NCBI RefSeq assembly: GCF_001014645.1
Contig: NZ_LASZ01000008.1
Location: 1-64,000 of the forward strand
Source of the DNA: Luteimonas sp. FCS-9
GTDB taxonomy: Bacteria; Pseudomonadota; Gammaproteobacteria; Xanthomonadales; Xanthomonadaceae
DNA length: 64,000 nucleotides
Direction of reading: 5' to 3'
Below the pieces are notes generated by a model. It was given only the letters and a program-made list of their open reading frames with translations, did no database searches and was not told where the DNA came from. Shown here piece by piece: positions 1-64,000 of this stretch. The stretch's first letter is position 1, and every line of letters begins with the position of its first letter. The translations under genes and the position numbers were made by a program.

Positions 1-179
<179 letters not shown>

Positions 180-432
180 AATTTTTCGACGTCGTCCCGA
201 AGGACTTCGTCAATGCTTTGAGTGCAGATGTCCTACCTGAGCTTCAAAACTACTCACTCGCATTTGCATGCTATATGAATTGACTTGTTGCTCTTTCGAA
301 ACGTCTGCTGATGGACAACGCCACCTGCCAGACGTCCGCACAAGTATCCTGCGCACACTGTCAAAGATCTTCGGAAGTGGCCTCAGCGCCTGCTTCCCAG
401 TGCTTCGAAGTTTCCTCCGAAGCGAGCCGCCC

Positions 433-460
433 ATTCTAGCGCGGTTTTGGCATTCGTCAA
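433..460 (-). promoter_or_regulatory. rrn promoter, proximal copy
   Basis: On the minus strand there is a -35 hexamer TTGACG (460-455), a 16-nt spacer and a -10 hexamer TAGAAT (438-433). A GGGCGGC-type GC-rich discriminator follows, which is typical of stringently controlled rRNA promoters. It lies about 250 nt upstream of the 16S start. Confidence 0.8.
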
Positions 461-532
461 CACCTTTCGGGGAATCTCTCTGCCTCCCTTCAGCGCGCCG
501 GACCAAGTCCGTTTCCGCCGAAGGAGCCGCAC

Positions 533-560
533 ATCTTAGCGCAGCTTCCCGATCTGTCAA
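533..560 (-). promoter_or_regulatory. rrn promoter, distal copy
   Basis: On the minus strand there is a consensus -35 TTGACA (560-555), a 16-nt spacer and a -10 TAAGAT (538-533), then a GTGCGGC discriminator. It lies exactly 100 bp upstream of the proximal promoter and shares its spacer length and the downstream GCGGCTC sequence, so the two look like a duplicated promoter unit. Confidence 0.8.
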
Positions 561-751
561 CTCCCTGTGAAACCCCAGGAGCCCGACCGGCCCCGCCTCC
601 CTGTCCGACCTCAGCGTCGATCCAGCGTTGCTGGGCGCGCATTGTGCACAAGCCCGTCACATTTGCATAGCGTTTTTTTCACTTCATTCGTCTTGACCGA
701 TGCCGACGCTTGTCCAAAGGTGTGACCCTCCCTTCAGAAGCGACCCGAGCC

Positions 752-1198
752 ATGCGTGCGATCCGTCTCCTGATGCTGTGCCTGTTCGCCGCGCTGCTGC
801 CTGCCTGCGCCAGCGGCGCGCCCTGGGTGGAGCTGGCGGGCCATCGCTACCAGGTGGAGATCGCCGACAACGACGAGGCCCGCGCGCGCGGCCTGATGTT
901 CCGCGACACGCTCGCCGAGGGCCACGGCATGCTGTTCGTGCACGAGAGCGAGGCACCGCAGGCGTACTGGATGAAGAACACCCGGATCGCGCTCGACATC
1001 CTCTACTTCGATGACGAGCGACGCCTGGTCTCGCAGCAGCGCGACGTGCCGCCCTGCTCGGGCGGCAACCGCTGCCCCTCGTATCCAAGCCAGGCGCCCG
1101 CGCGCTACGTGCTCGAACTCAACGCCGGCGAGGCCCGGCGCATCGGATTGCGCGACGGCGAGGTGCTGACGCTGTCGCCGTCGATCCATGTGCCTTGA
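752..1198 (+). CDS. DUF192 family lipoprotein
   Basis: A 148-residue DUF192 (COG1430) protein. The start at 752 is preferred over 710 because it places a lipoprotein signal peptide at the N-terminus with lipobox LPAC (Cys19). The family hallmarks are visible: ARGLMFRD, GMLFV and WMKNTRIALDI. Function is unknown for the family; the small beta-rich domain is usually secreted or membrane-anchored. The gene overlaps the next one by 11 nt, so the two are probably co-transcribed. Confidence 0.85.
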   Translation: MRAIRLLMLCLFAALLPACASGAPWVELAGHRYQVEIADNDEARARGLMFRDTLAEGHGMLFVHESEAPQAYWMKNTRIALDILYFDDERRLVSQQRDVPPCSGGNRCPSYPSQAPARYVLELNAGEARRIGLRDGEVLTLSPSIHVP

Positions 1199-2063
1199 TC
1201 GTGCCGCCGGCGGGACCGACACGCTGGATGCGCCCGGGCTGACCTGGGCGCGGGTCGGCCGGCTCGAGCCCGCGGCGCTGCCGTTGTTCGAGGCCGCGCT
1301 GCTGGTCGCGCGCGACGAGTATCCGGAGCTCGACGCCGGCGCCTTCGATGCGCGCATGCAGGCGCACGCGGCACATCTGCGCGTCGAGGTCGACGCGATC
1401 GAGTCGGGCCCGTTGAAGATGCAGGCGATCAACCGGCACCTGTTCGAGGAGGTCGGCTACACCGGCGACCAGGACACGTACTACGACCCGCGCAACAGCT
1501 ACCTCAACGAGGTGATCGGCCGGCGGCGCGGCAATCCGATCTCGCTGGCGATCGTGCAGCGCGAGGTCGCGCGCCGGCTCGGCGTCCCGCTCGAGGGCAT
1601 CTCGTTCCCGGGCCATTTCCTGGTCCGGCTGCCGGTCGGCGACGGCATGCTGGTCATGGACCCGTTCAACGGCGGGCGCCCGCTCGACCTCGACGAACTG
1701 CGCATGCGCGCAACGGCCCACGTGGGCGGGACGCCGCCCGACGACGATGCGCTCGCCACGATGCTGCGCCCGGCCACGCCACGCGCGACCGTGATGCGAA
1801 TGCTGCGCAACCTGCACGCGGTGTATCGCGATGCCGGCGACTGGGCGCGTGCGGCGCGCAGCGCCGACCGACTGCTGACGCTGCACCCGGGCGCGTCCGA
1901 CGCGCTGCGCGATCGCGGGCTCGCCTACCTGGCGCTGGGGCATGTCGCCGGCGCGCGGGACGACCTGTCGCGCTACCTGCAGGCCGTACCCGAGGCCGAA
2001 GACGCCGGCGCGATCCGCGCGCGGCTGGTCGAGGCCGGCGCGCACCGCCATCGCGCGCATTGA
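1188..2063 (+). CDS. SirB1-type transglutaminase-like/TPR protein
   Basis: A 291-residue member of the SirB1 family (transglutaminase-like fold followed by tetratricopeptide-like helices). Recognisable segments are YYDPRNSYLNEVI, RRRGNPISLAIV, GISFPGHFLVR and MDPFNGG, which align with the family's central domain. Residues about 205-285 form the helical repeat tail. The biochemical role of SirB1 is not established. It overlaps the upstream DUF192 gene by 11 nt. Confidence 0.88.
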   Translation: MCLDRAAGGTDTLDAPGLTWARVGRLEPAALPLFEAALLVARDEYPELDAGAFDARMQAHAAHLRVEVDAIESGPLKMQAINRHLFEEVGYTGDQDTYYDPRNSYLNEVIGRRRGNPISLAIVQREVARRLGVPLEGISFPGHFLVRLPVGDGMLVMDPFNGGRPLDLDELRMRATAHVGGTPPDDDALATMLRPATPRATVMRMLRNLHAVYRDAGDWARAARSADRLLTLHPGASDALRDRGLAYLALGHVAGARDDLSRYLQAVPEAEDAGAIRARLVEAGAHRHRAH

Positions 2064-2106
2064 AGCTGCCGTCGCAGCGCCTGGCCGGACGGGCGCGGCG
2101 CGCGGC

Positions 2107-2298
2107 TCAGAGCGCCATCATCTCGAAGTCGTCCTTGGTGACGCCGCAGTCCGGACAGGTCCAGGTCTCGGGCACGTCTTCCCAGCGCGTGCCCGGCGCG
2201 ATGCCCTCGTCGGGCAGTCCGGCCGCCTCGTCGTAGAGGAAGCCGCAGACCACGCACATCCAGGTGCGGTAGGCGGCCTGCGTCGAAGTGTCGTTCAT
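2107..2298 (-). CDS. rubredoxin
   Basis: A 63-residue small electron carrier with the two Cys pairs that bind a single iron: CVVCG (Cys15, Cys18) and CPDCG (Cys48, Cys51). The core carries the usual rubredoxin pattern YDEAAG...[15 protein letters not shown]. It acts in cytoplasmic electron transfer, for instance to alkane hydroxylase-type or oxygen-detoxifying partners; nothing nearby identifies the partner. It is divergent from thiE. Confidence 0.96.
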
Positions 2299-2369
2299 CG
2301 GATAATGGCTGCTGCAGCGGTGTCGGTCCGGAGCCGCATTGTCCCATCGCGTCCCGTGGACCGGAACCC

Positions 2370-3005
2370 ATGCCGATGAACGCTTCCCCGACCGATCCGC
2401 CGCGCGGGCTGTACCTGCTCACGCCCGACGAGGTCGACACCGCGCGGCTGCTGGCGCGGGTCGCCAGCGTGCTGCCGCACGCGACGTGGCTGCAGTACCG
2501 CAACAAGCGCGCCGACGCGGCGCTGCGCCGCGAGCAGGCCGGCGCGCTGCTGGCGCTGTGCCGGGCCACCGGGGTGCCGCTGCTGGTGAACGACGACTGG
2601 CGGCTGGCGGCCGAGCTCGGTGCCGACGGCGCCCACGTCGGCGAGGACGACGGCGCGCTCGCCGAGGCGCGCGCCGCGCTGGGCGCGCACGCGATCCTCG
2701 GCGCCTCGTGCTACGACGACGGCGCGCTGGCGGTGCGCGCGGTCGAGGCAGGCGCCAGCTACGTGGCCTTCGGCAGCTTCTATCCATCGCCGACCAAGCC
2801 GGCGGCGCGGCGCGCGCGCCCGGCGCTGCTGCGCGAGGCTGCCGCGCTGGGCGTACCGCGGGTGGCGATCGGCGGCATCACGCCGGACAATGCGCGCACG
2901 CTCGCCGCGGCCGGTGCCGACCTGGTCGCGGTCATCAGCGGCGTGTTCGACGCGCCGCATCCGGCCGGCGCCGCGCGCGCCTATCGCGCCTGCTTCGGGC
3001 TCTGA
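2370..3005 (+). CDS. thiE: thiamine-phosphate synthase
   Basis: A 211-residue TIM-barrel enzyme that couples HMP-PP and the thiazole phosphate to thiamine monophosphate. Motifs seen: LQYRNK near the N-terminus, [32 protein letters not shown] and the phosphate loop [10 protein letters not shown]. Length is normal for ThiE. Either the first ATG (2370) or the one two codons on may be used. A GATAAT element at 2301-2306 could be a -10 box. No THI-box riboswitch is apparent. It is followed after 25 nt by hemL, an arrangement common in xanthomonads. Confidence 0.95.
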
Positions 3006-3030
3006 GCCCAACCCACCTTTTGGAGCCCCC

Positions 3031-4322
<1,292 letters not shown>

Positions 4323-4326
<4 letters not shown>

Positions 4327-5222
4327 AGCCGGCGGACGGCCCGGTGCAGGAGTCCGATCCGCAGGCCAGCGTGTTCGAGCGCGACTTCCTGCCCGGCAGT
4401 CCGACGGGGTTTCGCAACCTCTGCTACCGGTTGCTGTTCCACCACGACACGCCCGCGGAACGCAATTTCGATCTTGCCCTGATCGCGACGATCGTGGCCA
4501 GCGTCGTCATCGTGCTGCTCGACAGCGAGCCGTCGATCAAGGCGCGCTGGCATCACGGGCTGCTCGTCGCCGAATGGGTGTTCACCATCCTCTTCACGAT
4601 CGAGTACGGCCTTCGTCTCTGGGCCGTCCGGCGTCCGGTGCGCTACGCCACGAGCTTCTTCGGCATCATCGACCTGCTGGCGATCCTCCCCAGCTACCTG
4701 TCGCTGCTGATCGCCGGCAGCCAGTACCTGCTGGTGATCCGGGTCCTGCGTCTGCTGCGCATCTTCCGGGTGCTCAAGCTGGTGCAGTACTCGTCCGAGG
4801 CGGGGGTGCTGATCGGCGCACTGGTGCGCAGCCGGCGCAAGATCGCGGTCTTCGTGTGCACCGTCGTAACGATCGTGGTCATCTTCGGCGCGCTGATGTA
4901 CGTCATCGAAGGCCCGGCGCACGGCTTCACGTCGATCCCGACCGGCATGTACTGGGCGGTCGTGACGATGGGCACCGTCGGCTTCGGCGACATCTCCCCG
5001 GGCACGCCGTTCGGCCGTTTCATCACTTCGATCCTGATCCTGATCGGCTACAGCATCATCGCCGTGCCGACCGGCATCTACACCGCCGAACTCGCCAGCA
5101 CCCTGCGTCCGAAGCGGCGCCACGTCCGCTGCGACGGGTGCGCCCTGACCGACCACGAACAGGGCGCGCTGCACTGCCGGCACTGCGGCAGAAGCCTGCC
5201 GGCCGACGACCGCGACGTTTGA
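4323..5222 (+). CDS. voltage-gated potassium channel with C-terminal zinc ribbon
   Basis: A 299-residue Kv-type channel subunit. It has six predicted membrane segments, an arginine-rich S4 voltage sensor (about 136-156, with R-x2-R spacing in [15 protein letters not shown]) and the K+ selectivity filter TVGFG (218-222) in TMGTVGFGD. After S6 the chain ends in a small zinc-ribbon-like element with Cys270, Cys273, Cys285 and Cys288. The ATG overlaps the hemL stop (ATGA). The HAD gene follows with a TTGA overlap, so the three genes are probably translationally coupled. Confidence 0.92.
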
Positions 5223-5848
5223 GCGCTCGGCCCCGCCCGTCGCTGGTGCTGTTCGACTTCGACGGCGTGCTCGCGCACTACACGCACGCCGCGCGTCTGA
5301 CCGAGCTGGCGCGGGTCGCGGGCTGCACGGCGGCCCGGGTCGATGCGGCGCTGTTCGCGTCGGGGCTGGAGCGCGCCTACGACAGCGGCGCGATCGACAC
5401 CGCGACCTATCTGCAGCGGCTGGGCGCCGCGCTCGGTTGCACGATCGACGAAACCGCATGGATCGCCTCGCGCGTGGCCGCCAGCCGCGTGGATCCCGCA
5501 GTGCTGGCGCTGGTGACGTCGGTCGCGCAGCGCGTGCCGGTCGGCGTGCTCAGCAACAACGGCGTGCTGATGGCCGAGGCGATGCGCCGCATCGTCGCTC
5601 CGCTGTTCCCGATGCTCGACGGCCGCGTGCTGTGCAGCGGCGCGCTGCGGGCGCGCAAGCCCGAACGCGCGATCTTCGACCGGGCGCTCGCGCATTTCGC
5701 CGTCGAGGCGCGCCAAGTCCTGTTCCTCGACAACCTGTTCGCCAACGTGCGCGGCGCACGCGCCGCCGGGCTGCAGGCCGACACCGTGCACGATGCGCGT
5801 TCGCTGCGGCGGGTCCTGCGGCGGCACGGCTTGGGCTCGGCGTGCTGA
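5219..5848 (+). CDS. HAD-superfamily hydrolase
   Basis: A 209-residue HAD-like phosphatase. Motif I is LFDFDGVL near residue 14, motif II SNNG, motif III RKPERAIFD and motif IV LFLDN, an arrangement seen in the HAD-IA subfamily. The start is inferred as TTG at 5219 overlapping the channel stop, because no ATG lies upstream of motif I in this frame; a later GTG would cut into the catalytic domain. The substrate cannot be told from sequence. Confidence 0.82.
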   Translation: MSARPRPSLVLFDFDGVLAHYTHAARLTELARVAGCTAARVDAALFASGLERAYDSGAIDTATYLQRLGAALGCTIDETAWIASRVAASRVDPAVLALVTSVAQRVPVGVLSNNGVLMAEAMRRIVAPLFPMLDGRVLCSGALRARKPERAIFDRALAHFAVEARQVLFLDNLFANVRGARAAGLQADTVHDARSLRRVLRRHGLGSAC

Positions 5849-5945
5849 GCACGCTGCGGCCGCCTGCCCGCCGACCACCCCACTTGAAGTTCGCTTGATT
5901 CCGGCAGGGGAAGCTCCGTACACCGTCCATCGCCCGGAGACTCCG

Positions 5946-7058
5946 ATGCTGCGTTCCCTGCTTCCCTGCTTGTTCGCCGCCGCCCTGCTGCTGCCATCCG
6001 GCGCCCATGCCAAGGACACCGTGCTCGTCGTCCTCAGCGGCGAGGGACGAGACGCCGGACAGACCCGCCCCGGGTACGAGTTCGACGAACTGTCCCAGGC
6101 CTGGGCGATCTTCCGGGCCAACGGCCTGGCGGTCGAACTCGCCAGCCCGCAAGGCGGCGCGATCGAGGCGGACAAGTACGATCCCGGTGCCCCGGCCAAC
6201 GCCGCACTGCTGGCCGACGACGCCACGATGCGGCAGCTGGCCGATACCCGCCGCATCGCCGACCTGCGCGCCGAGGACTACGCCGCGGTCTACATCGTCG
6301 GCGGCAAGGGGGCGATGTTCGACCTGCCGCGCGAGCCTGCCCTGCAGACACTGCTCGGGCAGGCCTGGGACCGCGGCGCGGTGATCGCCGCGGTCTGCCA
6401 TGGCCCTGCCGCCCTGGTCGACGTGCACCTCGCCGATGGCAGCCTGCTGGTCGAGGGGCGGCGCATGACCGGCTTCAGCAACGAGGAGCAGGCACTGTTC
6501 AGCAAGCGGTGGGGCGCCGAGTTTCCGTGGCTGCTGGAGGACACGTTGCGCGAGCGCGGCGCGATCTGGGACGAGGCGCCGCTGATGATGCCCAAGCTGG
6601 TCGTCGATGGCCGCCTGATCACCGGACAGAATCCCTACTCGACCCCAGCCGTGGCCGAAGCCATCGTACGCGGCCTGGACCGGACGCCAGTGGCCCGGAC
6701 CCCGTCGCGCGACGAGCGGAGCATGGCCCTGGTCGCACGCCTGCGTGACGGCGATGCCGCCGGCGCCCGGGCGACGCTGGCGCGGGAGCTGGCGTCCCAC
6801 CACGTCGAGCTCGTCGGCGCGCTCGGCTACTACCAGGCCCAGGCCGCGGGCACCGATGCGGGTGCGCTGCGCCTGGCGCTGCAGACGATGGAACTGGCGC
6901 TGCCCTACATGCCCGAACCGCGATTGAAGCTTGCCGCCGCCGATGCGCACCTTCGACTCGGGGACCGCGAGCGCGCGCGTGTCCTGGTGCTTCAGGCACT
7001 GGAAGCCTCGCCCGGCCTGGAACAGGCTGATGCCCTTCTGAAGCGGATCGATGGTTGA
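5946..7058 (+). CDS. exported DJ-1/PfpI-like protein with C-terminal helical repeats
   Basis: A 370-residue protein with a Sec signal peptide (cleavage after about residue 22, AHA). A DJ-1/PfpI class I amidotransferase-like domain follows (about 23-240), with the elbow Cys in AAVCHGPAAL and the upstream glycine loop VGGKGAMFD. The last 110 residues look like TPR helices (LRLALQTMELALP, LRLGDRERARVLVLQALE). Related proteins include periplasmic glyoxalase or chaperone-like DJ-1 homologues; no substrate can be named. It overlaps the downstream response regulator by 8 nt, which suggests its expression or activity is tied to that two-component system. Confidence 0.78.
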   Translation: MLRSLLPCLFAAALLLPSGAHAKDTVLVVLSGEGRDAGQTRPGYEFDELSQAWAIFRANGLAVELASPQGGAIEADKYDPGAPANAALLADDATMRQLADTRRIADLRAEDYAAVYIVGGKGAMFDLPREPALQTLLGQAWDRGAVIAAVCHGPAALVDVHLADGSLLVEGRRMTGFSNEEQALFSKRWGAEFPWLLEDTLRERGAIWDEAPLMMPKLVVDGRLITGQNPYSTPAVAEAIVRGLDRTPVARTPSRDERSMALVARLRDGDAAGARATLARELASHHVELVGALGYYQAQAAGTDAGALRLALQTMELALPYMPEPRLKLAAADAHLRLGDRERARVLVLQALEASPGLEQADALLKRIDG

Positions 7059-7749
7059 CGCGATGCAGGCCGGACTGCGGATTCTTGTGATCGAGGACAA
7101 CGTCGTCCTGCGCGGCAATCTGGGCGCGATGTTCGCCGAGCAAGGCATCTCCGCCAGGTTCGCCGCGGACGGACGCAGCGGGCTGCAGGCAGCGCTCGAG
7201 GATCCGCCGGACGTCCTGGTGCTCGACGTGGGCCTGCCGGGCTTGGACGGCCTGCGCGTCTGCGAACGGCTGCGCGCGCAGGCCGATCGCCACGTCCCGG
7301 TCTTGATGTTGACCGCGCGCGATGCGCTCGAGGACAAGCTGCGCGGCTTTCGCAGCGGGGCCGACGACTACCTGGTCAAGCCGTTCGCCGGCGCCGAACT
7401 GCTGGCGCGCTGCCTGGCACTGTCGCACCGCCACCGCGCGGGCACGTCCCATGCGCTGCGCATCGGCACCCTGTGCATCGATCGCCGGAGCGGTCTGGTC
7501 GAGCGCGACGGAACGCCGCTGCAGCTGCAGCAGACGGCCCGGCAGCTGCTGCTGGCGCTGGCCGAGGCGTGGCCGCGCACGTTGACGCGCAGCGAGCTGG
7601 TCGAGCGCATCTGGGGCGATACGCCGCCAGAATCGGATCCATTGCGCACCCACCTCTACACGCTGCGGCAGGCGCTGGACCGGCCGTTCGCGACACCGAT
7701 GCTCAGGACGGTGCATGGCGTCGGCTTTCGCCTGGAGGCGGACTCGTGA
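7051..7749 (+). CDS. OmpR-family response regulator
   Basis: A 232-residue regulator with an N-terminal receiver domain (acidic IEDN, phospho-acceptor Asp in VLVLDVGLPG, Thr in MLTARD, Lys in LVKPF) and a C-terminal winged-helix DNA-binding domain ending HGVGFRLE. It overlaps the upstream PfpI gene by 8 nt, and its stop overlaps the GTG of the partner kinase. It probably regulates its own operon; the signal is unknown. Confidence 0.93.
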   Translation: MVDAMQAGLRILVIEDNVVLRGNLGAMFAEQGISARFAADGRSGLQAALEDPPDVLVLDVGLPGLDGLRVCERLRAQADRHVPVLMLTARDALEDKLRGFRSGADDYLVKPFAGAELLARCLALSHRHRAGTSHALRIGTLCIDRRSGLVERDGTPLQLQQTARQLLLALAEAWPRTLTRSELVERIWGDTPPESDPLRTHLYTLRQALDRPFATPMLRTVHGVGFRLEADS

Positions 7750-9011
7750 CTGCCGCCGGCAAGTCGCGGAAGCGCTTGCGGCACCGTCTGATGATGGCCT
7801 TCGCCGGGTTCGCGCTGTTCGTCGCCGCGCTGTACGGCTTCTACGTCGTGGCGTTCGTCTACCTGGTCGAGGACCGCTTCTTCGAGGCGCTGCTGCAGCA
7901 GGAAACCCAGGCGCAGCAGGCGCACCACGACGTGCACGGCGCCTGGAGGCAACCCCAGCTGCCGTTCGTCAGTGTGCACGTCGATCCGGTCACGCTGCCG
8001 GATGGGCTCGGTGAAAGGCTGGCCGACGCGCCATGGCGCCGCGAGTTCGCGGGGGCCGACGGACGGCACTACCACCTCCAGCCGCTGGCACCGGACGCAT
8101 CGGCCTGGCTTCTGGCGGAGGTGAGCCAGCAACTGGTGGTGCGCCCGATGCGCGGCAGGCTCATGAGGTGGCTGGGTGGATCGGGACTGGCGGTGCTGGC
8201 GCTGGCGCTGCTGCTCGGCGCCTGGCTGGCGCGCCGGGTGACCGCGCCGCTGTCGCGCCTGGCCATGCTCGTCGACGATGCCACCCCGTCCCAGCTGCCT
8301 GCGGGCTTCGCAGACAGCTTTCCGAACGACGAAGTGGGCACGCTCGCCCGCGGGCTCGAGCGACTGATTGCGCGCGTCGACACCTTCGTCGCGCGCGAAC
8401 GCGAGTTCACTCGCGACGCCAGCCACGAACTGCGCACGCCGCTGGCGGTGATCCGCAGCGCCTGCGAGCGCCTGGCCGCCGGCGGCCCACTGGACGACAC
8501 GTCGCGTCGCCAGCTCGACCATGTCCTGAGCTCCACGCGTCAGCTGGAACAGACGGTCTCCACGCTGCTGGCATTGGCGCGGGAGGAGCACGCCGCGGCG
8601 TCGGCAGAGGATGTCGCGGTGTTGCCGCTGCTCGAACGCGTGATCGTCGAGCAGGCCCCGTTGCTGGAGGGTCGCGACGTGGTCGTCCGGATGCAGGTGC
8701 CTGCGCAGACGCGCGCGCAGTTGCCTGCGGCGGTGCTGCACATCGTGCTGTCGAACCTGGTCGGCAACGCGTTCGCCCATTCGAGCGCCGGCGAGGTCGT
8801 CATCGAGATCGACGCCGGCTGGCTGCGTATCGCCAACCCCGGCACCGCGATCGCCGCGGATGCGTTCCGCCCGTTCGCCAGGGGCGACGCCAGTGCCGGT
8901 TTCGGGCTGGGACTGGCGATCGTTCGCCGCTTGTGCGAACGCCATGGGATCGCGTTGCGCTTCGATGCCGAAGCGGGCGGGCCGGCCGCCCGGCTCAGGC
9001 TGTCGTCCTGA
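7746..9011 (+). CDS. two-component sensor histidine kinase
   Basis: A 421-residue membrane kinase. The order is TM1 (about 16-42), a periplasmic sensor loop of about 100 residues, TM2 (about 143-165), HAMP, an H-box with the phospho-accepting His in DASHELRTPL, and an HATPase domain with N-box SNLVGNAFAHS and G-box GFGLGLAIV. The GTG start at 7746 overlaps the regulator's stop codon. It forms a cognate pair with the OmpR-like regulator. The D-box region reads RIANPGTAI, lacking the usual DxGxG; ATP binding may be atypical. Confidence 0.92.
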   Translation: MTAAGKSRKRLRHRLMMAFAGFALFVAALYGFYVVAFVYLVEDRFFEALLQQETQAQQAHHDVHGAWRQPQLPFVSVHVDPVTLPDGLGERLADAPWRREFAGADGRHYHLQPLAPDASAWLLAEVSQQLVVRPMRGRLMRWLGGSGLAVLALALLLGAWLARRVTAPLSRLAMLVDDATPSQLPAGFADSFPNDEVGTLARGLERLIARVDTFVAREREFTRDASHELRTPLAVIRSACERLAAGGPLDDTSRRQLDHVLSSTRQLEQTVSTLLALAREEHAAASAEDVAVLPLLERVIVEQAPLLEGRDVVVRMQVPAQTRAQLPAAVLHIVLSNLVGNAFAHSSAGEVVIEIDAGWLRIANPGTAIAADAFRPFARGDASAGFGLGLAIVRRLCERHGIALRFDAEAGGPAARLRLSS

Positions 9012-9097
9012 GCGTCCAGCGCCTGGACATGACGGGGCACGCGAGCGATGGACCCGGGGATGCGCCCACGCATCGCCCGAGGGCGATGCGTGCACGG

Positions 9098-10324
<1,227 letters not shown>

Positions 10325-10419
10325 GCCGGTGGGGTCGCTCGAGAAACGGGGAGGTCGCGCATTCTCGCGCATTCGCGCGCGCACCGGCGATCGGGCCGCA
10401 ATCCAGCGGCCCGCACCGG

Positions 10420-11400
10420 TCACAGCCTGTTTGCGCGCTCGACCAGGCCGTTGTAGGCCTCGAGCACGGCCCGCGCCGAACCGCGCGGTGCCAGGCCCGA
10501 GGCCGGGTTGTCGAGCATCCGCTGCTCGTCTTGCGTATACGGCGTCCCGGCGCGCGTGCGTTCGATCCGCGCCCGCGCGACGCGCCGCAGATCGTCGAGG
10601 CCGCTGTTGAAGCTGGCCCAGCGGTCCGCCATACCGTCCTGGGTGGCGACCTGCGCACGCGCCTCTTCGGCCAGCGCGTCGAAGGCATCGAGCTCGCGCT
10701 CGGCCGCCGCCACGTCGAAGGTGCGCTCGGCCATGCGCTCGACCAGCGACTTGGCATCGGCCATCAGCGAGAGGTGATAGAAATCGGCGGTGCGCCCCTC
10801 GCTCTGTTCGAGCGCGGCGATCCGCGCGCGCTGCTCGCCTTCGATCTGCGCTTGCAGCTGCGACGACAACGCATCGCTGGCCTCGCCGTAGGCGGTGATC
10901 GCGGCCATCAGCGGCGGGTGCATGCGCTTGCCCTGGGCGAACGCGTCCTGGCGGAATCCATCATCGGCGTAGTAGCGCGACGCTTCCTCGAACAGCGGCT
11001 CGAGGGCCTTGGCCGCATCGCGGAATCGCACGACCGCCGTGTCGAGCGCCGGCAGTGCCGGCTCGGCGGTCAGCACCCGGTCGACCGGGCCTGCGCACTG
11101 GTCCAGACCCTGACGCGGGACGTGGCCCGGCCCGAAGGCCTTGGCCTCGTCACCGCGCGGACCGGCCTGCGGGTCCTGCATCCAGCTGCCGTACACCGCG
11201 ACGCCCTTGCGGACGTCCCCGTCCATGGCGTTGAAGCACGACACATAGGCATTGACCTTGCCGTTGCGCGCCTGGCGCGCCTGCGTGGCCTGGGCGGCAT
11301 CGAGCGCGTCGGCACCGGCCTGGAGCGGGTTGCGCTCGCAGGCGGCCAGGCCGGCCGCGGCGATCAGGGCGAGCAGCGCCGGGGACAGCTTCCGGGACAT
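10420..11400 (-). CDS. DUF3829 (YiiG-like) lipoprotein
   Basis: A 326-residue predicted lipoprotein with signal peptide and lipobox LAAC (Cys21). The body has the DUF3829 pattern: an N-terminal helix NAYVSCFN, a mid-region FRDAAKALEPLFEEASRYY with lysines further on (FAQGKRMHPPL), and long amphipathic helices. Function is unknown for the family. It lies 95 nt upstream of argD in the same direction but is probably a separate unit. Confidence 0.82.
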   Translation of the reverse strand: MSRKLSPALLALIAAAGLAACERNPLQAGADALDAAQATQARQARNGKVNAYVSCFNAMDGDVRKGVAVYGSWMQDPQAGPRGDEAKAFGPGHVPRQGLDQCAGPVDRVLTAEPALPALDTAVVRFRDAAKALEPLFEEASRYYADDGFRQDAFAQGKRMHPPLMAAITAYGEASDALSSQLQAQIEGEQRARIAALEQSEGRTADFYHLSLMADAKSLVERMAERTFDVAAAERELDAFDALAEEARAQVATQDGMADRWASFNSGLDDLRRVARARIERTRAGTPYTQDEQRMLDNPASGLAPRGSARAVLEAYNGLVERANRL

Positions 11401-11473
11401 GACGGGACTCTCCTTGAAAACGTTTACAGCCCGCCAGAATAGCAGGCGCCGCCGCCGGCCCGCAGCGGCGCGC

Positions 11474-12289
11474 CTACAGGAACAGGTCGGGCAGCAGCGG
11501 TTGCGACGGATCGATCGCGTAGGACGACAGGTCCTCGATGCCGGCCTCGCGCAGCACCTCGTCGTCGATCAGGAACCGGCCGTGGAAGCCGGCCGCCTCG
11601 CGCACCAGGATCGCGTGCGCGGCATCGCCCATGATCGCCGGGCTGCGGCCGTTGCCGCGCGCCACGCCGGGAATCATGTTCAAGGCATCGGTGCCGATCA
11701 GCGTGCGTGGCCACAGCGCGTTGACCGCGACGCCCCGCGGGCCGAACTCCGCCGCCAGCCCGAGCGTGACGAAGCTCATGCCCATCTTCGCCAGCGTGTA
11801 GCCGGTGTGCGGCGCCCACCACCTGGGATCGAGCGACGGCGGCGGGCACAGGGTCAGGATGTGCGGATTGGGCGCGGCGAGCAGGTGCGGCAGGCAGGCC
11901 TGCGCGCACACGAAGCTGCCGCGGGCATTGACCTGCTGCATCAGGTCGAAGCGCTTGATCGGCGTGTCGAGCGTGCCGCGCAGCCAGATCGCGCTGGCGT
12001 TGTTGATCAGGATGTCGATGCCGCCGAACGCATCGGCGGTCGCGGCGACCGCGGCCCGCACCTGGTCCTCGTCCCGGATGTCGCAGCGCAGGGGAAGCGC
12101 GCGACCACCGGCGGCTTCCACGTCCCGCGCGGCCGAGTGGATCGTACCGGGCAGTTTCGGGTTGGCGACCTCGGACTTGGCGGCGATCGCGACGTTGGCG
12201 CCGTCGCGCGCCGCGCGCAGTGCGATCGCCAGGCCGATGCCGCGCGAGGCGCCGGTGATGAAGAGGGTCTTGCCTGCGAGCGTGGACAT
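11474..12289 (-). CDS. short-chain dehydrogenase/reductase, HSDL2-like
   Basis: A 271-residue classical-type SDR. Nucleotide-binding TGASRGIG is at residues 12-19, NNASAIW follows beta 4, and the catalytic Tyr and Lys are in YTLAK. The stretch around the active site (LCPPPSLDP...WAPHTGY) and WPRTLIGTDAL resemble the HSDL2-like subgroup, whose substrates are unknown. The start is at MSTLAGKTLF, directly before the Rossmann fold; a longer upstream frame lacks homology. Confidence 0.88.
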   Translation of the reverse strand: MSTLAGKTLFITGASRGIGLAIALRAARDGANVAIAAKSEVANPKLPGTIHSAARDVEAAGGRALPLRCDIRDEDQVRAAVAATADAFGGIDILINNASAIWLRGTLDTPIKRFDLMQQVNARGSFVCAQACLPHLLAAPNPHILTLCPPPSLDPRWWAPHTGYTLAKMGMSFVTLGLAAEFGPRGVAVNALWPRTLIGTDALNMIPGVARGNGRSPAIMGDAAHAILVREAAGFHGRFLIDDEVLREAGIEDLSSYAIDPSQPLLPDLFL

Positions 12290-12340
12290 GGCGTCGGGAT
12301 GGCGGAACGGGGATCCGTCAAGCGTAACCGGCCTTCGCGG

Positions 12341-12400
12341 GCGCTTGCGCGCGATGCTGCTACGCGATGGAGCGGCAATCGCGCGCGAGCGCGCTCCTAC
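12341..12400. repeat. REP-type inverted pair, first copy
   Basis: A 23-bp unit GTAGGAGCGCGCTCGCGCGCGAT lies on the minus strand (12400-12378). A truncated opposite copy, GCGCTTGCGCGCGAT, lies at 12341-12355. It has the GTAG head and internal palindrome of REP elements and sits between two genes in the same orientation. Two further pairs occur in this window (32670-32760 and 55287-55352). Confidence 0.8.
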
Positions 12401-12436
12401 AGAATCCCCGCCCCCGGAATCCCCCAATCCCGGCCC

Positions 12437-13117
12437 TCAAGGCTTCGGGCCCTGCCCCTCGTTGTCTTCCCACTTCAGGATCCGGCGGGTCACGACGCGA
12501 TAGACCGGCTTGCCGGTGCGGAACCACAGCTCGCGCACCCACGAGCGGCGCCGCAGCAGGCGCCGTTCGACCGGCGTGAGCGCGGCGCGGCAGTAGGTGC
12601 GCTTGTGCTTGAGCAGGTGACGCAGGTCCTCGCGCGCGAGCAGGCGCATCCAGCGCGACCGAGGATCGCCGACGACCGCCAGCTGGAAGTCGATGATCGC
12701 CGGCCGGCCGTCCTCGAGCACCAGCCAGTTGGCCTCCTTGGCCAGGTCGTTGTGGGCCAGGCCGCGGCGGTGCAGCGCCTGCAGCTGGCGGCGCGCGTGG
12801 CGGAAGTACGCCAGGTCGCCGTGCGGCGGGCGCTGGTACATCGCCGCGCCTTCCATGTAGCTGCGATCGAGCCGGCGCCCGTCCAAGCGCAGCAGCTGCG
12901 GCACGTCGGCCATGCCGCGCACGCGGGCCAGGCCGCGGACCTCACGCCGGGCCAGCCACCAGGCCGGCAGCCGCAGCCACAGCGGCACGTGGCGCAGGTC
13001 GCGGCGCACGAACAGGCCGCCGTCGGCGTCGCGCATCAGCGCGATGCGGCCGAAGCTGTCGGACTTGAGCGCGCGCAGCTCGGTGGCGGTGTCGGGGGAC
13101 GGAGGCATCGCCGGCAT
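12437..13117 (-). CDS. RIO/lipopolysaccharide-kinase-like small protein kinase
   Basis: About 226 residues with a minimal kinase fold. The catalytic loop is AHNDLAKEANWLV (HxD...N) and the metal-binding loop is IIDFQLAVVGD, where the DFG glycine is Gln. An N-terminal VRRDLRHVP strand may carry the nucleotide-contacting residue. Similar proteins in xanthomonads are annotated as serine/threonine kinases or related to LPS core heptose kinases. The substrate is unknown. Two nearby ATGs (13117 or 13108) are possible starts. Confidence 0.72.
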   Translation of the reverse strand: MPAMPPSPDTATELRALKSDSFGRIALMRDADGGLFVRRDLRHVPLWLRLPAWWLARREVRGLARVRGMADVPQLLRLDGRRLDRSYMEGAAMYQRPPHGDLAYFRHARRQLQALHRRGLAHNDLAKEANWLVLEDGRPAIIDFQLAVVGDPRSRWMRLLAREDLRHLLKHKRTYCRAALTPVERRLLRRRSWVRELWFRTGKPVYRVVTRRILKWEDNEGQGPKP

Positions 13118-13193
13118 TGTACGGATCGGACGCGGCGTTAACGCCGGCCGACGACGGGGCCGCATCCCCCCCGGGCGCGACCGGCGCCGCTGT

Positions 13194-13206
13194 CATAATG
13201 CCGCGA
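13194..13206 (+). promoter_or_regulatory. -10 element placed for a leaderless transcript
   Basis: CATAAT at 13194-13199 is followed by six bases and then the ATG at 13206, so the expected transcription start coincides with the start codon. No Shine-Dalgarno is visible. The same arrangement occurs before plsB (58922) and the acetyltransferase gene (40012). Confidence 0.5.
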
Positions 13207-15218
13207 TGCTCAGCGAGTTCTTCAACAACCTCGTCGGCTGGGTCGGCGAGCACCCGGTCGCGGCCGGCGTCGTGATCTTCCTGATCGCATTCTGCGACTC
13301 GGTCATCGTGCTCGGCGCGATCGTGCCGGCGCTGCCGCTGCTGTTCGCGATCGGCGTGCTGATCGGGCTGGGCGAGATCTGGGGCCCGTACGCGGTCGCC
13401 TGCGCGGCGCTGGGCGCGCTGGCCGGCGACGGCCTGAGCTACTGGGTCGGCCGCCGCTGGGGCCACGGCCTGCGCAGCGTGTGGCCGTTCCACAAGTTCC
13501 CCCAGCTGCTCGACCGCGGCGAGACCCTGTTCCGCCGCAACGCGGTCAAGAGCATCCTGATCGCGCGCTACGTGGGCGCGGTCCGGCCGTTCGTGCCGGC
13601 GATTGCAGGCATCGCGAAGATGCCGCTGCGCCGCTACCTGCCGGTCAGCGCCGTGGCCTGCCTGTCGTGGGGCGCGCTGTTCCTGGCGCCGGGCTGGCTG
13701 TTCGGCGCGTCCTACGACGCGGTCGCCGCGGTCGCCGACCGGCTGGCGATCGTGCTCGGCGCGCTGCTGGCGGTGCTGGCGCTGGCCTGGGCGGTTGTGC
13801 TCTACACCTACCGCTGGTTCAACACCCACGCCAACAGCCTGCTGGCACGGCTGCTGGTGTGGACGCGCGCGCATCCGCGGCTGGGTCGCTACGCCGTCGC
13901 GCTGGTCGACCCGCGCCGGCCGGAATCGGCCTCGTTGGCGATCCTGGCGGTCTGCCTGCTGGCGATCGGCTGGGCGTGCTTCGGGCTGCTGGCCACGGTG
14001 ATCATGCGCGGCGAGCCGCTGCTGATCGACCAGACCGTGTTCCAGTTCATGTACGAACTGCGCAACCCGCTGGCCGACCGGCTGATGGCGGGCCTGGCAT
14101 CGATCGGTGACGTCCACGTACTCGGCCCGGCGGTCGCGTTGACGCTGGGCTGGCTGATCTGGCGCCGGCGCTGGCTGGGCGCCGCGCACTGGCTGGCGGC
14201 GCTGGCCTTCGGCATGGCGCTGACCGCGCTGCTGGGCGCGGTGATCGACATGCCGCGGCCGCCGACCGCGCACGGCGGCTTCGGCTTCCCGGCGGTGGAG
14301 ATCACGATGACGACGATCGTGTTCGGCTTCTTCGCAGTGCTGATCGCACGCGAGCTGCCGGGGCGCTCGCGGGTCTGGCCGTACCTGGTCTCGGGCGCGG
14401 TGGTCGCGGTGCTGGGCTTCGCGCGGCTGTACCTGGGCGCGCACTGGCTCAGCGACATCGTCGGCGGGATGCTGCTGGGCATCGTCTGGCTGCTGGTGCT
14501 GGGCATCGCCTACCGCCGCCACGTGGACCGCTCGTTCTGGATGCGCCCTGTGGCCGCGATCTTCTACGTCACCTTCGCGCTGGCCGCGCTGTGGCACGCA
14601 CCGCGCGCGGTCGATCCGCTGCTGGCGCGCTTCGTCGCCGCGCCGCAGGCCCAGGTGCTGGGCGCCGGCGACTGGTGGGACCGCGACTGGGCGCGCCTGC
14701 CCGGCCAGCTGCGCGAGCGCGACCCGGCCCATCGCTGGCCGCTGGACCTGCAGGTGGCCGGCCCGTTGGCGCCGCTGCAGGCCCGGCTCGAGGCGCAGGG
14801 CTGGCAGGCGCAGCCGCAGGCCGACTGGATGCAGGTGCTGAACCTGCTCGACGACGACGTGCCGCCGCCCGACAAGCCGGTGCTGCCGGCCACGCTCGAT
14901 GCGGTCGCCGAATCGCTGCTGATGCGTCGCGCCTCCGGCGACGGCCGGGTCGAAGTGCTGCGCCTGTGGCGCGCACCCGCGCTGCTCGACGACGGCACCC
15001 CGCTGTGGCTGGGCACCAGCCAGTCGATGCTGCAGACCCGGCCGTTCGGGCTGTTCGGCCTGTGGCAGCCGCAGCCCGACGCGCACGGCGTGCATCGCGG
15101 GCTGCGCGACGTGCTCACGGCGTTCGAGTGGCGCGAGGACGTGCACCCGCAGTCGGGCGTGCCGACGCTGCGGCTGCGCACCGACCGGACGGAATCAGTC
15201 GTCGACCAGGCGCAGTAG
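13206..15218 (+). CDS. DedA / PAP2 / LssY-like membrane fusion protein
   Basis: A 670-residue fusion. Residues 1-215 are a DedA (SNARE-associated) membrane domain, with GDGLSYWVGRRWGHG and RYVGAVRPFVPAIAG. Residues 240-445 are a PAP2 phosphatase-like domain with motif III RLYLGAHWLSD. The remainder is a soluble LssY-like domain. Related fusions act on undecaprenyl or lipid phosphates in the envelope. Motifs I and II of PAP2 are not intact: the region before RPP lacks the lysine, and the usual PSGH is FPAVEIT. Phosphatase activity is therefore uncertain. The 3' end overlaps the convergent Lon-N gene by 24 nt. Confidence 0.88.
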   Translation: MLSEFFNNLVGWVGEHPVAAGVVIFLIAFCDSVIVLGAIVPALPLLFAIGVLIGLGEIWGPYAVACAALGALAGDGLSYWVGRRWGHGLRSVWPFHKFPQLLDRGETLFRRNAVKSILIARYVGAVRPFVPAIAGIAKMPLRRYLPVSAVACLSWGALFLAPGWLFGASYDAVAAVADRLAIVLGALLAVLALAWAVVLYTYRWFNTHANSLLARLLVWTRAHPRLGRYAVALVDPRRPESASLAILAVCLLAIGWACFGLLATVIMRGEPLLIDQTVFQFMYELRNPLADRLMAGLASIGDVHVLGPAVALTLGWLIWRRRWLGAAHWLAALAFGMALTALLGAVIDMPRPPTAHGGFGFPAVEITMTTIVFGFFAVLIARELPGRSRVWPYLVSGAVVAVLGFARLYLGAHWLSDIVGGMLLGIVWLLVLGIAYRRHVDRSFWMRPVAAIFYVTFALAALWHAPRAVDPLLARFVAAPQAQVLGAGDWWDRDWARLPGQLRERDPAHRWPLDLQVAGPLAPLQARLEAQGWQAQPQADWMQVLNLLDDDVPPPDKPVLPATLDAVAESLLMRRASGDGRVEVLRLWRAPALLDDGTPLWLGTSQSMLQTRPFGLFGLWQPQPDAHGVHRGLRDVLTAFEWREDVHPQSGVPTLRLRTDRTESVVDQAQ

Positions 15219-15773
15219 CGTCTCCAGGCGGACGTCCGGATCGTCCTGCTGGAGCAACTGCTGGCGCTGCGGCGCGGCCAACGGCAGCAGCTCCGCGAGG
15301 CGCCAGCCGACCCAGGCGGCGTCGTCGAAGCGGGGCTCGGGGAACGCGCGGTCGGCGCCGTCGATGCGCTCGAGGATCTTGCGCAGCACCACGCCCAGCA
15401 GCGCGTGCTCGGGCTGCAGCTCGATCGACGGGTCGGGCGCGCACCAGTCGACGTCGGCGACCACCAGCCCGTTGTCGCGCACGCGCGTGCGCTCGACGCG
15501 GAACCGCCGGGCGCCGCGCACGCGCAGCCGCAGCAGCCCGTCCGCACCGGTGTCGAAATCCTCGATCAGCGCCTCGGTGCCGACGCCAGCCGGCGTCGCC
15601 GGTGCGCCGACCTCGGCCCCGTCGAGGATCAGGCAGATCCCGAAGCCGCTGCCGCGGCGTCCGCACTCGCGCACGAGATCGAGGTAGCGCGGCTCGAACA
15701 CCCGCAGCGCGAGCGCCGCACCGGGCAGCAGCACGGCGTCGAGCGGAAACAGGGGGAGCGATGCGGACGTCAT
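15195..15773 (-). CDS. Lon N-terminal (substrate-binding) domain protein
   Basis: A 192-residue stand-alone LON-N/PUA-like domain protein, without ATPase or protease domains. Family marks: LPLFPLDAVLLPG at the N-terminus, LRVFEPRYLDLVREC, FGICLILDG and the RRFRV strand. Such proteins are assumed to bind unfolded or regulatory substrates; the role is not established. It is convergent with the DedA/PAP2 gene, overlapping by 24 nt. Confidence 0.9.
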   Translation of the reverse strand: MTSASLPLFPLDAVLLPGAALALRVFEPRYLDLVRECGRRGSGFGICLILDGAEVGAPATPAGVGTEALIEDFDTGADGLLRLRVRGARRFRVERTRVRDNGLVVADVDWCAPDPSIELQPEHALLGVVLRKILERIDGADRAFPEPRFDDAAWVGWRLAELLPLAAPQRQQLLQQDDPDVRLETLLRLVDD

Positions 15774-15879
15774 GCCTGCGCATCCTAGAGACGCGCGCCG
15801 CGGCCGTCACCCGGCGGGCGCGACCCACGCGTGCGACCGCCCGGCCTGCGGGCGATCGACGCGCGGCGCCGAGGCGCGA

Positions 15880-17268
15880 TCAGAAGCTGTACTTCACGTG
15901 CGTGTGCACGCGCTGCAGATCGCCTTCCAGGCCGTTCTCCAGCCGGCGGTCGGCCCAGCTCAGCTCGCCGCCGACGTCGAGGTTGCGCGCCGGCGAGTAG
16001 ATCATGTTGACCCGGAACGACTGCGCACGCTCGGTCACGCTGCCGCCGGTCAGCAGCGGATCGTTGTCGAGCGAGGCGACCGAATAGATGACATTGCCGC
16101 GCAGCTTCGGCAAGAACGCGTGCCGCCACGCCGCGAAGCCGCCGTAGCCGCGCTGGCTGTGCAGGCGGCCGTCGGCGTCGAGCACGGTGTCGCTGCCGAG
16201 CGCGAAGCCGAGGTAGCGGCCGATGCCGTCGCCGCCGCTGACCATGTAGCGGATGTCGTCGTTGGCGCCGAGGTTGACCCGGCCCGAGACGCTCAGCGCG
16301 GCACCCGAGGTGCTGGCATCGCCGCTGCGGAAGCGACGCGCCAGGCCGGCGACGGTGAAGTGGCCCCAGTCGCCACGCGTGATCCAGCGCGCGGTGACGT
16401 CGGGCAGGCGGTCGTCACCGCTATTGAAGCGCGCGGCCTGCGACAGGTACGGGGTTACCGTGGTCTGCGGATTCTCCACCGAAACCGACCACGGCCCGCG
16501 GGTGTAGCGCAGCTGCGCCTGGCGGCTGAAGACGGTGCCTTCGGACGGGCCGGTGAAGTCGACCGCGTCGGGCAGCGCGGCGACGTCCTGGAAGTTCGAC
16601 CAGGTCTGGCCGGCAAGCCAGCCGTTGTAGCTGACGTAGGCCTGGCGCAACGTCAGCGCATACGTGTTGGTGATCGTCTCGTTGCCGGCGAAGGCGTTGC
16701 TGCCGCCGCCGTACATGTCGGCCTCGATGTAGGCCTTGATCGTCTTGCCGGCGTCGGTGACGGTGTCGGCGCCCAGCCAGAAGCGCGAGAACTGCGCGTG
16801 CACATCGCTGTAGGTGCTGCTCCGGCCCTGGCCGTCCGGCGCGACCGGGGTCGCGCCGGGGAAATAGAACAGCCGGCCGGGCGAGCCGTCGGCGATCTGG
16901 CCGTCGCTGGTGCGGGTGGTCATCGCGTCGAACTTGATGAAGCCGCCGAACGAGAACGCGGTGCCGGGCGCCGCGCCCGGCATCATCGGATTGCGGGGCG
17001 GCGTCGCAGCGCCTGCCGACGCGGGGGCAGGCGCTGACGCTGCGGTCGCGGTCGGCGGCGCCGCGGCGGTCGTGGCCGGCAGCGGCGCCGCCGTGCCGCG
17101 ATGGCCTTCGAGCAGCGCGCGCAGTTCGCGCATCTCGCGCTCCATCTGGACCAGCCGCGCCTCGACAGCGGCGACATCGACGTCCTGCGCCGAGGCCGGC
17201 GAGATGCAGGCGGCCGCGACGGCCATGGCGATCGGCGACAGCCATCGCCTCGCGTTGGTTCTGGACAT
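15880..17268 (-). CDS. DcaP-like trimeric outer-membrane porin
   Basis: A 462-residue porin with a signal peptide (cleaved after ASAQ). A short coiled-coil (about 26-50, VEARLVQMEREMRELRALLE) follows, then an Ala/Pro/Thr linker and a beta-barrel domain beginning FSFGGFIKFDAM and ending in a C-terminal aromatic (VKYSF). DcaP of Acinetobacter takes up dicarboxylates and related acids. Here it is the last gene of the meta-pathway operon, so it probably admits the aromatic or acidic substrate. The start ATG follows a GGGAGAGGGAAA ribosome-binding site. Confidence 0.85.
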   Translation of the reverse strand: MSRTNARRWLSPIAMAVAAACISPASAQDVDVAAVEARLVQMEREMRELRALLEGHRGTAAPLPATTAAAPPTATAASAPAPASAGAATPPRNPMMPGAAPGTAFSFGGFIKFDAMTTRTSDGQIADGSPGRLFYFPGATPVAPDGQGRSSTYSDVHAQFSRFWLGADTVTDAGKTIKAYIEADMYGGGSNAFAGNETITNTYALTLRQAYVSYNGWLAGQTWSNFQDVAALPDAVDFTGPSEGTVFSRQAQLRYTRGPWSVSVENPQTTVTPYLSQAARFNSGDDRLPDVTARWITRGDWGHFTVAGLARRFRSGDASTSGAALSVSGRVNLGANDDIRYMVSGGDGIGRYLGFALGSDTVLDADGRLHSQRGYGGFAAWRHAFLPKLRGNVIYSVASLDNDPLLTGGSVTERAQSFRVNMIYSPARNLDVGGELSWADRRLENGLEGDLQRVHTHVKYSF

Positions 17269-17294
17269 GTGGTTTCCCTCTCCCAGGCAGCGGC

Positions 17295-17313
17295 CCGCCC
17301 CGGAACGGGGCGG
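17295..17313 (-). other. intercistronic hairpin between dmpH and porin gene
   Basis: A perfect 8-bp stem CCGCCCCG/CGGGGCGG with a GAA loop lies in the 87-nt gap. It has no T-tract, so it may stabilise or set differential expression rather than terminate. Confidence 0.4.
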
Positions 17314-17355
17314 CGACCGAAACACGTGCGCCGGCGCGGGGCCGGCCGGGCCGGC

Positions 17356-18144
17356 TCAGACGAAGCGCAGGCCCGTCGAGCCGAGCCCGTCGATGCGGAC
17401 CCGGACGTCGTCGCCCGCCTCGACGGCGACGGCGGCGGTGATCGCGCCCGAGAGCACCACGCTGCCGGCCAGCAGCGACTGACCGCGCGCGTGCAGCATG
17501 TCGACGAGCATCGCGACGGCGAGCGCGGGATTGCCCAGTACCGCGGCGCCCGCCCCCACCTCGACGACCTGCCCGTTCTTCTCCAGCACCACGCCCGTCG
17601 TCTCCAGGTCGATGCCCTGCGGCGAGGTCGGACGCGAGCCGACCACGTAGCGCGCGGCCGAGGTGTTGTCGGCGATCACGCTCGGCAGGTCGAAGCGGAA
17701 GTTCTCGTAGCGCGAATCGATGACTTCGATCGCCGGCAGCAGGCACTGGGTCGCCGCCAGCACCTGCGCGGGCGTGCAGCCCGGGCCCTGCAGCGCGTCG
17801 CGCAGCACGAACGCGATCTCGGCCTCGACCTTGGGATGGATCAGCGCCGCCGCCTCGACCGCGGCGCCGTCGTCGACGGCGTTGTCGCTGCCCAGGAAGC
17901 CGTAGATCGGCGTGTCGACGCCCATCTGCTGCATCTTGGCGAACGAGGTCAAGCCCATCTTCATGCCGACGCAGCGCACGCCGCACGCCTGCTTGTGCGC
18001 GCGCAGCGCATCCTGGATGCGGTAGGCGTCCTCGATCGACAGCCCGGGGTGCGCATCGGTGATCTTGACCGTGTCGCGGACGTCGCGCTCGGCGTCGTGC
18101 AGCAGCGTCGCCAGCTGCGCGATCGTCTCCTGGGGCAGGCTCAT
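17356..18144 (-). CDS. dmpH: 2-oxo-3-hexenedioate (4-oxalocrotonate) decarboxylase
   Basis: A 262-residue member of the hydratase/decarboxylase family, matching DmpH/XylI. It converts the keto form of oxalocrotonate to 2-oxopent-4-enoate plus CO2. Matching stretches are [54 protein letters not shown] and the end [10 protein letters not shown]. It differs from the neighbouring hydratase paralogue in the decarboxylase-type IDSRYENF segment. The ATG overlaps the dmpG stop by 4 nt. Confidence 0.9.
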
Positions 18145-19187
18145 GCCGTGGCCTCCCTGCGTGCGTCGGCATTGCCCTGGGCGCGCACCATGTCGAGCGC
18201 GACGTCGACGATCATGTCCTCCTGCCCGCCGACCATGCGTCGCTTGCCCAGCTCGACCAGGATGTCGACCGCGCTGAGCCCGAAGCGCTCGGCCGCGGCC
18301 TCGGCGTGGCGCAGGAAGCTCGAATAGACCCCGGCGTAGCCGAGCGCGAGCGTCTCCCGGTCGACCCGGACCGGGCGCTCCTGCAGCGGACGCACGATGT
18401 CGTCGGCGGCGTCCATCAGCATGCGCAGGTCGCAGCCGTGCCGCCAGCCGAGCCGCGAGGCGGCGGCGATGAACACCTCGAGCGGCGCGTTGCCCGCGCC
18501 CGCGCCCATGCCGGCGAGGCTGGCGTCGATGCGGTCGCAGCCTTCCTCGACCGCGACGATCGAGTTGGCGACGCCGAGCGACAGGTTGTGGTGGGCGTGG
18601 ATGCCGGTCTGGGTGCGCGCGTCGAGCACGTCCTTGAACGCGCGGAAGCGCGCGCGCACGTCCTGCATTCCCAGCGCGCCGCCCGAGTCGACGACGTACA
18701 CGCACGAGGCGCCATAGGACTCCATCTTCTTCGCCTGCTCGGCGAGCGCGGCCGGCTCGGCCATGTGGCTCATCATCAGAAAGCCCACCGCGTCCATACC
18801 GAGCGCGTTCGCCGCCTCGATGTGCTGGCGCGAAACGTCGGCCTCGGTGCAGTGCGTGGCCACGCGGACCACGCGCGCGCCGGCGGCGTGGGCGTTCTTC
18901 AGGTCGTGGACGGTGCCGATGCCCGGCAGCAGCAAGGTCGCGACCTTCGCGTGCCTGACCGTCCCGGCGACCGCCTCGATCCACTCGACATCGCTGTGCG
19001 CGCCGAAGCCGTAGTTGAACGACGCGCCCTGCAGGCCGTCGCCATGCGCGACCTCGATCGAGTCCACGCCCGCCGCGTCGAGCGCGGCGGCGATCCGACG
19101 CACCTGGTCCAGGGTGTACTGGTGGCGCACGGCGTGCGAGCCGTCGCGCAGCGTGACGTCGGAGATGGTGAGCTTGCGGTCGTTCAT
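18141..19187 (-). CDS. dmpG: 4-hydroxy-2-oxovalerate aldolase
   Basis: A 348-residue DRE-TIM metallolyase that cleaves 4-hydroxy-2-oxovalerate into pyruvate and acetaldehyde. Seen: the metal and catalytic [23 protein letters not shown], the metal ligands HAHHNLSLG and the C-terminal communication domain [12 protein letters not shown]. In this family the aldolase forms a channel-linked complex with the acylating dehydrogenase, and that gene lies directly upstream with a 4-nt overlap. Confidence 0.95.
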
Positions 19188-20128
19188 CGGGTCGGCTCCG
19201 GCTGCGCGGCCCCCAGGCGCGCGGCGATGCGCTCGCCGGTGGCCAGGGCCGCGGAGGTCATGATGTCGAGGTTGCCGGCGTAGGCCGGCAGGTAATGCGC
19301 GGCGCCCTCGACCTCGAGGAACACCGAGGTCTTCAGGCCCGTCGTCGGTCCGAGGCCCGGCACGTTGCACGACCGCTCGATGCGTTCGAACTGCACCGCC
19401 TGCTTGAGCCGGTAGCCGGGCACGTGGCGCGCCACGTCGGCGACCATCGTCTCGACCGCCGCGGCGATGCGCGCGGTGTCGGCATCGTCGGACAGCACGT
19501 AGACCGTGTCGCGCATCAGCAGCGGCGGCTCGGCCGGGTTGAGCACGATGATCGCCTTGCCCTTGCGCGCGCCGCCGACCGCCTCGATCGCACGCGAGGT
19601 GGTCTCGGTGAACTCGTCGATGTTCGCGCGCGTGCCCGGACCTGCGGAGCGGCTGGAGATCGACGCGACGATTTCGGCGTAGTGCACCTTCGCCACGCCG
19701 GCGACGGCCGCGACGATCGGGATCGTCGCCTGCCCGCCACAGGTGACCATGTTGACGTTCGGCGCATCGAGGTGCGCGTCGAGGTTGACGGTCGGCACGC
19801 AGTAGGGTCCGATCGCGGCGGGCGTGAGATCGACGACGCGGATGTCCGGCCGCGCCTGGCGCAGCACCGCATCGTTGCGCACGTGCGCACCGGCCGACGT
19901 GGCATCGAACACCACCTGCACGCCGTCGAACAGCGGCGAGGCGACCAGGCCCTCGACGCCGGCATCGCAGGTCTGCACGCCCATCGCGCGGGCGCGCGCC
20001 AGGCCGTCGGAGGCCGGATCGATGCCGACCAGCGGGCCCATGGCCAGGTGCCGGCCGTGGCGCAGGATCTTGATCATCAGGTCGGTGCCGATGTTGCCGG
20101 GACCGATGACGGCTGCCTTGACGGGCAT
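19184..20128 (-). CDS. dmpF: acetaldehyde dehydrogenase (acylating)
   Basis: A 314-residue DmpF/BphJ-type enzyme that oxidises the acetaldehyde channelled from the aldolase to acetyl-CoA using NAD+. Motifs: Rossmann [15 protein letters not shown] at the N-terminus, the catalytic Cys in [13 protein letters not shown], and [23 protein letters not shown]. The ATG at 20128 has a GGAG-type site upstream (CGAGGAGTCCCC). It overlaps dmpG by 4 nt, consistent with a stoichiometric complex. Confidence 0.95.
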
Positions 20129-20184
20129 GGGGACTCCTCGAAACATTGAAGCGGACGTGGGGAACGCGGACGCGGCGCGCGTCG

Positions 20185-20964
20185 TTAGTCGAAATGCAGT
20201 TCGAGCGCGCCGAGGCCGCCGACGCGCAGGCGCAGGTGGTCACCGCGCACGACCGGCGTCAGCGGAACGAGCGCGCCGGAGAGCACGGTGTCGCCGGCGC
20301 GCAGGCCGTCGCCCAGGCGCCCGAGCTGGTTGGCCAGCCAGACCACGCAGTTGAGCGGCGAGCCCAGCGCCGCGGCGCCGGCGCCGGTCGACAGCAGCGC
20401 GCCGTTCTTCTCGAGCACCATGCCGCAGGTGCCCAGGTCCAGGTCGCGCGGCGAGACGCGCGTGCGCGAGGTGACGAACGCGGCCGCCGAGGCGTTGTCG
20501 GCGACGGTGTCGAGGATGCCGATCTTCCAGTCGCGGATGCGCGAGTCGACGATCTCGAAGCACGCCGACACCGATTCGGTCGCCAGCAGCACGTCGTGCA
20601 GCGCGATGCCGGGGCCGGCCAGGTCGCGCTTGAGGTGGAATGCGATCTCGCCCTCTGCGCGCGGTGCGATCATGCCGGCCACCGCGACCACGCCGCGGTC
20701 GGAATGATCCATGCGGTCGGTCAGCACGCCGAAGTCAGGCTGGTCGACGCCGAGCATGCGCTGCACGGCGACGCTGGTCAGGCCGATCTTGCGGCCGACC
20801 ACGCGCTCGCCCTCGGCCACGCGCCGGACGATGCCGGCCTGCGCGATCGCGTAGGCGCCCGCAAGGTCCAAGCCCTCGACGCGGCCGGTCAGCGGCGCGA
20901 TCGGCGCGGCGTTGCGCAACGCGCTGTGCAGCGCATCGGCGTGTGTGGTCGTGTCGGTGCTCAT
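20185..20964 (-). CDS. dmpE: 2-oxopent-4-enoate hydratase
   Basis: A 259-residue hydratase matching DmpE/MhpD, which adds water to 2-oxopent-4-enoate to give 4-hydroxy-2-oxovalerate. Diagnostic segments are [57 protein letters not shown] and [12 protein letters not shown]. It is a paralogue of the decarboxylase three genes downstream. Its ATG overlaps the tautomerase stop by 4 nt; 56 nt separate it from dmpF. Confidence 0.93.
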
Positions 20965-21170
20965 GCCGCGCCGCCGCTCGACGGTGCCGGATCGCTCTTG
21001 AGCGTCGTGCCGACCGCGAAGCGGTTGGCCGGCACCTCGGCGACCATCACGCGGATCGAGGCCAGCGGCGCGTCGAGCGTCTCGCTGGCCACGCGCGCGA
21101 CCTCGCGGATGCAGCGCTCGACGCGGGCCGTGTCGCGGCCTTCGACCAGGGTGATCTGGATGATGGGCAT
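20961..21170 (-). CDS. dmpI: 4-oxalocrotonate tautomerase
   Basis: A 69-residue tautomerase with the catalytic N-terminal proline (Pro2 before Met removal) and Arg11 of the mature chain (EGRDT), plus the IRVMVAE strand with the second arginine. It interconverts 2-hydroxymuconate and 2-oxo-3-hexenedioate, feeding the decarboxylase. It is slightly longer than the usual 62 residues because of a Ser/Pro-rich tail. It sits 22 nt after the transporter gene and overlaps dmpE. Confidence 0.93.
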   Translation of the reverse strand: MPIIQITLVEGRDTARVERCIREVARVASETLDAPLASIRVMVAEVPANRFAVGTTLKSDPAPSSGGAA

Positions 21171-21192
21171 GGGGGTCTCCTCGGGTGTCGTG

Positions 21193-22452
21193 TCAGGCGA
21201 GCTCGCGGCCCTTGGTCTCGGGCAGGAAGAGCCAGACGATCAGGCCGGCCAGCGCGAAGAACGCCGCGGTCGCCACCAGGCCGCTGGCCACGCCGTAGCG
21301 GGTGGACAGGAAGCCGATCAGGAACGGCGCGACCGCCGCGATCGCGCGGCCGCCGTTGTAGACGAAGCCCTGGGCGGTGGCGCGGATCGAGGTCGGGAAC
21401 AGCTCGGCCAACGTCGGCGCGAAGCCGCTGTAGAAACCGGTGCCGAAGTACGCCACGACGATGCCGAACACCATCAGCATGTCGGGCGAGCGGATCGTCG
21501 CGAACACCGGCACCACGACCGCCGAGGCGAGGAAGAACAGCAGGAACGCCTTTTTGCGCCCGATGCGGTCGGCAAAGTAGCCGAAGGTGATGAAGCCGGC
21601 GGCCGCGCCGACCTGCATGATCACGATCCAGATCGTCGACTTGACCAGGTCCAGCCCCGGGCCGCCGTCGGCCACCGGCGTCGCCAGGTAGGTCGGGATC
21701 CAGGTGAACAGGCCCCAGTAGCCGCACATCGCGGCGGTCGTGAACGCCAGGCCGATCCAGGTGTTGCACGCGAACGGCCCGCCGAACAGCTCGCGCACCG
21801 TTTCGCCGAAGCCGAGCCGCCGGGTCTGGTTGCGCCAGATCTCCGGCTCCTCGACATGGCGGCGCACGTAGAACGCCAGCAGCGCCGGCAGCAGGCCGAC
21901 CGCGAACACCCAGCGCCAGCCGCCGACCGGGATCACCAGCGCGGCGACGATCGCGGCCGCGGCGTAGCCGGCGGCGAACGCGCTCTGCACCCAGGCCATG
22001 ACCTTGCCGCGGTGCTTCGCCGGCCAGGTCTCGCTGACCAGCGCCGAGCCGGCCGACCACTCGCCGCCGACGCCCAGTCCCACGATGACCCGGAACAGCA
22101 TCAGCTGGCCCAGCGTGTCGGCCATGCCGCACAGCGCGGTGCCGATCGAGTAGCAGACGATGCTGAGCATCATCGAGCGCGCCCGGCCCAGTCGGTCGGC
22201 GAGGAAGCCGAACACCAGACCGCCGGCGGCCGTGGCCATCAGCGTCGCCGACATCACCAGGCCGGCCGACGACTGGTCCATGCCGAGGTCGACGATCACG
22301 TACTTGATGACCATCGCGATCAGCATGAGATCCATGATGTCGAGCATCCAGCCCAGGTACGCGGAGTTGAACGCGCGCCACTGCTGCTTGCTGGCGCCCT
22401 TCCACCAGCGCTCCCCCGCCCCCTGCCCCGCACCTGTCGTGTTCCGCGCCAT
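21193..22452 (-). CDS. MFS transporter for an aromatic or carboxylic acid
   Basis: A 419-residue, 12-helix major facilitator with the loop 2-3 signature GFLADRLGRARSM and its repeat FADRIGRKKAF, plus GLGVGGEWSAG typical of the metabolite:H+ symporter type. It is the first gene of the leftward meta-pathway operon, so it probably imports the substrate across the inner membrane. The ATG at 22452 is preceded at good spacing by GGGAGGG (22465-22459 on the minus strand), which is why it is chosen over the upstream frame. Confidence 0.9.
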   Translation of the reverse strand: MARNTTGAGQGAGERWWKGASKQQWRAFNSAYLGWMLDIMDLMLIAMVIKYVIVDLGMDQSSAGLVMSATLMATAAGGLVFGFLADRLGRARSMMLSIVCYSIGTALCGMADTLGQLMLFRVIVGLGVGGEWSAGSALVSETWPAKHRGKVMAWVQSAFAAGYAAAAIVAALVIPVGGWRWVFAVGLLPALLAFYVRRHVEEPEIWRNQTRRLGFGETVRELFGGPFACNTWIGLAFTTAAMCGYWGLFTWIPTYLATPVADGGPGLDLVKSTIWIVIMQVGAAAGFITFGYFADRIGRKKAFLLFFLASAVVVPVFATIRSPDMLMVFGIVVAYFGTGFYSGFAPTLAELFPTSIRATAQGFVYNGGRAIAAVAPFLIGFLSTRYGVASGLVATAAFFALAGLIVWLFLPETKGRELA

Positions 22453-22595
22453 TGCACGCCCTCCCGAGGCGATCAGGGGCGAGGCCCCTGGCATGTTTGT
22501 ATCGTTGCTCGATACCGAGGTATCACTATACGATAAGTCTCGACTGAAGAGTCAATACCTGACTTTTGTATCGATCACCGAAACAAGGAATCGCG
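22453..22595. promoter_or_regulatory. divergent promoter/operator region of the meta-pathway island
   Basis: This AT-richer spacer holds repeated GTATCG/CGATAC half-sites: a palindrome GTATCG-N5-CGATAC (22499-22515), an overlapping GATACC-GA-GGTATC (22511-22524), TATACGATAA (22527-22536) and GTATCG at 22568. Rightward, TTGCTC (22505) and TATACG (22527) are spaced 16. Leftward, TTGACT (22555-22550) and TATAGT (22530-22525) are spaced 19. The two -10 regions share the same bases. The IclR protein encoded nearby is the obvious candidate ligand. Confidence 0.6.
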
Positions 22596-23270
22596 ATGTC
22601 CGATCTCATGCTGCGTCTGTTCGAAGACGAACTGCCCGCCCATTGCCCCCCGGTCTACCTGCCGGCGACGCCGCGCGCGGTGTACGTCGCGCAGGGCGAG
22701 GCCACGCTCGAGGACGCGACGTCCGGCACCCTGGTGGTCCAGGGCGCGGCCTGGGTCGGGGACGAGGCGGTCGCGCTGGTCGCCGGCACCGCGCCGGTGC
22801 GCGTGTGGCGCTGGGAAGTGGCAAGTGCGGCGACCGCGGCCGCGCCGGCCCTGCCGTCGGCCCCGTCCACGCGCACGACCCTGAAGCTGGAGGCGCCGAT
22901 CGCGCTCGACCGCGGTTTCGAGTGGCTGATGCGCTGCGACGAGGTCGGCTTCCCGCCGGCCGGCGTCGCGCTGACCCACGTGCACCAGGGCCCGGGCATC
23001 CGCATCTGCGCCGAAGGCGAGATCGAGATCGAGACCCAGGGCCGGTTGCAGCGTCACGGCCCCGGCGAGGCCTGGTTCGAGCTCGGTCCGGCACCGGTGC
23101 TGGCGCCGACGACCGAGCGCGAACCCACGCGGTTCGTGCGCTGCTTCCTGCTGCCGCGGCAGCTCAAGGGCCGCAGCTCGATCCGCTACGTGCGTCAGGA
23201 AGACGCCGACGCGCCGAAGGTGCAGACCTATCGCGTTTTCGCGGAGCGATACGTCCGTCTACCTCAGTGA
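22596..23270 (+). CDS. cupin-fold protein of the meta-pathway island
   Basis: A 224-residue protein divergent from the catabolic operon. A C-terminal cupin-like domain (about 125-220) has a His pair in LTHVHQGPGIRI, a glycine turn GEIEIETQG and GPGEAWFELG, consistent with a metal-binding cupin. The N-terminal half has a second, weaker beta-rich region. It could be an isomerase, a sensor or a dioxygenase-like enzyme of the pathway; sequence alone does not decide. The ATG at 22596 follows AAGGA, making it preferable to earlier non-ATG starts. Confidence 0.7.
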   Translation: MSDLMLRLFEDELPAHCPPVYLPATPRAVYVAQGEATLEDATSGTLVVQGAAWVGDEAVALVAGTAPVRVWRWEVASAATAAAPALPSAPSTRTTLKLEAPIALDRGFEWLMRCDEVGFPPAGVALTHVHQGPGIRICAEGEIEIETQGRLQRHGPGEAWFELGPAPVLAPTTEREPTRFVRCFLLPRQLKGRSSIRYVRQEDADAPKVQTYRVFAERYVRLPQ

Positions 23271-23340
23271 CATCGCCTCGGGTACCCTGACGAGCGCGGC
23301 CTCGCCGCGTTCAACGGCTTCACCGCACAGGACGAACCCC

Positions 23341-24138
23341 ATGGCCCAGGCCGGCCCCGCCTCCGACGACGCTGCGGACGCGTCGCTTCCCACCGCCATC
23401 GTGTCGCTGCAGGTCATCGAGGCGCTGGCCAACGCCCCGCAGGGCCTGGGGGTCACCCAGCTCTCGCAGCAGCTGGGCATGCCCAAGGCGCGCGCGCACC
23501 GCCACCTGCGTGCGCTGCGGGACCACGGCTACCTGCTCCAGGACCCGGTCACCAACCAGTACCGGGTCGGCTGGCAGCTCTACCTGCTGGGCAAGGCCTG
23601 CGTCGGCCGCTTCGACCTGATGACACTGGCCAGGCCCGCGCTCGAGCGCCTGCGCGACGCCGTCGGCCAGACCGTCGTCATCGCCTCCTACGCCGAGCAG
23701 GCGGTGGCGGTGATCGATTTCCTGCGCGGCACCTCGCCGTTGGAGATCACGCTGCGGCCGGGCAGCCGCTTCAGCCACCACGCCAGCGCGCAGGGCAAGC
23801 TGGTGCTGGCCTACGGCCCGGCCACGCTGCGCGAGCAGTACCTGGCGCGCCCGCTCGAGGCCGAGACCCCGCGCACGATCACCGCGCCCCAGGCGCTGCG
23901 CGACGAGCTCGACAGGGTCCGCCGCCGCGGCTGGTCGGATGCGCCCGAGGAACTGTTCACCGGCATCAACGCACTCGCCGCACCGCTGCTGCAGGCCGGC
24001 GGCGCGCTGTTCGGGACGCTGGCGATCGTCGGCTCGATCCACTACCTGCCGGCCGAGCCCGACCCGGCCCACGTCGAGGCATTGCGCCGGACCGCGGCCG
24101 AGCTGTCGGCGATGATGGGCTACGCCGACGCGTCCTGA
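23341..24138 (+). CDS. IclR-family transcriptional regulator
   Basis: A 265-residue IclR-type regulator: N-terminal winged helix (about 20-80, with GLGVTQLSQQLGMPKARAHRHLRAL) and a C-terminal effector-binding domain (SRFSHHASAQGKLVLAY, FTGINALAAPLL). It follows the cupin gene by 70 nt in the same direction and is convergent with mpl. By position it probably controls the divergent catabolic operon through the GTATCG/CGATAC repeats. Confidence 0.92.
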   Translation: MAQAGPASDDAADASLPTAIVSLQVIEALANAPQGLGVTQLSQQLGMPKARAHRHLRALRDHGYLLQDPVTNQYRVGWQLYLLGKACVGRFDLMTLARPALERLRDAVGQTVVIASYAEQAVAVIDFLRGTSPLEITLRPGSRFSHHASAQGKLVLAYGPATLREQYLARPLEAETPRTITAPQALRDELDRVRRRGWSDAPEELFTGINALAAPLLQAGGALFGTLAIVGSIHYLPAEPDPAHVEALRRTAAELSAMMGYADAS

Positions 24139-25547
24139 CCGGCCTGCAGCGCGGCCAGGAACCGCCGCGGCGCGCCATCGAAGCCGCCGTTGGACATGAA
24201 CACCACATGGTCGCCGTCGCGCGCCAGCGCGGCGAGGGCGGCCAGCAATGCGTCGGCATCGGGCACCGTGCGCGCGTCGCCGCGCACCGCCGCGACCACG
24301 CGGCCCGCGTCCCACGCGAGCTCCGGGCGGTGCAGGAACACCACCGCGTCGGCCCCGTCGAGCGACGGCGCCAGCGCCTGGGCGTGCGCGCCCAGCCGCA
24401 TCGAATTGCTGCGCGGCTCCATCGCCACGACGATCCGCGCGGCGCCGACCTTCGCGCGCAGCCCGGCGAGCGTGGTCGCGATCGCCGTGGGGTGATGCGC
24501 GAAATCGTCGTAGACGGTGATCCCGCGCGCATGACCGAGTACCTCCAGCCGGCGCTTGACGCTGCGAAAGCGCGCCAGCGCGGGCAGCACCGCCGCCACG
24601 TCGACGCCGACCGCCGCGCACGCCGCCAGCGCGGCCAGCGCGTTGAGCACGTTGTGGTCACCGACCAGCGGCCACTCCACCGTGCCGACGTCGACGCCGC
24701 GGCGACGAACGCGGAACGTGCTGCCGTCGGCGGCGATGCGCTCGGCGCTCCAGTCGAACGCGGCGTCGAAGCCGAAGCGCTCGACCGGCGTCCAGCAGCC
24801 CATCGCCAGCACCTCGTCGAGACGGGCGTCGTGGCCGTTGACGATCAGCCGCCCGCGCCCGGGCACGGTCCGCACCAGGTGGTGGAACTGGCGCTGGATC
24901 GCGGCGACGTCGGGGAAGATGTCGGCGTGGTCGAACTCGAGGTTGTTGAGGATCGCCACCGTCGGGCGGTAGTGCACGAACTTGCTGCGCTTGTCGAAGA
25001 ACGCGGTGTCGTACTCGTCGGCTTCCACCACGAACGGAGGCCGCACCGGCGCCCCCGTGCCTTCCCGCGCCTGCGGAGACGCGGGCTCGGCGGGCCCGCC
25101 CAGTCGCGCCGAGACGCCGAAGTCCTCGGCGACGCCGCCGATCAGAAAGCCCGGCGCGCGACCGGCGGCCTCGAGTAGGAAGGCCAGGATCGTCGTCGTC
25201 GTGGTCTTGCCGTGCGTGCCGGCGACCGCGAGCACCTCGCGTCCGGGCAGCACGCACTCGCTGAGCCACTGCGCCCCGGACGTATAGGCCCGCCCGGCGT
25301 CGAGCACCGCCTCGACGGCGGGATTGCCGCGCGAGAGCGCGTTGCCGATCACCACCTGGTCGACGTCGTCGCCGATGTGCGCCGGGTCGTAACCCTGGTG
25401 CAGCGCGATGCCGAGCCGCTCGAGCTGGGTCGACATCGGCGGGTAGACCGCCTGGTCGCTGCCTTCGACCTCGTGGCCGAGTTCGCGCGCGAGCGCCGCG
25501 ACGCCGCCCATGAAGGTGCCGGCGATGCCGAGGATGTGGAGTTTCAC
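24120..25547 (-). CDS. mpl: UDP-MurNAc:L-Ala-gamma-D-Glu-meso-DAP ligase
   Basis: A 475-residue Mur-ligase family protein for peptidoglycan recycling, which re-attaches the released tripeptide to UDP-MurNAc. It begins MKLHILGIAGTFMGG and carries the P-loop GTHGKTTTT, the metal/substrate loop VVEADEYDTAFFDKRSKF, LNNLEFDHADIF and a Mur C-terminal domain with YDDFAHHPTA. Length is slightly above the usual 450-460. Its 3' end overlaps the convergent iclR gene by 19 nt. Confidence 0.96.
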   Translation of the reverse strand: MKLHILGIAGTFMGGVAALARELGHEVEGSDQAVYPPMSTQLERLGIALHQGYDPAHIGDDVDQVVIGNALSRGNPAVEAVLDAGRAYTSGAQWLSECVLPGREVLAVAGTHGKTTTTTILAFLLEAAGRAPGFLIGGVAEDFGVSARLGGPAEPASPQAREGTGAPVRPPFVVEADEYDTAFFDKRSKFVHYRPTVAILNNLEFDHADIFPDVAAIQRQFHHLVRTVPGRGRLIVNGHDARLDEVLAMGCWTPVERFGFDAAFDWSAERIAADGSTFRVRRRGVDVGTVEWPLVGDHNVLNALAALAACAAVGVDVAAVLPALARFRSVKRRLEVLGHARGITVYDDFAHHPTAIATTLAGLRAKVGAARIVVAMEPRSNSMRLGAHAQALAPSLDGADAVVFLHRPELAWDAGRVVAAVRGDARTVPDADALLAALAALARDGDHVVFMSNGGFDGAPRRFLAALQAGQDASA

Positions 25548-25643
25548 GGCGCGGGGGTCCGGGCGGGGCTCAGGCGCCGCCGCGCCCGGGGCGCGGGCAC
25601 GGCGGAACGGGTACGGTGGTAGCGGTCGACGCGGCGCCGCGGC

Positions 25644-26222
25644 TCAGGCCGCGGCCCCGCCCTTGCCGATCGCCGCGACGATGCGATCGAACACCTCGTC
25701 GAGCGGACCGACGCCGTCGACCACGGTCAGCTGGCCGTGGTCGCGGTAGAAGCCGATCACCGGCGCGGTCTGCTGGTCGTAGACGTTCAGGCGGTGGCGC
25801 ACCGACTCGGGGCTGTCGTCGGCGCGGCCTTCCGCCTTCGCCCGGCCGGCCAGGCGCTCGATGATCTGCTCGTTGTCGACCTCCAGCTGCACGGCCGCGT
25901 CGAAGGTCTGGCCCAGCCTGGCCAGCAGCGCGTCGAGCGCGGCGGCCTGTGCGAGATTGCGCGGATAGCCGTCGAGAATGAAGCCGGCGCGCGTGTCCTC
26001 GCGCGAGAGCCGGTCCTCGAGCATGCCCAGCAGGATCTCGTCGGACACCAGGTCGCCACGGTCCATCACCGCCTTGGCCTGCATGCCCAGCGGCGTGCCG
26101 GCCGCGACTTCGGCGCGCAGCAGGTCGCCGGTGGAGATGTGCGGCACCTGCAGGTGCGCCTTGAGTCGTGCGGCCTGCGTGCCCTTGCCCGAACCGGGCG
26201 CCCCGAGAAGAACCAAACGCAT
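25644..26222 (-). CDS. adk: adenylate kinase, short form
   Basis: A 192-residue adenylate kinase (AMP + ATP to 2 ADP). P-loop GAPGSGKGTQ is near residues 7-16, with AMP-binding ISTGDLLRAEV, GFILDGYPRN, and a short LID instead of the long zinc-type LID, as in other xanthomonads. The start MRLVLLG is preferred because AGGAG lies seven bases upstream. Divergent from the phosphofructokinase gene. Confidence 0.96.
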   Translation of the reverse strand: MRLVLLGAPGSGKGTQAARLKAHLQVPHISTGDLLRAEVAAGTPLGMQAKAVMDRGDLVSDEILLGMLEDRLSREDTRAGFILDGYPRNLAQAAALDALLARLGQTFDAAVQLEVDNEQIIERLAGRAKAEGRADDSPESVRHRLNVYDQQTAPVIGFYRDHGQLTVVDGVGPLDEVFDRIVAAIGKGGAAA

Positions 26223-26340
26223 CGAACGCTCCTGCAAGTGTGGGGAGCCATCGGGCCCTGCGGATACACTCCGGACAGGGCCGCGAACGGCCGCACCAGC
26301 TTAACGTATCCCGCCACGACCCGAATCGACGAGGCCCGCG

Positions 26341-27597
26341 ATGCCCTCCGGAACCCTGCTCTACGCCCAGTCGGGCGGCGTGACCGCCGTCATCAACGCC
26401 ACCGCCTCGGCGGTGCTGCAGGAGGCGCGTGCGCGGCGGGTGCGCGTGCTCGCCGCGCGCAACGGCATCCTCGGCGCGCTGCGCGAGGACCTGATCGACG
26501 CCTCGAAGCTGCCGATCGCGGCGGTCCGCGCGCTGGCGCACACGCCCGGCGGCGCGTTCGGCTCGTGCCGCCACAAGCTCGGCGACCTCGAGACCGACCG
26601 CGCCAAGTACGCGCGCCTGCTCGACGTGCTGCGCGCGCACGACGTGCGCTGGTTCCTCTACAACGGCGGCAACGACTCGGCCGACACCGCGCTGAAGGTC
26701 TCGCGGCTGGCCCGCGCATTCGACTACCCGCTGACCTGCATCGGCGTGCCCAAGACGGTCGACAACGACCTGGCGGTCACCGACTGCTGCCCGGGCTTCG
26801 GCTCGGCGGCCAAGTACACGGCGGTGTCGGTGCGCGAGGCCGCGCTCGACGTCGCCGCGATGGCCGACACCTCGACGAAGGTCTTCGTCCACGAGGCGAT
26901 GGGCCGGCACGCCGGCTGGCTCGCCGCGGCCGCGGGCTTGGCCGGCCAGGGACCGGACGATGCGCCGCAGCTGATCCTGTTCCCCGAGCGCGTGTTCGAC
27001 GAGGCCGACTTCCTCGCCAACGTGCGCCGGGTCGTCGACCGCGTCGGCTGGTGCGTCGTGGTCGCCAGCGAAGGCATCCGCACCGCCGATGGCCGCTTCG
27101 TCAGCGACGCCGGCGGCGGCCGCGACGCGTTCGGCCATGCCCAGCTCGGCGGCGTGGCGGCGCACCTGGCCGGCCGGGTCAAGGACGCGCTGGGCCTGAA
27201 GGTGCACTGGGCGCTGCCCGACTACCTGCAGCGCTCGGCACGGCACCTGGCGTCGAAGACCGACGTCGACCAGGCGATGGCGGTCGGCCGCGCGGCGGTG
27301 CGCTTCGCGCTGGCGGGCCGCAACGCGACCATGCCGGTGATCCGGCGCACCTCCGACGCGCCGTATCGCTGGACGATCGAGGCCGCGCCGCTGGAGCAGG
27401 TCGCCAACCACGAGAAGACGATGCCCGCCGGGTTCATCCGCCGCGACGGCTACGGCATCACCGCCGCCGCCCGCCGCTACCTCGAGCCGCTGGTGCGCGG
27501 CGAGGCGCCGCCGCCCTACGGCCGCGACGGGCTGCCGAAGTACGTGACGCCACCGCAGGTCGCGGTCGCCCGCAGGCTGGCCGACTGGGACGGCTGA
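26341..27597 (+). CDS. pfp: pyrophosphate-dependent phosphofructokinase
   Basis: A 418-residue phosphofructokinase of the PPi-dependent type. The donor site has GGND (109-112), where ATP enzymes have GGDG, and the catalytic loop is PKTVDND (137-143) with the lysine characteristic of PPi-PFK. It converts fructose-6-phosphate and PPi reversibly to fructose-1,6-bisphosphate, so it can serve glycolysis or gluconeogenesis. A TACACT -10-like element lies at 26265-26270. Xanthomonads typically lack ATP-PFK and use this enzyme. Confidence 0.93.
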   Translation: MPSGTLLYAQSGGVTAVINATASAVLQEARARRVRVLAARNGILGALREDLIDASKLPIAAVRALAHTPGGAFGSCRHKLGDLETDRAKYARLLDVLRAHDVRWFLYNGGNDSADTALKVSRLARAFDYPLTCIGVPKTVDNDLAVTDCCPGFGSAAKYTAVSVREAALDVAAMADTSTKVFVHEAMGRHAGWLAAAAGLAGQGPDDAPQLILFPERVFDEADFLANVRRVVDRVGWCVVVASEGIRTADGRFVSDAGGGRDAFGHAQLGGVAAHLAGRVKDALGLKVHWALPDYLQRSARHLASKTDVDQAMAVGRAAVRFALAGRNATMPVIRRTSDAPYRWTIEAAPLEQVANHEKTMPAGFIRRDGYGITAAARRYLEPLVRGEAPPPYGRDGLPKYVTPPQVAVARRLADWDG

Positions 27598-27675
27598 ACG
27601 CCGACCCCGGTGCACGCATGGCGGGCCGGCGGCGGCGCTATATTGGCCGCACGCCCGCCCCCCTGCAGCCCGCCC

Positions 27676-28986
27676 ATGACGCCCGACGCCGGTGCCCGCC
27701 GCGACCTCCAGCACCTGCGCGAGCTGCTCGACCACAACTCCGACTGGGCCTGGGAAGTCGACGCGCAGGGTCGCTACACCTACTGCTCGCGCATGGTCAT
27801 GCAACTGCTCGGTCACGACGCCGGAACGATGCTCGGGCGCACGCCGTTCGACTTCATGCCGCCGGCCGAGGCCGAGCGCGTCGGCCACGCGTTCGCGGCG
27901 ATCGTCGCCGAGCGCCGGGCGTTCTCCGGCCTTGTCAACCGCAACCTGCACGCCGACGGACGGATCGTCGTGCTGGAGACCAGCGGCGTGCCGCTGTTCG
28001 ACGCCGCCGGCGAACTGCGCGGCTACCGCGGCATCGACCGCGACATCTCCGAGCTCGGCGAGCGCGTGCTGCAGCTCGAGGCGGTCTACGACAACGCCGC
28101 GGTGGCGATGAGCACCGTCGATACGACCGGCACCCTGGTCATGGGCAACCGCGCGATGGCGGCGCTGTGCGACCACGACGGCCCGATCGCCGGGCTGCGC
28201 CTGGCCGACCTGCTGCCCGACGCGGCGCAGTGGCTCGACGCCGACCTGGCGCGCGCCCGCGACGGCGAGCCGCTGGCCAGTCACGAACTCGCATGGCGGT
28301 CGCGCTGGCTGTACGCCGCGCCGCATCCGCTGCACGACGCGCTCGGCCGGGTGGCCGGGCTGTCGATCGCGTGGATGGACATCACCGCCCGCCGCCAGGC
28401 CGAACAGCAGCTCACCGAGGCCAACCGCCGGCTCGAGGGCTACGCGCGGCAGGACTACGTGACCGGGCTGTACAACCGCCGCGACCTCGACGAGCGGCTG
28501 GCGCTGGAGATCGGGCGGGCGCGGCGCGACGGCAGCGCGCTGTCGCTGTGCATGGCCGACGTGGACTACTTCAAACCCTACAACGACTGCCTGGGCCACC
28601 TGGCCGGCGACGACTGCCTGCGCACGATCGCCGGGGCGCTGCGCCGGGCGGTGTCCCGGCCCGGGGATGCGGTCAGCCGCTACGGCGGCGAGGAGTTCGT
28701 CGTGGTGCTGGCCGGCACCGACGAGGCCGGCGCGGCGCACGTGGCCGAGCGCGTGCGTGCGCGCGTCGAGGCGCTGGACCTGGCGCATCCCACCAGCCCG
28801 CTGGGCCGGGTGACGGTCAGCGTCGGCGTGGTCACGTGCCGGCCGCAGCGCGACCCGCTCGCCGCCGACGATGCGGCTGCGGTCTCCGGGCTGCTGCGGC
28901 TGGCCGACCAGGCGCTGTACGCGGCCAAGCACGCCGGCCGCAATCGCGTCGCCGCCGAACCGCTGCCGACGACGCTGCCAGTCTGA
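27676..28986 (+). CDS. PAS-PAS diguanylate cyclase
   Basis: A 436-residue cytosolic c-di-GMP synthase. PAS domain 1 is at about 15-125 (DHNSDWAWEVDAQGRYTY), PAS domain 2 at about 132-245, then a GGDEF domain. The active motif is GGEEF (337-341), and an inhibitory I-site RPGD (328-331) sits five residues before it, so the enzyme should be active and subject to product inhibition. No transmembrane segments. A TATATT element at 27639-27644 may be its -10 box. It is followed by mutM but is probably independent. Confidence 0.93.
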   Translation: MTPDAGARRDLQHLRELLDHNSDWAWEVDAQGRYTYCSRMVMQLLGHDAGTMLGRTPFDFMPPAEAERVGHAFAAIVAERRAFSGLVNRNLHADGRIVVLETSGVPLFDAAGELRGYRGIDRDISELGERVLQLEAVYDNAAVAMSTVDTTGTLVMGNRAMAALCDHDGPIAGLRLADLLPDAAQWLDADLARARDGEPLASHELAWRSRWLYAAPHPLHDALGRVAGLSIAWMDITARRQAEQQLTEANRRLEGYARQDYVTGLYNRRDLDERLALEIGRARRDGSALSLCMADVDYFKPYNDCLGHLAGDDCLRTIAGALRRAVSRPGDAVSRYGGEEFVVVLAGTDEAGAAHVAERVRARVEALDLAHPTSPLGRVTVSVGVVTCRPQRDPLAADDAAAVSGLLRLADQALYAAKHAGRNRVAAEPLPTTLPV

Positions 28987-29097
28987 GCGGCGCGGTGCGC
29001 GTCGCCGGCTGCGTTCACGCGCGCGCCATTGAATCGCGCCGTCGACCCCCGATCTTGATCGGCTCGCCCTGATGGGCGCCGTCCGTCCCGCCGTCCG

Positions 29098-29910
29098 ATG
29101 CCCGAACTGCCCGAAGTCGAAACCACCCGAGCCGGCCTGGCGCCGCATCTCGACGGTCGTCGGATTGCGGCGGTCGCGCTGCGCCGCCCGGATCTGCGCT
29201 GGCCGATCCCGCCCGAGGTCGCCACGCTGCTGCCCGGCCAGCGCATCGCGGGCATCCGCCGCCGCGCGAAGTACCTGCTGCTCGACACCGAGGCCGGCAG
29301 CGCGCTGCTGCACCTGGGGATGTCGGGCAGCCTGCGCGTGCTCGCGCCCGACGTGCCGGTGCGCGCGCACGACCATGTCGACATCGCCCTCGATACGGGC
29401 CACGTGCTGCGTTTCAACGATCCCCGGCGCTTCGGCTGCCTGCTGTGGCAGCCGCCGGGCCAGACCCACCCGCTGCTGCAGGATCTGGGGCCCGAACCGC
29501 TCGGCGATACGTTCGACGGCGACCACCTGTTCCTGGCCAGCCGCGGCCGGCGGGCGCCGGTCAAGGCGCTGCTGATGGACCAGCGCATCGTCGTGGGCGT
29601 GGGCAACATCTACGCGGCCGAGGCGCTGTTCGCGGCCGGCATCTCGCCGCTGCGCGAAGCCGGGAAGATCTCGCGCGCCCGCTACGCGCGCCTGGCCGAC
29701 GAGGTCCGCCGCATCCTCGCCTACGCGATCCGCCGCGGCGGCACCACGCTGCGCGACTTCATCAGCCCCGACGGCGCGCCGGGCTACTTCGAGCAGGAGC
29801 TGTCGGCCTACGGCCGCGGCGGCGCGCCGTGCCCGCGCTGCGGCGCCGTGCTGCGGCAGGCGACCATCGCCCAGCGCGCGACCGTGTGGTGCCCGCGCTG
29901 CCAGCGCTGA
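29098..29910 (+). CDS. mutM: formamidopyrimidine-DNA glycosylase
   Basis: A 270-residue Fpg glycosylase/AP lyase that removes 8-oxoguanine. The N-terminus is [14 protein letters not shown], in which Pro2 and Glu3 form the active site. The helix-two-turn-helix has [12 protein letters not shown], and a C-terminal zinc finger carries CPRCG...CPRC. Length is standard. The start at 29098 is fixed by the essential N-terminal proline. Confidence 0.97.
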
Positions 29911-29976
29911 AAGGACCCCGTCCACAGGCGCGCGATGGCGCTGTCCCGGTACCGCCGATCGTGCGCGGCCGCGGAC

Positions 29977-30603
29977 CTACAGCGGCAACTCGGGCTGCGC
30001 CGGTTCGATCCGGCCCTCGCCGCGCGCGATGCGCTTGAACTCGGCCCGGCTCACCGACACGTAGCGCTCGTTGCCGCCGATCTCGACCTGGGGGCCGTCG
30101 TGCACCGCGTAGCCGCGCTCGTCCACGCGCACGGTCATCGTGGCCTTCTTGCCGGTGTGGCAGATGGTCTTGATCTCGCTCAGTTCGTCGGCCCAGGCCA
30201 GCAGGTACTGGCTGCCCTCGAACAGCTCGCCGCGGAAATCGGTGCGCAGGCCGTAGCACAGCACGGGGATGCGCAGCGCGTCGACGATCTCCGACAGCTG
30301 CCAGACCTGGGCGCGGGTCAGGAACTGGGCTTCGTCGACGAGCACGCAGTCCAGCCGCGCCGCGTCGTCCCCGGCGCCGAGCGCGCGCACCCGCGCGAGC
30401 AGGTCGTCGTCGCGGTCGAATGCGATCGCCTCGGCCGACAGCCCGATCCGCGACGCCACCCGCCCCACGCCCGCCCGATGGTCAATCCGCGGCGTCAGGA
30501 TCGCCACCCGCATCCCGCGCTCGCGGTAGTTGTGCGCGCTCTGCAGCAGCGTGGTGGTCTTCCCGGCATTCATCGCCGAGTAGTAGAAATAGAGCTTGGC
30601 CAT
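29977..30603 (-). CDS. tdk: thymidine kinase
   Basis: A 208-residue type II thymidine kinase, salvaging thymidine to dTMP. The P-loop is [12 protein letters not shown] (residues 9-20) and the catalytic/Mg loop is VDEAQFL. The lasso region with [12 protein letters not shown] and the substrate loop KKATMTVR are present. The zinc-site cysteines seen in many family members are reduced. It sits between mutM and rep, divergent from rep. Confidence 0.96.
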
Positions 30604-30677
30604 CGGCGAATTCTACCGGCCAAGGTCCGGCGCCGCCGGCCGGTACACTATGCGTCGCTAGACAGATGCCCCGCCCG

Positions 30678-32654
30678 ATGCACGGTCTGAACCCCCAACA
30701 AGCCCAGGCCCTCGGCCACGTCGAGGGCCCCCTGCTCGTGCTCGCCGGCGCGGGCAGCGGCAAGACGCGCGTGATCGTGGAGAAGATCGCCCACCTGATC
30801 CAGTCCGGGCGCTACCCGGCCAAGCGCATCGCCGCGATCACGTTCACCAACAAGTCCGCCAAGGAGATGCGCGAGCGCATCGCCCGGCGCCTGCGCGGCG
30901 ATGCGGCCGACGGGCTGACGATCTGCACCTTCCACGCGCTGGGCCTGAAGATGCTGCAGATCGAGCACGCCAAGCTGGGTCTGCGCCGCGGCTTCTCGAT
31001 CTTCGACGCTGACGACGCTGCGGCGCAGATCAAGGACCTGCTGCCCGGCGCCAAGCCCGACGTCGTGCAGGCGATGCAGGGCCTGGTCTCGCGCGCCAAG
31101 AACGCCGGCCTGTCGCCCGAGCAGGCGCATGCGGCGGCGACCAGCGCGCGCGAGTTCGAGGCCGCGGCGCTCTACGCCCGCTACCAGGAACGCCTGGCCG
31201 CGTTCAACGCGGTCGATTTCGACGACCTGATCCGCCTGCCGGTGCAGTTGCTCGAATCCGACGAGGATGCGGTGCTGGGCTGGCGCGAGCGCATCGGCTA
31301 CCTGCTGGTCGACGAGTGCCAGGACACCAACGACGCGCAGTACCGCCTGCTCAAGGCGATCGCCGGGCCGAAGGGCAACTTCACCTGCGTGGGCGACGAC
31401 GACCAGAGCATCTACGCCTGGCGCGGCGCCAACCCCGAGAACCTGGCCGCACTGGCGCAGGACTATCCGGCGCTGCGCATCGTCAAGCTCGAGCAGAACT
31501 ACCGCTGCAGCAACCGCGTGCTGCGCGCGGCCAACGCGCTGATCGCCAACAACCCGCACGAGCACCCCAAGACGCTGTGGAGCGCCCAGCCCGACGGCGA
31601 GCGGATCCGCGTGTGGGAATGCCGCGACAGCGCGCACGAAGCCGAGAAGGTCGCCGGCGAGATCCACTTCCTGCAGTCCGCGCGCAAGGCCGAGTGGAGC
31701 GAGTTCTGCATCCTGTTCCGCAGCAACCACCTCTCACGGCCGCTGGAGAAGGCGCTGCAGCTGCTGCGCGTGCCCTACCACCTCAGCGGCGGCACCGCGT
31801 TCCTGGATCGCGGCGAGGTCAAGGACGCGATGTCGTGGCTGCGCGTGCTGGCCAACCCCGACGACGACTCGGCGTTCCTGCGCGCGGTGCAGTCGCCCAG
31901 CCGCGGCGTCGGCCAGACCACGCTGGCCCGGCTCGCCGAGCTCGCGCGCGGCGCGCAGATGCCGATGTCGCGCGCGATCGAGTCGATGGGCCTGCTCAAG
32001 CAGCTCACCCCGCGCGCGGCCAACGCGCTGAGCGAGTTCGCCGACATCCTGCGCGAGCTGCGCGCCGACGCCCGTCAGCTGCCGCCGGGCGACCTGGTGC
32101 GCCAGCTCAACGAGCGCTCGGGCCTGATCGCGATGTTGCAGGCGCAGTGCAAGAGCGAGGACCTGTTCCGGATCCGCCGCGGCAACCTCGACGAACTCGC
32201 CGACTGGTTCGAGGGCGCGCGCGGCGCGGGCCCGGGCGAGCTCGCGTCGCAGCTCGCGCTGCTGACCCACGCCGACAAGGGCGATGCCGGCAACCAGGTG
32301 CGGCTGATGAGCATGCACGCCGCCAAGGGCCTGGAGTTCCGCTACGTGTTCATCATCGGCATGGACGACAACACGCTGCCGCACGAGTCGAGCATCGACG
32401 AGGGCCGCATCGACGAAGAACGCCGGCTGCTGTACGTGGGCATCACCCGGGCCAAGGAACAGCTGTGGCTGTCGTACCCGCGCGAGACGCAGCGCTGGGG
32501 ACAGAAGCTGCGGCTCACGCCGAGCCGCTTCTTCGAGGAACTGCCGGCCGCCGAGATCCAGCGCGACGGCGCCGACCCGGTCGCCGACGCGCAGCGCAAG
32601 CGCGAGCGCGCCAACCACGGCTTCGCCTCGATCAAGGCGCTACTCGAAGGCTGA
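30678..32654 (+). CDS. rep: ATP-dependent DNA helicase Rep
   Basis: A 658-residue superfamily 1A helicase. Motif I is AGAGSGKT, Ia ITFTNKSAKEM, II VDECQDTN, III GDDDQSIYAWRGA, IV LEQNYRCSNR, V MSMHAAKGLEF and VI YVGITRAKEQL. The start at 30678 (MHGLNPQQ) fits the family N-terminus; an ATG 12 nt upstream (30666) is also possible. A TACACT -10-like box lies at 30644-30649. It acts at stalled replication forks. Confidence 0.96.
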   Translation: MHGLNPQQAQALGHVEGPLLVLAGAGSGKTRVIVEKIAHLIQSGRYPAKRIAAITFTNKSAKEMRERIARRLRGDAADGLTICTFHALGLKMLQIEHAKLGLRRGFSIFDADDAAAQIKDLLPGAKPDVVQAMQGLVSRAKNAGLSPEQAHAAATSAREFEAAALYARYQERLAAFNAVDFDDLIRLPVQLLESDEDAVLGWRERIGYLLVDECQDTNDAQYRLLKAIAGPKGNFTCVGDDDQSIYAWRGANPENLAALAQDYPALRIVKLEQNYRCSNRVLRAANALIANNPHEHPKTLWSAQPDGERIRVWECRDSAHEAEKVAGEIHFLQSARKAEWSEFCILFRSNHLSRPLEKALQLLRVPYHLSGGTAFLDRGEVKDAMSWLRVLANPDDDSAFLRAVQSPSRGVGQTTLARLAELARGAQMPMSRAIESMGLLKQLTPRAANALSEFADILRELRADARQLPPGDLVRQLNERSGLIAMLQAQCKSEDLFRIRRGNLDELADWFEGARGAGPGELASQLALLTHADKGDAGNQVRLMSMHAAKGLEFRYVFIIGMDDNTLPHESSIDEGRIDEERRLLYVGITRAKEQLWLSYPRETQRWGQKLRLTPSRFFEELPAAEIQRDGADPVADAQRKRERANHGFASIKALLEG

Positions 32655-32669
32655 CGCACCCGCATAACC

Positions 32670-32760
32670 GTAGGAGCGCGCTCGCGCGCGATGAGGCTCT
32701 ACCCGGGACGCCCTATCGCGCGTCCCCGAACAGGGGATGCAAGCACGAGCGCGCGCCTAC
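32670..32760. repeat. REP-type inverted pair, second copy
   Basis: GTAGGAGCGCGCTCGCGCGC..., a 23-bp unit, lies at 32670-32692. A degenerate opposite unit (reverse complement GTAGGCGCGCGCTCGTGCTT) ends at 32760. This BIME-like pair fills the gap between the convergent rep and yceH genes. Confidence 0.8.
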
Positions 32761-32773
32761 GGGCTCAGGACAC

Positions 32774-33421
32774 TCAACCGGGCAGGCGCGCGGTCAACGC
32801 CTCCAGCGCCTCGCGCAGCGCCGCGACCTCGGCCTCGAGCGCCTCGACGCGGGCCACGAGCGCCTCGTCGCCACGCGCCGACTCGCCCCGCGGTTCCGCC
32901 GCCGGCAGCGACTCGACGTCGACCGGGCCGCACAGCAGGTGCGCGAACCGCTCCTCGCGGCGTCCGGCGCCCGGCGGGATGCGCACGAGCAGCGCTTTGG
33001 CCGCCAGCCGCTCGAGGTGATGGCGCAGGTCCTCGATGTCGCCGAACGCATGCAGCCGCTCGCTGCGCGCCTGCAGTTCGTGCGCGGTCTGCACGCCGCG
33101 CAGCAGCAGCACGGCAAGCAGCGCGATCTGCGGCGGCGGCAGGTCCAGCGTGCTGCCGGCGCTGTGCTCGTAGCGCTCGGCGCGCGAGGAGAACGACTGC
33201 CGCGCCAGCCGGTGCTGCTCGAGCTGGCGCAGGGCGTGGTGGGTGTCGCCGAAGCTCAGCGCCATCACCGGCTCGCGCGCGGTCTTCTGGTTGGCGGCAG
33301 ACTGCGCGGCGTTGACGGTCAGCGGATAGACGTCCGGCGTCGTCGCCTGCTTCTCGATCAGGCAGCCAAGCACCCGGGCCTCAGCCGGGCTCAGTACCGG
33401 CCAGCGGGCGGTCTCGTGCAT
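32774..33421 (-). CDS. yceH: DUF480 family protein YceH
   Basis: A 215-residue YceH/DUF480 protein made of two winged-helix domains. Characteristic N-terminal [26 protein letters not shown], then [11 protein letters not shown] and [19 protein letters not shown], with a C-terminal coiled-coil of about 30 residues ([18 protein letters not shown]). Function is uncharacterised. It is convergent with rep across a REP pair. Confidence 0.93.
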
Positions 33422-33532
33422 GTCGGCTCCTGTCGGACGGGGCGGGCATGATCGCCCGCGGGCGTCCGGATGTCATGTCCACGTGAAGACCTGCGGTTAC
33501 ACTCCGTGACCGATCGATCCCCTGGTGTCGCG

Positions 33533-34447
33533 ATGCGCACGACGTTTCCCGCCCTGACCCTGCTCGCGAGCGCATTGCTGCTCGCGGCCTGCAAGCCCGT
33601 CGCGGCGCCTGCCGACGCACCCGCGGCCGCACCGCAGCCCGGCGCGACGACCGCCTCTGATGCGACCGCGCCTGCCGACAACCTCAACGCCGTGCTCTGG
33701 GTGCAGCGCTCGGAGGAATACCGCGCCAACAGCCTCTCGCTGTTCCGCGCCGCCGCCGACCATCTCGACGCCGCGCTCGCCGAGCCGAACTGGGACGCCC
33801 TGGTCCCTGCCGAGCGCGAGCTGGCGGGCGATGCCCGCGCCCTGCCGCCGGCGGTGATCATGGACATCGACGAGACCGTGCTCGACAACTCGCCCTACCA
33901 GGCGCGGCTGGTGCACAACGGCCTCGAGTACGACGAGGTCACCTGGGCGCAGTGGGTCGCCGAGAAGAAGGCCAAGCCGGTGCCGGGTGTGCTCGAGTTC
34001 GCCAGGGCCGCCGAGGCCAAGGGCGTGACCATCCTCTACCTGTCCAACCGCGCCCAGCACCTGCAGGAGGCGACGCTCGCCAACCTGCGCGCCGAGGGCC
34101 TGCCGGTCAAGGACGACAGCGTGTTCCTCGGCCTGGGCACGTTCGTCGAAGGCTGCGAGCAGAACGGCAGCGAGAAGACCTGCCGTCGCCGGCTGGCCGG
34201 CCGCCAGTACCGGGTGCTGATGCAGTTCGGCGACCAGCTCGGCGACTTCGTCGAGGTGCTCGCGAACACGGGCGAAGCGCGCACGCAACTGCTCGACGAA
34301 TACGGCGACTGGTTCGGCGAGCGCTGGTGGATGCTGGCCAACCCGACCTACGGCGGCTGGGAGCCAGCGCAGTTCAACAACGCCTGGGACCAGCCGGCGG
34401 CGGCCCGGCGCGTAGCCAAGCGCAAGGCGTTGGAGCTGGCGCAGTAA
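33533..34447 (+). CDS. e(P4)-type 5'-nucleotidase/acid phosphatase lipoprotein
   Basis: A 304-residue lipoprotein (lipobox LAAC, Cys20) with a HAD-type acid phosphatase domain. Motif I is IMDIDETVLDNS, followed by Y-Q and VTWAQWV. Downstream are LYLSNR and, near the C-terminus, FGDQLGDF, matching the outer-membrane e(P4)/class C phosphatases that dephosphorylate nucleotides and phosphomonoesters. It starts at 33533 to include the signal peptide; TACACT at 33498-33503 may be its -10. A strong terminator follows at 34571. Confidence 0.92.
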   Translation: MRTTFPALTLLASALLLAACKPVAAPADAPAAAPQPGATTASDATAPADNLNAVLWVQRSEEYRANSLSLFRAAADHLDAALAEPNWDALVPAERELAGDARALPPAVIMDIDETVLDNSPYQARLVHNGLEYDEVTWAQWVAEKKAKPVPGVLEFARAAEAKGVTILYLSNRAQHLQEATLANLRAEGLPVKDDSVFLGLGTFVEGCEQNGSEKTCRRRLAGRQYRVLMQFGDQLGDFVEVLANTGEARTQLLDEYGDWFGERWWMLANPTYGGWEPAQFNNAWDQPAAARRVAKRKALELAQ

Positions 34448-34570
34448 TCGTCCGTTCTTGGCTGGAAGAATCAATCGCTTAGCATGCACTACTTGATGTA
34501 TTGCATGAACTTCTCAATCGCGCTACGCTGAACGCGCCACAACACAGTCCTCCGGCGCTGCCGGCTCGAA

Positions 34571-34596
34571 GGAGACCCTCGGGTCTCCTTTTTTTT
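34571..34596 (+). terminator. rho-independent terminator
   Basis: Stem GGAGACC/GGTCTCC with loop CTCG, followed by eight T residues (34589-34596). It lies 124 nt after the phosphatase stop and ends rightward transcription before the proline-rich gene's promoter. Confidence 0.9.
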
Positions 34597-34605
34597 GGTC
34601 AGCGC

Positions 34606-34633
34606 GCTGGGGCGCAGCCGGCTGCGCCCCAGC
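34606..34633. repeat. perfect 28-bp palindrome
   Basis: GCTGGGGCGCAGCC is followed directly by its exact reverse complement with no loop. It lies just after the terminator and 37 nt before the regulatory palindrome of the proline-rich gene. It could be a cruciform or a dimeric protein site; no function can be assigned. Confidence 0.7.
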
Positions 34634-34669
34634 GGAACGCTCCACCCCGATGTCGCAATCGACATGACC

Positions 34670-34715
34670 CTGGGGTTCACCCCAGGGTGCACAACGCCCG
34701 CGGGTCTCCTACCTT
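34670..34715 (+). promoter_or_regulatory. 16-bp palindrome plus -10 (T3SS-linked promoter A)
   Basis: CTGGGG-TTCA-CCCCAG (34670-34685, inside a 10-bp-arm inverted repeat 34667-34688) is followed after exactly 24 nt by TACCTT (34710-34715). The expected start near 34722 gives a 50-nt leader to the GTG at 34772. The layout matches those at 37790-37835 and 56734-56779. Confidence 0.55.
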
Positions 34716-34771
34716 CGGGAGGTCCGGCTCCGCATCCTCGACCGGGGGCCCCAGTCCGCCCGAGGTTCGTC

Positions 34772-36463
34772 GTGCCCCTAATCGACGCCATCCACAACCG
34801 CCTGGGATCCGACCTGTCCAAGCTGTCGGGCCTGCTGGGCCACAACCGTGGCGGCGGCATGCAAGGGTTCGGCCCGGCGCTGGGCAACGCGTTCTCCGGC
34901 ACCATGCGGAACCTGACCTCGAACCTGTTCCAGCAACAGTTCCCGGGCGTCCACTTCGGCAACGGGCCTGCCCCGGGCCAGGCGACCGGGGCTCCGACGG
35001 CCGACGGCCGCCCGGGCATGACGCACACGCCCGGCGGCCTCCCCGTTCCCACGCCTCCACCGCCTCCCGTCATTCCCGGGCCGCTGGGTGGGCAACCGCC
35101 CCAGAACGCATGGAACGGTGGGCACCCATCGATGCCCAACATCCCCACGCCGGGCGGCATCCCGGCAATGCCCAATGTCCCTGCCCCGGGCGGCATTCCC
35201 GCCGGCTTGGGGACCGTGCCCGGCCACCCCGGCACGCCCCGCCTCGACGGCGGGCCCCTGCCGTACCTGCCCGGACCAGGCGGGACGACACAGCCGTCGA
35301 ACCCCACCGGCGTGCTGCCCAGCCTCGGCAATGTGCTCGGTAACGCCGCGCAGGCGGTCCGCCAGTTGCTTTCCCCCGGCGCCACGCTGCCGCCGCCGCC
35401 CGGAGCCCAGCCGGTCCAGCACGGCGGCCCGCCCGTCGCGCCCCCCCAGACACTGCCGGCGCAGCTCGCCAACACCGCCACGAACGTGGCACGGACGCTC
35501 ACGAACGCCCTGCCGCAGGCACCCGCCACCTCCGTGACGCCCGGCTCTACTCCAATCGGTGCGCAGACGACCGCGCTGCCGACGGCGGTCCCGGGCCAGG
35601 GCCCGGCCACGCAAGCGTCCCTCGCGCAGCAGGCAACGGGGACGGCGCCGCAGCAGACGATCGCGCAGCAGGCGCTCCCGCAACAACCCGCCATGCCGCA
35701 GAGCGCACCGGCCACGCCATCGGCTCCTACCCCCGGAGCCGCGCCGTCATCCCAGACGCCGACAGGACCTGTGCCGGCCCAGACGCTGTCGGCCCAGCCC
35801 CAGCGGGCCGATGCGGCGTTCGCGCCACCGGGCAATCCCGCCGCCGATCGCGCCGCGCTGCCGCAACAGGCGGTGCCGGCGGCGCAGCCCGCGATCGCGA
35901 ACGTGCCTGCGGGCACGACACTGGCCACGGTTCCGGCTGCGGTGATGGCGGCCCAGACCCCGCCCGGGCCACAGGTGGCCGGCAACACCCAGATCGCAGG
36001 CAATCCGCAGGCCACCGCGCCGGCCGCCGGCGAGCGCGGCGGGCCGTCGCGCGTCGACTTGATCGCCACCGGCGTCTACACGGCCGACGGCCCCGGCTTG
36101 CGGCGCCGCAACCGGATCCGGGTCGGCGCCGCGGAGGTCGGGCAATGGATGGTCGCGCTGGCCCAGGGTCGGATGGTGCTTGCCCGGCCCCACGACGACA
36201 TGCCGGCGGAAATGGCCCGCGCGATGCAATGGCTGTTCTGGACGCTGGCCCTCGTCGCCTATGGCTGCCTGGGACTGGTACTGGTCAGCATCCTGCTGAG
36301 CATGGGCGAGCTGCCGGCCGCCCCGGCGATGCGGCAGTGGTCGGGCGAGTTCGCGCTCGCCGGCCTCGTCGCGGCCTGCGGCGCCTGGTGGCTGGCCAGA
36401 CGCCTGAATCCGCCGACACGCGATCCGGACCGCTTCCCGCCCCGGCGATCCGACCGGTCCTGA
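34772..36463 (+). CDS. proline/alanine/glutamine-rich membrane protein, unknown
   Basis: A 563-residue protein I do not recognise. A short N-terminal helical segment (LIDAIHNRLGSDLSKLSGLLG) precedes about 400 residues of low-complexity Pro/Ala/Gln/Gly with imperfect repeats (PGGIPAMPNVPAPGGIPAG). A small folded segment follows (about 430-480, LIATGVYTADGPGLRRRNRI), then two membrane helices (487-511 and 525-543). The GTG start at 34772 is chosen because GAGG lies 6 nt before it and the -10 candidate 50 nt upstream. The location and promoter type link it to the type III secretion genes; it could be a secreted or envelope-anchored component. Confidence 0.6.
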   Translation: MPLIDAIHNRLGSDLSKLSGLLGHNRGGGMQGFGPALGNAFSGTMRNLTSNLFQQQFPGVHFGNGPAPGQATGAPTADGRPGMTHTPGGLPVPTPPPPPVIPGPLGGQPPQNAWNGGHPSMPNIPTPGGIPAMPNVPAPGGIPAGLGTVPGHPGTPRLDGGPLPYLPGPGGTTQPSNPTGVLPSLGNVLGNAAQAVRQLLSPGATLPPPPGAQPVQHGGPPVAPPQTLPAQLANTATNVARTLTNALPQAPATSVTPGSTPIGAQTTALPTAVPGQGPATQASLAQQATGTAPQQTIAQQALPQQPAMPQSAPATPSAPTPGAAPSSQTPTGPVPAQTLSAQPQRADAAFAPPGNPAADRAALPQQAVPAAQPAIANVPAGTTLATVPAAVMAAQTPPGPQVAGNTQIAGNPQATAPAAGERGGPSRVDLIATGVYTADGPGLRRRNRIRVGAAEVGQWMVALAQGRMVLARPHDDMPAEMARAMQWLFWTLALVAYGCLGLVLVSILLSMGELPAAPAMRQWSGEFALAGLVAACGAWWLARRLNPPTRDPDRFPPRRSDRS

Positions 36464-36487
36464 AGCGAGCGCAACGCCGATCCGCTG

Positions 36488-37189
36488 CTAGCGCGCGATC
36501 AACCCGCCAACTTCGAGCTCGACCCGCTGCAGGTCGATGCCATTGCCCTGCAGGCCCTTGCGCACGCCTGCCGACAACGCCGCCAGCGCCTCGCGATTGC
36601 CCTGCTTCTTCATCGTCTGGTACGACAGCGCCGACACCATCGTCAGGTACGCCGTCCGCTCGGCCTGCGCCTGCTTGGCCGCGTCGCTCATGCCGACCAC
36701 CTGCGGCACCGCCGCCAGCGGCCCGATCAGCTGTCGCCTCACTGCACGCTGTCCTTCTGGCGAACGCGCCGAGTCGCGATCGTTGACGACCTCCCACGAG
36801 ATCAGCAGGTGCGCGGCGAGCACGTCGCCCAGATTGGTCGGATCGTAGCCGTAGCGCCGCAGAATGACGTCGAACTGGCGCAGCATCTCGCCCGAACCGA
36901 TCACCTTCTCGAGGTCGGCCACCTGCTGCGGATTGCGGCCGAAGGCCTGGATCGTCTCCTGCTGCACCCGCTCGCTGACCGCCGGGTCGCGCCGGAACGA
37001 CAGCGCCTCGACCGCCCGCGCGTCGACCTGGGCCGGCGCCGGCTGGGAGACCGCCTGCTGCAATGCGCGCTGGACGGCGGCATCGCCGTCGCTCGCATTT
37101 ACGACCGTCATGAACAGCAGCGCGTACATGAGGATCGCGGCGCGCATGAGGTTACGTATGTGGGCCGCTCTGTGATGCACCTCACCCAT
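36488..37189 (-). CDS. exported DUF6683-like protein, paralogue A1
   Basis: A 233-residue protein with an N-terminal hydrophobic signal (about 15-32, MRAAILMYALLFMTVV). The mature part is all-helical, with LRRYGYDPTNLGDVLAAHLL, SWEVVN and a C-terminal GIDLQRVEL. These elements recur in the gene at 38331-39113, making the two paralogues. The family resembles DUF6683; function is unknown. ATG 37189 follows GAGGAG at 8 nt. It is the second gene of the unit that starts with the small protein at 37688; a hairpin terminator between them may lower its expression. Confidence 0.65.
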   Translation of the reverse strand: MGEVHHRAAHIRNLMRAAILMYALLFMTVVNASDGDAAVQRALQQAVSQPAPAQVDARAVEALSFRRDPAVSERVQQETIQAFGRNPQQVADLEKVIGSGEMLRQFDVILRRYGYDPTNLGDVLAAHLLISWEVVNDRDSARSPEGQRAVRRQLIGPLAAVPQVVGMSDAAKQAQAERTAYLTMVSALSYQTMKKQGNREALAALSAGVRKGLQGNGIDLQRVELEVGGLIAR

Positions 37190-37267
37190 GTTGGAACTCC
37201 TCTTGCCTGGCGGCCGTCGCATAAGCATCATCAATCGCTGTAAGTTTTCGCAGGGCATTTCCAACGC

Positions 37268-37306
37268 AAAAAAAAACCAAGGCGACGGTATCCCGCTCGC
37301 CTTGGT
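37268..37306 (-). terminator. rho-independent terminator
   Basis: On the minus strand a 10-bp stem ACCAAGGCGA/TCGCCTTGGT with an 11-nt loop is followed by nine T residues. It lies 41 nt after the stop of the small needle-like gene and upstream of the A1 gene, so it would end or attenuate that transcript. Confidence 0.9.
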
Positions 37307-37346
37307 CCGGTAGGGCGCTCGATGACGGAGCGCCCACGCACAGCGC

Positions 37347-37688
37347 TTACTGCTTGCGCGCCATACCCGCGTTGGCTTCACCCAGCGACTTGATCACGGT
37401 GCTGGCGTTGTTCATGAACATCTGGAACATCTGACTCATACCGCTCAGCTCGGTGGTTTCCGACGCAGTCGGCTCCTTGCCGAGCTTGTCCGCGAAGTCC
37501 TGAAGATCCTTCGACATCTCGTCGAGCTTGTCACCCAACACCTTGGCGATCGTCATCAGGAAGCCGCCGTATTTGCTGGACAGCGCACCGCCGGCGCCGG
37601 ACCGGGCTCCGTCGGTGCCCTGAGACGCATCCAGGGTCGCACGCTGCATGTTGGCTGCATAGGTTGCAGTCAGGCTGATCTCGGTCAT
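37347..37688 (-). CDS. small needle-like protein N, paralogue of the gene in the sct operon
   Basis: A 113-residue, cysteine-free, mostly helical protein. The last 21 residues (NNAST...RKQ) match the last 21 of the protein encoded at 45902-46237 inside the sct operon, at about half identity with no gaps. That position is where needle subunits are usually encoded. The central part (LDEMSKDLQDFADKLG) suggests a coiled coil. ATG 37688 follows GGAG at 8 nt. It has its own promoter (37790-37835) and a strong terminator (37268-37306), as expected for an abundant secreted protein. It could be an extracellular filament, a needle or a needle-tip protein. Confidence 0.55.
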   Translation of the reverse strand: MTEISLTATYAANMQRATLDASQGTDGARSGAGGALSSKYGGFLMTIAKVLGDKLDEMSKDLQDFADKLGKEPTASETTELSGMSQMFQMFMNNASTVIKSLGEANAGMARKQ

Positions 37689-37789
37689 CTCATGATCTCC
37701 GTACTTGGCAGGGAATTGGCGCTGAATTTCTCGAAGAACCGAGGAGCGACTAAGGAGTTGCTCGATGAGTCGATCCACTCTACGACTTG

Positions 37790-37835
37790 ATTGTCCCCCT
37801 ACGATGCAAGGTCCGTAAGCTAGGGCGTACCCTAA
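37790..37835 (-). promoter_or_regulatory. 16-bp palindrome plus -10 (T3SS-linked promoter B)
   Basis: CTAGGG-CGTA-CCCTAA (37820-37835) is followed on the minus strand after exactly 24 nt by GACAAT (37795-37790). The expected start near 37783 lies 95 nt upstream of the needle-like gene. Confidence 0.55.
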
Positions 37836-37842
37836 GGAAGTG

Positions 37843-38244
37843 TCAGGTCGCGCCGCGCTCCGGTATTTGCTGACTCGCCCACCACTCTCGGGCCTTCTCG
37901 GGTCCATATATCTCAACGTAACGTGAGAACTCGAGCGCCTTCTGCACAGTGGGATTGAGGAGCGGCTTTTCAAGGACACCGCGGAGCCGCTCCGAATCGG
38001 TATCGGACAAGCCGAACTGGGCCTGCAGCTGCCCCACCAGGTCCTGCCATTGCTGCATCAGCTCAGGCGCAGTAGCGGCCGACGGATCCAGCTTGGCTTC
38101 ATTCAATCCCGCCTCGAACTTGGCGATCATGGTCTCCCGGTCCGCAGCGTCGATCTCCGGCTGCTCGAACAGAAATTTCTCGTACTGCTGAATCATCGCA
38201 GCCCGATCTTCAGCACTCAGCAACGATTTCTTGTGTTGGGACAT
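37843..38244 (-). CDS. small acidic helical protein, paralogue B1
   Basis: A 133-residue soluble protein of unknown function without signal peptide or cysteines. N-terminal helices contain AEDRAAMIQQYEKFL and AADRETMIAKFEAGL. Near the C-terminus the pattern E-F-x-R-x-V-E-x2-G-x-E-x-A-x2-W-x3-Q occurs (FSRYVEIYGPEKAREWWASQ). The same pattern is in the protein at 39270-39575, so the two are paralogues. Size, acidity and pairing with small secreted-type proteins would suit a secretion chaperone, but this is inference. Confidence 0.6.
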   Translation of the reverse strand: MSQHKKSLLSAEDRAAMIQQYEKFLFEQPEIDAADRETMIAKFEAGLNEAKLDPSAATAPELMQQWQDLVGQLQAQFGLSDTDSERLRGVLEKPLLNPTVQKALEFSRYVEIYGPEKAREWWASQQIPERGAT

Positions 38245-38330
38245 GACTGCACCTGTTGAATGACGCACTGGCGCCGGGTGGAAAAACCGCATGCGAGCGG
38301 TGGATTTCAAATACATGGTACTTTGCCAGA

Positions 38331-39113
38331 TCAATGACGCTGGGCGAAGCCGCGGTCGGTCAACACCACCGACTGGAGGTCTATGCCACTCACCCGCTTG
38401 GCAAGCATGAGTGTCCCTGTGCGCAACGCCTCCCTTTCATCGGGATCGCGCGTATTGCGCCACGCGGCGAGCGTCAGCATATTGATGATGCCGAACATCT
38501 CCGCGACCTGCTGACGCTCCGCGTCTGACGCCACAATTTCCATATCGCGCATCGCGCGCTGAAGACCCCGATAGGATCTATCGTAGGGATTCTGATACTC
38601 GCCATGGACCACTCGCCATGCGGTGATCAGATAAGCATTGAGGACCTGCACCGGATCGTTAGTGGCGTAATTCCGTGCCTCGAGCAGCTTCTCAAGGCGC
38701 GACTGCAGTACACCTTGCGCCAAGTTGCGTTCGATATCCCGGGCATTCTGCCCGATCTGACGTGCAAGCAGCCCGCGGAAATCCGGATGCTCGGAAAACA
38801 CGGCCTGCACATTGCGCGCCTCAGCAACGTCTTCGTCGAGTGCATCACCCGCGAGAAGCTGTCCCAAGGCGCGATTCAATGCTTGCGACACCTGCATAGA
38901 GGCGTTGTACGTTCGCGACTCATCTGCACTCGCGGCACGTGTATCGCTCTCTTTTCCACGATATCGATGCAGCTGGTGATGCGCATATGGCGTCACGGCG
39001 TCGATGTAATTGCCGTCCTGAGCGGAAAGGGAGGGACTGGTCGCTGCCAGCCCCAGCCCCACCACTACTGCCACCAGCGGGCCGGCGTCTGAACGTAAGG
39101 ACCCGATGTTCAT
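38331..39113 (-). CDS. exported DUF6683-like protein, paralogue A2
   Basis: A 260-residue protein with an N-terminal signal peptide (about 1-31, ending LSAQDG). Its helical mature part shares landmarks with A1: a Y...VLNAYLITAWRVVHG segment and a C-terminal GIDLQSVVL. It also has ALRTGTLMLAKR. Function is unknown. It is in the leftward series G-B2-A2-B1, with a 156-nt gap to B2. A Sec signal suggests a periplasmic or outer-membrane location, unlike a type III effector. Confidence 0.65.
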   Translation of the reverse strand: MNIGSLRSDAGPLVAVVVGLGLAATSPSLSAQDGNYIDAVTPYAHHQLHRYRGKESDTRAASADESRTYNASMQVSQALNRALGQLLAGDALDEDVAEARNVQAVFSEHPDFRGLLARQIGQNARDIERNLAQGVLQSRLEKLLEARNYATNDPVQVLNAYLITAWRVVHGEYQNPYDRSYRGLQRAMRDMEIVASDAERQQVAEMFGIINMLTLAAWRNTRDPDEREALRTGTLMLAKRVSGIDLQSVVLTDRGFAQRH

Positions 39114-39217
39114 TCGCTGACGTCTCCGTACATGAAGCCAAGCGGCACATCGCGGCCAAGAATAGTTTGCCCACGCGTCACGACGACGCGAACGCCTGGC
39201 GACGGCGGAGAAGTAAA

Positions 39218-39247
39218 TGCCCGTGAGTGCGCGGGCACCCACGGGCA
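39218..39247 (-). terminator. possible weak terminator hairpin
   Basis: On the minus strand an 8-bp stem TGCCCGTG/CACGGGCA is followed by TTTACTTC. It lies between B2 and A2 and could attenuate transcription; the T-tract is poor. Confidence 0.35.
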
Positions 39248-39269
39248 GTGCATCAGGTAGTGTAAGGGC

Positions 39270-39575
39270 TCAGGCAGCAGCGTCTTTCACGGACGCTAGC
39301 GAATCCACCATCCGCCGTGCATCGGCGCCCTCACGCTCCCCCATCTCACGCGCCTGCGCACCCAGCCAGGCATCGGCCGCTTCCCTGCCGTCGCTCTCCA
39401 CACGCCGCTCGTATTCCGGGACCAAGGCCTTGAGCTCCTGCTGGACGGCGTCGAGACGCTCGTCCATGTGTCGGATCAGGACGGTCTCGTCGTCGGCGCT
39501 GATCGCGCCCTGCTCGCGGAGTTGCGTCAGGCCATCGACCCATGCCTGACGCTGCGCCTGGGTGTCGTACTGCAT
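39270..39575 (-). CDS. small acidic helical protein, paralogue B2
   Basis: A 101-residue soluble, helical, cysteine-free protein. It shares with B1 an AD-x-ET motif (SADDETVLIRHMDERL) and the C-terminal pattern E-Y-x-R-x-V-E-x2-G-x-E-x-A-x2-W-x3-Q (YERRVESDGREAADAWLGAQ). Function is unknown. It starts three bases after the stop of the glycine-zipper gene in the same direction, so the two are co-expressed, compatible with a chaperone-substrate pair. Confidence 0.6.
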   Translation of the reverse strand: MQYDTQAQRQAWVDGLTQLREQGAISADDETVLIRHMDERLDAVQQELKALVPEYERRVESDGREAADAWLGAQAREMGEREGADARRMVDSLASVKDAAA

Positions 39576-39578
39576 GGA

Positions 39579-39803
39579 TCAGTTGCCGACGCTGAAGTTG
39601 AAGCTGAAGCCGCCCTTGAAGCCATCGCTGACGGCATCCTGCGCCGACTGAGGCAGGCCCAACGACTGGAACAGGCTGTCGAACGCGCTGTTGAACGCCT
39701 GGCCGAACAGATCGCCGATGAAGTTGCCGAGCAGGCCGCCCAGCGGACCACCGAGCGCACTACCGATGACGGAACCGATAACGTCGGAAATGGCACCTGA
39801 CAT
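39579..39803 (-). CDS. 74-residue perfect glycine-zipper protein
   Basis: A 74-residue protein without Cys, Trp or Tyr. Glycines occur at residues 10, 14, 18, 22, 26, 30 and 34, i.e. six consecutive GxxxG units with Ile, Leu, Val or Phe between. Aromatic spacing then continues (Phe37, Phe41, Phe45), and the C-terminus is DGFKGGFSFNF. Such a zipper favours helix packing in membranes or pores, and the composition also recalls harpins. There is no Sec signal. ATG 39803 follows AAAGGAG at 7 nt. First gene of its unit, with tandem regulatory palindromes upstream (39927-39958). Confidence 0.65.
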   Translation of the reverse strand: MSGAISDVIGSVIGSALGGPLGGLLGNFIGDLFGQAFNSAFDSLFQSLGLPQSAQDAVSDGFKGGFSFNFSVGN

Positions 39804-39926
39804 GATGAAACTCCTTTGATGGTGAAGATTGCGAAGTACAGCGGAATCGTGCGCGGGAGGGCCGGACTTGCCGATGGCCGATCGCGACTGCAGGCGCAGT
39901 CTGCGCCTGCGCCAGGCGCCACGCAT

Positions 39927-39958
39927 CTGGGTCGTACCCCATCTAGGGCCCGCCCTAG
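39927..39958. promoter_or_regulatory. two abutting 16-bp palindromes (T3SS-linked site C)
   Basis: CTGGGT-CGTA-CCCCAT (39927-39942) and the perfect CTAGGG-CCCG-CCCTAG (39943-39958) lie end to end upstream of the glycine-zipper gene. The hexamer 24 nt downstream on the minus strand (AGACTG) is a poor -10, so the exact promoter is uncertain here. Confidence 0.5.
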
Positions 39959-40011
39959 TTCACGACCCAGGCGTGACGAGCAGCGCACTCCCCGCAGGGC
40001 CGCGTCCGCGC

Positions 40012-40025
40012 TATAACGGTCGGCA
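40012..40025 (+). promoter_or_regulatory. -10 element placed for a leaderless transcript
   Basis: TATAAC at 40012-40017 lies seven bases before the ATG at 40025, so transcription would begin at the start codon or one base before it. Confidence 0.5.
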
Positions 40026-40708
40026 TGCCCGAACACGACGCCCTGTCCCCGTCGCTGCCCGAAGAGGCGTTGCCGCAGTTCTCGAAGGCGGACCTGCCGA
40101 CCGACGGCCGCGACTACCCGGCCGAGGTGCAGTTGCGCAGCCGCCGGCTGCAGTTGCGCGGTTTCGGGTTCCGGCACGTGCTGGAGCTGCTGCAGCTCGG
40201 CCGCGAGGAGCGTGTGACCCGGTTGCTGCTCGACAACCGCCTCGACACGCTCGAAGACGCGATGGGGCTGGTGGTGTGGGCCAACAGGATCTACCGGGAA
40301 CGGCCGGGGCTCGGCCTGTGGCGCGCCGCGGACCGCAGCGACCGGTTCATCGGTATGTTCTCGCTGGTCCCGCTGGGCACCACGATGGATGTCTCGATCG
40401 GCGTGCGCCTGTTGCCGTCGGCCTGGGGCCGCGGCTATGCGATCGAAGGCGGCGCGGCGCTGTGCACGCATGCATTCGAAACGCTCGGGCTGGCGGACCT
40501 GGTCGCGCACTGCGCGCCGGACAACCGCTCGGTACCGCCTCTGCTGCTGCGGCTAGGTTTCGGGGAGATCGAGCGCGGCGAACAGTTCGGCCGTCCGGCC
40601 CGCCGGTTCCGTCTGGCGCGCGCGGACTGGCGCGGGCTGCGTCCGCGGCGGGAAATGCATCCAGAAAGCACGACGCGCGACGGCCCGGCACCGACCACGG
40701 GCGCCTGA
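40025..40708 (+). CDS. GNAT-family N-acetyltransferase
   Basis: A 227-residue acetyltransferase of the RimJ/RimL-like type. The acetyl-CoA binding region is at VGVRLLPSAWGRGYAIEGG (close to residues 120-145), followed by HAFETLGLADLVAHCAPDNRSV, and an early LRSRRLQLRGF strand. The N-terminal 35 and C-terminal 25 residues look disordered. Target unknown. It runs against the flanking type III genes and may be unrelated to them, although some effector-modifying enzymes are of this class. Confidence 0.8.
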   Translation: MPEHDALSPSLPEEALPQFSKADLPTDGRDYPAEVQLRSRRLQLRGFGFRHVLELLQLGREERVTRLLLDNRLDTLEDAMGLVVWANRIYRERPGLGLWRAADRSDRFIGMFSLVPLGTTMDVSIGVRLLPSAWGRGYAIEGGAALCTHAFETLGLADLVAHCAPDNRSVPPLLLRLGFGEIERGEQFGRPARRFRLARADWRGLRPRREMHPESTTRDGPAPTTGA

Positions 40709-40753
40709 GTCGCCCTGCCGTCGACCATCCGCGGGCCTGGCCGCCAGCGACCG

Positions 40754-41482
40754 TCAGCCGTGGAAGTGCGGGTCGATCGTCAGCGTGCCCAGGTTGCGCT
40801 CGGCGAAGCGGCGGGCCAGTTGGGGGCCGGCCTCCCGGATCGCATCGAAGCTCTCGCGCGAGCGGCTGTCGGCACGCAGCACCCAGCCGTCGGCACTCTT
40901 GCTCAGCAGCAGATCGGTACCCGGCAACGTGGCATCGGCCATGCGCAACAGCACCTGACCGTCGCCCCCCGGATCGCGCGTATCGTGCACCGCCATCTGC
41001 CGCACGTGCTTTTCCATCATGTCGAACAGCTGACCTGCGTTGGACGCCGCGGCCGCAGGTGCCGCAGCAGGCGCGCCGTCGCGCAACGCCATTTGCGCCT
41101 GCAGCATCGCGGCGGATTCCATGCCCTGCGCATGCTGGGACCCCGGGCCGCTCTCGTGCTGCTGGCGGAACGTACGCGCATCGACCACGTCCAGGACCGA
41201 TTGCCGGGTCTTGAGCGCGTCCTGATGGCTCGCGAGATCGGCCATCGCGCCCTCTTCGAGGTCGCCCTCGCCCTGCAACGCGTCGTCGAGCATCGCATCT
41301 CCCGGCAGCTCCTGCAGGCCCGGCATGTCGCCACGCGCCTGCTGCATCATCGACCGGAACTGGTCGACGCGCTCGCGCGGTGGCGGCTCCTTGCCGTCGG
41401 CCTTGGCCTGGCGATCGACCTGGCGATTGCGCGCGGACTGGTCCGGCGGCCGGGATGCGGAATCGTTGCCTTGCACGCTCAT
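40754..41482 (-). CDS. sctP: type III secretion needle-length/switch protein SctP (probable)
   Basis: A 242-residue protein at the end of the leftward operon, directly after sctO, the standard place for sctP. The first 140 residues are polar and probably disordered, with a Gln/Ala-rich ruler-like stretch. The C-terminal about 90 residues form a FliK/T3S4-like domain (QVLLRMADATLPGTDLLLS, GWVLRADSRSRESFDAI, ERNLGTLTID). Known SctP proteins measure needle length and switch substrate specificity via SctU. Sequence conservation is always low, so the call leans on position. Confidence 0.65.
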   Translation of the reverse strand: MSVQGNDSASRPPDQSARNRQVDRQAKADGKEPPPRERVDQFRSMMQQARGDMPGLQELPGDAMLDDALQGEGDLEEGAMADLASHQDALKTRQSVLDVVDARTFRQQHESGPGSQHAQGMESAAMLQAQMALRDGAPAAAPAAAASNAGQLFDMMEKHVRQMAVHDTRDPGGDGQVLLRMADATLPGTDLLLSKSADGWVLRADSRSRESFDAIREAGPQLARRFAERNLGTLTIDPHFHG

Positions 41483-41503
41483 CGTCGTTTCCTCCTGCCT
41501 TCG

Positions 41504-41986
41504 CTACTGGCGCGCCAGATAGCGCGCCTGCATCAGATCCTCGGCGGTCGCCTCTTCCTGGCGCGCCTGCAAGCCGCGTTGTTCTCCGCGCCACACGTCG
41601 CGGCGCTTTTCCAGCGCGTCCTGGCGGGCCTTGGCGCGGAAGAACGCATCGCGCGCCTCCTGCAGCGCCTGCTCGGCCTGGCGCACGGCGTCCTGGGCCT
41701 TTGCCAGGCGGGCCTGCGCGCCGGCGATCTGCTCGCCGATCAGCTCGATGTAGAGCTCGCGCTGGGCCAGCGCGGCCGGCCACGGGACGCCGGCTGGCGG
41801 GGCATCGAGCAGGCGCGCACGGTGCAGCTGGCGCGAGGTCTTCAGCTCGACGATCTCGCCCTCGATACGCTGGCAGGCCTCGTGGCACTGCTGCAGCGCG
41901 CGCTGCCGGTCCAGCACCACGCGGCGCGCGGCCTCGGTGCGATGCTCGCGCAACTGGAGCAGCGTCTGCAGCGGATAGCGCTTCAT
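41504..41986 (-). CDS. sctO: type III secretion stalk protein SctO
   Basis: A 160-residue, highly charged protein predicted to be one long coiled coil (helices about 5-60 and 75-150), beginning MKRYPLQTLLQLREHR. This fits the SctO/FliJ stalk that links the ATPase hexamer to the SctV export gate. The ATG overlaps the sctN stop by 4 nt. It lies between sctN and sctP as in Ysc-type loci. Confidence 0.78.
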   Translation of the reverse strand: MKRYPLQTLLQLREHRTEAARRVVLDRQRALQQCHEACQRIEGEIVELKTSRQLHRARLLDAPPAGVPWPAALAQRELYIELIGEQIAGAQARLAKAQDAVRQAEQALQEARDAFFRAKARQDALEKRRDVWRGEQRGLQARQEEATAEDLMQARYLARQ

Positions 41987-43341
41987 GCGAACAGCTTCCG
42001 AAGCGCGGCCGACGAGGTGTCGAACGGCACCAGCTCGTGCTCGGACTGCTGGAGCAGCGCGCGGATCGCGGCGATCTTCTCGATCGCGAGATCCGCGTCC
42101 GGATCGGTGCCGCGCTTGTACTCGCCCAGCTGCACCAGCAGTTCGATGTCCTGGTGCTTGGCCAACAGCTTGCGCAGCTGGCCGGCCGCGCGCAGGTGCG
42201 GTTGCTCGACGACCCGCGGCATGGTGCGGCTGAGGCTGGTGAGCACGTCGATCGCGGGATAGTGGTACGCGGCGGCGAGCTTGCGCGAGAGCACGATGTG
42301 GCCGTCGAGGATCGACCGCACCTCCTCGACGATCGGGTCGCCGCCGTCCTCGTCCTCGGCCAGCACGGTGTAGAACGCGGTGATCGAACCCTTGTCGTTG
42401 TTGCCCGCGCGTTCGAACAGCTTCGGCAGCTCGCTGAACACCGACGGCGGGAAGCCGCGCCGCGCCGGCGGTTCGCCGACCGCCAGGCCGACATCGCGCA
42501 ACGCACGCGCGAAGCGCGTGACCGAATCGACCAGCAGCAGCACGCGCTTGCCCTGGTCGCGGAAGTACTCGGCGACCGCCGTGCCGACCCAGGCCGCGCG
42601 ACTGCGCTCGAGCGCGGGACGGTCGGACGTGGCGACGACGATCACCGATTTGGCCAGGCCGGCCGCGCCGAGGTTGTCGTTGATGAATTCGTTGACCTCG
42701 CGGCCGCGCTCGCCGACCAGCACGACGACGTTGACGTCCGCGTCGCCACCGCGCGCGAGCATGCCCAGCAGCGTGCTCTTGCCGCCGCCGGCGACGGCGA
42801 AGATGCCGATGCGCTGCCCTTCGCCGGCGGTCATCACGGTGTCGATCGCGCGCACGCCGGTCGAGAACGGGCGCTCGATCAGCGCGCGCCGCAGGGGGTT
42901 GGGCGAGGCGGCGTAGATCGGCGCGTCGACGGTCGGCCCGATCGGCCCGAGCTCGTCGATCGGCGTGCCGTGCGCGTCGAGGATGCGTCCCAGCAGCCCG
43001 TCGCCGACCGGGACCGACGCCTGCCGGCCGGACGCGTAGACCTCGGTCGTCGCGGCGATGCCGTCTAGCGGACCCAGCGGGGTGAGCACGGTGTGCTGGC
43101 GCGACACGCCGACGACCTCGGCCGCGAGCTCGAAGCGCGGATCGCCGGGATTGCGCAGGTGGCACAGCTCGCCGATCGCCGCGCGCAGGCCGGTCGCCTT
43201 GATCAGCGTCCCATAGGCCTCGCTGACCCGGCCGACCCGCTCGATCGCCTGGACCTTGCCCAGCGCGTGCAGCAACGGATCGGGCGCGGCCGCCGGCGCG
43301 CCGACGGCATCCAGTGCCGACAGGGAGAGATCGGCGGTCAT
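41983..43341 (-). CDS. sctN: type III secretion ATPase SctN
   Basis: A 452-residue FliI/SctN ATPase that powers substrate unfolding at the export gate. The Walker A reads AVAGGGKST (182-190), where homologues usually have AGSGVGKST. Walker B is RVLLLVDSVTRFARALRD. Family signature PPSVFSELPKLFERAG and the C-terminal YPAIDVLTSLSR follow. The extra N-terminal about 20 residues are Ala/Pro-rich. It overlaps sctL and sctO by 4 nt each. Confidence 0.97.
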   Translation of the reverse strand: MTADLSLSALDAVGAPAAAPDPLLHALGKVQAIERVGRVSEAYGTLIKATGLRAAIGELCHLRNPGDPRFELAAEVVGVSRQHTVLTPLGPLDGIAATTEVYASGRQASVPVGDGLLGRILDAHGTPIDELGPIGPTVDAPIYAASPNPLRRALIERPFSTGVRAIDTVMTAGEGQRIGIFAVAGGGKSTLLGMLARGGDADVNVVVLVGERGREVNEFINDNLGAAGLAKSVIVVATSDRPALERSRAAWVGTAVAEYFRDQGKRVLLLVDSVTRFARALRDVGLAVGEPPARRGFPPSVFSELPKLFERAGNNDKGSITAFYTVLAEDEDGGDPIVEEVRSILDGHIVLSRKLAAAYHYPAIDVLTSLSRTMPRVVEQPHLRAAGQLRKLLAKHQDIELLVQLGEYKRGTDPDADLAIEKIAAIRALLQQSEHELVPFDTSSAALRKLFA

Positions 43342-44003
43342 GGCGCCGCCGCGTTCGCGCTCGCCTGCGCCAGCGCGGCGCGGATCGCCTCGATCTGCTG
43401 GCTGACACCGGCACGGACCTCGCCGGCCTCCGAGACGACGATGCAACTCAAGGGGTCGAGGCTCTCATCGTCCACGAGTTCGATCAGGCCGACGCCCGGA
43501 TGCGCCTGGCGCACCGCGCCCAGGCCCTCGCCGACGCGCTCGCGCGCCGACGGATGCACCCGGATCATCAGGAACTGCTCGGCCTGCGCCGACTCCACCG
43601 CCTGCATCACCAGCGGCGGCACGACGGTGGCGGCATCGAAACCGGGCGCGAGCCGCTGCACGATCGCGCAGGCCAGGTCGCCGATCCGGCCCGACGCGTC
43701 GGCCAGCACGCGGGCGCGACGCTCGTTGAGCGAGGCGAGCTGCTCGGTCATCTGCTGCTTGACGCGGTCCAGGCCCTCGGCGAAGCCTTCCGCGTAGCCC
43801 TGTTCGCGCGCCTTCTGGATCTCGGCGCCCGCCTCGTCGTAGAGCGCGTTGACCCGCGCCAGCAGCGCATCGAGCTCGCCGAGCGACTGCCATTCCGCCG
43901 CCCGCACGACCGATCCCGAAACGCCGCGCTGGAACTGGCGGCGCTCGAAGACGGCGGCGCTGCCGGCGGGTCTGCGGCGTTCGGGAGAGGCGGGTGTCGA
44001 CAT
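43338..44003 (-). CDS. sctL: type III secretion stator protein SctL
   Basis: A 221-residue FliH/SctL-type stator that binds and regulates the ATPase. The N-terminal part is charged with an FERRQFQRGVSG segment. A helical region with AxxxG-like repeats (EQGYAEGFAEGLDRV) follows, and a C-terminal domain is related to V-ATPase subunit E. ATG 44003 (MSTPASPERRR) is taken; the frame is open further upstream in sctK sequence. The stop overlaps the sctN start by 4 nt. Confidence 0.87.
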   Translation of the reverse strand: MSTPASPERRRPAGSAAVFERRQFQRGVSGSVVRAAEWQSLGELDALLARVNALYDEAGAEIQKAREQGYAEGFAEGLDRVKQQMTEQLASLNERRARVLADASGRIGDLACAIVQRLAPGFDAATVVPPLVMQAVESAQAEQFLMIRVHPSARERVGEGLGAVRQAHPGVGLIELVDDESLDPLSCIVVSEAGEVRAGVSQQIEAIRAALAQASANAAAP

Positions 44004-44034
44004 GCGGGTTCGGGAGTCCGGGTTTCGGCGTCGC

Positions 44035-44655
44035 TCAGCCGGCGACGGCTCGGTTCTGGTGGTGGGTGTGGACGACGAGCACGGGTTTTTCCGGCAGGTG
44101 CGCGGCCGGCAGCGCCTCGGGGGCCTCGAGCAGGCGCGCCCATTGCGCGAGCGCGGGATCGCGACGTCCGGCCCAGGCCTGCAGCTCGGCGCGCCCCTGG
44201 CGGGCGAACGTGCGCAACAGCGTCGAGGCCGGATCGTCCGGCGCCAGCGCCGTCCGCAGCGTCTCGGCGAGATGCGCCTGGAGGTCGGGCTCGACCTTGG
44301 CGTCCCAGACGCTGCGGTCGAGCGCGAGCAGGTAGCTGCTGCCCAGCGCGGCCTTGAGCCGGCGGACGGGCTCGCGTCCGATCTCGGCCCGGATCGCCGG
44401 CGCGAACGCCAGGACGCCCAGGTCGCGGTGGAGCGCCTCCAGCCGCGTGCGGCTCCAGCGCGCGACGAGCGCCGCTGGGCCCTCGGGCGACGGCGCGAGC
44501 AGGTCCGGGGCGGGACCGGCCGCGAGCGCGGACGCCAGCAGTCGGCGACCCAGCACACTGTCGCAGGCGCGCCGCAGCAGCGCGGGGTCGAGCGCGTCGT
44601 CGTCGACCCCGTGCCATGCCGGATGCACCTCGGCCAGCAGCGCCCGCAGCGACAC
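44035..44655 (-). CDS. sctK: type III secretion sorting-platform adaptor SctK (probable)
   Basis: A 206-residue soluble protein between sctJ and sctL, exactly where SctK lies in Ysc-type operons. It starts two bases after the sctJ stop. Helix-rich with an N-terminal AEVHPAWHGV and a central ALGSSYLLALDRSVWDAK. SctK proteins, which connect SctD to the SctQ pods, are poorly conserved, so the assignment rests on synteny and size. Confidence 0.62.
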   Translation of the reverse strand: MSLRALLAEVHPAWHGVDDDALDPALLRRACDSVLGRRLLASALAAGPAPDLLAPSPEGPAALVARWSRTRLEALHRDLGVLAFAPAIRAEIGREPVRRLKAALGSSYLLALDRSVWDAKVEPDLQAHLAETLRTALAPDDPASTLLRTFARQGRAELQAWAGRRDPALAQWARLLEAPEALPAAHLPEKPVLVVHTHHQNRAVAG

Positions 44656-44657
44656 GA

Positions 44658-45437
44658 TCAGCCCTGCCAGCGTTTCGGCGCGGGCTCGACGGGCGCGGCG
44701 CTACGCGCGCGCAGGCGACTGCCGAACGCCAGCAGCAGTGCGATGACCACCACGATCGCCGCCGCGATGCCGATCGCCAGCGGGCTCACCGCCGACAGCG
44801 CCATCGCCGTGCCACCGCCCTGGCCGGCCTCGGGCGGCGCCGGCATCGCGACGAATTTCACCGAGACCTGGTTGATGTCGGTCAGGCCCTCGACGCCGTC
44901 CTTGACGACGATCTTGATGTCGGCCTCGCGGTCGCGGACGCTGGCGCCGGGCTGCTCGAAGATCCACACCGCCGCCGACGTCTTGCCCGTCGACCCGCCG
45001 AGCGGATCGCGTTCGGGCAGGGCGATGTGCACGCGGGCGTTGGCCACCCCGGGCAGCATGCTCAACGTGTGGGAGATCTCCTGCTGCAGGCCATGGATGT
45101 AGCGTCCGCGCTCGTCGGTGGCCGACGACGCGAAGCCCTCCTTCTTGAAGATGTCGCCGAGGTTCTGGTAGCTCTGCCGCGGCAGGCCGCGGGCCTCCAG
45201 CACCGCCATCGCCTGCGGGATGTCGCTCTCGGCCACCTCGACGTCCCAACCGACCTTGGTCGCGGACGGCTTCTTCTTGGCCTGGATGCCCGAGCCGATC
45301 AGCGCGCCCATCATCTCGTTGGCCTGGCGCTCCTCGAGCGAGCTGTACAACGGGCTGCCGCTGCAGCCGGCGAGCACCATGCACGCCAGCAGCAGGGCCA
45401 CCCAGCCCGACCATCGATTGCGGTTGGAATGGCGCAT
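44658..45437 (-). CDS. sctJ: type III secretion inner-ring lipoprotein SctJ
   Basis: A 259-residue lipoprotein of the YscJ/PrgK family that builds the inner-membrane ring. Signal peptide with lipobox LAGC (Cys25). The family core reads LYSSLEERQANEMMGALIGSGIQ, DIPQAMAVLEARGLPRQSYQNLGDIF, SMLPGVANARVHIALPERDPL and SVKFVAMP. It ends in a transmembrane helix (about 215-240) and a basic tail. The start at 45437 follows GAGGTGACC. Confidence 0.96.
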   Translation of the reverse strand: MRHSNRNRWSGWVALLLACMVLAGCSGSPLYSSLEERQANEMMGALIGSGIQAKKKPSATKVGWDVEVAESDIPQAMAVLEARGLPRQSYQNLGDIFKKEGFASSATDERGRYIHGLQQEISHTLSMLPGVANARVHIALPERDPLGGSTGKTSAAVWIFEQPGASVRDREADIKIVVKDGVEGLTDINQVSVKFVAMPAPPEAGQGGGTAMALSAVSPLAIGIAAAIVVVIALLLAFGSRLRARSAAPVEPAPKRWQG

Positions 45438-45451
45438 CCAGGTCACCTCGA

Positions 45452-45871
45452 TCAGGACTGCTGACGGAACAGCTGCTGGATGCCGTCGGACGTGCGGTTG
45501 GCGACGTTCGATGTCATTTCGCACTGGAACAGGAAATGGTGCGACTTCATCGTCATCTCGATGACCTGGCCAGGCGTGAGTTCCCCAGTGTTCTGGGTCA
45601 TCGTCTTGGCCAGCGAGTTGATGCTCTCCGCACCGCCGTTGAGGTTGTCCACCGCCGACATCAGCATCCGGATGCCCTGCGAGGGTTTGGATGCGCCGAC
45701 GCTGACGACGTCGGGCGTCGCGTTCGCGGCCGACGGACTGCCGCCTGCGCGGTTCATCGCCTCGGCGAACTGGTTGACCTCGTAGGCATCGGCCACGGGC
45801 TGACCGCCGCCCGGCGCCTGTGCCCCCTGTGCCGCCGGTTCGATGCCGACGGCCTGGATCGCGTCCACCAT
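45452..45871 (-). CDS. sctI: type III secretion inner-rod protein SctI
   Basis: A 139-residue protein directly upstream of sctJ. The C-terminal about 60 residues show the inner-rod pattern: ELTPGQVIEMTMKSHHFLFQCEMTSNVANRTSDGIQQLFRQQS, with MLxxQxxMxxxxxxxxxxxxxxxxxxxxxLLxxQ-like spacing. The N-terminal half is low-complexity Ala/Gly/Gln. In other systems this protein anchors the needle. No cysteine apart from one in FQCEM. Confidence 0.8.
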   Translation of the reverse strand: MVDAIQAVGIEPAAQGAQAPGGGQPVADAYEVNQFAEAMNRAGGSPSAANATPDVVSVGASKPSQGIRMLMSAVDNLNGGAESINSLAKTMTQNTGELTPGQVIEMTMKSHHFLFQCEMTSNVANRTSDGIQQLFRQQS

Positions 45872-45901
45872 GATGATCTCCTTGACTGTGGCGCCGGCCG
45901 C

Positions 45902-46237
45902 TTACTGCTTGCGGCCGAGCGTCTCGAGGGCCTGGCCGACGCTGTTCTGCGAGGTCGAGGCGTTGTTGGACAGGAACTGCATGCGCAGGCTCTCGGCGGT
46001 GAGGGCGACCACGTTCGACGGCTGGTCGCCGCCCTGGCCGATCACGTCCGACAGGTTGGTGATGCGGGTCGCCTGCGCGTCGAGGGTCTGGCCCCACGCG
46101 CGCGACATCGCCTCGTACCAGCTGGCGCTGCCGCCGCCACCGCCGCCGGTGCGCGTGCCGCGAAGGGTGTTCTGGTCGTTTTGCATCGATGCGCGACCGA
46201 TGAAGTTGCCGATCGCGTCGCCGGAAATGCTGGTCAT
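45902..46237 (-). CDS. probable needle subunit (SctF position), relative of N
   Basis: A 111-residue protein between sctD and sctI, where needle or needle-like subunits are encoded in many loci. N-terminal region with a six-glycine stretch (TRTGGGGGGSAS), a WYEAMSRAWGQTLDAQATRI helix, and a C-terminal helix ending SNNASTSQNSVGQALETLGRKQ that matches the C-terminus of the accessory protein at 37347-37688. It is longer than classical SctF (about 80) and lacks the central P-S/D-NP turn, so an alternative role as secreted filament or chaperone partner remains. Confidence 0.5.
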   Translation of the reverse strand: MTSISGDAIGNFIGRASMQNDQNTLRGTRTGGGGGGSASWYEAMSRAWGQTLDAQATRITNLSDVIGQGGDQPSNVVALTAESLRMQFLSNNASTSQNSVGQALETLGRKQ

Positions 46238-46300
46238 GTCGTGCTCCTGTCGTCTGCAATTGGTGTCGGGGGAACGAACGCGGCGCAGTGCGCCCTGGGG

Positions 46301-47542
46301 TTACTGGGTGGAGGCGGGACCGCCCTGGGCGGCCTCCGCGACACGGCGGCTGCCGGCGGTGACGCTGGCCACGACCGAGGCGAACCGCGGGTCGACCGGC
46401 TCGGCTGGCGGCGCGCCGTCGGCCTGCATGTCGTCGAGCGTGGCCACCGGGCCGGGAATGACCTTGACCAGATCGCCGCGCGCATTGATCACGTGGGCGA
46501 ACTCGCCGATCGAGATCAGCCGGCCCTTGCCGGGCAGATCGTCGCCGGGCACGAAGCGCCGGCCGTCGGAGGCGATCAGATGCGGATCGTCGCCGCGGAC
46601 GATCGAGACGATGTGCGGGGCCGGCTCGGCCAGCGCCTCGGTCTGGGCGCCGCCACGCGGCACCTGCCCGTCGGGCGTGCGCGGCAGGATGCGCGCGACG
46701 CCGGCGATCTCGCTGACCGCCCGCGAGCGCGCGAGGCGCTCGATCTCGGCGCCGTCCTCGAACTCGCCGACCACCTCGACATCGCCGTTGCCGGTGTAGC
46801 GTGCCTTCACGGGGATGCCGTGCCCGCGGAACATTTCCGCGACGTCGGCGGCGATGTTCTCGCCGGTGCGCAGCTGCAACGAGGCGGCGATACCCTCGGC
46901 CTGCAGCTGGGCGCGCAGGCGCTCGAGCGTCGCCGCGCTGTCGACCGCGCCGGTGACCGCCGGACGTCCGTCGACGCCGTCCGAGACGCCGGGGTCGACC
47001 ACTTCGTATTCCGCCAGCAGCGCCGACAGGCGCTCGCGCTGGTCGACCGCAGCCTCGGAGCCGGGCAGCACCGCGGCGAAGATCGCCAGCGACGCCAGCG
47101 ACAGCGCGGCGATGCCCGCGATCAGCGGCAGCCTGCGCGCGAAGCCCTGACGCCGCGGCGCGGCCTCCTCGGTCGGCGCGAACACGGTCACGAAGCCGTC
47201 CCAGTCCGGGTCGTCCTCGCGGCCGAACGCGATCGAGGCCTCGCCCAGACGGACCTGCTGCACCGAGGCCAACTCGACCGGATCGCCGGGCTCGACCTGG
47301 GTGCCGCCGACGTGGACGGGGGCGTCGAGCGCACGGACCAGGAACCGGCCGCCGACCAGCGTCACCAGCGCGTGGTGGCTGGCGACGCCGTCGTCGGCCA
47401 GGACGATGTCGCAGTCCTCGCCGCTGCCGATCAGGATCATCTCCTCGCTGCCGAGCACGCGGCTCGCGCCGGCATGCAGACCGTCGACGATGCGCAGCAC
47501 GTTGTGCGCGGTCCGGCCGGGAGTGTCGTTGCGTTGCGTCAT
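46301..47542 (-). CDS. sctD: type III secretion inner-membrane ring protein SctD
   Basis: A 413-residue single-pass protein. The N-terminal FHA-like cytosolic domain (about 12-110, IGSGEDCDIVLADDGVASHHALV) is typical of SctD. A membrane helix (about 137-160) and a periplasmic part with BON-like modules (ERLRAQLQAEGIAASLQL) follow. It should form the outer of the two inner-membrane rings around SctJ and contact SctK through the FHA domain. ATG 47542 lies 87 nt after sctV. Confidence 0.88.
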   Translation of the reverse strand: MTQRNDTPGRTAHNVLRIVDGLHAGASRVLGSEEMILIGSGEDCDIVLADDGVASHHALVTLVGGRFLVRALDAPVHVGGTQVEPGDPVELASVQQVRLGEASIAFGREDDPDWDGFVTVFAPTEEAAPRRQGFARRLPLIAGIAALSLASLAIFAAVLPGSEAAVDQRERLSALLAEYEVVDPGVSDGVDGRPAVTGAVDSAATLERLRAQLQAEGIAASLQLRTGENIAADVAEMFRGHGIPVKARYTGNGDVEVVGEFEDGAEIERLARSRAVSEIAGVARILPRTPDGQVPRGGAQTEALAEPAPHIVSIVRGDDPHLIASDGRRFVPGDDLPGKGRLISIGEFAHVINARGDLVKVIPGPVATLDDMQADGAPPAEPVDPRFASVVASVTAGSRRVAEAAQGGPASTQ

Positions 47543-47629
47543 GACTGGCCTCGCTTGGCGTGCGCTGCGCCCGGCGCCGCGGATATCCGCGCGGCCCGGC
47601 GGCACTCGCCCCGGATGGATACGACAAGG

Positions 47630-49687
47630 TCACGCATTGATCTGCCCCGCCTGCACGATGCGCAGGTCCGGCGCCAGTTCCTGGTACGAAAGCACCGGCA
47701 GGTCGAAGAAGTCGACCTCCATGAGCTTGCGCAGGTGCCTGCGCACGTCCAGCGAACACAGCAGGACCGGTTTGATGCCGGGCGCCTGCCGGCCCAGGTG
47801 CGCACGCACCTCGTTGCCGAGCCGCCCGGCCAGTTCCGGGGAGATCGCAAGCTGGCCCGCACCGCCCGCCACGCGGACCGACTGCCGCAGCTTGTCTTCC
47901 AGTTCTGGGTGGATCAACAGTACATGCAGCGTGCGCTCGTCGTCTGAATAGCGATCGGCGATTTCGCGCTTGAGCGCGACGCGCACGTACTCGGTCAGCA
48001 GCACCACGTCCTTCTCGCGACCGCCGACGTCGGTGATCGCCTCGAACGCGTCGCGCAGATTGCGGATCGGCACGCCCTCCTCCGACAGCCGGCGCAGCAC
48101 ATCGGCGACGCGCTGCGGCGCGACGACACGCAGCATCTCCTTGACCAGGTCGGGATAGTCGCGCTGCATGCGCGCGAACAGGTTCGACGTCTCCTGGATG
48201 CCGAGGAAGCCACCCATGCGCCGGCGGATCGCCGCGTTCGCATGGCCGGCGAGCACGTCCAGCGGCGCCTGCGCGCCGTCGGCCTGCGCCTGCGTCCACT
48301 CCCCGGCGATCACCGCCGGGTAGAACCCGGCCAGCTTCGTCGCGCCCGCCGCGCTGGCCGGCTGCGGCTGCAGCCAGGCATCGGTGCGCAGACGACCGGT
48401 CGCGATGCGTGCGCCGAACGCGGTCAGGCGATATTCGTCGTCGGCGAACGTCGGCACGATCCGCATCGACGGGACCGGCACCGGCACGCCGTATTCCTCG
48501 CGCAGCCGCTGCGCGGTCTCGGCGATGCGTGCCTCGATGTTGTGCGCGCCCAGCGCCTGGGCGAGCGACGGCGAGACCTGCAGCTGCAGCGGCGCGGGCG
48601 GCGCGAGGTCGTCGCGCTCCACCGCCTGCTGCGCCTCGGCCACGACCTCGTCCTCGCTGACCCGGAACGCGCGGCGCAGCAGCTCGAACTGGTGGCGGAA
48701 GCGCCAGGCGCTCAGGGTCAGCAGACCGACGCCCAGCACCAGGAACACACCCCACGGGAAGCCGGGCACCAGCGTCATCAGCAACGCCAGGATGCCGGTG
48801 ATCAGCAGCACGCGCGGCTGGCCCGACACCTGGCGGGTGATCGCGTCGCCCAGGTGGCGGTCGTCGATCTCGCCGGTGGTGCGGGTGACGACGAGGCCGG
48901 CGGCGATCGTCGCCAGGATCGCCGGGATCTGCGAGACCAGGCCGTCGCCGATCGTCAGGATGCTGTAGACGTGCGTCGCCTCGGCCAGCGGCATGCCCTT
49001 CTGCAGCACGCCGATGGCCAGACCGCCGAGCAGGTTGATCAGAATGATGACGATGCCGGCGATCGCGTCGCCCTTGACGAATTTCATCGCGCCGTCGAGC
49101 GAACCGTGCAGCTGGCTCTCGGTCTCGAGCAGACGGCGCTTGCGGCGCGCCTCGTCCTTGTCGATCAGGCCCGCGCGCAGATCGGAATCGATCGACAGCT
49201 GCTTGCCGGGCATCGCGTCGAGCGTGAAGCGCGCGGCGACCTCGGCCACGCGCTCGGCACCCTTGGCGATGACGATGAACTGCACGACGGTGATGATCAG
49301 GAACACCACCATGCCGACGACCAGGTTGCCGCCGGCCACCAACGTGCCGAAGGTCTCGACGATGTGGCCGCCCTCGGCGTGCAGCAGGATCGAACGCGTG
49401 ATCGCGATCGAGATCGCCAGTCGGAACAGCGTGGTGAGCAGCAGCACGCTGGGGAAGCTGGAGAACGCGACGGGCGTGGGGATGTAGATGCCCAGCAGCA
49501 ACAGCCCGAAACCGATCGAGATGTTCACCGCCACCAGGGTGTCGATGATCACCAGCGGCAGCGGCAGGATCATCACGCTGATGATCGTCACCGCGGCGAA
49601 CGCGAGGATGACGTCGCTGTAGCCGAACTTGCCGCGAGGCGCAGCGCCGGCGGGCGCGCCGGTCAGGGTCGCGAGCAGGGCCTTCAT
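47630..49687 (-). CDS. sctV: type III secretion export gate SctV
   Basis: A 685-residue FlhA/SctV homologue, first gene of the leftward sct operon. N-terminal eight-helix membrane region with the FHIPEP-type signature (LPLPLVIIDTLVAVNISIG, LLLTTLFRLAISIAITRSIL, GDAIAGIVIILINLLGG, VYSILTIGDGLVSQIPAILATIAAG). The cytosolic nonameric ring domain starts at about 345 (QVSPSLAQALGAHNIEARI). It selects chaperone-effector complexes. 255 nt separate it from the FliO-like gene. Confidence 0.97.
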   Translation of the reverse strand: MKALLATLTGAPAGAAPRGKFGYSDVILAFAAVTIISVMILPLPLVIIDTLVAVNISIGFGLLLLGIYIPTPVAFSSFPSVLLLTTLFRLAISIAITRSILLHAEGGHIVETFGTLVAGGNLVVGMVVFLIITVVQFIVIAKGAERVAEVAARFTLDAMPGKQLSIDSDLRAGLIDKDEARRKRRLLETESQLHGSLDGAMKFVKGDAIAGIVIILINLLGGLAIGVLQKGMPLAEATHVYSILTIGDGLVSQIPAILATIAAGLVVTRTTGEIDDRHLGDAITRQVSGQPRVLLITGILALLMTLVPGFPWGVFLVLGVGLLTLSAWRFRHQFELLRRAFRVSEDEVVAEAQQAVERDDLAPPAPLQLQVSPSLAQALGAHNIEARIAETAQRLREEYGVPVPVPSMRIVPTFADDEYRLTAFGARIATGRLRTDAWLQPQPASAAGATKLAGFYPAVIAGEWTQAQADGAQAPLDVLAGHANAAIRRRMGGFLGIQETSNLFARMQRDYPDLVKEMLRVVAPQRVADVLRRLSEEGVPIRNLRDAFEAITDVGGREKDVVLLTEYVRVALKREIADRYSDDERTLHVLLIHPELEDKLRQSVRVAGGAGQLAISPELAGRLGNEVRAHLGRQAPGIKPVLLCSLDVRRHLRKLMEVDFFDLPVLSYQELAPDLRIVQAGQINA

Positions 49688-49942
49688 GCCAGTCTCCCGC
49701 GTGCGCGGCGTGCGGACGCGCAGCGGGGCGCGGAGACCGCGCAAACCCGCACTCCGCGCAAACTGGACTTCATTCGGCGCATCTGCCCCTGACCTCGTGC
49801 GTCACTTTTTGCCCCTCTACGATAGTCTACCCATGTTATGGCCGGGTAAACCCGATGTTGCAAGGATGTGCCAGCGACGAGCGGAGACGATGTGAAGAAT
49901 CGCGGCGGAACCGGCGCTGCACACGGCCCGCGTCACGGCGAC
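49688..49942. promoter_or_regulatory. upstream region of the leftward sct operon
   Basis: A 255-nt region between sctV and the FliO-like gene's 3' end. It is AT-richer around 49805-49860. On the minus strand, TAACAT (49838-49833) and TAGACT (49829-49824) are possible -10 boxes. A CGGGT-AA-ACCCG inverted repeat lies at 49843-49854. None of these has the 24-nt palindrome-to-hexamer spacing seen at the accessory promoters. Confidence 0.4.
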
Positions 49943-50383
49943 TTAACGATCCGCGGCGATATTGGTGCGCGCGCCCGGGTCCGTGGTCTGGCCCTCGGTG
50001 ACGGGGGACAGGTCATCGACGTCGAGATCCGTGACGAACGTCACCGATTGCGCGCCGACGCCGATCGCGAAGGCCCGTCCGGCGCGCGAGCGCACCACCA
50101 CCAGCCGTTCGCGGGGGCCGACCGGCAGGATCTGCACCACCGTCAACGGCGTCTCGCCTCCCGACAAGCCATAGCGGCGGCGCAGCAGCCGCAGCAGGAA
50201 CAGCAGGCCAGCGATGATGAAGACCAGCGGCAGCACGATGGCCAGCATTTCGCCGACGAACGAGTCGTTCGCGACCGCGGGCGGCGTGGCCGCGGCCCAG
50301 CCCGGCAACGGCGAGGCGAGGCCCGCCAGACCGAGCGGCCGGCGCAGCGCGGAAAAACGGGACAGGAGGGCGGCGCGGGTCAT
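49943..50383 (-). CDS. FliO-like protein in a non-flagellar type III locus
   Basis: A 146-residue protein with an N-terminal signal-like segment, one membrane helix (about 43-67, MLAIVLPLVFIIAGLLFLLRLL) and the FliO hallmark PLTVVQILPVGPRERLVVVRS followed by FAIGVGAQSVTFVTDL. FliO helps assemble the FliP-FliR core of flagellar export and is normally absent from injectisome loci. Here it faces leftward upstream of sctV and divergent from the two-component/sctQRST operon. No other flagellar gene is near. Confidence 0.8.
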   Translation of the reverse strand: MTRAALLSRFSALRRPLGLAGLASPLPGWAAATPPAVANDSFVGEMLAIVLPLVFIIAGLLFLLRLLRRRYGLSGGETPLTVVQILPVGPRERLVVVRSRAGRAFAIGVGAQSVTFVTDLDVDDLSPVTEGQTTDPGARTNIAADR

Positions 50384-50455
50384 GGCATCTCGGCGGACGG
50401 GCACCGGAGCGGTGCGGGCGTACGTTAGCAGCGCGGCCCGGGATGCCGCTGCCGC

Positions 50456-51559
50456 ATGACGCGCACGTCCGGACCCTCCCGCGCCACGCGCGCCCGGCCC
50501 TCCGGCGACGACGCCCGTTCGGACGCGCTGGAAGCCGTGCTGGCCGCGGTGCCGTTCGCGTGCGCGGCCTTCGACCGCCGCAGCGGCGCGCTGGTCGCCG
50601 CCAATCCCCGCTTCTCGGCCGACCTGGGCGCCCTGCCCGGCCACGGTCAGCGCGACGCGCTGCTCGCCAGCCTCTACGGCGACCTGACCGGCGAGGCCCG
50701 CGGCGAGGAGGTGCGCGCGCCGCACAGCGGCCGCTGGTATGCGCTGCACTGGCGCGACCTCGACTGCGGCGACCGGGCGCTGGCGCTGCTGACCGCGGTC
50801 GACATCAGCGAGCGCATCGAGACGCTGGATTCGCACAAGTCGCAGCAGGAAAAGCTGCTGTTCACCTCGCGGATGATGTCGGTCGGCGAGATGGCCGCCA
50901 CGCTCGCCCACGAGCTCAACCAGCCGCTGGCGGCGATCGTGAACTACCTCAACGGCAGCCTGCGGCTGGTCGGTCAGGCCGGCGGGCCGGTGCAGGTCGA
51001 GCGCGCGCTGCAGGCCGCCCGCACCCAGGCCGAGCACGCCAGCGCGGTGATCGCGCGGGTGCGCGAGTTCGTGCGTGCGCGCGAGCCGCGCCGCGACGCC
51101 CAGGAACTGCCGCTGATCGTCGACACCGTGCTCGAACTGCTGCGGCTGGAGGCCGAGCGCCAGCAGTTGCGCATCGAACTGGCGCTGCCCGCGCCGTTGC
51201 CGCCGGTCTACGCCGACCGCGTGATGGTCGAGCAGGTGCTGCTGAACCTGGTCAAGAACGCGATCGAGGCGATGCGCGAGGTGCCCGCGGCGCAGCGCGG
51301 GCTGCGGATCGAGGCCCGGGTCAACCTCGACGGCGAGATCGAGGTCCGGGTCTGCGACCGGGGCCCCGGCCTGAGCCCGGCGCAGAGCGAGCAGCTGTTC
51401 TCGCCGTTCTACACCACCAAGTCCGACGGCCTGGGCATCGGACTGGCGATCTGCCGGTCGATCATCGAATACCACGAAGGGCGGCTATTCTTCGAGGCCA
51501 GGGATGGCGGCGGCAGCGTGTTCGGTTTCACGCTGCCCACGCCCGACAGGAGGATCTAG
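50456..51559 (+). CDS. FixL-like cytosolic sensor histidine kinase
   Basis: A 367-residue kinase without membrane segments. A PAS-like sensor domain (about 25-120, FACAAFDRRSGALVAANPRF, ending TAVDISERI) precedes the H-box MAATLAHELNQPLAAI with the phosphorylated His. The N-box is NLVKNAIEAM, followed by DRGPGLS and GLGIGLAIC. The HELNQPL type is typical of FixL/TtrS-like kinases. First gene of the rightward operon with its response regulator and sctQRST, so it probably senses a signal for type III expression. Confidence 0.9.
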   Translation: MTRTSGPSRATRARPSGDDARSDALEAVLAAVPFACAAFDRRSGALVAANPRFSADLGALPGHGQRDALLASLYGDLTGEARGEEVRAPHSGRWYALHWRDLDCGDRALALLTAVDISERIETLDSHKSQQEKLLFTSRMMSVGEMAATLAHELNQPLAAIVNYLNGSLRLVGQAGGPVQVERALQAARTQAEHASAVIARVREFVRAREPRRDAQELPLIVDTVLELLRLEAERQQLRIELALPAPLPPVYADRVMVEQVLLNLVKNAIEAMREVPAAQRGLRIEARVNLDGEIEVRVCDRGPGLSPAQSEQLFSPFYTTKSDGLGIGLAICRSIIEYHEGRLFFEARDGGGSVFGFTLPTPDRRI

Positions 51560-51561
51560 CG

Positions 51562-52161
51562 ATGCCCGGCACGCCTTGCGTCTATCTGGTCGACGACAAC
51601 GACGGTTTCCGCGATTCCACCGCGTGGCTGCTGGAGACCGCGAACTTCGAGGTCCGCGCCTTCGCGTCCGGCGCCGCCTTCCTGACGGTGTTCGACAGCA
51701 CCCGCCACGGCGACGACGAGTGCCTGGTCTCGGACATCCGGATGCCCGAGATGAGCGGGTTGCAACTGCAGGACGAACTGCTGCGACGGGGGTCGTCGCT
51801 GCCGCTGATCTTCGTCACCGCCCACGGCGACGTGCCGCTGGCGGTCGAGGCGATGCGCAAGGGCGCGTCGAACTTCCTCGAAAAGCCTTTCAGCGACGAG
51901 GCGCTGGTCGACGCGATCCGCCATGCGCTGCGCCGCGAGCGCCGCCAGTCCGGCACGCCGCAGGGCGAGGCGCTGGCGCGGCTGAGCCCGCGCGAGCGCC
52001 AGGTGCTCGATCTGGTCGTGGCCAGCAAGCCCAACAAGATCATCGCCGACATCCTCGGCATCAGCATCAAGACCGTGGAGCTGCATCGCGCGAACATGAT
52101 GAACAAACTCGGCGTACGCTCGTTGCCCGAACTGATGAAGGTGGCGCTTGGACATGGCTGA
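51562..52161 (+). CDS. FixJ-like response regulator (LuxR-type HTH)
   Basis: A 199-residue regulator with a receiver domain (VYLVDDNDGFRDS, phospho-Asp in CLVSDIRMPEMSG, FVTAHGDVPLAVEAM, LEKPFSDEAL) and a C-terminal LuxR/NarL HTH (LSPRERQVLDLVVASKPNKIIADILGI...). AGGAGG lies inside the end of the kinase gene, 9 nt before the ATG. Its end overlaps sctQ by 8 nt, coupling it to the export genes. It is the nearest candidate for the protein binding the CTAGGG-N4-CCCTAG palindromes. Confidence 0.9.
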   Translation: MPGTPCVYLVDDNDGFRDSTAWLLETANFEVRAFASGAAFLTVFDSTRHGDDECLVSDIRMPEMSGLQLQDELLRRGSSLPLIFVTAHGDVPLAVEAMRKGASNFLEKPFSDEALVDAIRHALRRERRQSGTPQGEALARLSPRERQVLDLVVASKPNKIIADILGISIKTVELHRANMMNKLGVRSLPELMKVALGHG

Positions 52162-53197
52162 TTCCGGCGCGACCGTGCCGTCCCCCGCGACGTCCCCGCT
52201 GCGCGAACGCATCCCCCGGCTCGGCGCCGCGCAAGCGCAGGCGCTGCGCGCGCTGCACCGCCGCCGGCGGCAGTGGTCTTCGCCCGCGGGCACGCTGACC
52301 CTGCGCGAGGGACGTCCCGGCGATCCGGCCAGCGTGTTCGAACTCGATGCCGACGGCAGCCGGCTGGGCCTGCGCCTGCGCACCCCGCCGCCGACCGACG
52401 ACGGCGACACGCTGCGCTGGCAGGACCATCGTGGCCGCGCCCGCGTGCTCGCCTGGAGCCTGGCGAACGAGGCGGCGCTGGTGCGGCTGAGCGAGGCGCT
52501 GGGCACCTCGCTGCTGCCGCTGCCCGATCCGCCGCCGGCCCCGACCGCGGACGTGGTGTGGGTGGACTTCGAACTGCACGGCGCCGACGGACCGGCGCTG
52601 GCCGGCAGCCTGCGCGCAGGCGTCGACTGGCTGACCACCGCGCTCGGCCGCGACGCGGCGACCGATGCCGCGCCCGCCGACGCCGGCCACTGGCGCCAGC
52701 TGCCTGCCGTCCTGTCGCTCGCGATCGCCGCGCCGCCGCTGACGATCGCCGACCTGCGCGACCTGCGCCCGGGCGACGTCGTGGTCGTCGGCTCGACCCG
52801 CCTGCCGGCGCTGCACGCCGATGCCGTCGGCCTGCGCTGGCCGGTCCGCGCCGGCAGCGAGGGCTGGCGGATCGACGGCCCCGCGAGCCCCCAACCCCGA
52901 TTCCAGGAGACTGCCCCGATGAGCGAGACCGACGCCCCCGAGACCCCTGCCCCCGAGGCGCCCGCGCCCGTCGAGGACCCGGCCAGCCGCCTGCCGGTGG
53001 AGGTCGCGTTCGAGTTGGGCAAGGTCGAGCTGCGCCTGGGCGACGTCGCCGGCCTGCAGCCGGGCTACGTGTTCGCGCTGCCTGCCCAGCTCGAGGGCGC
53101 GAACGTGACGATCCGCGCCAACGGCCGCGTCGCCGGCCAGGGCGAACTGGTCGCGGTCGGGGACACGCTCGGCGTGCGCCTGCTCTCCTGGAGCTGA
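52154..53197 (+). CDS. sctQ: type III secretion C-ring/pod protein SctQ
   Basis: A 347-residue protein; the C-terminal 75 residues are a typical FliN/SctQ SpoA domain (LPVEVAFELGKVELRLGDVAGLQPGYVFAL... NGRVAGQGELVAVGDTLGVRLLS). The N-terminal two-thirds are the diverged SpoA1-containing region. It forms the cytosolic sorting platform with SctK and SctL. ATG 52154 overlaps the response-regulator stop; a TTG two codons earlier is possible. An internal start with its own ribosome site lies at 52919. Confidence 0.88.
   Translation: MADSGATVPSPATSPLRERIPRLGAAQAQALRALHRRRRQWSSPAGTLTLREGRPGDPASVFELDADGSRLGLRLRTPPPTDDGDTLRWQDHRGRARVLAWSLANEAALVRLSEALGTSLLPLPDPPPAPTADVVWVDFELHGADGPALAGSLRAGVDWLTTALGRDAATDAAPADAGHWRQLPAVLSLAIAAPPLTIADLRDLRPGDVVVVGSTRLPALHADAVGLRWPVRAGSEGWRIDGPASPQPRFQETAPMSETDAPETPAPEAPAPVEDPASRLPVEVAFELGKVELRLGDVAGLQPGYVFALPAQLEGANVTIRANGRVAGQGELVAVGDTLGVRLLSWS
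52905..52921 (+). promoter_or_regulatory. internal ribosome-binding site and start for a short SctQ form
   Basis: AGGAGA (52905-52910), eight bases, then ATG (52919-52921) in the sctQ frame. It would give a 92-residue C-terminal fragment containing just an acidic Pro/Glu linker and the SpoA domain. Short forms made this way are known for YscQ, SsaQ and Spa33. Confidence 0.7.
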
Positions 53198-53200
53198 GGC

Positions 53201-54190
53201 ATGGATTTCAGCACGTTCTCGCCCGCCCTCGTCCTGGTGACGGTGGTCAGCCTGGCGCTGGCGCCGTTCGTGGCGGTGATGGTGACCTCCTTCACCAAGA
53301 TCGTCGTGGTGCTGAGCCTGCTGCGCAACGCGCTCGGGCTGCAGCAGGTGCCGCCGAACGTGGTCATCAACGGCCTGGCGATCGTGCTGTCGATCTACGT
53401 GATGTACCCGGTGATCCTCGACGTCAACGCCGCCGTCGAGGCGCGGCTCGAGGGCCGGCCGCCGCCGGCCTCGGTGCAGCGCCAGATCGACGCGCGCGCG
53501 CAGCAGCAGGCCGTGCGCGAGGGTCGCGCGATCGAGGTCCGGCCCGCGGCGGCGTCCGCCGCCCCGCAGGCCGACGCGCCGCCGACCAGCCCGGCCGCGG
53601 CCGACGGCCTGGCCGCCGAGGCGCAGGCCCGCGGCGAGCCCGGCCCGGCGCCCGACCCGATGTTCAGCGCGGTGCGCGGCGGCTCGAGCAACGACCCGCG
53701 CGAGGACCGCGAGCCCGCACTGCCGGCGCTGGCCGAGGAGGTCACGCAGCCGGCCGGTCCCGCCGCCCCGCCGGCGTCGGGCGGCGCGTTCGACACCAAC
53801 CGGCTGCTGACGATGGTCGACGCCGGCAAGGAGCCGCTGCGCACGTTCCTGATCCAGCACTCGAGCGACGCGGAACGCGCGTTCTTCCTGCGCAGCGTGC
53901 AGCGCATGCTCCCGGCCGAGCGCCGCGGCGACCTGACGCCGGACGACTTCATCGTCGTCGTGCCGGCGTTCACCGTCAGCGAGCTCACGGCCGCATTCCA
54001 GATCGGCTTCCTGATCTTCCTGCCGTTCCTGATCATCGACCTGGTCGTGGCCAACATCCTGCTCGCGCTGGGCATGATGATGCTCTCGCCCACGACCGTG
54101 TCGCTGCCGTTCAAGCTGCTGCTGTTCGTGCTGATCGACGGCTGGGCCAAGCTGGTGCACGGCCTCGTGCTCACCTACGGAACGACCTGA
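53201..54190 (+). CDS. sctR: type III secretion export apparatus SctR with long insert
   Basis: A 329-residue FliP/SctR homologue; the family is usually about 215-230 residues. The membrane helices 1-2 (1-75, PFVAVMVTSFTKIVVVLSLLRNALG) and the C-terminal half (from about 200: EPLRTFLIQHSSDAERAFF, FQIGFLIFLPFLIIDLVVANILLALGM) are intact. Between them residues about 85-196 are a Pro/Ala/Gln-rich disordered insert in what should be the periplasmic loop. Starts 3 nt after sctQ; its stop overlaps sctS. Confidence 0.95.
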   Translation: MDFSTFSPALVLVTVVSLALAPFVAVMVTSFTKIVVVLSLLRNALGLQQVPPNVVINGLAIVLSIYVMYPVILDVNAAVEARLEGRPPPASVQRQIDARAQQQAVREGRAIEVRPAAASAAPQADAPPTSPAAADGLAAEAQARGEPGPAPDPMFSAVRGGSSNDPREDREPALPALAEEVTQPAGPAAPPASGGAFDTNRLLTMVDAGKEPLRTFLIQHSSDAERAFFLRSVQRMLPAERRGDLTPDDFIVVVPAFTVSELTAAFQIGFLIFLPFLIIDLVVANILLALGMMMLSPTTVSLPFKLLLFVLIDGWAKLVHGLVLTYGTT

Positions 54191-54456
54191 TGGGCGACGT
54201 CCTGGAGTTCACCAAGGAAGCGCTGTGGCTGGTGTTGCTGCTGTCCGGGCCGCCGGTCGCGGCGGCGGCGCTGATCGGCCTGGTGGTCGCGTTCCTGCAG
54301 GCGGCCACGCAGCTGCAGGAGCAGACGTTCCCCTACGCGCTGAAGTTCCTGACCGTGGTCATCATGCTGTTCGTGACCGGCTCGCTGATCGGCGGCACGC
54401 TGTACGTGTTCGCCGACCGCATCTTCCTCGACTTCCCCGGCCTCGTCCGGCGCTGA
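54190..54456 (+). CDS. sctS: type III secretion export apparatus SctS
   Basis: An 88-residue FliQ/SctS homologue with two membrane helices and the conserved LLLSGPPVAAAALIGLVVAFLQAATQLQEQT segment followed by PYALKFLTVVIML. With SctR and SctT it forms the helical export-gate core. ATG overlaps the sctR stop by one base, and its own stop overlaps sctT by one base. Confidence 0.96.
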   Translation: MGDVLEFTKEALWLVLLLSGPPVAAAALIGLVVAFLQAATQLQEQTFPYALKFLTVVIMLFVTGSLIGGTLYVFADRIFLDFPGLVRR

Positions 54457-55241
54457 TGCTCGACCTCGCGCAGAACCCGATGCTGGCGCTCGCGCTGACG
54501 CTGCCGCGCGTGGCCGGGGCGTTCCTGATGCTGCCGCTGCTGACCACCGAGACGGTGCCGGCGATGGTGCGCAACAGCTTCATGGTCAGCCTGGCGATCG
54601 TCGCGATCCCGATCGCGCTGGCCGGCGCGCCGCCGATCGAGGCGGCCGGCACGGCGCACTGGTCGGCGATCGTGCTCAAGGAGACCTTCATCGGCATCTC
54701 GATCGGCTTCTGCTACGGCATCGTGTTCTGGGCGATCAGTTCGGCCGGCGTGATCATCGACACCCAGGTCGGCATGTCGATGGCGCAGATCTTCGACCCG
54801 ATCCAGGGCCACCAGACCTCGCTGCACGGCGAGTTCCTGTCCCAGCTGTCGTCATGGCTGTTCATGGCCAGCGGCGCGTTCCTGGTGTTCCTGGACCTGC
54901 TGATGACCAGCTATACGGTGTGGCCGGTCATGAGTTTCTTCCCCGACATCCGGCTCAGCGGCATGGCCCTGTTCGTCGGGCAGTTCAGTTACCTGATGAC
55001 GGCGATGCTGCTGCTCGCCGCGCCGGCGATGGTGATCCTGCTGGTCATCGACCTGTCGTTCGGCCTGGTCAACCGCTACGCACCCCAGCTCAACGTGTTC
55101 GCGCTGACGATGCCGATCAAGGCCTGGCTGGCGACGGCGATCATCCTGCTGATGCTCGGCGTGTTCGTCGAGATCGTGATGCGCCGCCTGGTCGACAACA
55201 GCGGGCTGGTCAACGCGCTCAAAAGCGCGTTCGGGGGATAG
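54456..55241 (+). CDS. sctT: type III secretion export apparatus SctT
   Basis: A 261-residue FliR/SctT protein with about six membrane helices. Conserved: LPRVAGAFLMLPLL near the N-terminus, LKETFIGISIGFCYGIVFWAI, GVIIDTQVGMSMAQIFDP, and VNRYAPQLNVFALTMPIKAWLA. Last gene of the rightward operon; sctU follows on the opposite strand after a REP pair. Confidence 0.96.
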   Translation: MLDLAQNPMLALALTLPRVAGAFLMLPLLTTETVPAMVRNSFMVSLAIVAIPIALAGAPPIEAAGTAHWSAIVLKETFIGISIGFCYGIVFWAISSAGVIIDTQVGMSMAQIFDPIQGHQTSLHGEFLSQLSSWLFMASGAFLVFLDLLMTSYTVWPVMSFFPDIRLSGMALFVGQFSYLMTAMLLLAAPAMVILLVIDLSFGLVNRYAPQLNVFALTMPIKAWLATAIILLMLGVFVEIVMRRLVDNSGLVNALKSAFGG

Positions 55242-55286
55242 CCGGGCAGTCCGCTGCCGGGCGCGTCGATCGGAGGCCTACATCTC

Positions 55287-55352
55287 GCAGGAGCGCGCTG
55301 GCGCGCGATGGGCCGCCCCGGGAACGTTCATCGCGCGCAAGCGCGCTCCTAC
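55287..55352. repeat. REP-type inverted pair, third copy
   Basis: GCAGGAGCGCGCTGGCGCGC... (55287-55309) and the opposite 23-bp unit ending GCGCGCTCCTAC (55330-55352, reverse complement begins GTAGGAGCGCGCTTGCGC). It fills the gap between the convergent sctT and sctU genes and may stabilise or terminate both transcripts. Confidence 0.82.
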
Positions 55353-55366
55353 GGGGGCGTGCGCGG

Positions 55367-56572
55367 TCAGCGCAGCGGGTCGCGCGGGTCCTCGAGGCGC
55401 TCGACGATCGACGGATCGTCGACGAGCGGCGGCGGGGGCGCCGGCTCGGCGGCCATGCCGACCTCCTCGAGCATGTCCTCGGGCGGCACGAACTCGGGTG
55501 GTTCGGGCCGCGCCTCGCCCGAGCGCATGCCCTCGGCCCAGTACAGCACCTGGGCGACCGCCTCGAAGAACTCGTTGCCGATGTAGTCGTCGATCTCCAC
55601 GCGCGCGTTGAGCCCGCGCGCCAGCGGCACGTTCTGCAGGATCGGCACGCCCGACTCCTCGGCCACGCGCCGGATCTCCTCGGCCATGTGGCCCTCGCCC
55701 TTGGCCACGACCAGCGGCAGGTCGTCGGTGCCCTGCTCGTACTGCAGCGCGACGGCGATGTGGGTGGGGTTGGTCACGACGACGCTCGATCCGCGGACGG
55801 CATTGAGCATGTTCTGCTGCGACCACTCCTGGTGCAACTGCTTGCGCCGCTGCTTGACGTAGGGATCGCCCTCGTTCTCCTTGACCTCCTGCTTGATGTC
55901 GCGCCGGCTCATGCGCAGCTTCTTGATGTAGGAGAACTTCTGGTACGAGGCGTCGAGCGCGGACACGAAGAAGAACACGAAGATCGTCCAGATGCCGATC
56001 CACTTGAGCGCGTGCCAGATCGCGCTGCCGATCGAGGCGGGCTGGGCGAACGGCAGGTTCAGCAGGCTGGGAATCATCCCCCACAGCACGAAGCCGCCGA
56101 TGGCGATCAGCCCGGCGCTCTTGAACAGCGACTTGACCAGCTCGACGAGGTTGTCCATCGAGAACATCTTCTTGATGCCGCTGACCGGGTTCATCTTCGA
56201 CAGGTCCGGCGTGACCTTCTTCATCGACGCCACCGGCCCGACCTGCAGGAACTCCACCAGCAGCCCCAGCAGCACGGCCATCAGCAGCAGCGGCAGCGTC
56301 ATCGACAGGAACACCTGCGCGGCCAGCGGCACGATCGTGCGCAGCGCGACGTCGAACGGCTGGTTCATCACCTGCAGCGCCTGTTCGAACAGGCCGCTCA
56401 CGCGCCGGAACATGAAGCCCATCAGCAGCCACCCGCCGACCAGCCAGCCCATCACCAGCACGGTACTGGTCAGCTCGCGGCTCTTGCTGACGTTGCCTTC
56501 CTTGCGGGCGTCCTTGAGCTTCTTGCTGGTCGGTTTTTCGGTCTTGTCGGCGCCTTCGTTCTGCTCTGCCAT
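55367..56572 (-). CDS. sctU: type III secretion specificity switch protein SctU
   Basis: A 401-residue FlhB/SctU homologue: N-terminal KTEKPTSKKLKDARKEGNVSKSREL, four membrane helices and the autocleavage site NPTH (268-271) in VVVTNPTHIAVAL. A C-terminal tail of about 50 residues is acidic and proline-rich (PEPPEFVPPEDML), longer than in most homologues. The start at 56572 fits the MAEQNEGADKTEKPT N-terminus. It is inverted relative to sctQRST, an unusual break of the R-S-T-U order. Confidence 0.96.
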   Translation of the reverse strand: MAEQNEGADKTEKPTSKKLKDARKEGNVSKSRELTSTVLVMGWLVGGWLLMGFMFRRVSGLFEQALQVMNQPFDVALRTIVPLAAQVFLSMTLPLLLMAVLLGLLVEFLQVGPVASMKKVTPDLSKMNPVSGIKKMFSMDNLVELVKSLFKSAGLIAIGGFVLWGMIPSLLNLPFAQPASIGSAIWHALKWIGIWTIFVFFFVSALDASYQKFSYIKKLRMSRRDIKQEVKENEGDPYVKQRRKQLHQEWSQQNMLNAVRGSSVVVTNPTHIAVALQYEQGTDDLPLVVAKGEGHMAEEIRRVAEESGVPILQNVPLARGLNARVEIDDYIGNEFFEAVAQVLYWAEGMRSGEARPEPPEFVPPEDMLEEVGMAAEPAPPPPLVDDPSIVERLEDPRDPLR

Positions 56573-56733
56573 GCGGACCTGCACCGGCGCACCACGGGGA
56601 TCCGGAGGCTAGCATGGGCGCGTGGCGGTGCCGGCGAGGGCACCCGTGCTGTGATGCGTCAGCGCCCTGTTCCCCTCGACGGCCAACCTGCATTCAGCTT
56701 CGAGGCCGGCGCTGACGGACCTGCGCGGCCCCC

Positions 56734-56779
56734 CTAGGGCCAGCCCGAGATAGCCCGTCCATGGCAGCAGCGTTACAGT
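56734..56779 (+). promoter_or_regulatory. 16-bp palindrome plus -10 (T3SS-linked promoter E)
   Basis: CTAGGG-CCAG-CCCGAG (56734-56749) is followed after exactly 24 nt by TACAGT (56774-56779). The expected start near 56786 lies 46 nt upstream of the gene at 56832. The site may also serve the divergent sctU, but no -10 is evident at the same spacing on that side. Confidence 0.55.
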
Positions 56780-56831
56780 CGCGCCATCGTCGCCATGGGC
56801 GGCTATCGACGGACCCGCAGGACACCTGAGC

Positions 56832-57149
56832 ATGAGCGGTATCTCCTCCAATGCCGGATTCAGCGCCGCCAGCCTCGAACGGCTGGGCGGCCAGGTCGCG
56901 TTCGACGACCTGCGCCAGCCCCAGGGCGGCGGGCTTGCCGGCCTGGGAGAGTCCGGCGCGGATGCCGTCGCGCGGGGTCCGCAGGCCGATCCGGGCGAGG
57001 ACATGCTCAACGCGGCGGCCTGGGACGGCGTACCGTCGGGACTGCGCCAGTTCGCCGGCGATCGGGCGTTCGAGGGTCGGCTCGCCGGGCTCGACCTGGC
57101 CGCGGCCGCCGACCACGGGACCGACGCGATCCTCGACGCGCTCGGCTAG
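56832..57149 (+). CDS. small protein of unknown function next to sctU
   Basis: A 105-residue acidic, Gly/Ala/Asp-rich soluble protein without signal peptide, Cys or membrane segment; it begins MSGISSNAGFSAASLERLGG. I do not recognise it. Divergent from sctU and preceded by the T3SS-linked palindrome/-10 pair at 56734-56779, so a secreted substrate, gatekeeper fragment or chaperone is plausible but unproven. Confidence 0.55.
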   Translation: MSGISSNAGFSAASLERLGGQVAFDDLRQPQGGGLAGLGESGADAVARGPQADPGEDMLNAAAWDGVPSGLRQFAGDRAFEGRLAGLDLAAAADHGTDAILDALG

Positions 57150-57218
57150 ACGCGCCCGACCGACACCGGCCGGGCCGCGTCGCGCTAGAGTGAGGCCGCC
57201 CCCGTCGTGTCCGATCCG

Positions 57219-57896
57219 ATGAACGCCGTTCCTTCCGCGCAGTCCCTGCGCGCCGCCGCCGACCGCATGGTGTCGGCGCTGTCGGCGCACCACGATCCCG
57301 AGTATCGGCTGACCGTGCTCAAGCGGCTGGCCCGCCGCCTGGGCGAGGACCGCTACCCGCTGTTCCTGCGCCTGCTGGGCGTGGTGGCCGAGAGCGACGA
57401 CGCGCACGCGCAGCGGCTGGTCGCCGAGACCTTCGGCACCGCGCTGCGGCGCATGGACCTGCCCGGTGGCGCGCTGAGCTCCTGGGGCGCGACCCGCCTG
57501 CCCGACGGCGCCGGCCCGGTGAGCGCCAGCGCGTTCTCCGGCCAGTTCTTCGGCGGCACGCCGCGCCGCCTGCTCGGACCGGTCGAGTACCTGACGGTCT
57601 GGCACCTGCAGCGGACCCAGCGCACCGCGTTGTCGGCGCAGACCTTCCGCGAGAGCCTGTCGCGGATGATCGCGCTGCTCAACCGCAGCGAGGATGCCCG
57701 CACGCTGTATCCGCAGAAGCTCGCGGCCGATGCGCAGAACGAACTGGAGGGCGCCTACACCCGCGCCACGCGCGAGCGGCTGGCGGCGATCGCCGCGGCA
57801 TGGCGCGCCGGGCGCACGCCCGACGAGATCGCCCAGGCCGCGCTGGATGCGGCCGCGGCCGACACGCCGCGCGGCTGGGTCACGCACGACCTGTGA
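57219..57896 (+). CDS. hypothetical helical protein
   Basis: A 225-residue soluble, helix-rich protein; the family is not recognised. Segments: EYRLTVLKRLARRLGEDRYPLFLRLLGVV and FRESLSRMIALLNRSEDARTLYPQK. A GTG at 57207 could add four residues. No signal peptide or cysteine. It lies 69 nt after the unknown T3SS-linked gene and before a lipoprotein gene; whether it belongs to the secretion locus cannot be decided. Confidence 0.6.
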   Translation: MNAVPSAQSLRAAADRMVSALSAHHDPEYRLTVLKRLARRLGEDRYPLFLRLLGVVAESDDAHAQRLVAETFGTALRRMDLPGGALSSWGATRLPDGAGPVSASAFSGQFFGGTPRRLLGPVEYLTVWHLQRTQRTALSAQTFRESLSRMIALLNRSEDARTLYPQKLAADAQNELEGAYTRATRERLAAIAAAWRAGRTPDEIAQAALDAAAADTPRGWVTHDL

Positions 57897-57978
57897 GCGC
57901 CGGCCCGGGGCCGCGCTTGTCGGCGCCGGGCCGGGCATGCACGATGACCGGCCGCCCGGGGCCGAGGAGAATCGTCGG

Positions 57979-58896
57979 ATGCATGCGCACGCGCTGACCC
58001 GCCGCCGGCACCGCCGGCGCCCGCCCCGCGCCTGCCTGGCGGTGCTGCCGCTGCTGCTGTGGCTGGGCGGCTGTGAGCGACCGGCGCCGGCCGCCGCGCC
58101 GGTCCAGACCGGCGGGGCGACCCCGGTCGAGGCGGTCGAGGTGCTGACCGGCCACCTGCGCCGCGGCGATCTGGCTGCCTTCGCCCACGATGCGCTGCCG
58201 GCCGACCTCGCGCCGGCGCTCGAACAGGCGTGGCGCGAGGACCGCACGCGCTGGCCGCTGTCGGAGCTGCCGCTGTCGGCGCAGCTTCCCACCACACTGG
58301 CTGCGCTGCACGACCCGCATGCCGAGCGGGTGCTGCTGGCGACCTTCGACCGCCAGTTCGCCGGCGCCGATCGCGAGCTGCGCTCGACCGCGCGGGCGCT
58401 GGCGGTGTTCGCCACCCAGTACCTCACGCAGTCGCCGGGCTTCAGCGACGACGAGCGCCGCCACTACACCCAGCTGGTCGCGGCGACCGGCGACTGGGCG
58501 GCGCATGCCCCGCTGGCCGACCGCGCGCTGGCCCAGGCCACGGTCGAGGCGCTGACGACCGCGGCCCGGCGCAGCGCGCTCGACGGCGACGCCGCGCTCG
58601 GGCGCGCCGGCATGTCGGCCGGCCTGACCCGCCTGTCGCCGCTGTTCGTCGCCGGCAAGCAGCAGCTGCGCGCCTACGGGCTAGACCTGGACGTGAGCTT
58701 CGACAGCGTCGAGACGACGCTCGCGTCGCAGACCGGCGACCAGGCCCGGGTGCGGCTGCGCTACCTGCTCGACGGTCGCCGGATCGATGCCGAGATCGGC
58801 GTCGAGCGCACCGGTGGGCGCTGGTACGTGGCCGACTTCCTGCGCCACGCACGGGCCGCCGCCGCGGCCCCGCCGGCGTCGGCGCCCGCGCCCTGA
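57979..58896 (+). CDS. predicted lipoprotein of unknown function
   Basis: A 305-residue protein with a basic N-region, a hydrophobic segment and lipobox LGGC (Cys32). The mature part has a helical domain (about 45-200, VEVLTGHLRRGDLAAFAHDALP) and a C-terminal beta-rich region (FDSVETTLASQTGDQARVRLRYLLDG...WYVADFLRHA) that resembles NTF2-like or outer-membrane-associated folds. Start at 57979 is supported by GAGGAGA upstream. Not recognised further; it precedes plsB in the same direction. Confidence 0.7.
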   Translation: MHAHALTRRRHRRRPPRACLAVLPLLLWLGGCERPAPAAAPVQTGGATPVEAVEVLTGHLRRGDLAAFAHDALPADLAPALEQAWREDRTRWPLSELPLSAQLPTTLAALHDPHAERVLLATFDRQFAGADRELRSTARALAVFATQYLTQSPGFSDDERRHYTQLVAATGDWAAHAPLADRALAQATVEALTTAARRSALDGDAALGRAGMSAGLTRLSPLFVAGKQQLRAYGLDLDVSFDSVETTLASQTGDQARVRLRYLLDGRRIDAEIGVERTGGRWYVADFLRHARAAAAAPPASAPAP

Positions 58897-58921
58897 CATC
58901 CGCCGTGCGGGGTGGCTTGGG

Positions 58922-58935
58922 CATAATGCCGCCGA
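58922..58935 (+). promoter_or_regulatory. -10 element placed for a leaderless transcript
   Basis: CATAAT at 58922-58927 lies seven bases before the ATG at 58935. No Shine-Dalgarno is seen. The flanking sequence CATAATGCCG is identical to that in front of the DedA/PAP2 gene at 13194. Confidence 0.5.
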
Positions 58936-61697
58936 TGCCCGACCAACCGACCCTCCCGTTCTCCGACGACGCGCGGCCCCGGCCCGACGGCGACGATGCC
59001 GCCCGGACGCCCGCCGCGCCGCCGCCCGGCCCCGCCGGGACCGGCGATCCCGTGGCACAGGGCGATGCCGCCGCACCGCCGTCCGGTGCCACGCTGCCCG
59101 ATGCCCCGCCGGTCGCGGGCGACGGGGCTGCCGCCACGCCGCGTCCGCTCGCCGCGCCGCGCCGCGCCATGCGCCGCCCGTGGTGGGCCGGCCTGCTCGA
59201 CCGGCTGCTGCGGCCGTGGATCGGACTGAAGGTCGAGCCCCAGGCGCCCGAGTCTCTGGTCGACCACCGTCCGGTCTGCTACGTGCTCGAGGACTACGGC
59301 CTGTCGAACGCGCTGATCCTCGAGCGCGCCTGCCGCGAGGCCGGCCTGCCCTCGCCGCTGCAGCCGCTGCCCGGCGACCCGCTGGGACGCAAGCGCGCCT
59401 ACGTCGCGCTGTCGCGGCGCAACGCCGGCAGTGCGCTGGCGCTGGCGACGGGCAAGCCGCAGTCCAAGTCGACCCACTCCGAGTCGCTGTCGCGTCTGCT
59501 CGAGGCGCACCGGCTCGATCCCGCGCTCGACGTGCAGGTGGTGCCGGTGTCGATCTTCGTCGGCCGCTCGCCCGACAAGGCCAACGGCTGGTTCTCGGTG
59601 CTGTTCTCGGAGAACTGGACGATCGTCGGCCGCTTCCGCCGGCTGCTGTCGATCCTGCTCAACGGCCGCGACACCCTGGTGCGCTTCGCCGAGCCGGTCG
59701 CGGTGCGGCCGCTGCTCGACGAGGACCTGGGCGCCGAGCGCACCGTGCGCAAGCTCTCGCGCGTGCTGCGCACGCATTTCAACCGCGTGCGCGAGGCGAT
59801 CATCGGCCCGGACCTGTCGACCCGCCGGCTGCTGGTCGACAAGGTGCTGGCGTCGCCGTCGGTCAAGGACGCGATCGCCGACCAGGCGCGCCGCGACAAC
59901 AGCCGGCCCGAGGAGGCATGGAAGAAGGCCCACGCCTACGCCTACGAGATCGCCGCCGACTACTCGCATCCGGTCGTGCGCTCGGCCAGCTTCCTGCTGA
60001 CCACGGTGTGGAACCGGATCTTCCGCGGCGTGCTGGTCCACCACCTGGACCGTTTCAAGGAGGCCGCGCCCGGGCACGAGATCGTCTACGTGCCCAGCCA
60101 CCGCAGCCACATGGACTACCTGCTGCTGTCGTACCTGCTCTACGGCCGCGGCATCGTGCCCCCGCACATCTTCGCCGGCGTCAACCTCAACCTGCCGGTG
60201 ATCGGCACGCTGCTGCGCAAGGGCGGCGCGTTCTTCGCCCGGCGCAGCTTCCGCGGCAACGCGCTGTATTCGGCGGTGTTCTCCGAGTACATGGCGCAGC
60301 TCGTCGGCGGCGGCTACTCGATCGAGTACTTCATCGAGGGCGGCCGCTCGCGCACCGGACGGCTGCTGCCGCCCAAGGGCGGCGCGCTGGCGATGACGCT
60401 GCGCGCCTACCTGCGCGAGCCGCGCAAGCCGGTGCTGTTCCAGCCGGTCTACATCGGCTACGAGAAGCTCATGGAGGGCAACAGCTACTTCGACGAGCTG
60501 TCGGGCAAGGCCAAGAAGAAGGAATCGATCTGGCGGCTGCTGTGGGGCATCCCGCAGGTGCTGCGCAGCAACTACGGCCAGGTCGTGGTGAACTTCGGCG
60601 AGCCGATCCAGCTCAACGCGGCGCTCGCCGAGCTCGCGCCCGACTGGGACGGCCGCGCGGTGCCCGAGGACGCCAAGCCGGCCTGGCTGGCGAGCACCGT
60701 CGACGTGCTCGCCCAGCGCATCCACGTCAACATCAACCGCGCCGCCGACGTCAACCCGATCAACCTGCTCTCGCTCGCGCTGCTGTCCACGCCCAAGCAC
60801 GCGATGGGCGAGGCAGACCTGCTGGCGCAGATCGCGCTGTCCAAGCAGCTGCTCGACGACGTGCCCTACTCCGACCGCGTCACGCTGACCCCGCACACGC
60901 CGGCCGAGATCGTCGCCCACGGCGAGGAGATCGGCGTGCTCGAGCGCGTCGCCCACCCGTTGGGCGACGTGCTGCGGGTCGGCGACGACGAACAGGCGGT
61001 GTTGCTGACCTACTTCCGCAACAACGTGCTGCACCTGTACACCGCGTCGGCGTGGATCGCCTGCTGCTTCCTGCACAACCGGCGCATGAGCCGGCACACG
61101 CTGCTGCGCCTGGGCCGCACGATGTACCCGTTCCTGCAGGCCGAGCTGTTCCTGCCGTGGACCGAAGACGCGTTCGCCGACCGCATCGAGCGCACGCTGG
61201 GTACCTTCGTGCGCGAGGGCCTGCTCGAACAGCTGGCCGGCGACCACGACGGCGACGCGGTCTACGGCCGCAACGCCGGGCAGACCGACGAGGTGTTCCG
61301 GCTGCGTGCGCTCAGCCATCCGCTGCAGCAGGCGTTCGAGCGCTACTACATCGCGATCTCGGTGCTGGCCAAGAACGGCCCGGGCACGCTCGGCGCCGGC
61401 GAGCTGGAGGGCCTGTGCCAGCTGGCCGCGCAGCGGCTGTCGCTGCTGTACGCGCCGGCCGCGCCGGAGTTCTTCGACAAGTCGCTGTTCCGCGGCTTCA
61501 TCCAGAAGCTGCGCGAGCTGGGCCTGGTCAAGCTCGACGGCAACAGCAAGCTGGTGTTCGACGAGCGCCTGACCGCGCTGGCCAAGGACGCGAAGGTGAT
61601 CCTGGGCCGCGAGCTGCGGCATTCGATCGAGAAGGTCAGCCCGGAGGCGGTGAAGCCGGCCGAGCCGGCGTCGACCACGGTGGACGACGCCGCGTAA
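58935..61697 (+). CDS. plsB: glycerol-3-phosphate 1-O-acyltransferase
   Basis: A 920-residue PlsB that acylates glycerol-3-phosphate at sn-1, the first step of phospholipid synthesis, at the inner membrane. The acyltransferase motifs are present: VPSHRSHMDYLLLSYLL (HxxxxD), GAFFARRSFRGN, FIEGGRSRTGRLL and PVYIGYEKLMEG. The N-terminal about 80 residues are a Pro/Ala-rich extension not seen in E. coli. ATG 58935 fits the leaderless promoter; ATG 58926 overlaps the -10 box and is less likely. Confidence 0.95.
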   Translation: MPDQPTLPFSDDARPRPDGDDAARTPAAPPPGPAGTGDPVAQGDAAAPPSGATLPDAPPVAGDGAAATPRPLAAPRRAMRRPWWAGLLDRLLRPWIGLKVEPQAPESLVDHRPVCYVLEDYGLSNALILERACREAGLPSPLQPLPGDPLGRKRAYVALSRRNAGSALALATGKPQSKSTHSESLSRLLEAHRLDPALDVQVVPVSIFVGRSPDKANGWFSVLFSENWTIVGRFRRLLSILLNGRDTLVRFAEPVAVRPLLDEDLGAERTVRKLSRVLRTHFNRVREAIIGPDLSTRRLLVDKVLASPSVKDAIADQARRDNSRPEEAWKKAHAYAYEIAADYSHPVVRSASFLLTTVWNRIFRGVLVHHLDRFKEAAPGHEIVYVPSHRSHMDYLLLSYLLYGRGIVPPHIFAGVNLNLPVIGTLLRKGGAFFARRSFRGNALYSAVFSEYMAQLVGGGYSIEYFIEGGRSRTGRLLPPKGGALAMTLRAYLREPRKPVLFQPVYIGYEKLMEGNSYFDELSGKAKKKESIWRLLWGIPQVLRSNYGQVVVNFGEPIQLNAALAELAPDWDGRAVPEDAKPAWLASTVDVLAQRIHVNINRAADVNPINLLSLALLSTPKHAMGEADLLAQIALSKQLLDDVPYSDRVTLTPHTPAEIVAHGEEIGVLERVAHPLGDVLRVGDDEQAVLLTYFRNNVLHLYTASAWIACCFLHNRRMSRHTLLRLGRTMYPFLQAELFLPWTEDAFADRIERTLGTFVREGLLEQLAGDHDGDAVYGRNAGQTDEVFRLRALSHPLQQAFERYYIAISVLAKNGPGTLGAGELEGLCQLAAQRLSLLYAPAAPEFFDKSLFRGFIQKLRELGLVKLDGNSKLVFDERLTALAKDAKVILGRELRHSIEKVSPEAVKPAEPASTTVDDAA

Positions 61698-61763
61698 GCG
61701 TCCTGGAGACGGGCCGCATGCGCCCGGCACGCGCGACGCCGGGCGAGGACACTAGGCTTGCGC

Positions 61764-64000
61764 TCAGCCGTCGTCGTGGCCGACGGCGGCCATCCGTCGC
61801 GAGGCCGCGGCGCGCAGGGTCTCGATCTGCGCGTCGATGCCGGCGATCCATTCGTCCTTGCCCATCCTGACCGCGAGCGCGCGACGCCGCTGCGCGGCCT
61901 CGAGCGCTTCGGCGTAGCGCTGCCGATCCGCCAGCCACGACGACTGCATGCTCAGCACGCTGTTGAGGACGCCGTCGGCGAACATCGTGCCGGTCGCGGC
62001 CGCATCACGGTCGAGCGCGGTCAGCGCCGCGAACGTATCCGCGTCGTTCTCGCCGTAGCGGACCAGGTAGCTGCATTCGGCCAGCCGGACCATCATCGCG
62101 TCCTGGCTGTCGGGGCCGAACTGGCGCGCCGCGTCCCGCTTGCCGAGCGCCAGCTCGCGGGCGGCCTCGTCCTTGCGACCGGTCGACGCGAGCAGCGAGG
62201 CGTATCCGCCGCGGTGATGGGCCGAGACCTCGCCGTGGGCCGCGACGCTGCTCGCGATCGCGGCCCCGAGCGTTTCCCGGGCGCGCTCGAGGTCCGCGTC
62301 GTCGCCGGTGATGCCGGCCCTGGCCCAGTAATTGCTCGCCGTCAGGAAGCGGGCCTCGAGCGTGAACTCCTGATGCCTGCCGTAATGCCGTTCGTAGATG
62401 CGCAGCGCGCGGCCGGTACGCTCGAACGCGGCGTCCATGTCGCGCGCGTACGCGGCCAGGTGGCCCTGCGCCATGTACGCACGCGCGACCGCCGGGTGCT
62501 CGGGACCGAGCCCTTCGGCGAGGATGCGTTCGGCCAGGTCTGCGGTCGTCCGCGCGCCGGCCAGGTCGGCGTTGAGGATCTGGATGAAGGCGAGCTCGGC
62601 CAATGCCATCCCGGTCTGGGGATGGCGCTCGCCCAGCATCGCGCGGCGACGCGCGATCAGCTGGTTCGCCAGCGCCAGCGCGCGTGTTTCACGCCCGGGC
62701 TGGCGCGACGCGCGCACCGTCCGGATCAGCGATTCGCGGGCGTCGTCGGCCAGGATCGGCGCGGTCTCGTCGGTCAGTTCGATCGCCCGCAGCAGGTCGG
62801 CTTCCGACGCCTGCATGCGCATGCGCCAGCGCAGCCAGATGCCGCGCTGGGTCAGCAGCTGCGCGGTGATGTTGTCGCCGATCGACGCGGGCAGCGACCG
62901 GGCCTCCGCGATCGCCTTGTCGAGCGTCGCGAACGCCGCCTGCGAGCGTCCCTGGCCCGACTCGGCCACCGCCCGCTGTGCGAGCAGGCGCAGGTAGGCG
63001 AGGCGGTGCTGGTCGGTCAGGCGCAGCGACAGCCCCGCCAGGCCCTCCCGGACCGTGGCCTCGGCCTCGCCGTGGCGCGCGCGGAGGTTCTGGATGTGCG
63101 CCAGCGTCGCGAGGTTGAAGGCCACGGCCAGGGTGTCGTGCGCATCGACCGTGCGGCCCGCTTCGCGCGCGAGCGATTCGGCGCGGCGGTAGTCGCCCGC
63201 GACCGCCCAGCTGCGCGCGAGCACCGACAGGGCCCGCGCCCGCATGCCCGCGGTCTCCGGGCCGGCGGCCTGCCCGCGCAGTCCGCGCTCCACCGATTCG
63301 AGCAGCGCCGACTGGGTCGGCGGCATGTCGCCCAGTTCCGAGATCGCCGCCATGCCCAGCGTGGCCTCGAAGAAGCGGTCGGCCTGGCTGGCGATCGCGG
63401 CCTCCCGGCTGCCGCGCCAGGCGTGGCCGCCGAGCAACCCGATCACCGCCAGGGCCATCGCGGCGTTCGCCAGCACGAGCGCGCGGTTCGCGCCGAACGC
63501 CGCCGCCAGGCCACCGCGCTGTCCGTAACGACGCGAGCGGCCGGGCGTGCGCTGCAACCAGGCGGACAGCGCCTCGCGCATCGCCTCGACGCTGTCGTAG
63601 CGCTGCGCCGGTGCGGCGGCCACCGCACGCGACACGATGTCGTCGAGCGGGCCGCGCAACCGTCGCGCGAGCGCGGCCGTCGACCGCTCGCCGCGCGCGC
63701 GCACGCCGTCCCGGTCGAGCCGGGCGGCCAGCGACGACGGCAGGCGCGGGGGGCCGAGCGACGCGGGCGCGGCGACGGGCACCTGCCCGCACAGCAGCCG
63801 GCACAGCAGCGCGCCCAGCGCGTAGACGTCCACCCGGACGTCCTGGGGTGCGCCCGTCAGCGCCTCGGGCGCGGTGTAGCCGCTCGTCATCGCCAACCGG
63901 TGCGCCGCTGGCAGCGCGTCCGACGACACGAGCACCGACAGGCCGAAATCCAGCAGCCGGGGACGGCCCTGCGGCGTCACGAGCACGTTCGAGGGCTTGA
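61764..64000 (-). CDS. membrane Ser/Thr protein kinase with TPR-like C-terminus (partial)
   Basis: The C-terminal 745 or so residues of a PknB-type kinase; the N-terminus lies beyond the right edge. At the edge the catalytic-loop remnant KPSNVLV is seen, then the metal loop LLDFGLS, the activation segment TSGYTAPEALTG and DVYALGALLCRLLCG. After the kinase domain come one membrane helix (about 168-188, ALVLANAAMALAVIGLLGG) and some 500 residues of TPR-like repeats (HPQTGMALAELAFIQILN, HPAVARAYMAQGHLAAYA). Such kinases signal across the membrane; the ligand is unknown. Confidence 0.88.
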   Translation of the reverse strand, partial: KPSNVLVTPQGRPRLLDFGLSVLVSSDALPAAHRLAMTSGYTAPEALTGAPQDVRVDVYALGALLCRLLCGQVPVAAPASLGPPRLPSSLAARLDRDGVRARGERSTAALARRLRGPLDDIVSRAVAAAPAQRYDSVEAMREALSAWLQRTPGRSRRYGQRGGLAAAFGANRALVLANAAMALAVIGLLGGHAWRGSREAAIASQADRFFEATLGMAAISELGDMPPTQSALLESVERGLRGQAAGPETAGMRARALSVLARSWAVAGDYRRAESLAREAGRTVDAHDTLAVAFNLATLAHIQNLRARHGEAEATVREGLAGLSLRLTDQHRLAYLRLLAQRAVAESGQGRSQAAFATLDKAIAEARSLPASIGDNITAQLLTQRGIWLRWRMRMQASEADLLRAIELTDETAPILADDARESLIRTVRASRQPGRETRALALANQLIARRRAMLGERHPQTGMALAELAFIQILNADLAGARTTADLAERILAEGLGPEHPAVARAYMAQGHLAAYARDMDAAFERTGRALRIYERHYGRHQEFTLEARFLTASNYWARAGITGDDADLERARETLGAAIASSVAAHGEVSAHHRGGYASLLASTGRKDEAARELALGKRDAARQFGPDSQDAMMVRLAECSYLVRYGENDADTFAALTALDRDAAATGTMFADGVLNSVLSMQSSWLADRQRYAEALEAAQRRRALAVRMGKDEWIAGIDAQIETLRAAASRRMAAVGHDDG

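Follow-up and report, generated by a model that had tools for sequence, protein, structure and literature searches.

The PIP box (HrpX), the hrp box (HrpL) and the tts box (TtsI) are promoter sequences by which T3SS effectors can be recognised throughout a genome; they belong to other regulator families, and their sequences are other than that of the palindromic box found in the 64-kb stretch of Luteimonas DNA analysed here (the window). The SsrA/SsrB system of Salmonella SPI-2, as far as it is described in the accessible part of PMC2837388, resembles the arrangement proposed for the Luteimonas locus in that a response regulator encoded within the T3SS locus acts at a palindrome with a 4-bp centre, present in the locus and elsewhere, and serves both the T3SS and genome-wide effectors. 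In the same account, however, the SsrB site is 7-4-7, degenerate and loosely spaced from the transcription start, whereas the Luteimonas box is 6-4-6 and tight, 23-24 nt from the -10; and SsrB sites occur in the SPI-2 machine promoters, whereas sctV, sctQ and the kinase gene described below have no preceding site with at most one mismatch.

Two further systems are comparable at the level of the regulator and its operator. FixL/FixJ of rhizobia shares the combination of receiver and GerE domains, but its targets are fixK and nifA rather than a T3SS, and the arms of its sites differ; the accessible text of PMC4999443 gives one reported FixJ site as TAAGTAATTTCCCTTA (16 bp) and describes the FixJ consensus as unsettled. 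By our own parsing, this site can be read as 6-4-6 with a CCC arm. StyS/StyR and TodS/TodT include the nearest solved structure and share a 6-N4-6 palindrome, with StyR-type sites given as ATAAACN4GTTTAT in the part of PMC5874301 available, and with StyR activation from about -40 in that of PMC2442086; unlike the Luteimonas system, they have ATAAAC arms, other recognition residues and catabolic target genes.

Palindromic boxes and genes of the T3SS region

The genes of the region are listed here; sct names follow Pfam matches over the cut-off for N, J, O, L, D, V, Q, R, S, T and U, whereas Pfam matches for sctI and sctP were below the cut-off, and sctK and sctF, with no Pfam match, were named by position.

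34772..36463, plus strand: Pro-rich protein, 563 aa, GTG start; no Pfam match; target of the 34670 box
36488..37189, minus strand: DUF6683 protein (Pfam E 1e-17); next gene downstream of g37347
37347..37688, minus strand: g37347, small protein; target of the 37820 box
37843..38244, minus strand: g37843, small protein; homologues boxed upstream in several relatives
38331..39113, minus strand: g38331, related to the DUF6683 protein (29%)
39270..39575, minus strand: g39270, small protein with homologues in relatives
39579..39803, minus strand: g39579, small Gly-rich protein, first gene past the tandem boxes; homologues in relatives; Pfam matches weak, below cut-off
40754..56572: T3SS core cluster, by Pfam and position; sctP, O, N, L, K, J, I, F, D, V and U on the minus strand, sctQ, R, S and T on the plus strand
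50456..51559, plus strand: histidine kinase (HisKA, HATPase_c), by Pfam
51562..52161, plus strand: FixJ/StyR-like response regulator (Response_reg, GerE), candidate box reader
56832..57149, plus strand: g56832, 105 aa; no Pfam match; target of the 56734 box
57219..57896, plus strand: g57207, conserved, following g56832; no Pfam match

The boxes and their associated hexamers are as follows.

34670..34685, plus strand: box CTGGGG-TTCA-CCCCAG, exact match, 24 nt upstream of TACCTT
34710..34715, plus strand: -10-like hexamer TACCTT, 24 nt 3' of the 34670 box
37820..37835, minus strand: box TTAGGG-TACG-CCCTAG (minus-strand reading), one mismatch
37790..37795, minus strand: -10-like hexamer GACAAT, 24 nt 3' of the 37820 box
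39943..39958, minus strand: distal box of a tandem pair, CTAGGG-CGGG-CCCTAG, exact match
39927..39942, minus strand: proximal box of the pair, ATGGGG-TACG-ACCCAG (ATGGGGTACGACCCAG), two mismatches
39897..39902, minus strand: -10-like hexamer AGACTG, 24 nt 3' of the proximal box
56734..56749, plus strand: box CTAGGG-CCAG-CCCGAG, one mismatch; orthologous box in 34 of 34 loci
56774..56779, plus strand: -10 hexamer TACAGT, 24 nt 3' of the 56734 box

The 16-bp palindrome of the T3SS region is real and not a product of chance. With at most one mismatch, CTRGGGN4CCCYAG has five matches in the window where 0.44 would be expected, a count reached in 0 of 100 shuffles; four of the five matches belong to the T3SS region and the fifth, at 7943, is unrelated, and the pattern scan found no further site at this threshold between 34000 and 58500. 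The initial annotation had placed three boxes, each followed by exactly 24 nt and a hexamer (TACCTT, GACAAT, TACAGT), and all three stand where it put them, with the same gap; CTAG is as scarce in the window as it had noticed (17 observed vs 60.5 expected). CTAGGG is confined to 37820, 39943 and 56734; the 34670 site reads CTGGGG instead.

The site at 39943 belongs to a tandem pair, of which it is the far half; it is the near half that lies 24 nt upstream of AGACTG; the orthologous promoter in the relative G072 (L181) again has AGACTG, again at 24 nt, and adjacent box pairs were found in 6 of 15 contexts (G000, G018, G020, G055, G097 and G123). Downstream of the 37820 box, g37347 shows distant similarity (31%) to a gene at 45902 that was taken to be sctF; one query matches both loci (second E 1.1e-4), and homologues of g37347 in relatives also have upstream boxes. 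Relatives also carry stretches with partial similarity to the Pro-rich protein.

Conservation, register and genome-wide distribution

The box, its register, its conservation and its co-occurrence with the T3SS are direct observations. Between sctU and the next conserved gene, the interval that holds the g56832 promoter, all 34 loci have a box with at most two mismatches 23 or 24 nt upstream of TAnnnT, where the site taken per locus was that with the fewest mismatches, a hexamer in register being preferred. All 13 T3SS contexts taken from relatives contain at least one box (G131, in which no T3SS gene matched, was left out); SctN matches at 76-85% came from 13 of the 14 contexts of relatives and from 40 of the 45 T3SS loci, not all of which extend as far as sctN. 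In 11 of the 12 in-cluster sites read, the box lies upstream of sctF-like genes, at 28 nt.

The register is also evident from pooled sites. Among 75 non-redundant exact sites, TAnnnT lies at 23 nt in 16 cases and at 24 nt in 15, and other offsets average 0.40; for the 134 sites with one mismatch the corresponding figures are 25, 35 and 0.71. The controls were seven palindromes with permuted arms and the pattern reversed (0-4 exact sites and 9-57 sites with one mismatch); none of them had more than one TAnnnT at 23-25 nt. Strict TAnnnT at 23-25 nt was found at only 4 of 8 exact sites elsewhere in the Luteimonas genome and at 15 of 44 exact sites from eight relatives (the contig-edge site G097:C9:126 left out); as controls, 7 of the 16 sites from genomes lacking the regulator were used. 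The hexamers 17 nt upstream of the -10 have no TTGACA-like consensus, in keeping with promoters that depend on an activator. With the start position inferred from the hexamer, the 6-N4-6 dyad lies near -40 to -45, as in FixJ/StyR-type operators, and its centre would fall near -44, adjoining the -35 position, as first proposed.

Across 149 genomes of the family (Lysobacteraceae), 116 exact boxes fall in the 18 genomes that have this T3SS together with its FixJ-like regulator; the remaining 131 have 16, a single match apiece in 16 genomes. The 18 regulator-bearing genomes are the same 18 that have a window-type SctV at 73-100% identity; in this sample neither the regulator nor the T3SS is ever found without the other, so that co-occurrence is unable to tell them apart. 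Elsewhere in the genome, sites often precede genes for secreted-looking proteins, namely LysM-like, DUF1521/NopE-type, polyproline and repeat proteins, an illustrative list without a count, in which site orientation was picked by eye. One such protein downstream of a box matches DUF1521 at Pfam E 1e-33, a domain of T3SS-secreted NopE proteins according to the accessible part of PMC6506597. Conserved position, spacing and targets, and a box number that tracks T3SS and regulator, strongly support the suggestion of a regulon joining the T3SS-linked units. On the question of matches before unrelated genes, several outside sites precede secreted-looking proteins, whereas one box in the Luteimonas genome faces a TonB receptor gene, another an ArsR-like gene, and the lone site of a genus in another family (g91) stands upstream of an M4 peptidase. 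In g91, one exact box was found in 6 of 6 genomes examined, with TAGGTT or TAGCTT at 24 nt in all three sites read; the best regulator matches are only 34-44% identical and include no orthologue of the 51562 regulator, so another protein may read similar sites.

The candidate reader and competing explanations

The 51562 protein consists of a receiver followed by a GerE HTH (PF00072, E 2.5e-25; PF00196, E 1.6e-18; both over the cut-off), and in every one of the 45 loci with sctV the kinase gene lies next to its own, in the order sctV-kinase-regulator-sctQ. The solved structures nearest to it are 1yio (3e-43), which we take to be StyR, consistent with its residue numbers, and FixJ 5xso (2.6e-41). 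At three StyR contact positions the 51562 protein has E, L and A, FixJ has E, V and A, and StyR has K, V and H. The recognition helix is almost invariant across the 45 T3SS loci, so that helix-box covariation has nothing to correlate; in L112 and L113 the left arm is altered and the helix unchanged. Twenty other loci (L117-L136) were unmatched by the sct queries of the window at E 1e-3, apart from a 34% ATPase match to SctN in L118, and thus offer no outgroup regulon. The CT-N12-AG form and the position of the box recall the lux box; LuxR quorum sensing was rejected, as Autoind_bind (PF03472) was found in 0 of 1 genome, that of the Luteimonas strain itself.

A two-component regulator encoded inside the T3SS cluster is the most likely reader of the box. 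The 51562 regulator, named earlier as the nearest candidate, is the best one by location, co-occurrence and family binding geometry, and the link is circumstantial. We consider that in Luteimonas, Lysobacter and their relatives the box, with the consensus CTAGGG-N4-CCC(T/C/G)AG, is probably the operator of a regulon of T3SS substrates, and that it would be read by the kinase-phosphorylated 51562 regulator and would activate; the identity of the binder, its phosphorylation, the activation and the secretion of the products are what we infer. The adjacent kinase would phosphorylate the FixJ/StyR-like regulator, which would bind the box as a dimer, centred near -44 beside the -35 position, and bring RNA polymerase to promoters with a usable -10 and no evident -35. 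Genes for needle-like and accessory proteins in the cluster, and for effector-like proteins elsewhere, would thereby be switched on.

It is unlikely, though conceivable, that the box is a true T3SS-regulon operator with its reader encoded elsewhere, the kinase/regulator pair acting upstream or on another target. The lone box of the same geometry in g91 genomes lacking a regulator orthologue would fit such an arrangement, and other FixJ-like proteins are common; yet no DNA-binding family besides the 51562 regulator was above the cut-off among the scanned cluster and accessory proteins, box number follows the regulator over the 149 genomes, and FixJ/StyR binding geometry fits the box. Considerably less probable is a role for the box in repression or silencing, keeping T3SS substrate genes off when conditions are not inducing: promoter-near palindromes are often repressor sites, but this box stops just upstream of the -35 position without overlapping the -10, and the lack of a TTGACA-like consensus is to be expected where promoters depend on an activator. 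Some StyR sites do mediate repression, according to the accessible part of PMC2442086. That chance produced the palindromes, or that they are RNA or terminator elements in DNA rich in GC, as the GC-rich arms and the single matches in 16 of 131 regulator-free genomes might suggest, is very improbable in view of the reversed controls, the orthologous placement in 34 of 34 loci and the conserved register, a chance palindrome being ruled out by the shuffles and permuted arms.

Significance for Lysobacter and Luteimonas

In Lysobacter and Luteimonas the T3SS has been annotated, yet it is little studied in the literature searched. A 2026 genome paper, in its accessible part, notes a kinase and a regulator in the L. 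antibioticus cluster, with four predicted effectors nearby (PMC13163355); no published account of the box or regulon was found among the matches listed, in a search mostly outside subscription journals. With activation by the 51562 regulator as the preferred reading, we hold, with somewhat less assurance, that a single T3SS-borne two-component system throughout Luteimonas, Lysobacter and their kin may well drive a genome-wide substrate regulon via one box in near-fixed register. This near-fixed register allows candidate T3SS substrates to be listed cheaply genome-wide. The box also names a probable regulator, so that the conditions and targets of the Lysobacter/Luteimonas T3SS become testable; if the proposal is true, the box alone would reveal a set of effectors not yet described in these environmental and biocontrol bacteria, made up of polyproline, LysM, DUF1521, repeat and protease-like proteins.

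The T3SS cluster and the box within it

The region is a T3SS cluster in which Pfam matches exceeded the cut-off for SctN, V, R, S, T, U and J, for SctD, O and Q, and for SctL through FliH; the matches for SctI and SctP lay under the cut-off, and SctK and SctF, both without a Pfam match, were named by position. A histidine kinase gene (50456-51559) and the adjoining gene of a FixJ/StyR-like regulator (51562, plus strand) lie between sctV and sctQ, an order (sctV-kinase-regulator-sctQ) retained in 45/45 of the sctV-bearing loci among the 65 found by regulator alignment. The nearest named relatives are Luteimonas, and the regulator is 96% identical in Luteimonas sp. RC10 (locus L073). A FliO homologue (PF04347, E 9e-10; 49943-50383, minus strand) is located upstream of sctV and recurs in 45 of the 65 loci, which are the T3SS loci; the association of FliO with T3SS in Luteimonas was known already (PMC12403147).

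The initial annotation had described a 16-bp palindrome (CTRGGGN4CCCYAG, here the box) at a fixed distance from a -10-like hexamer; the places, orientations and spacings of its three sites agree with the sequence, and CTAG is as scarce as it had stated (17 occurrences in the window vs. 60.5 expected). The 39943 site, for which it had offered no explanation, forms the far half of a tandem box pair.

Box sites in the window
34670: box, 24 nt before TACCTT
37820: box, 24 nt before GACAAT
56734: box, 24 nt before TACAGT
39942-39927, minus strand: near half of the tandem pair, two mismatches, exactly 24 nt before AGACTG

The box has five matches in 64 kb when one mismatch is allowed, four of them in the T3SS region, against a shuffle mean of 0.44; five or more were obtained in 0/100 shuffles. 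AGACTG at equal spacing is also found upstream of a g39579-like gene in another genome (G072, L181), and adjacent box pairs occur in 6/15 contexts. At up to one mismatch, no box was seen upstream of sctV, sctQ or the kinase gene. By eye, a terminator-like GGGTCTCC...T-run element (34554-34600) lies directly upstream of the 34670 promoter.

Spacing and shape of the box in relatives

Among 75 exact, non-redundant sites scanned in either direction (1.6 Mb including T3SS loci), TAnnnT was found 16 times at 23 nt, 15 times at 24 nt and once at 25 nt, with a mean of 0.40 and a maximum of 2 at the remaining offsets, and among 134 sites with at most one mismatch 25 times at 23 nt, 35 times at 24 nt and twice at 25 nt (mean elsewhere 0.71); since the sample includes T3SS loci picked as related, these figures measure conservation and are not independent trials. 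Seven permuted-arm palindromes and the reversed pattern gave TAnnnT at most once at 23-25 nt; these controls had 9-57 sites with one mismatch and only 0-4 exact sites, so that the exact-match controls are weak in power. Outside the T3SS loci, TAnnnT stood at 23-25 nt, in either direction, for 15/44 exact sites from relatives (other three-offset windows: mean 1.1, range 0-5), and in the own genome 4/8 exact sites outside the window fit the strict hexamer at these distances; in regulator-free genomes, 0/7 did (seven of 16 such sites were fetched).

The 52 oriented sites with 23 or 24 nt yield the consensus CTAGGG-N4-CCC(C/G/T)AG, in which the upstream arm is nearly fixed (A at position 3 in 46/52) and the mirrored position of the downstream arm varies freely (C 23, G 16, T 13); these columns are conditional, because only sites with TAnnnT and no more than one mismatch entered the set. 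No TTGACA-like hexamer lies 17 nt before the -10 of these 52 sites.

A second peak in the 134 sites (10 TAnnnT at 28 nt) is due to a second, sctF-like promoter class: 11 of the 12 in-cluster sites read (L086, L087, L089, L094, L095, L098, L099, L104, L111, L115, L116) have TA(G/C)AGT at 28 nt and an sctF-like gene ahead, and ahead of the twelfth (L093) is an sctD-like gene. This 28-nt spacing from box to hexamer at sctF-like promoters is a second conserved register; the gene taken as sctF in the window has no upstream site at up to two mismatches.

All T3SS contexts of 13/13 relatives contain one or more boxes at up to one mismatch, a fourteenth context (G131) having been left out as lacking a T3SS, and by eye these boxes often precede homologues of g37347, g37843, the proline-rich gene (34772..36463) or g56832. 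The stretch from sctU to the next conserved gene is covered in 34 of the 45 sctV loci, and in 34/34 of these a box with no more than two mismatches is followed by TAnnnT at 23 or 24 nt, counting one site per locus, the best by mismatches plus a bonus for an in-register hexamer, with many loci from close species.

Box-bearing genomes and genes

The exact box is present in 34/149 genomes of the family. By counts taken by hand from result rows, 116 exact sites (reversed control 22) lie in the 18 genomes whose regulator match is close (76-100% identity), and 16 in the remaining 131, at most one each (reversed controls 0-5 per genome, unsummed). This SctV, at 73-100% identity, occurs in exactly these 18 genomes, other SctV-like matches being 37-55% identical; because regulator and T3SS coincide exactly, the co-occurrence ties the box to the system and not to a single protein. 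Three genomes (G017, G092, G145) have an additional partial SctV match (49-55%) and 0, 1 and 0 boxes; another (G120) has a 51% regulator match, and neither a close SctV nor a box.

Genes behind further box sites of the own genome
L018 (G000:C1:213286): ArsR-like gene (PF01022, E 1.9e-12)
L019: polyproline protein
L020: protein related to one encoded behind a G072 box (L178; 58% over 249 aa)
L021: LysM-like protein, just below cut-off
L022: TonB plug protein
L023: polyproline/Mbeg1-like protein, below cut-off; kin of L142, L151, L157 and L158
L024: low-complexity protein
L025: DUF1521 protein (E 1e-33); relative L156
L189: repeat protein preceded by a site with one mismatch; shares 48% identity with L138 and L180

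DUF1521 is an autocleaving domain of T3SS-secreted NopE proteins (PMC6506597), and the box-gene proteins are putative T3SS substrates. Long N-terminal polyproline runs were seen in box-gene proteins of relatives (L151, L153, L158, L159, L160, L164, L166). By eye, L025 and its relative in another genus, L156, show an apparent second, weaker box beside the first. A perfect CTGGGGCGCGCCCCAG dyad just upstream of the ArsR-like gene is possibly the operator of that gene itself.

In g91, a genus of another family, 6/6 genomes carry one exact box each, of the form CTAGGG-N4-CCCTAG; all three sites read (L190, L191, L192) have a hexamer at 24 nt (TAGGTT in G237 and G270, TAGCTT in G253), and in the two scanned (L190, L191) the gene that follows encodes an M4 peptidase with FTP propeptide. 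The genus has no orthologue of the 51562 regulator (best matches 34-44% identical); a different protein therefore presumably recognizes, or at one time recognized, a site of this kind.

A candidate reader and its probable regulon

The solved structures closest to the 51562 protein were 1yio (E 3e-43, labelled 'response regulatory protein'), which we take to be StyR as the residue numbers match, and FixJ (5xso, E 2.6e-41). At the StyR contact positions, the alignment places Glu, Leu and Ala in the 51562 protein and Glu, Val and Ala in FixJ. StyR-type regulators use ATAAACN4GTTTAT, with DNA contact thought to be made via Lys175, Val176 and His179 (PMC5874301), and StyR activates from a site at about -40 (PMC2442086); for FixJ, one reported site is TAAGTAATTTCCCTTA, and the consensus is called unsettled (PMC4999443). 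With the hexamer taken as the -10, the box centre lies near -44; compared with these sites and this position, its geometry and arms therefore fit the FixJ/StyR family. The closest functional parallel is SsrB (PMC2837388).

Published work covers a T3SS cluster with a histidine kinase, an RR-TF and four predicted effectors (PMC13163355), a T3SS gene list (PMC9410377), the downregulation of the L. capsici T3SS by the signals GLY and 3HBA (PMC8416617), and also T3SS in Luteimonas/Lysobacter (PMC4687298). The available portions of these four papers hold no description of the box, and among the matches listed in a literature search no title or abstract opening concerned one.

The initial annotation had joined T3SS-linked units under a dedicated activator, with the 51562 regulator as the nearest candidate; judged from sequence, this adjacent FixJ/StyR-like protein is likely the reader of the box. 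The box itself is very likely the genuine operator of a T3SS substrate regulon, conserved and held in a nearly fixed register.
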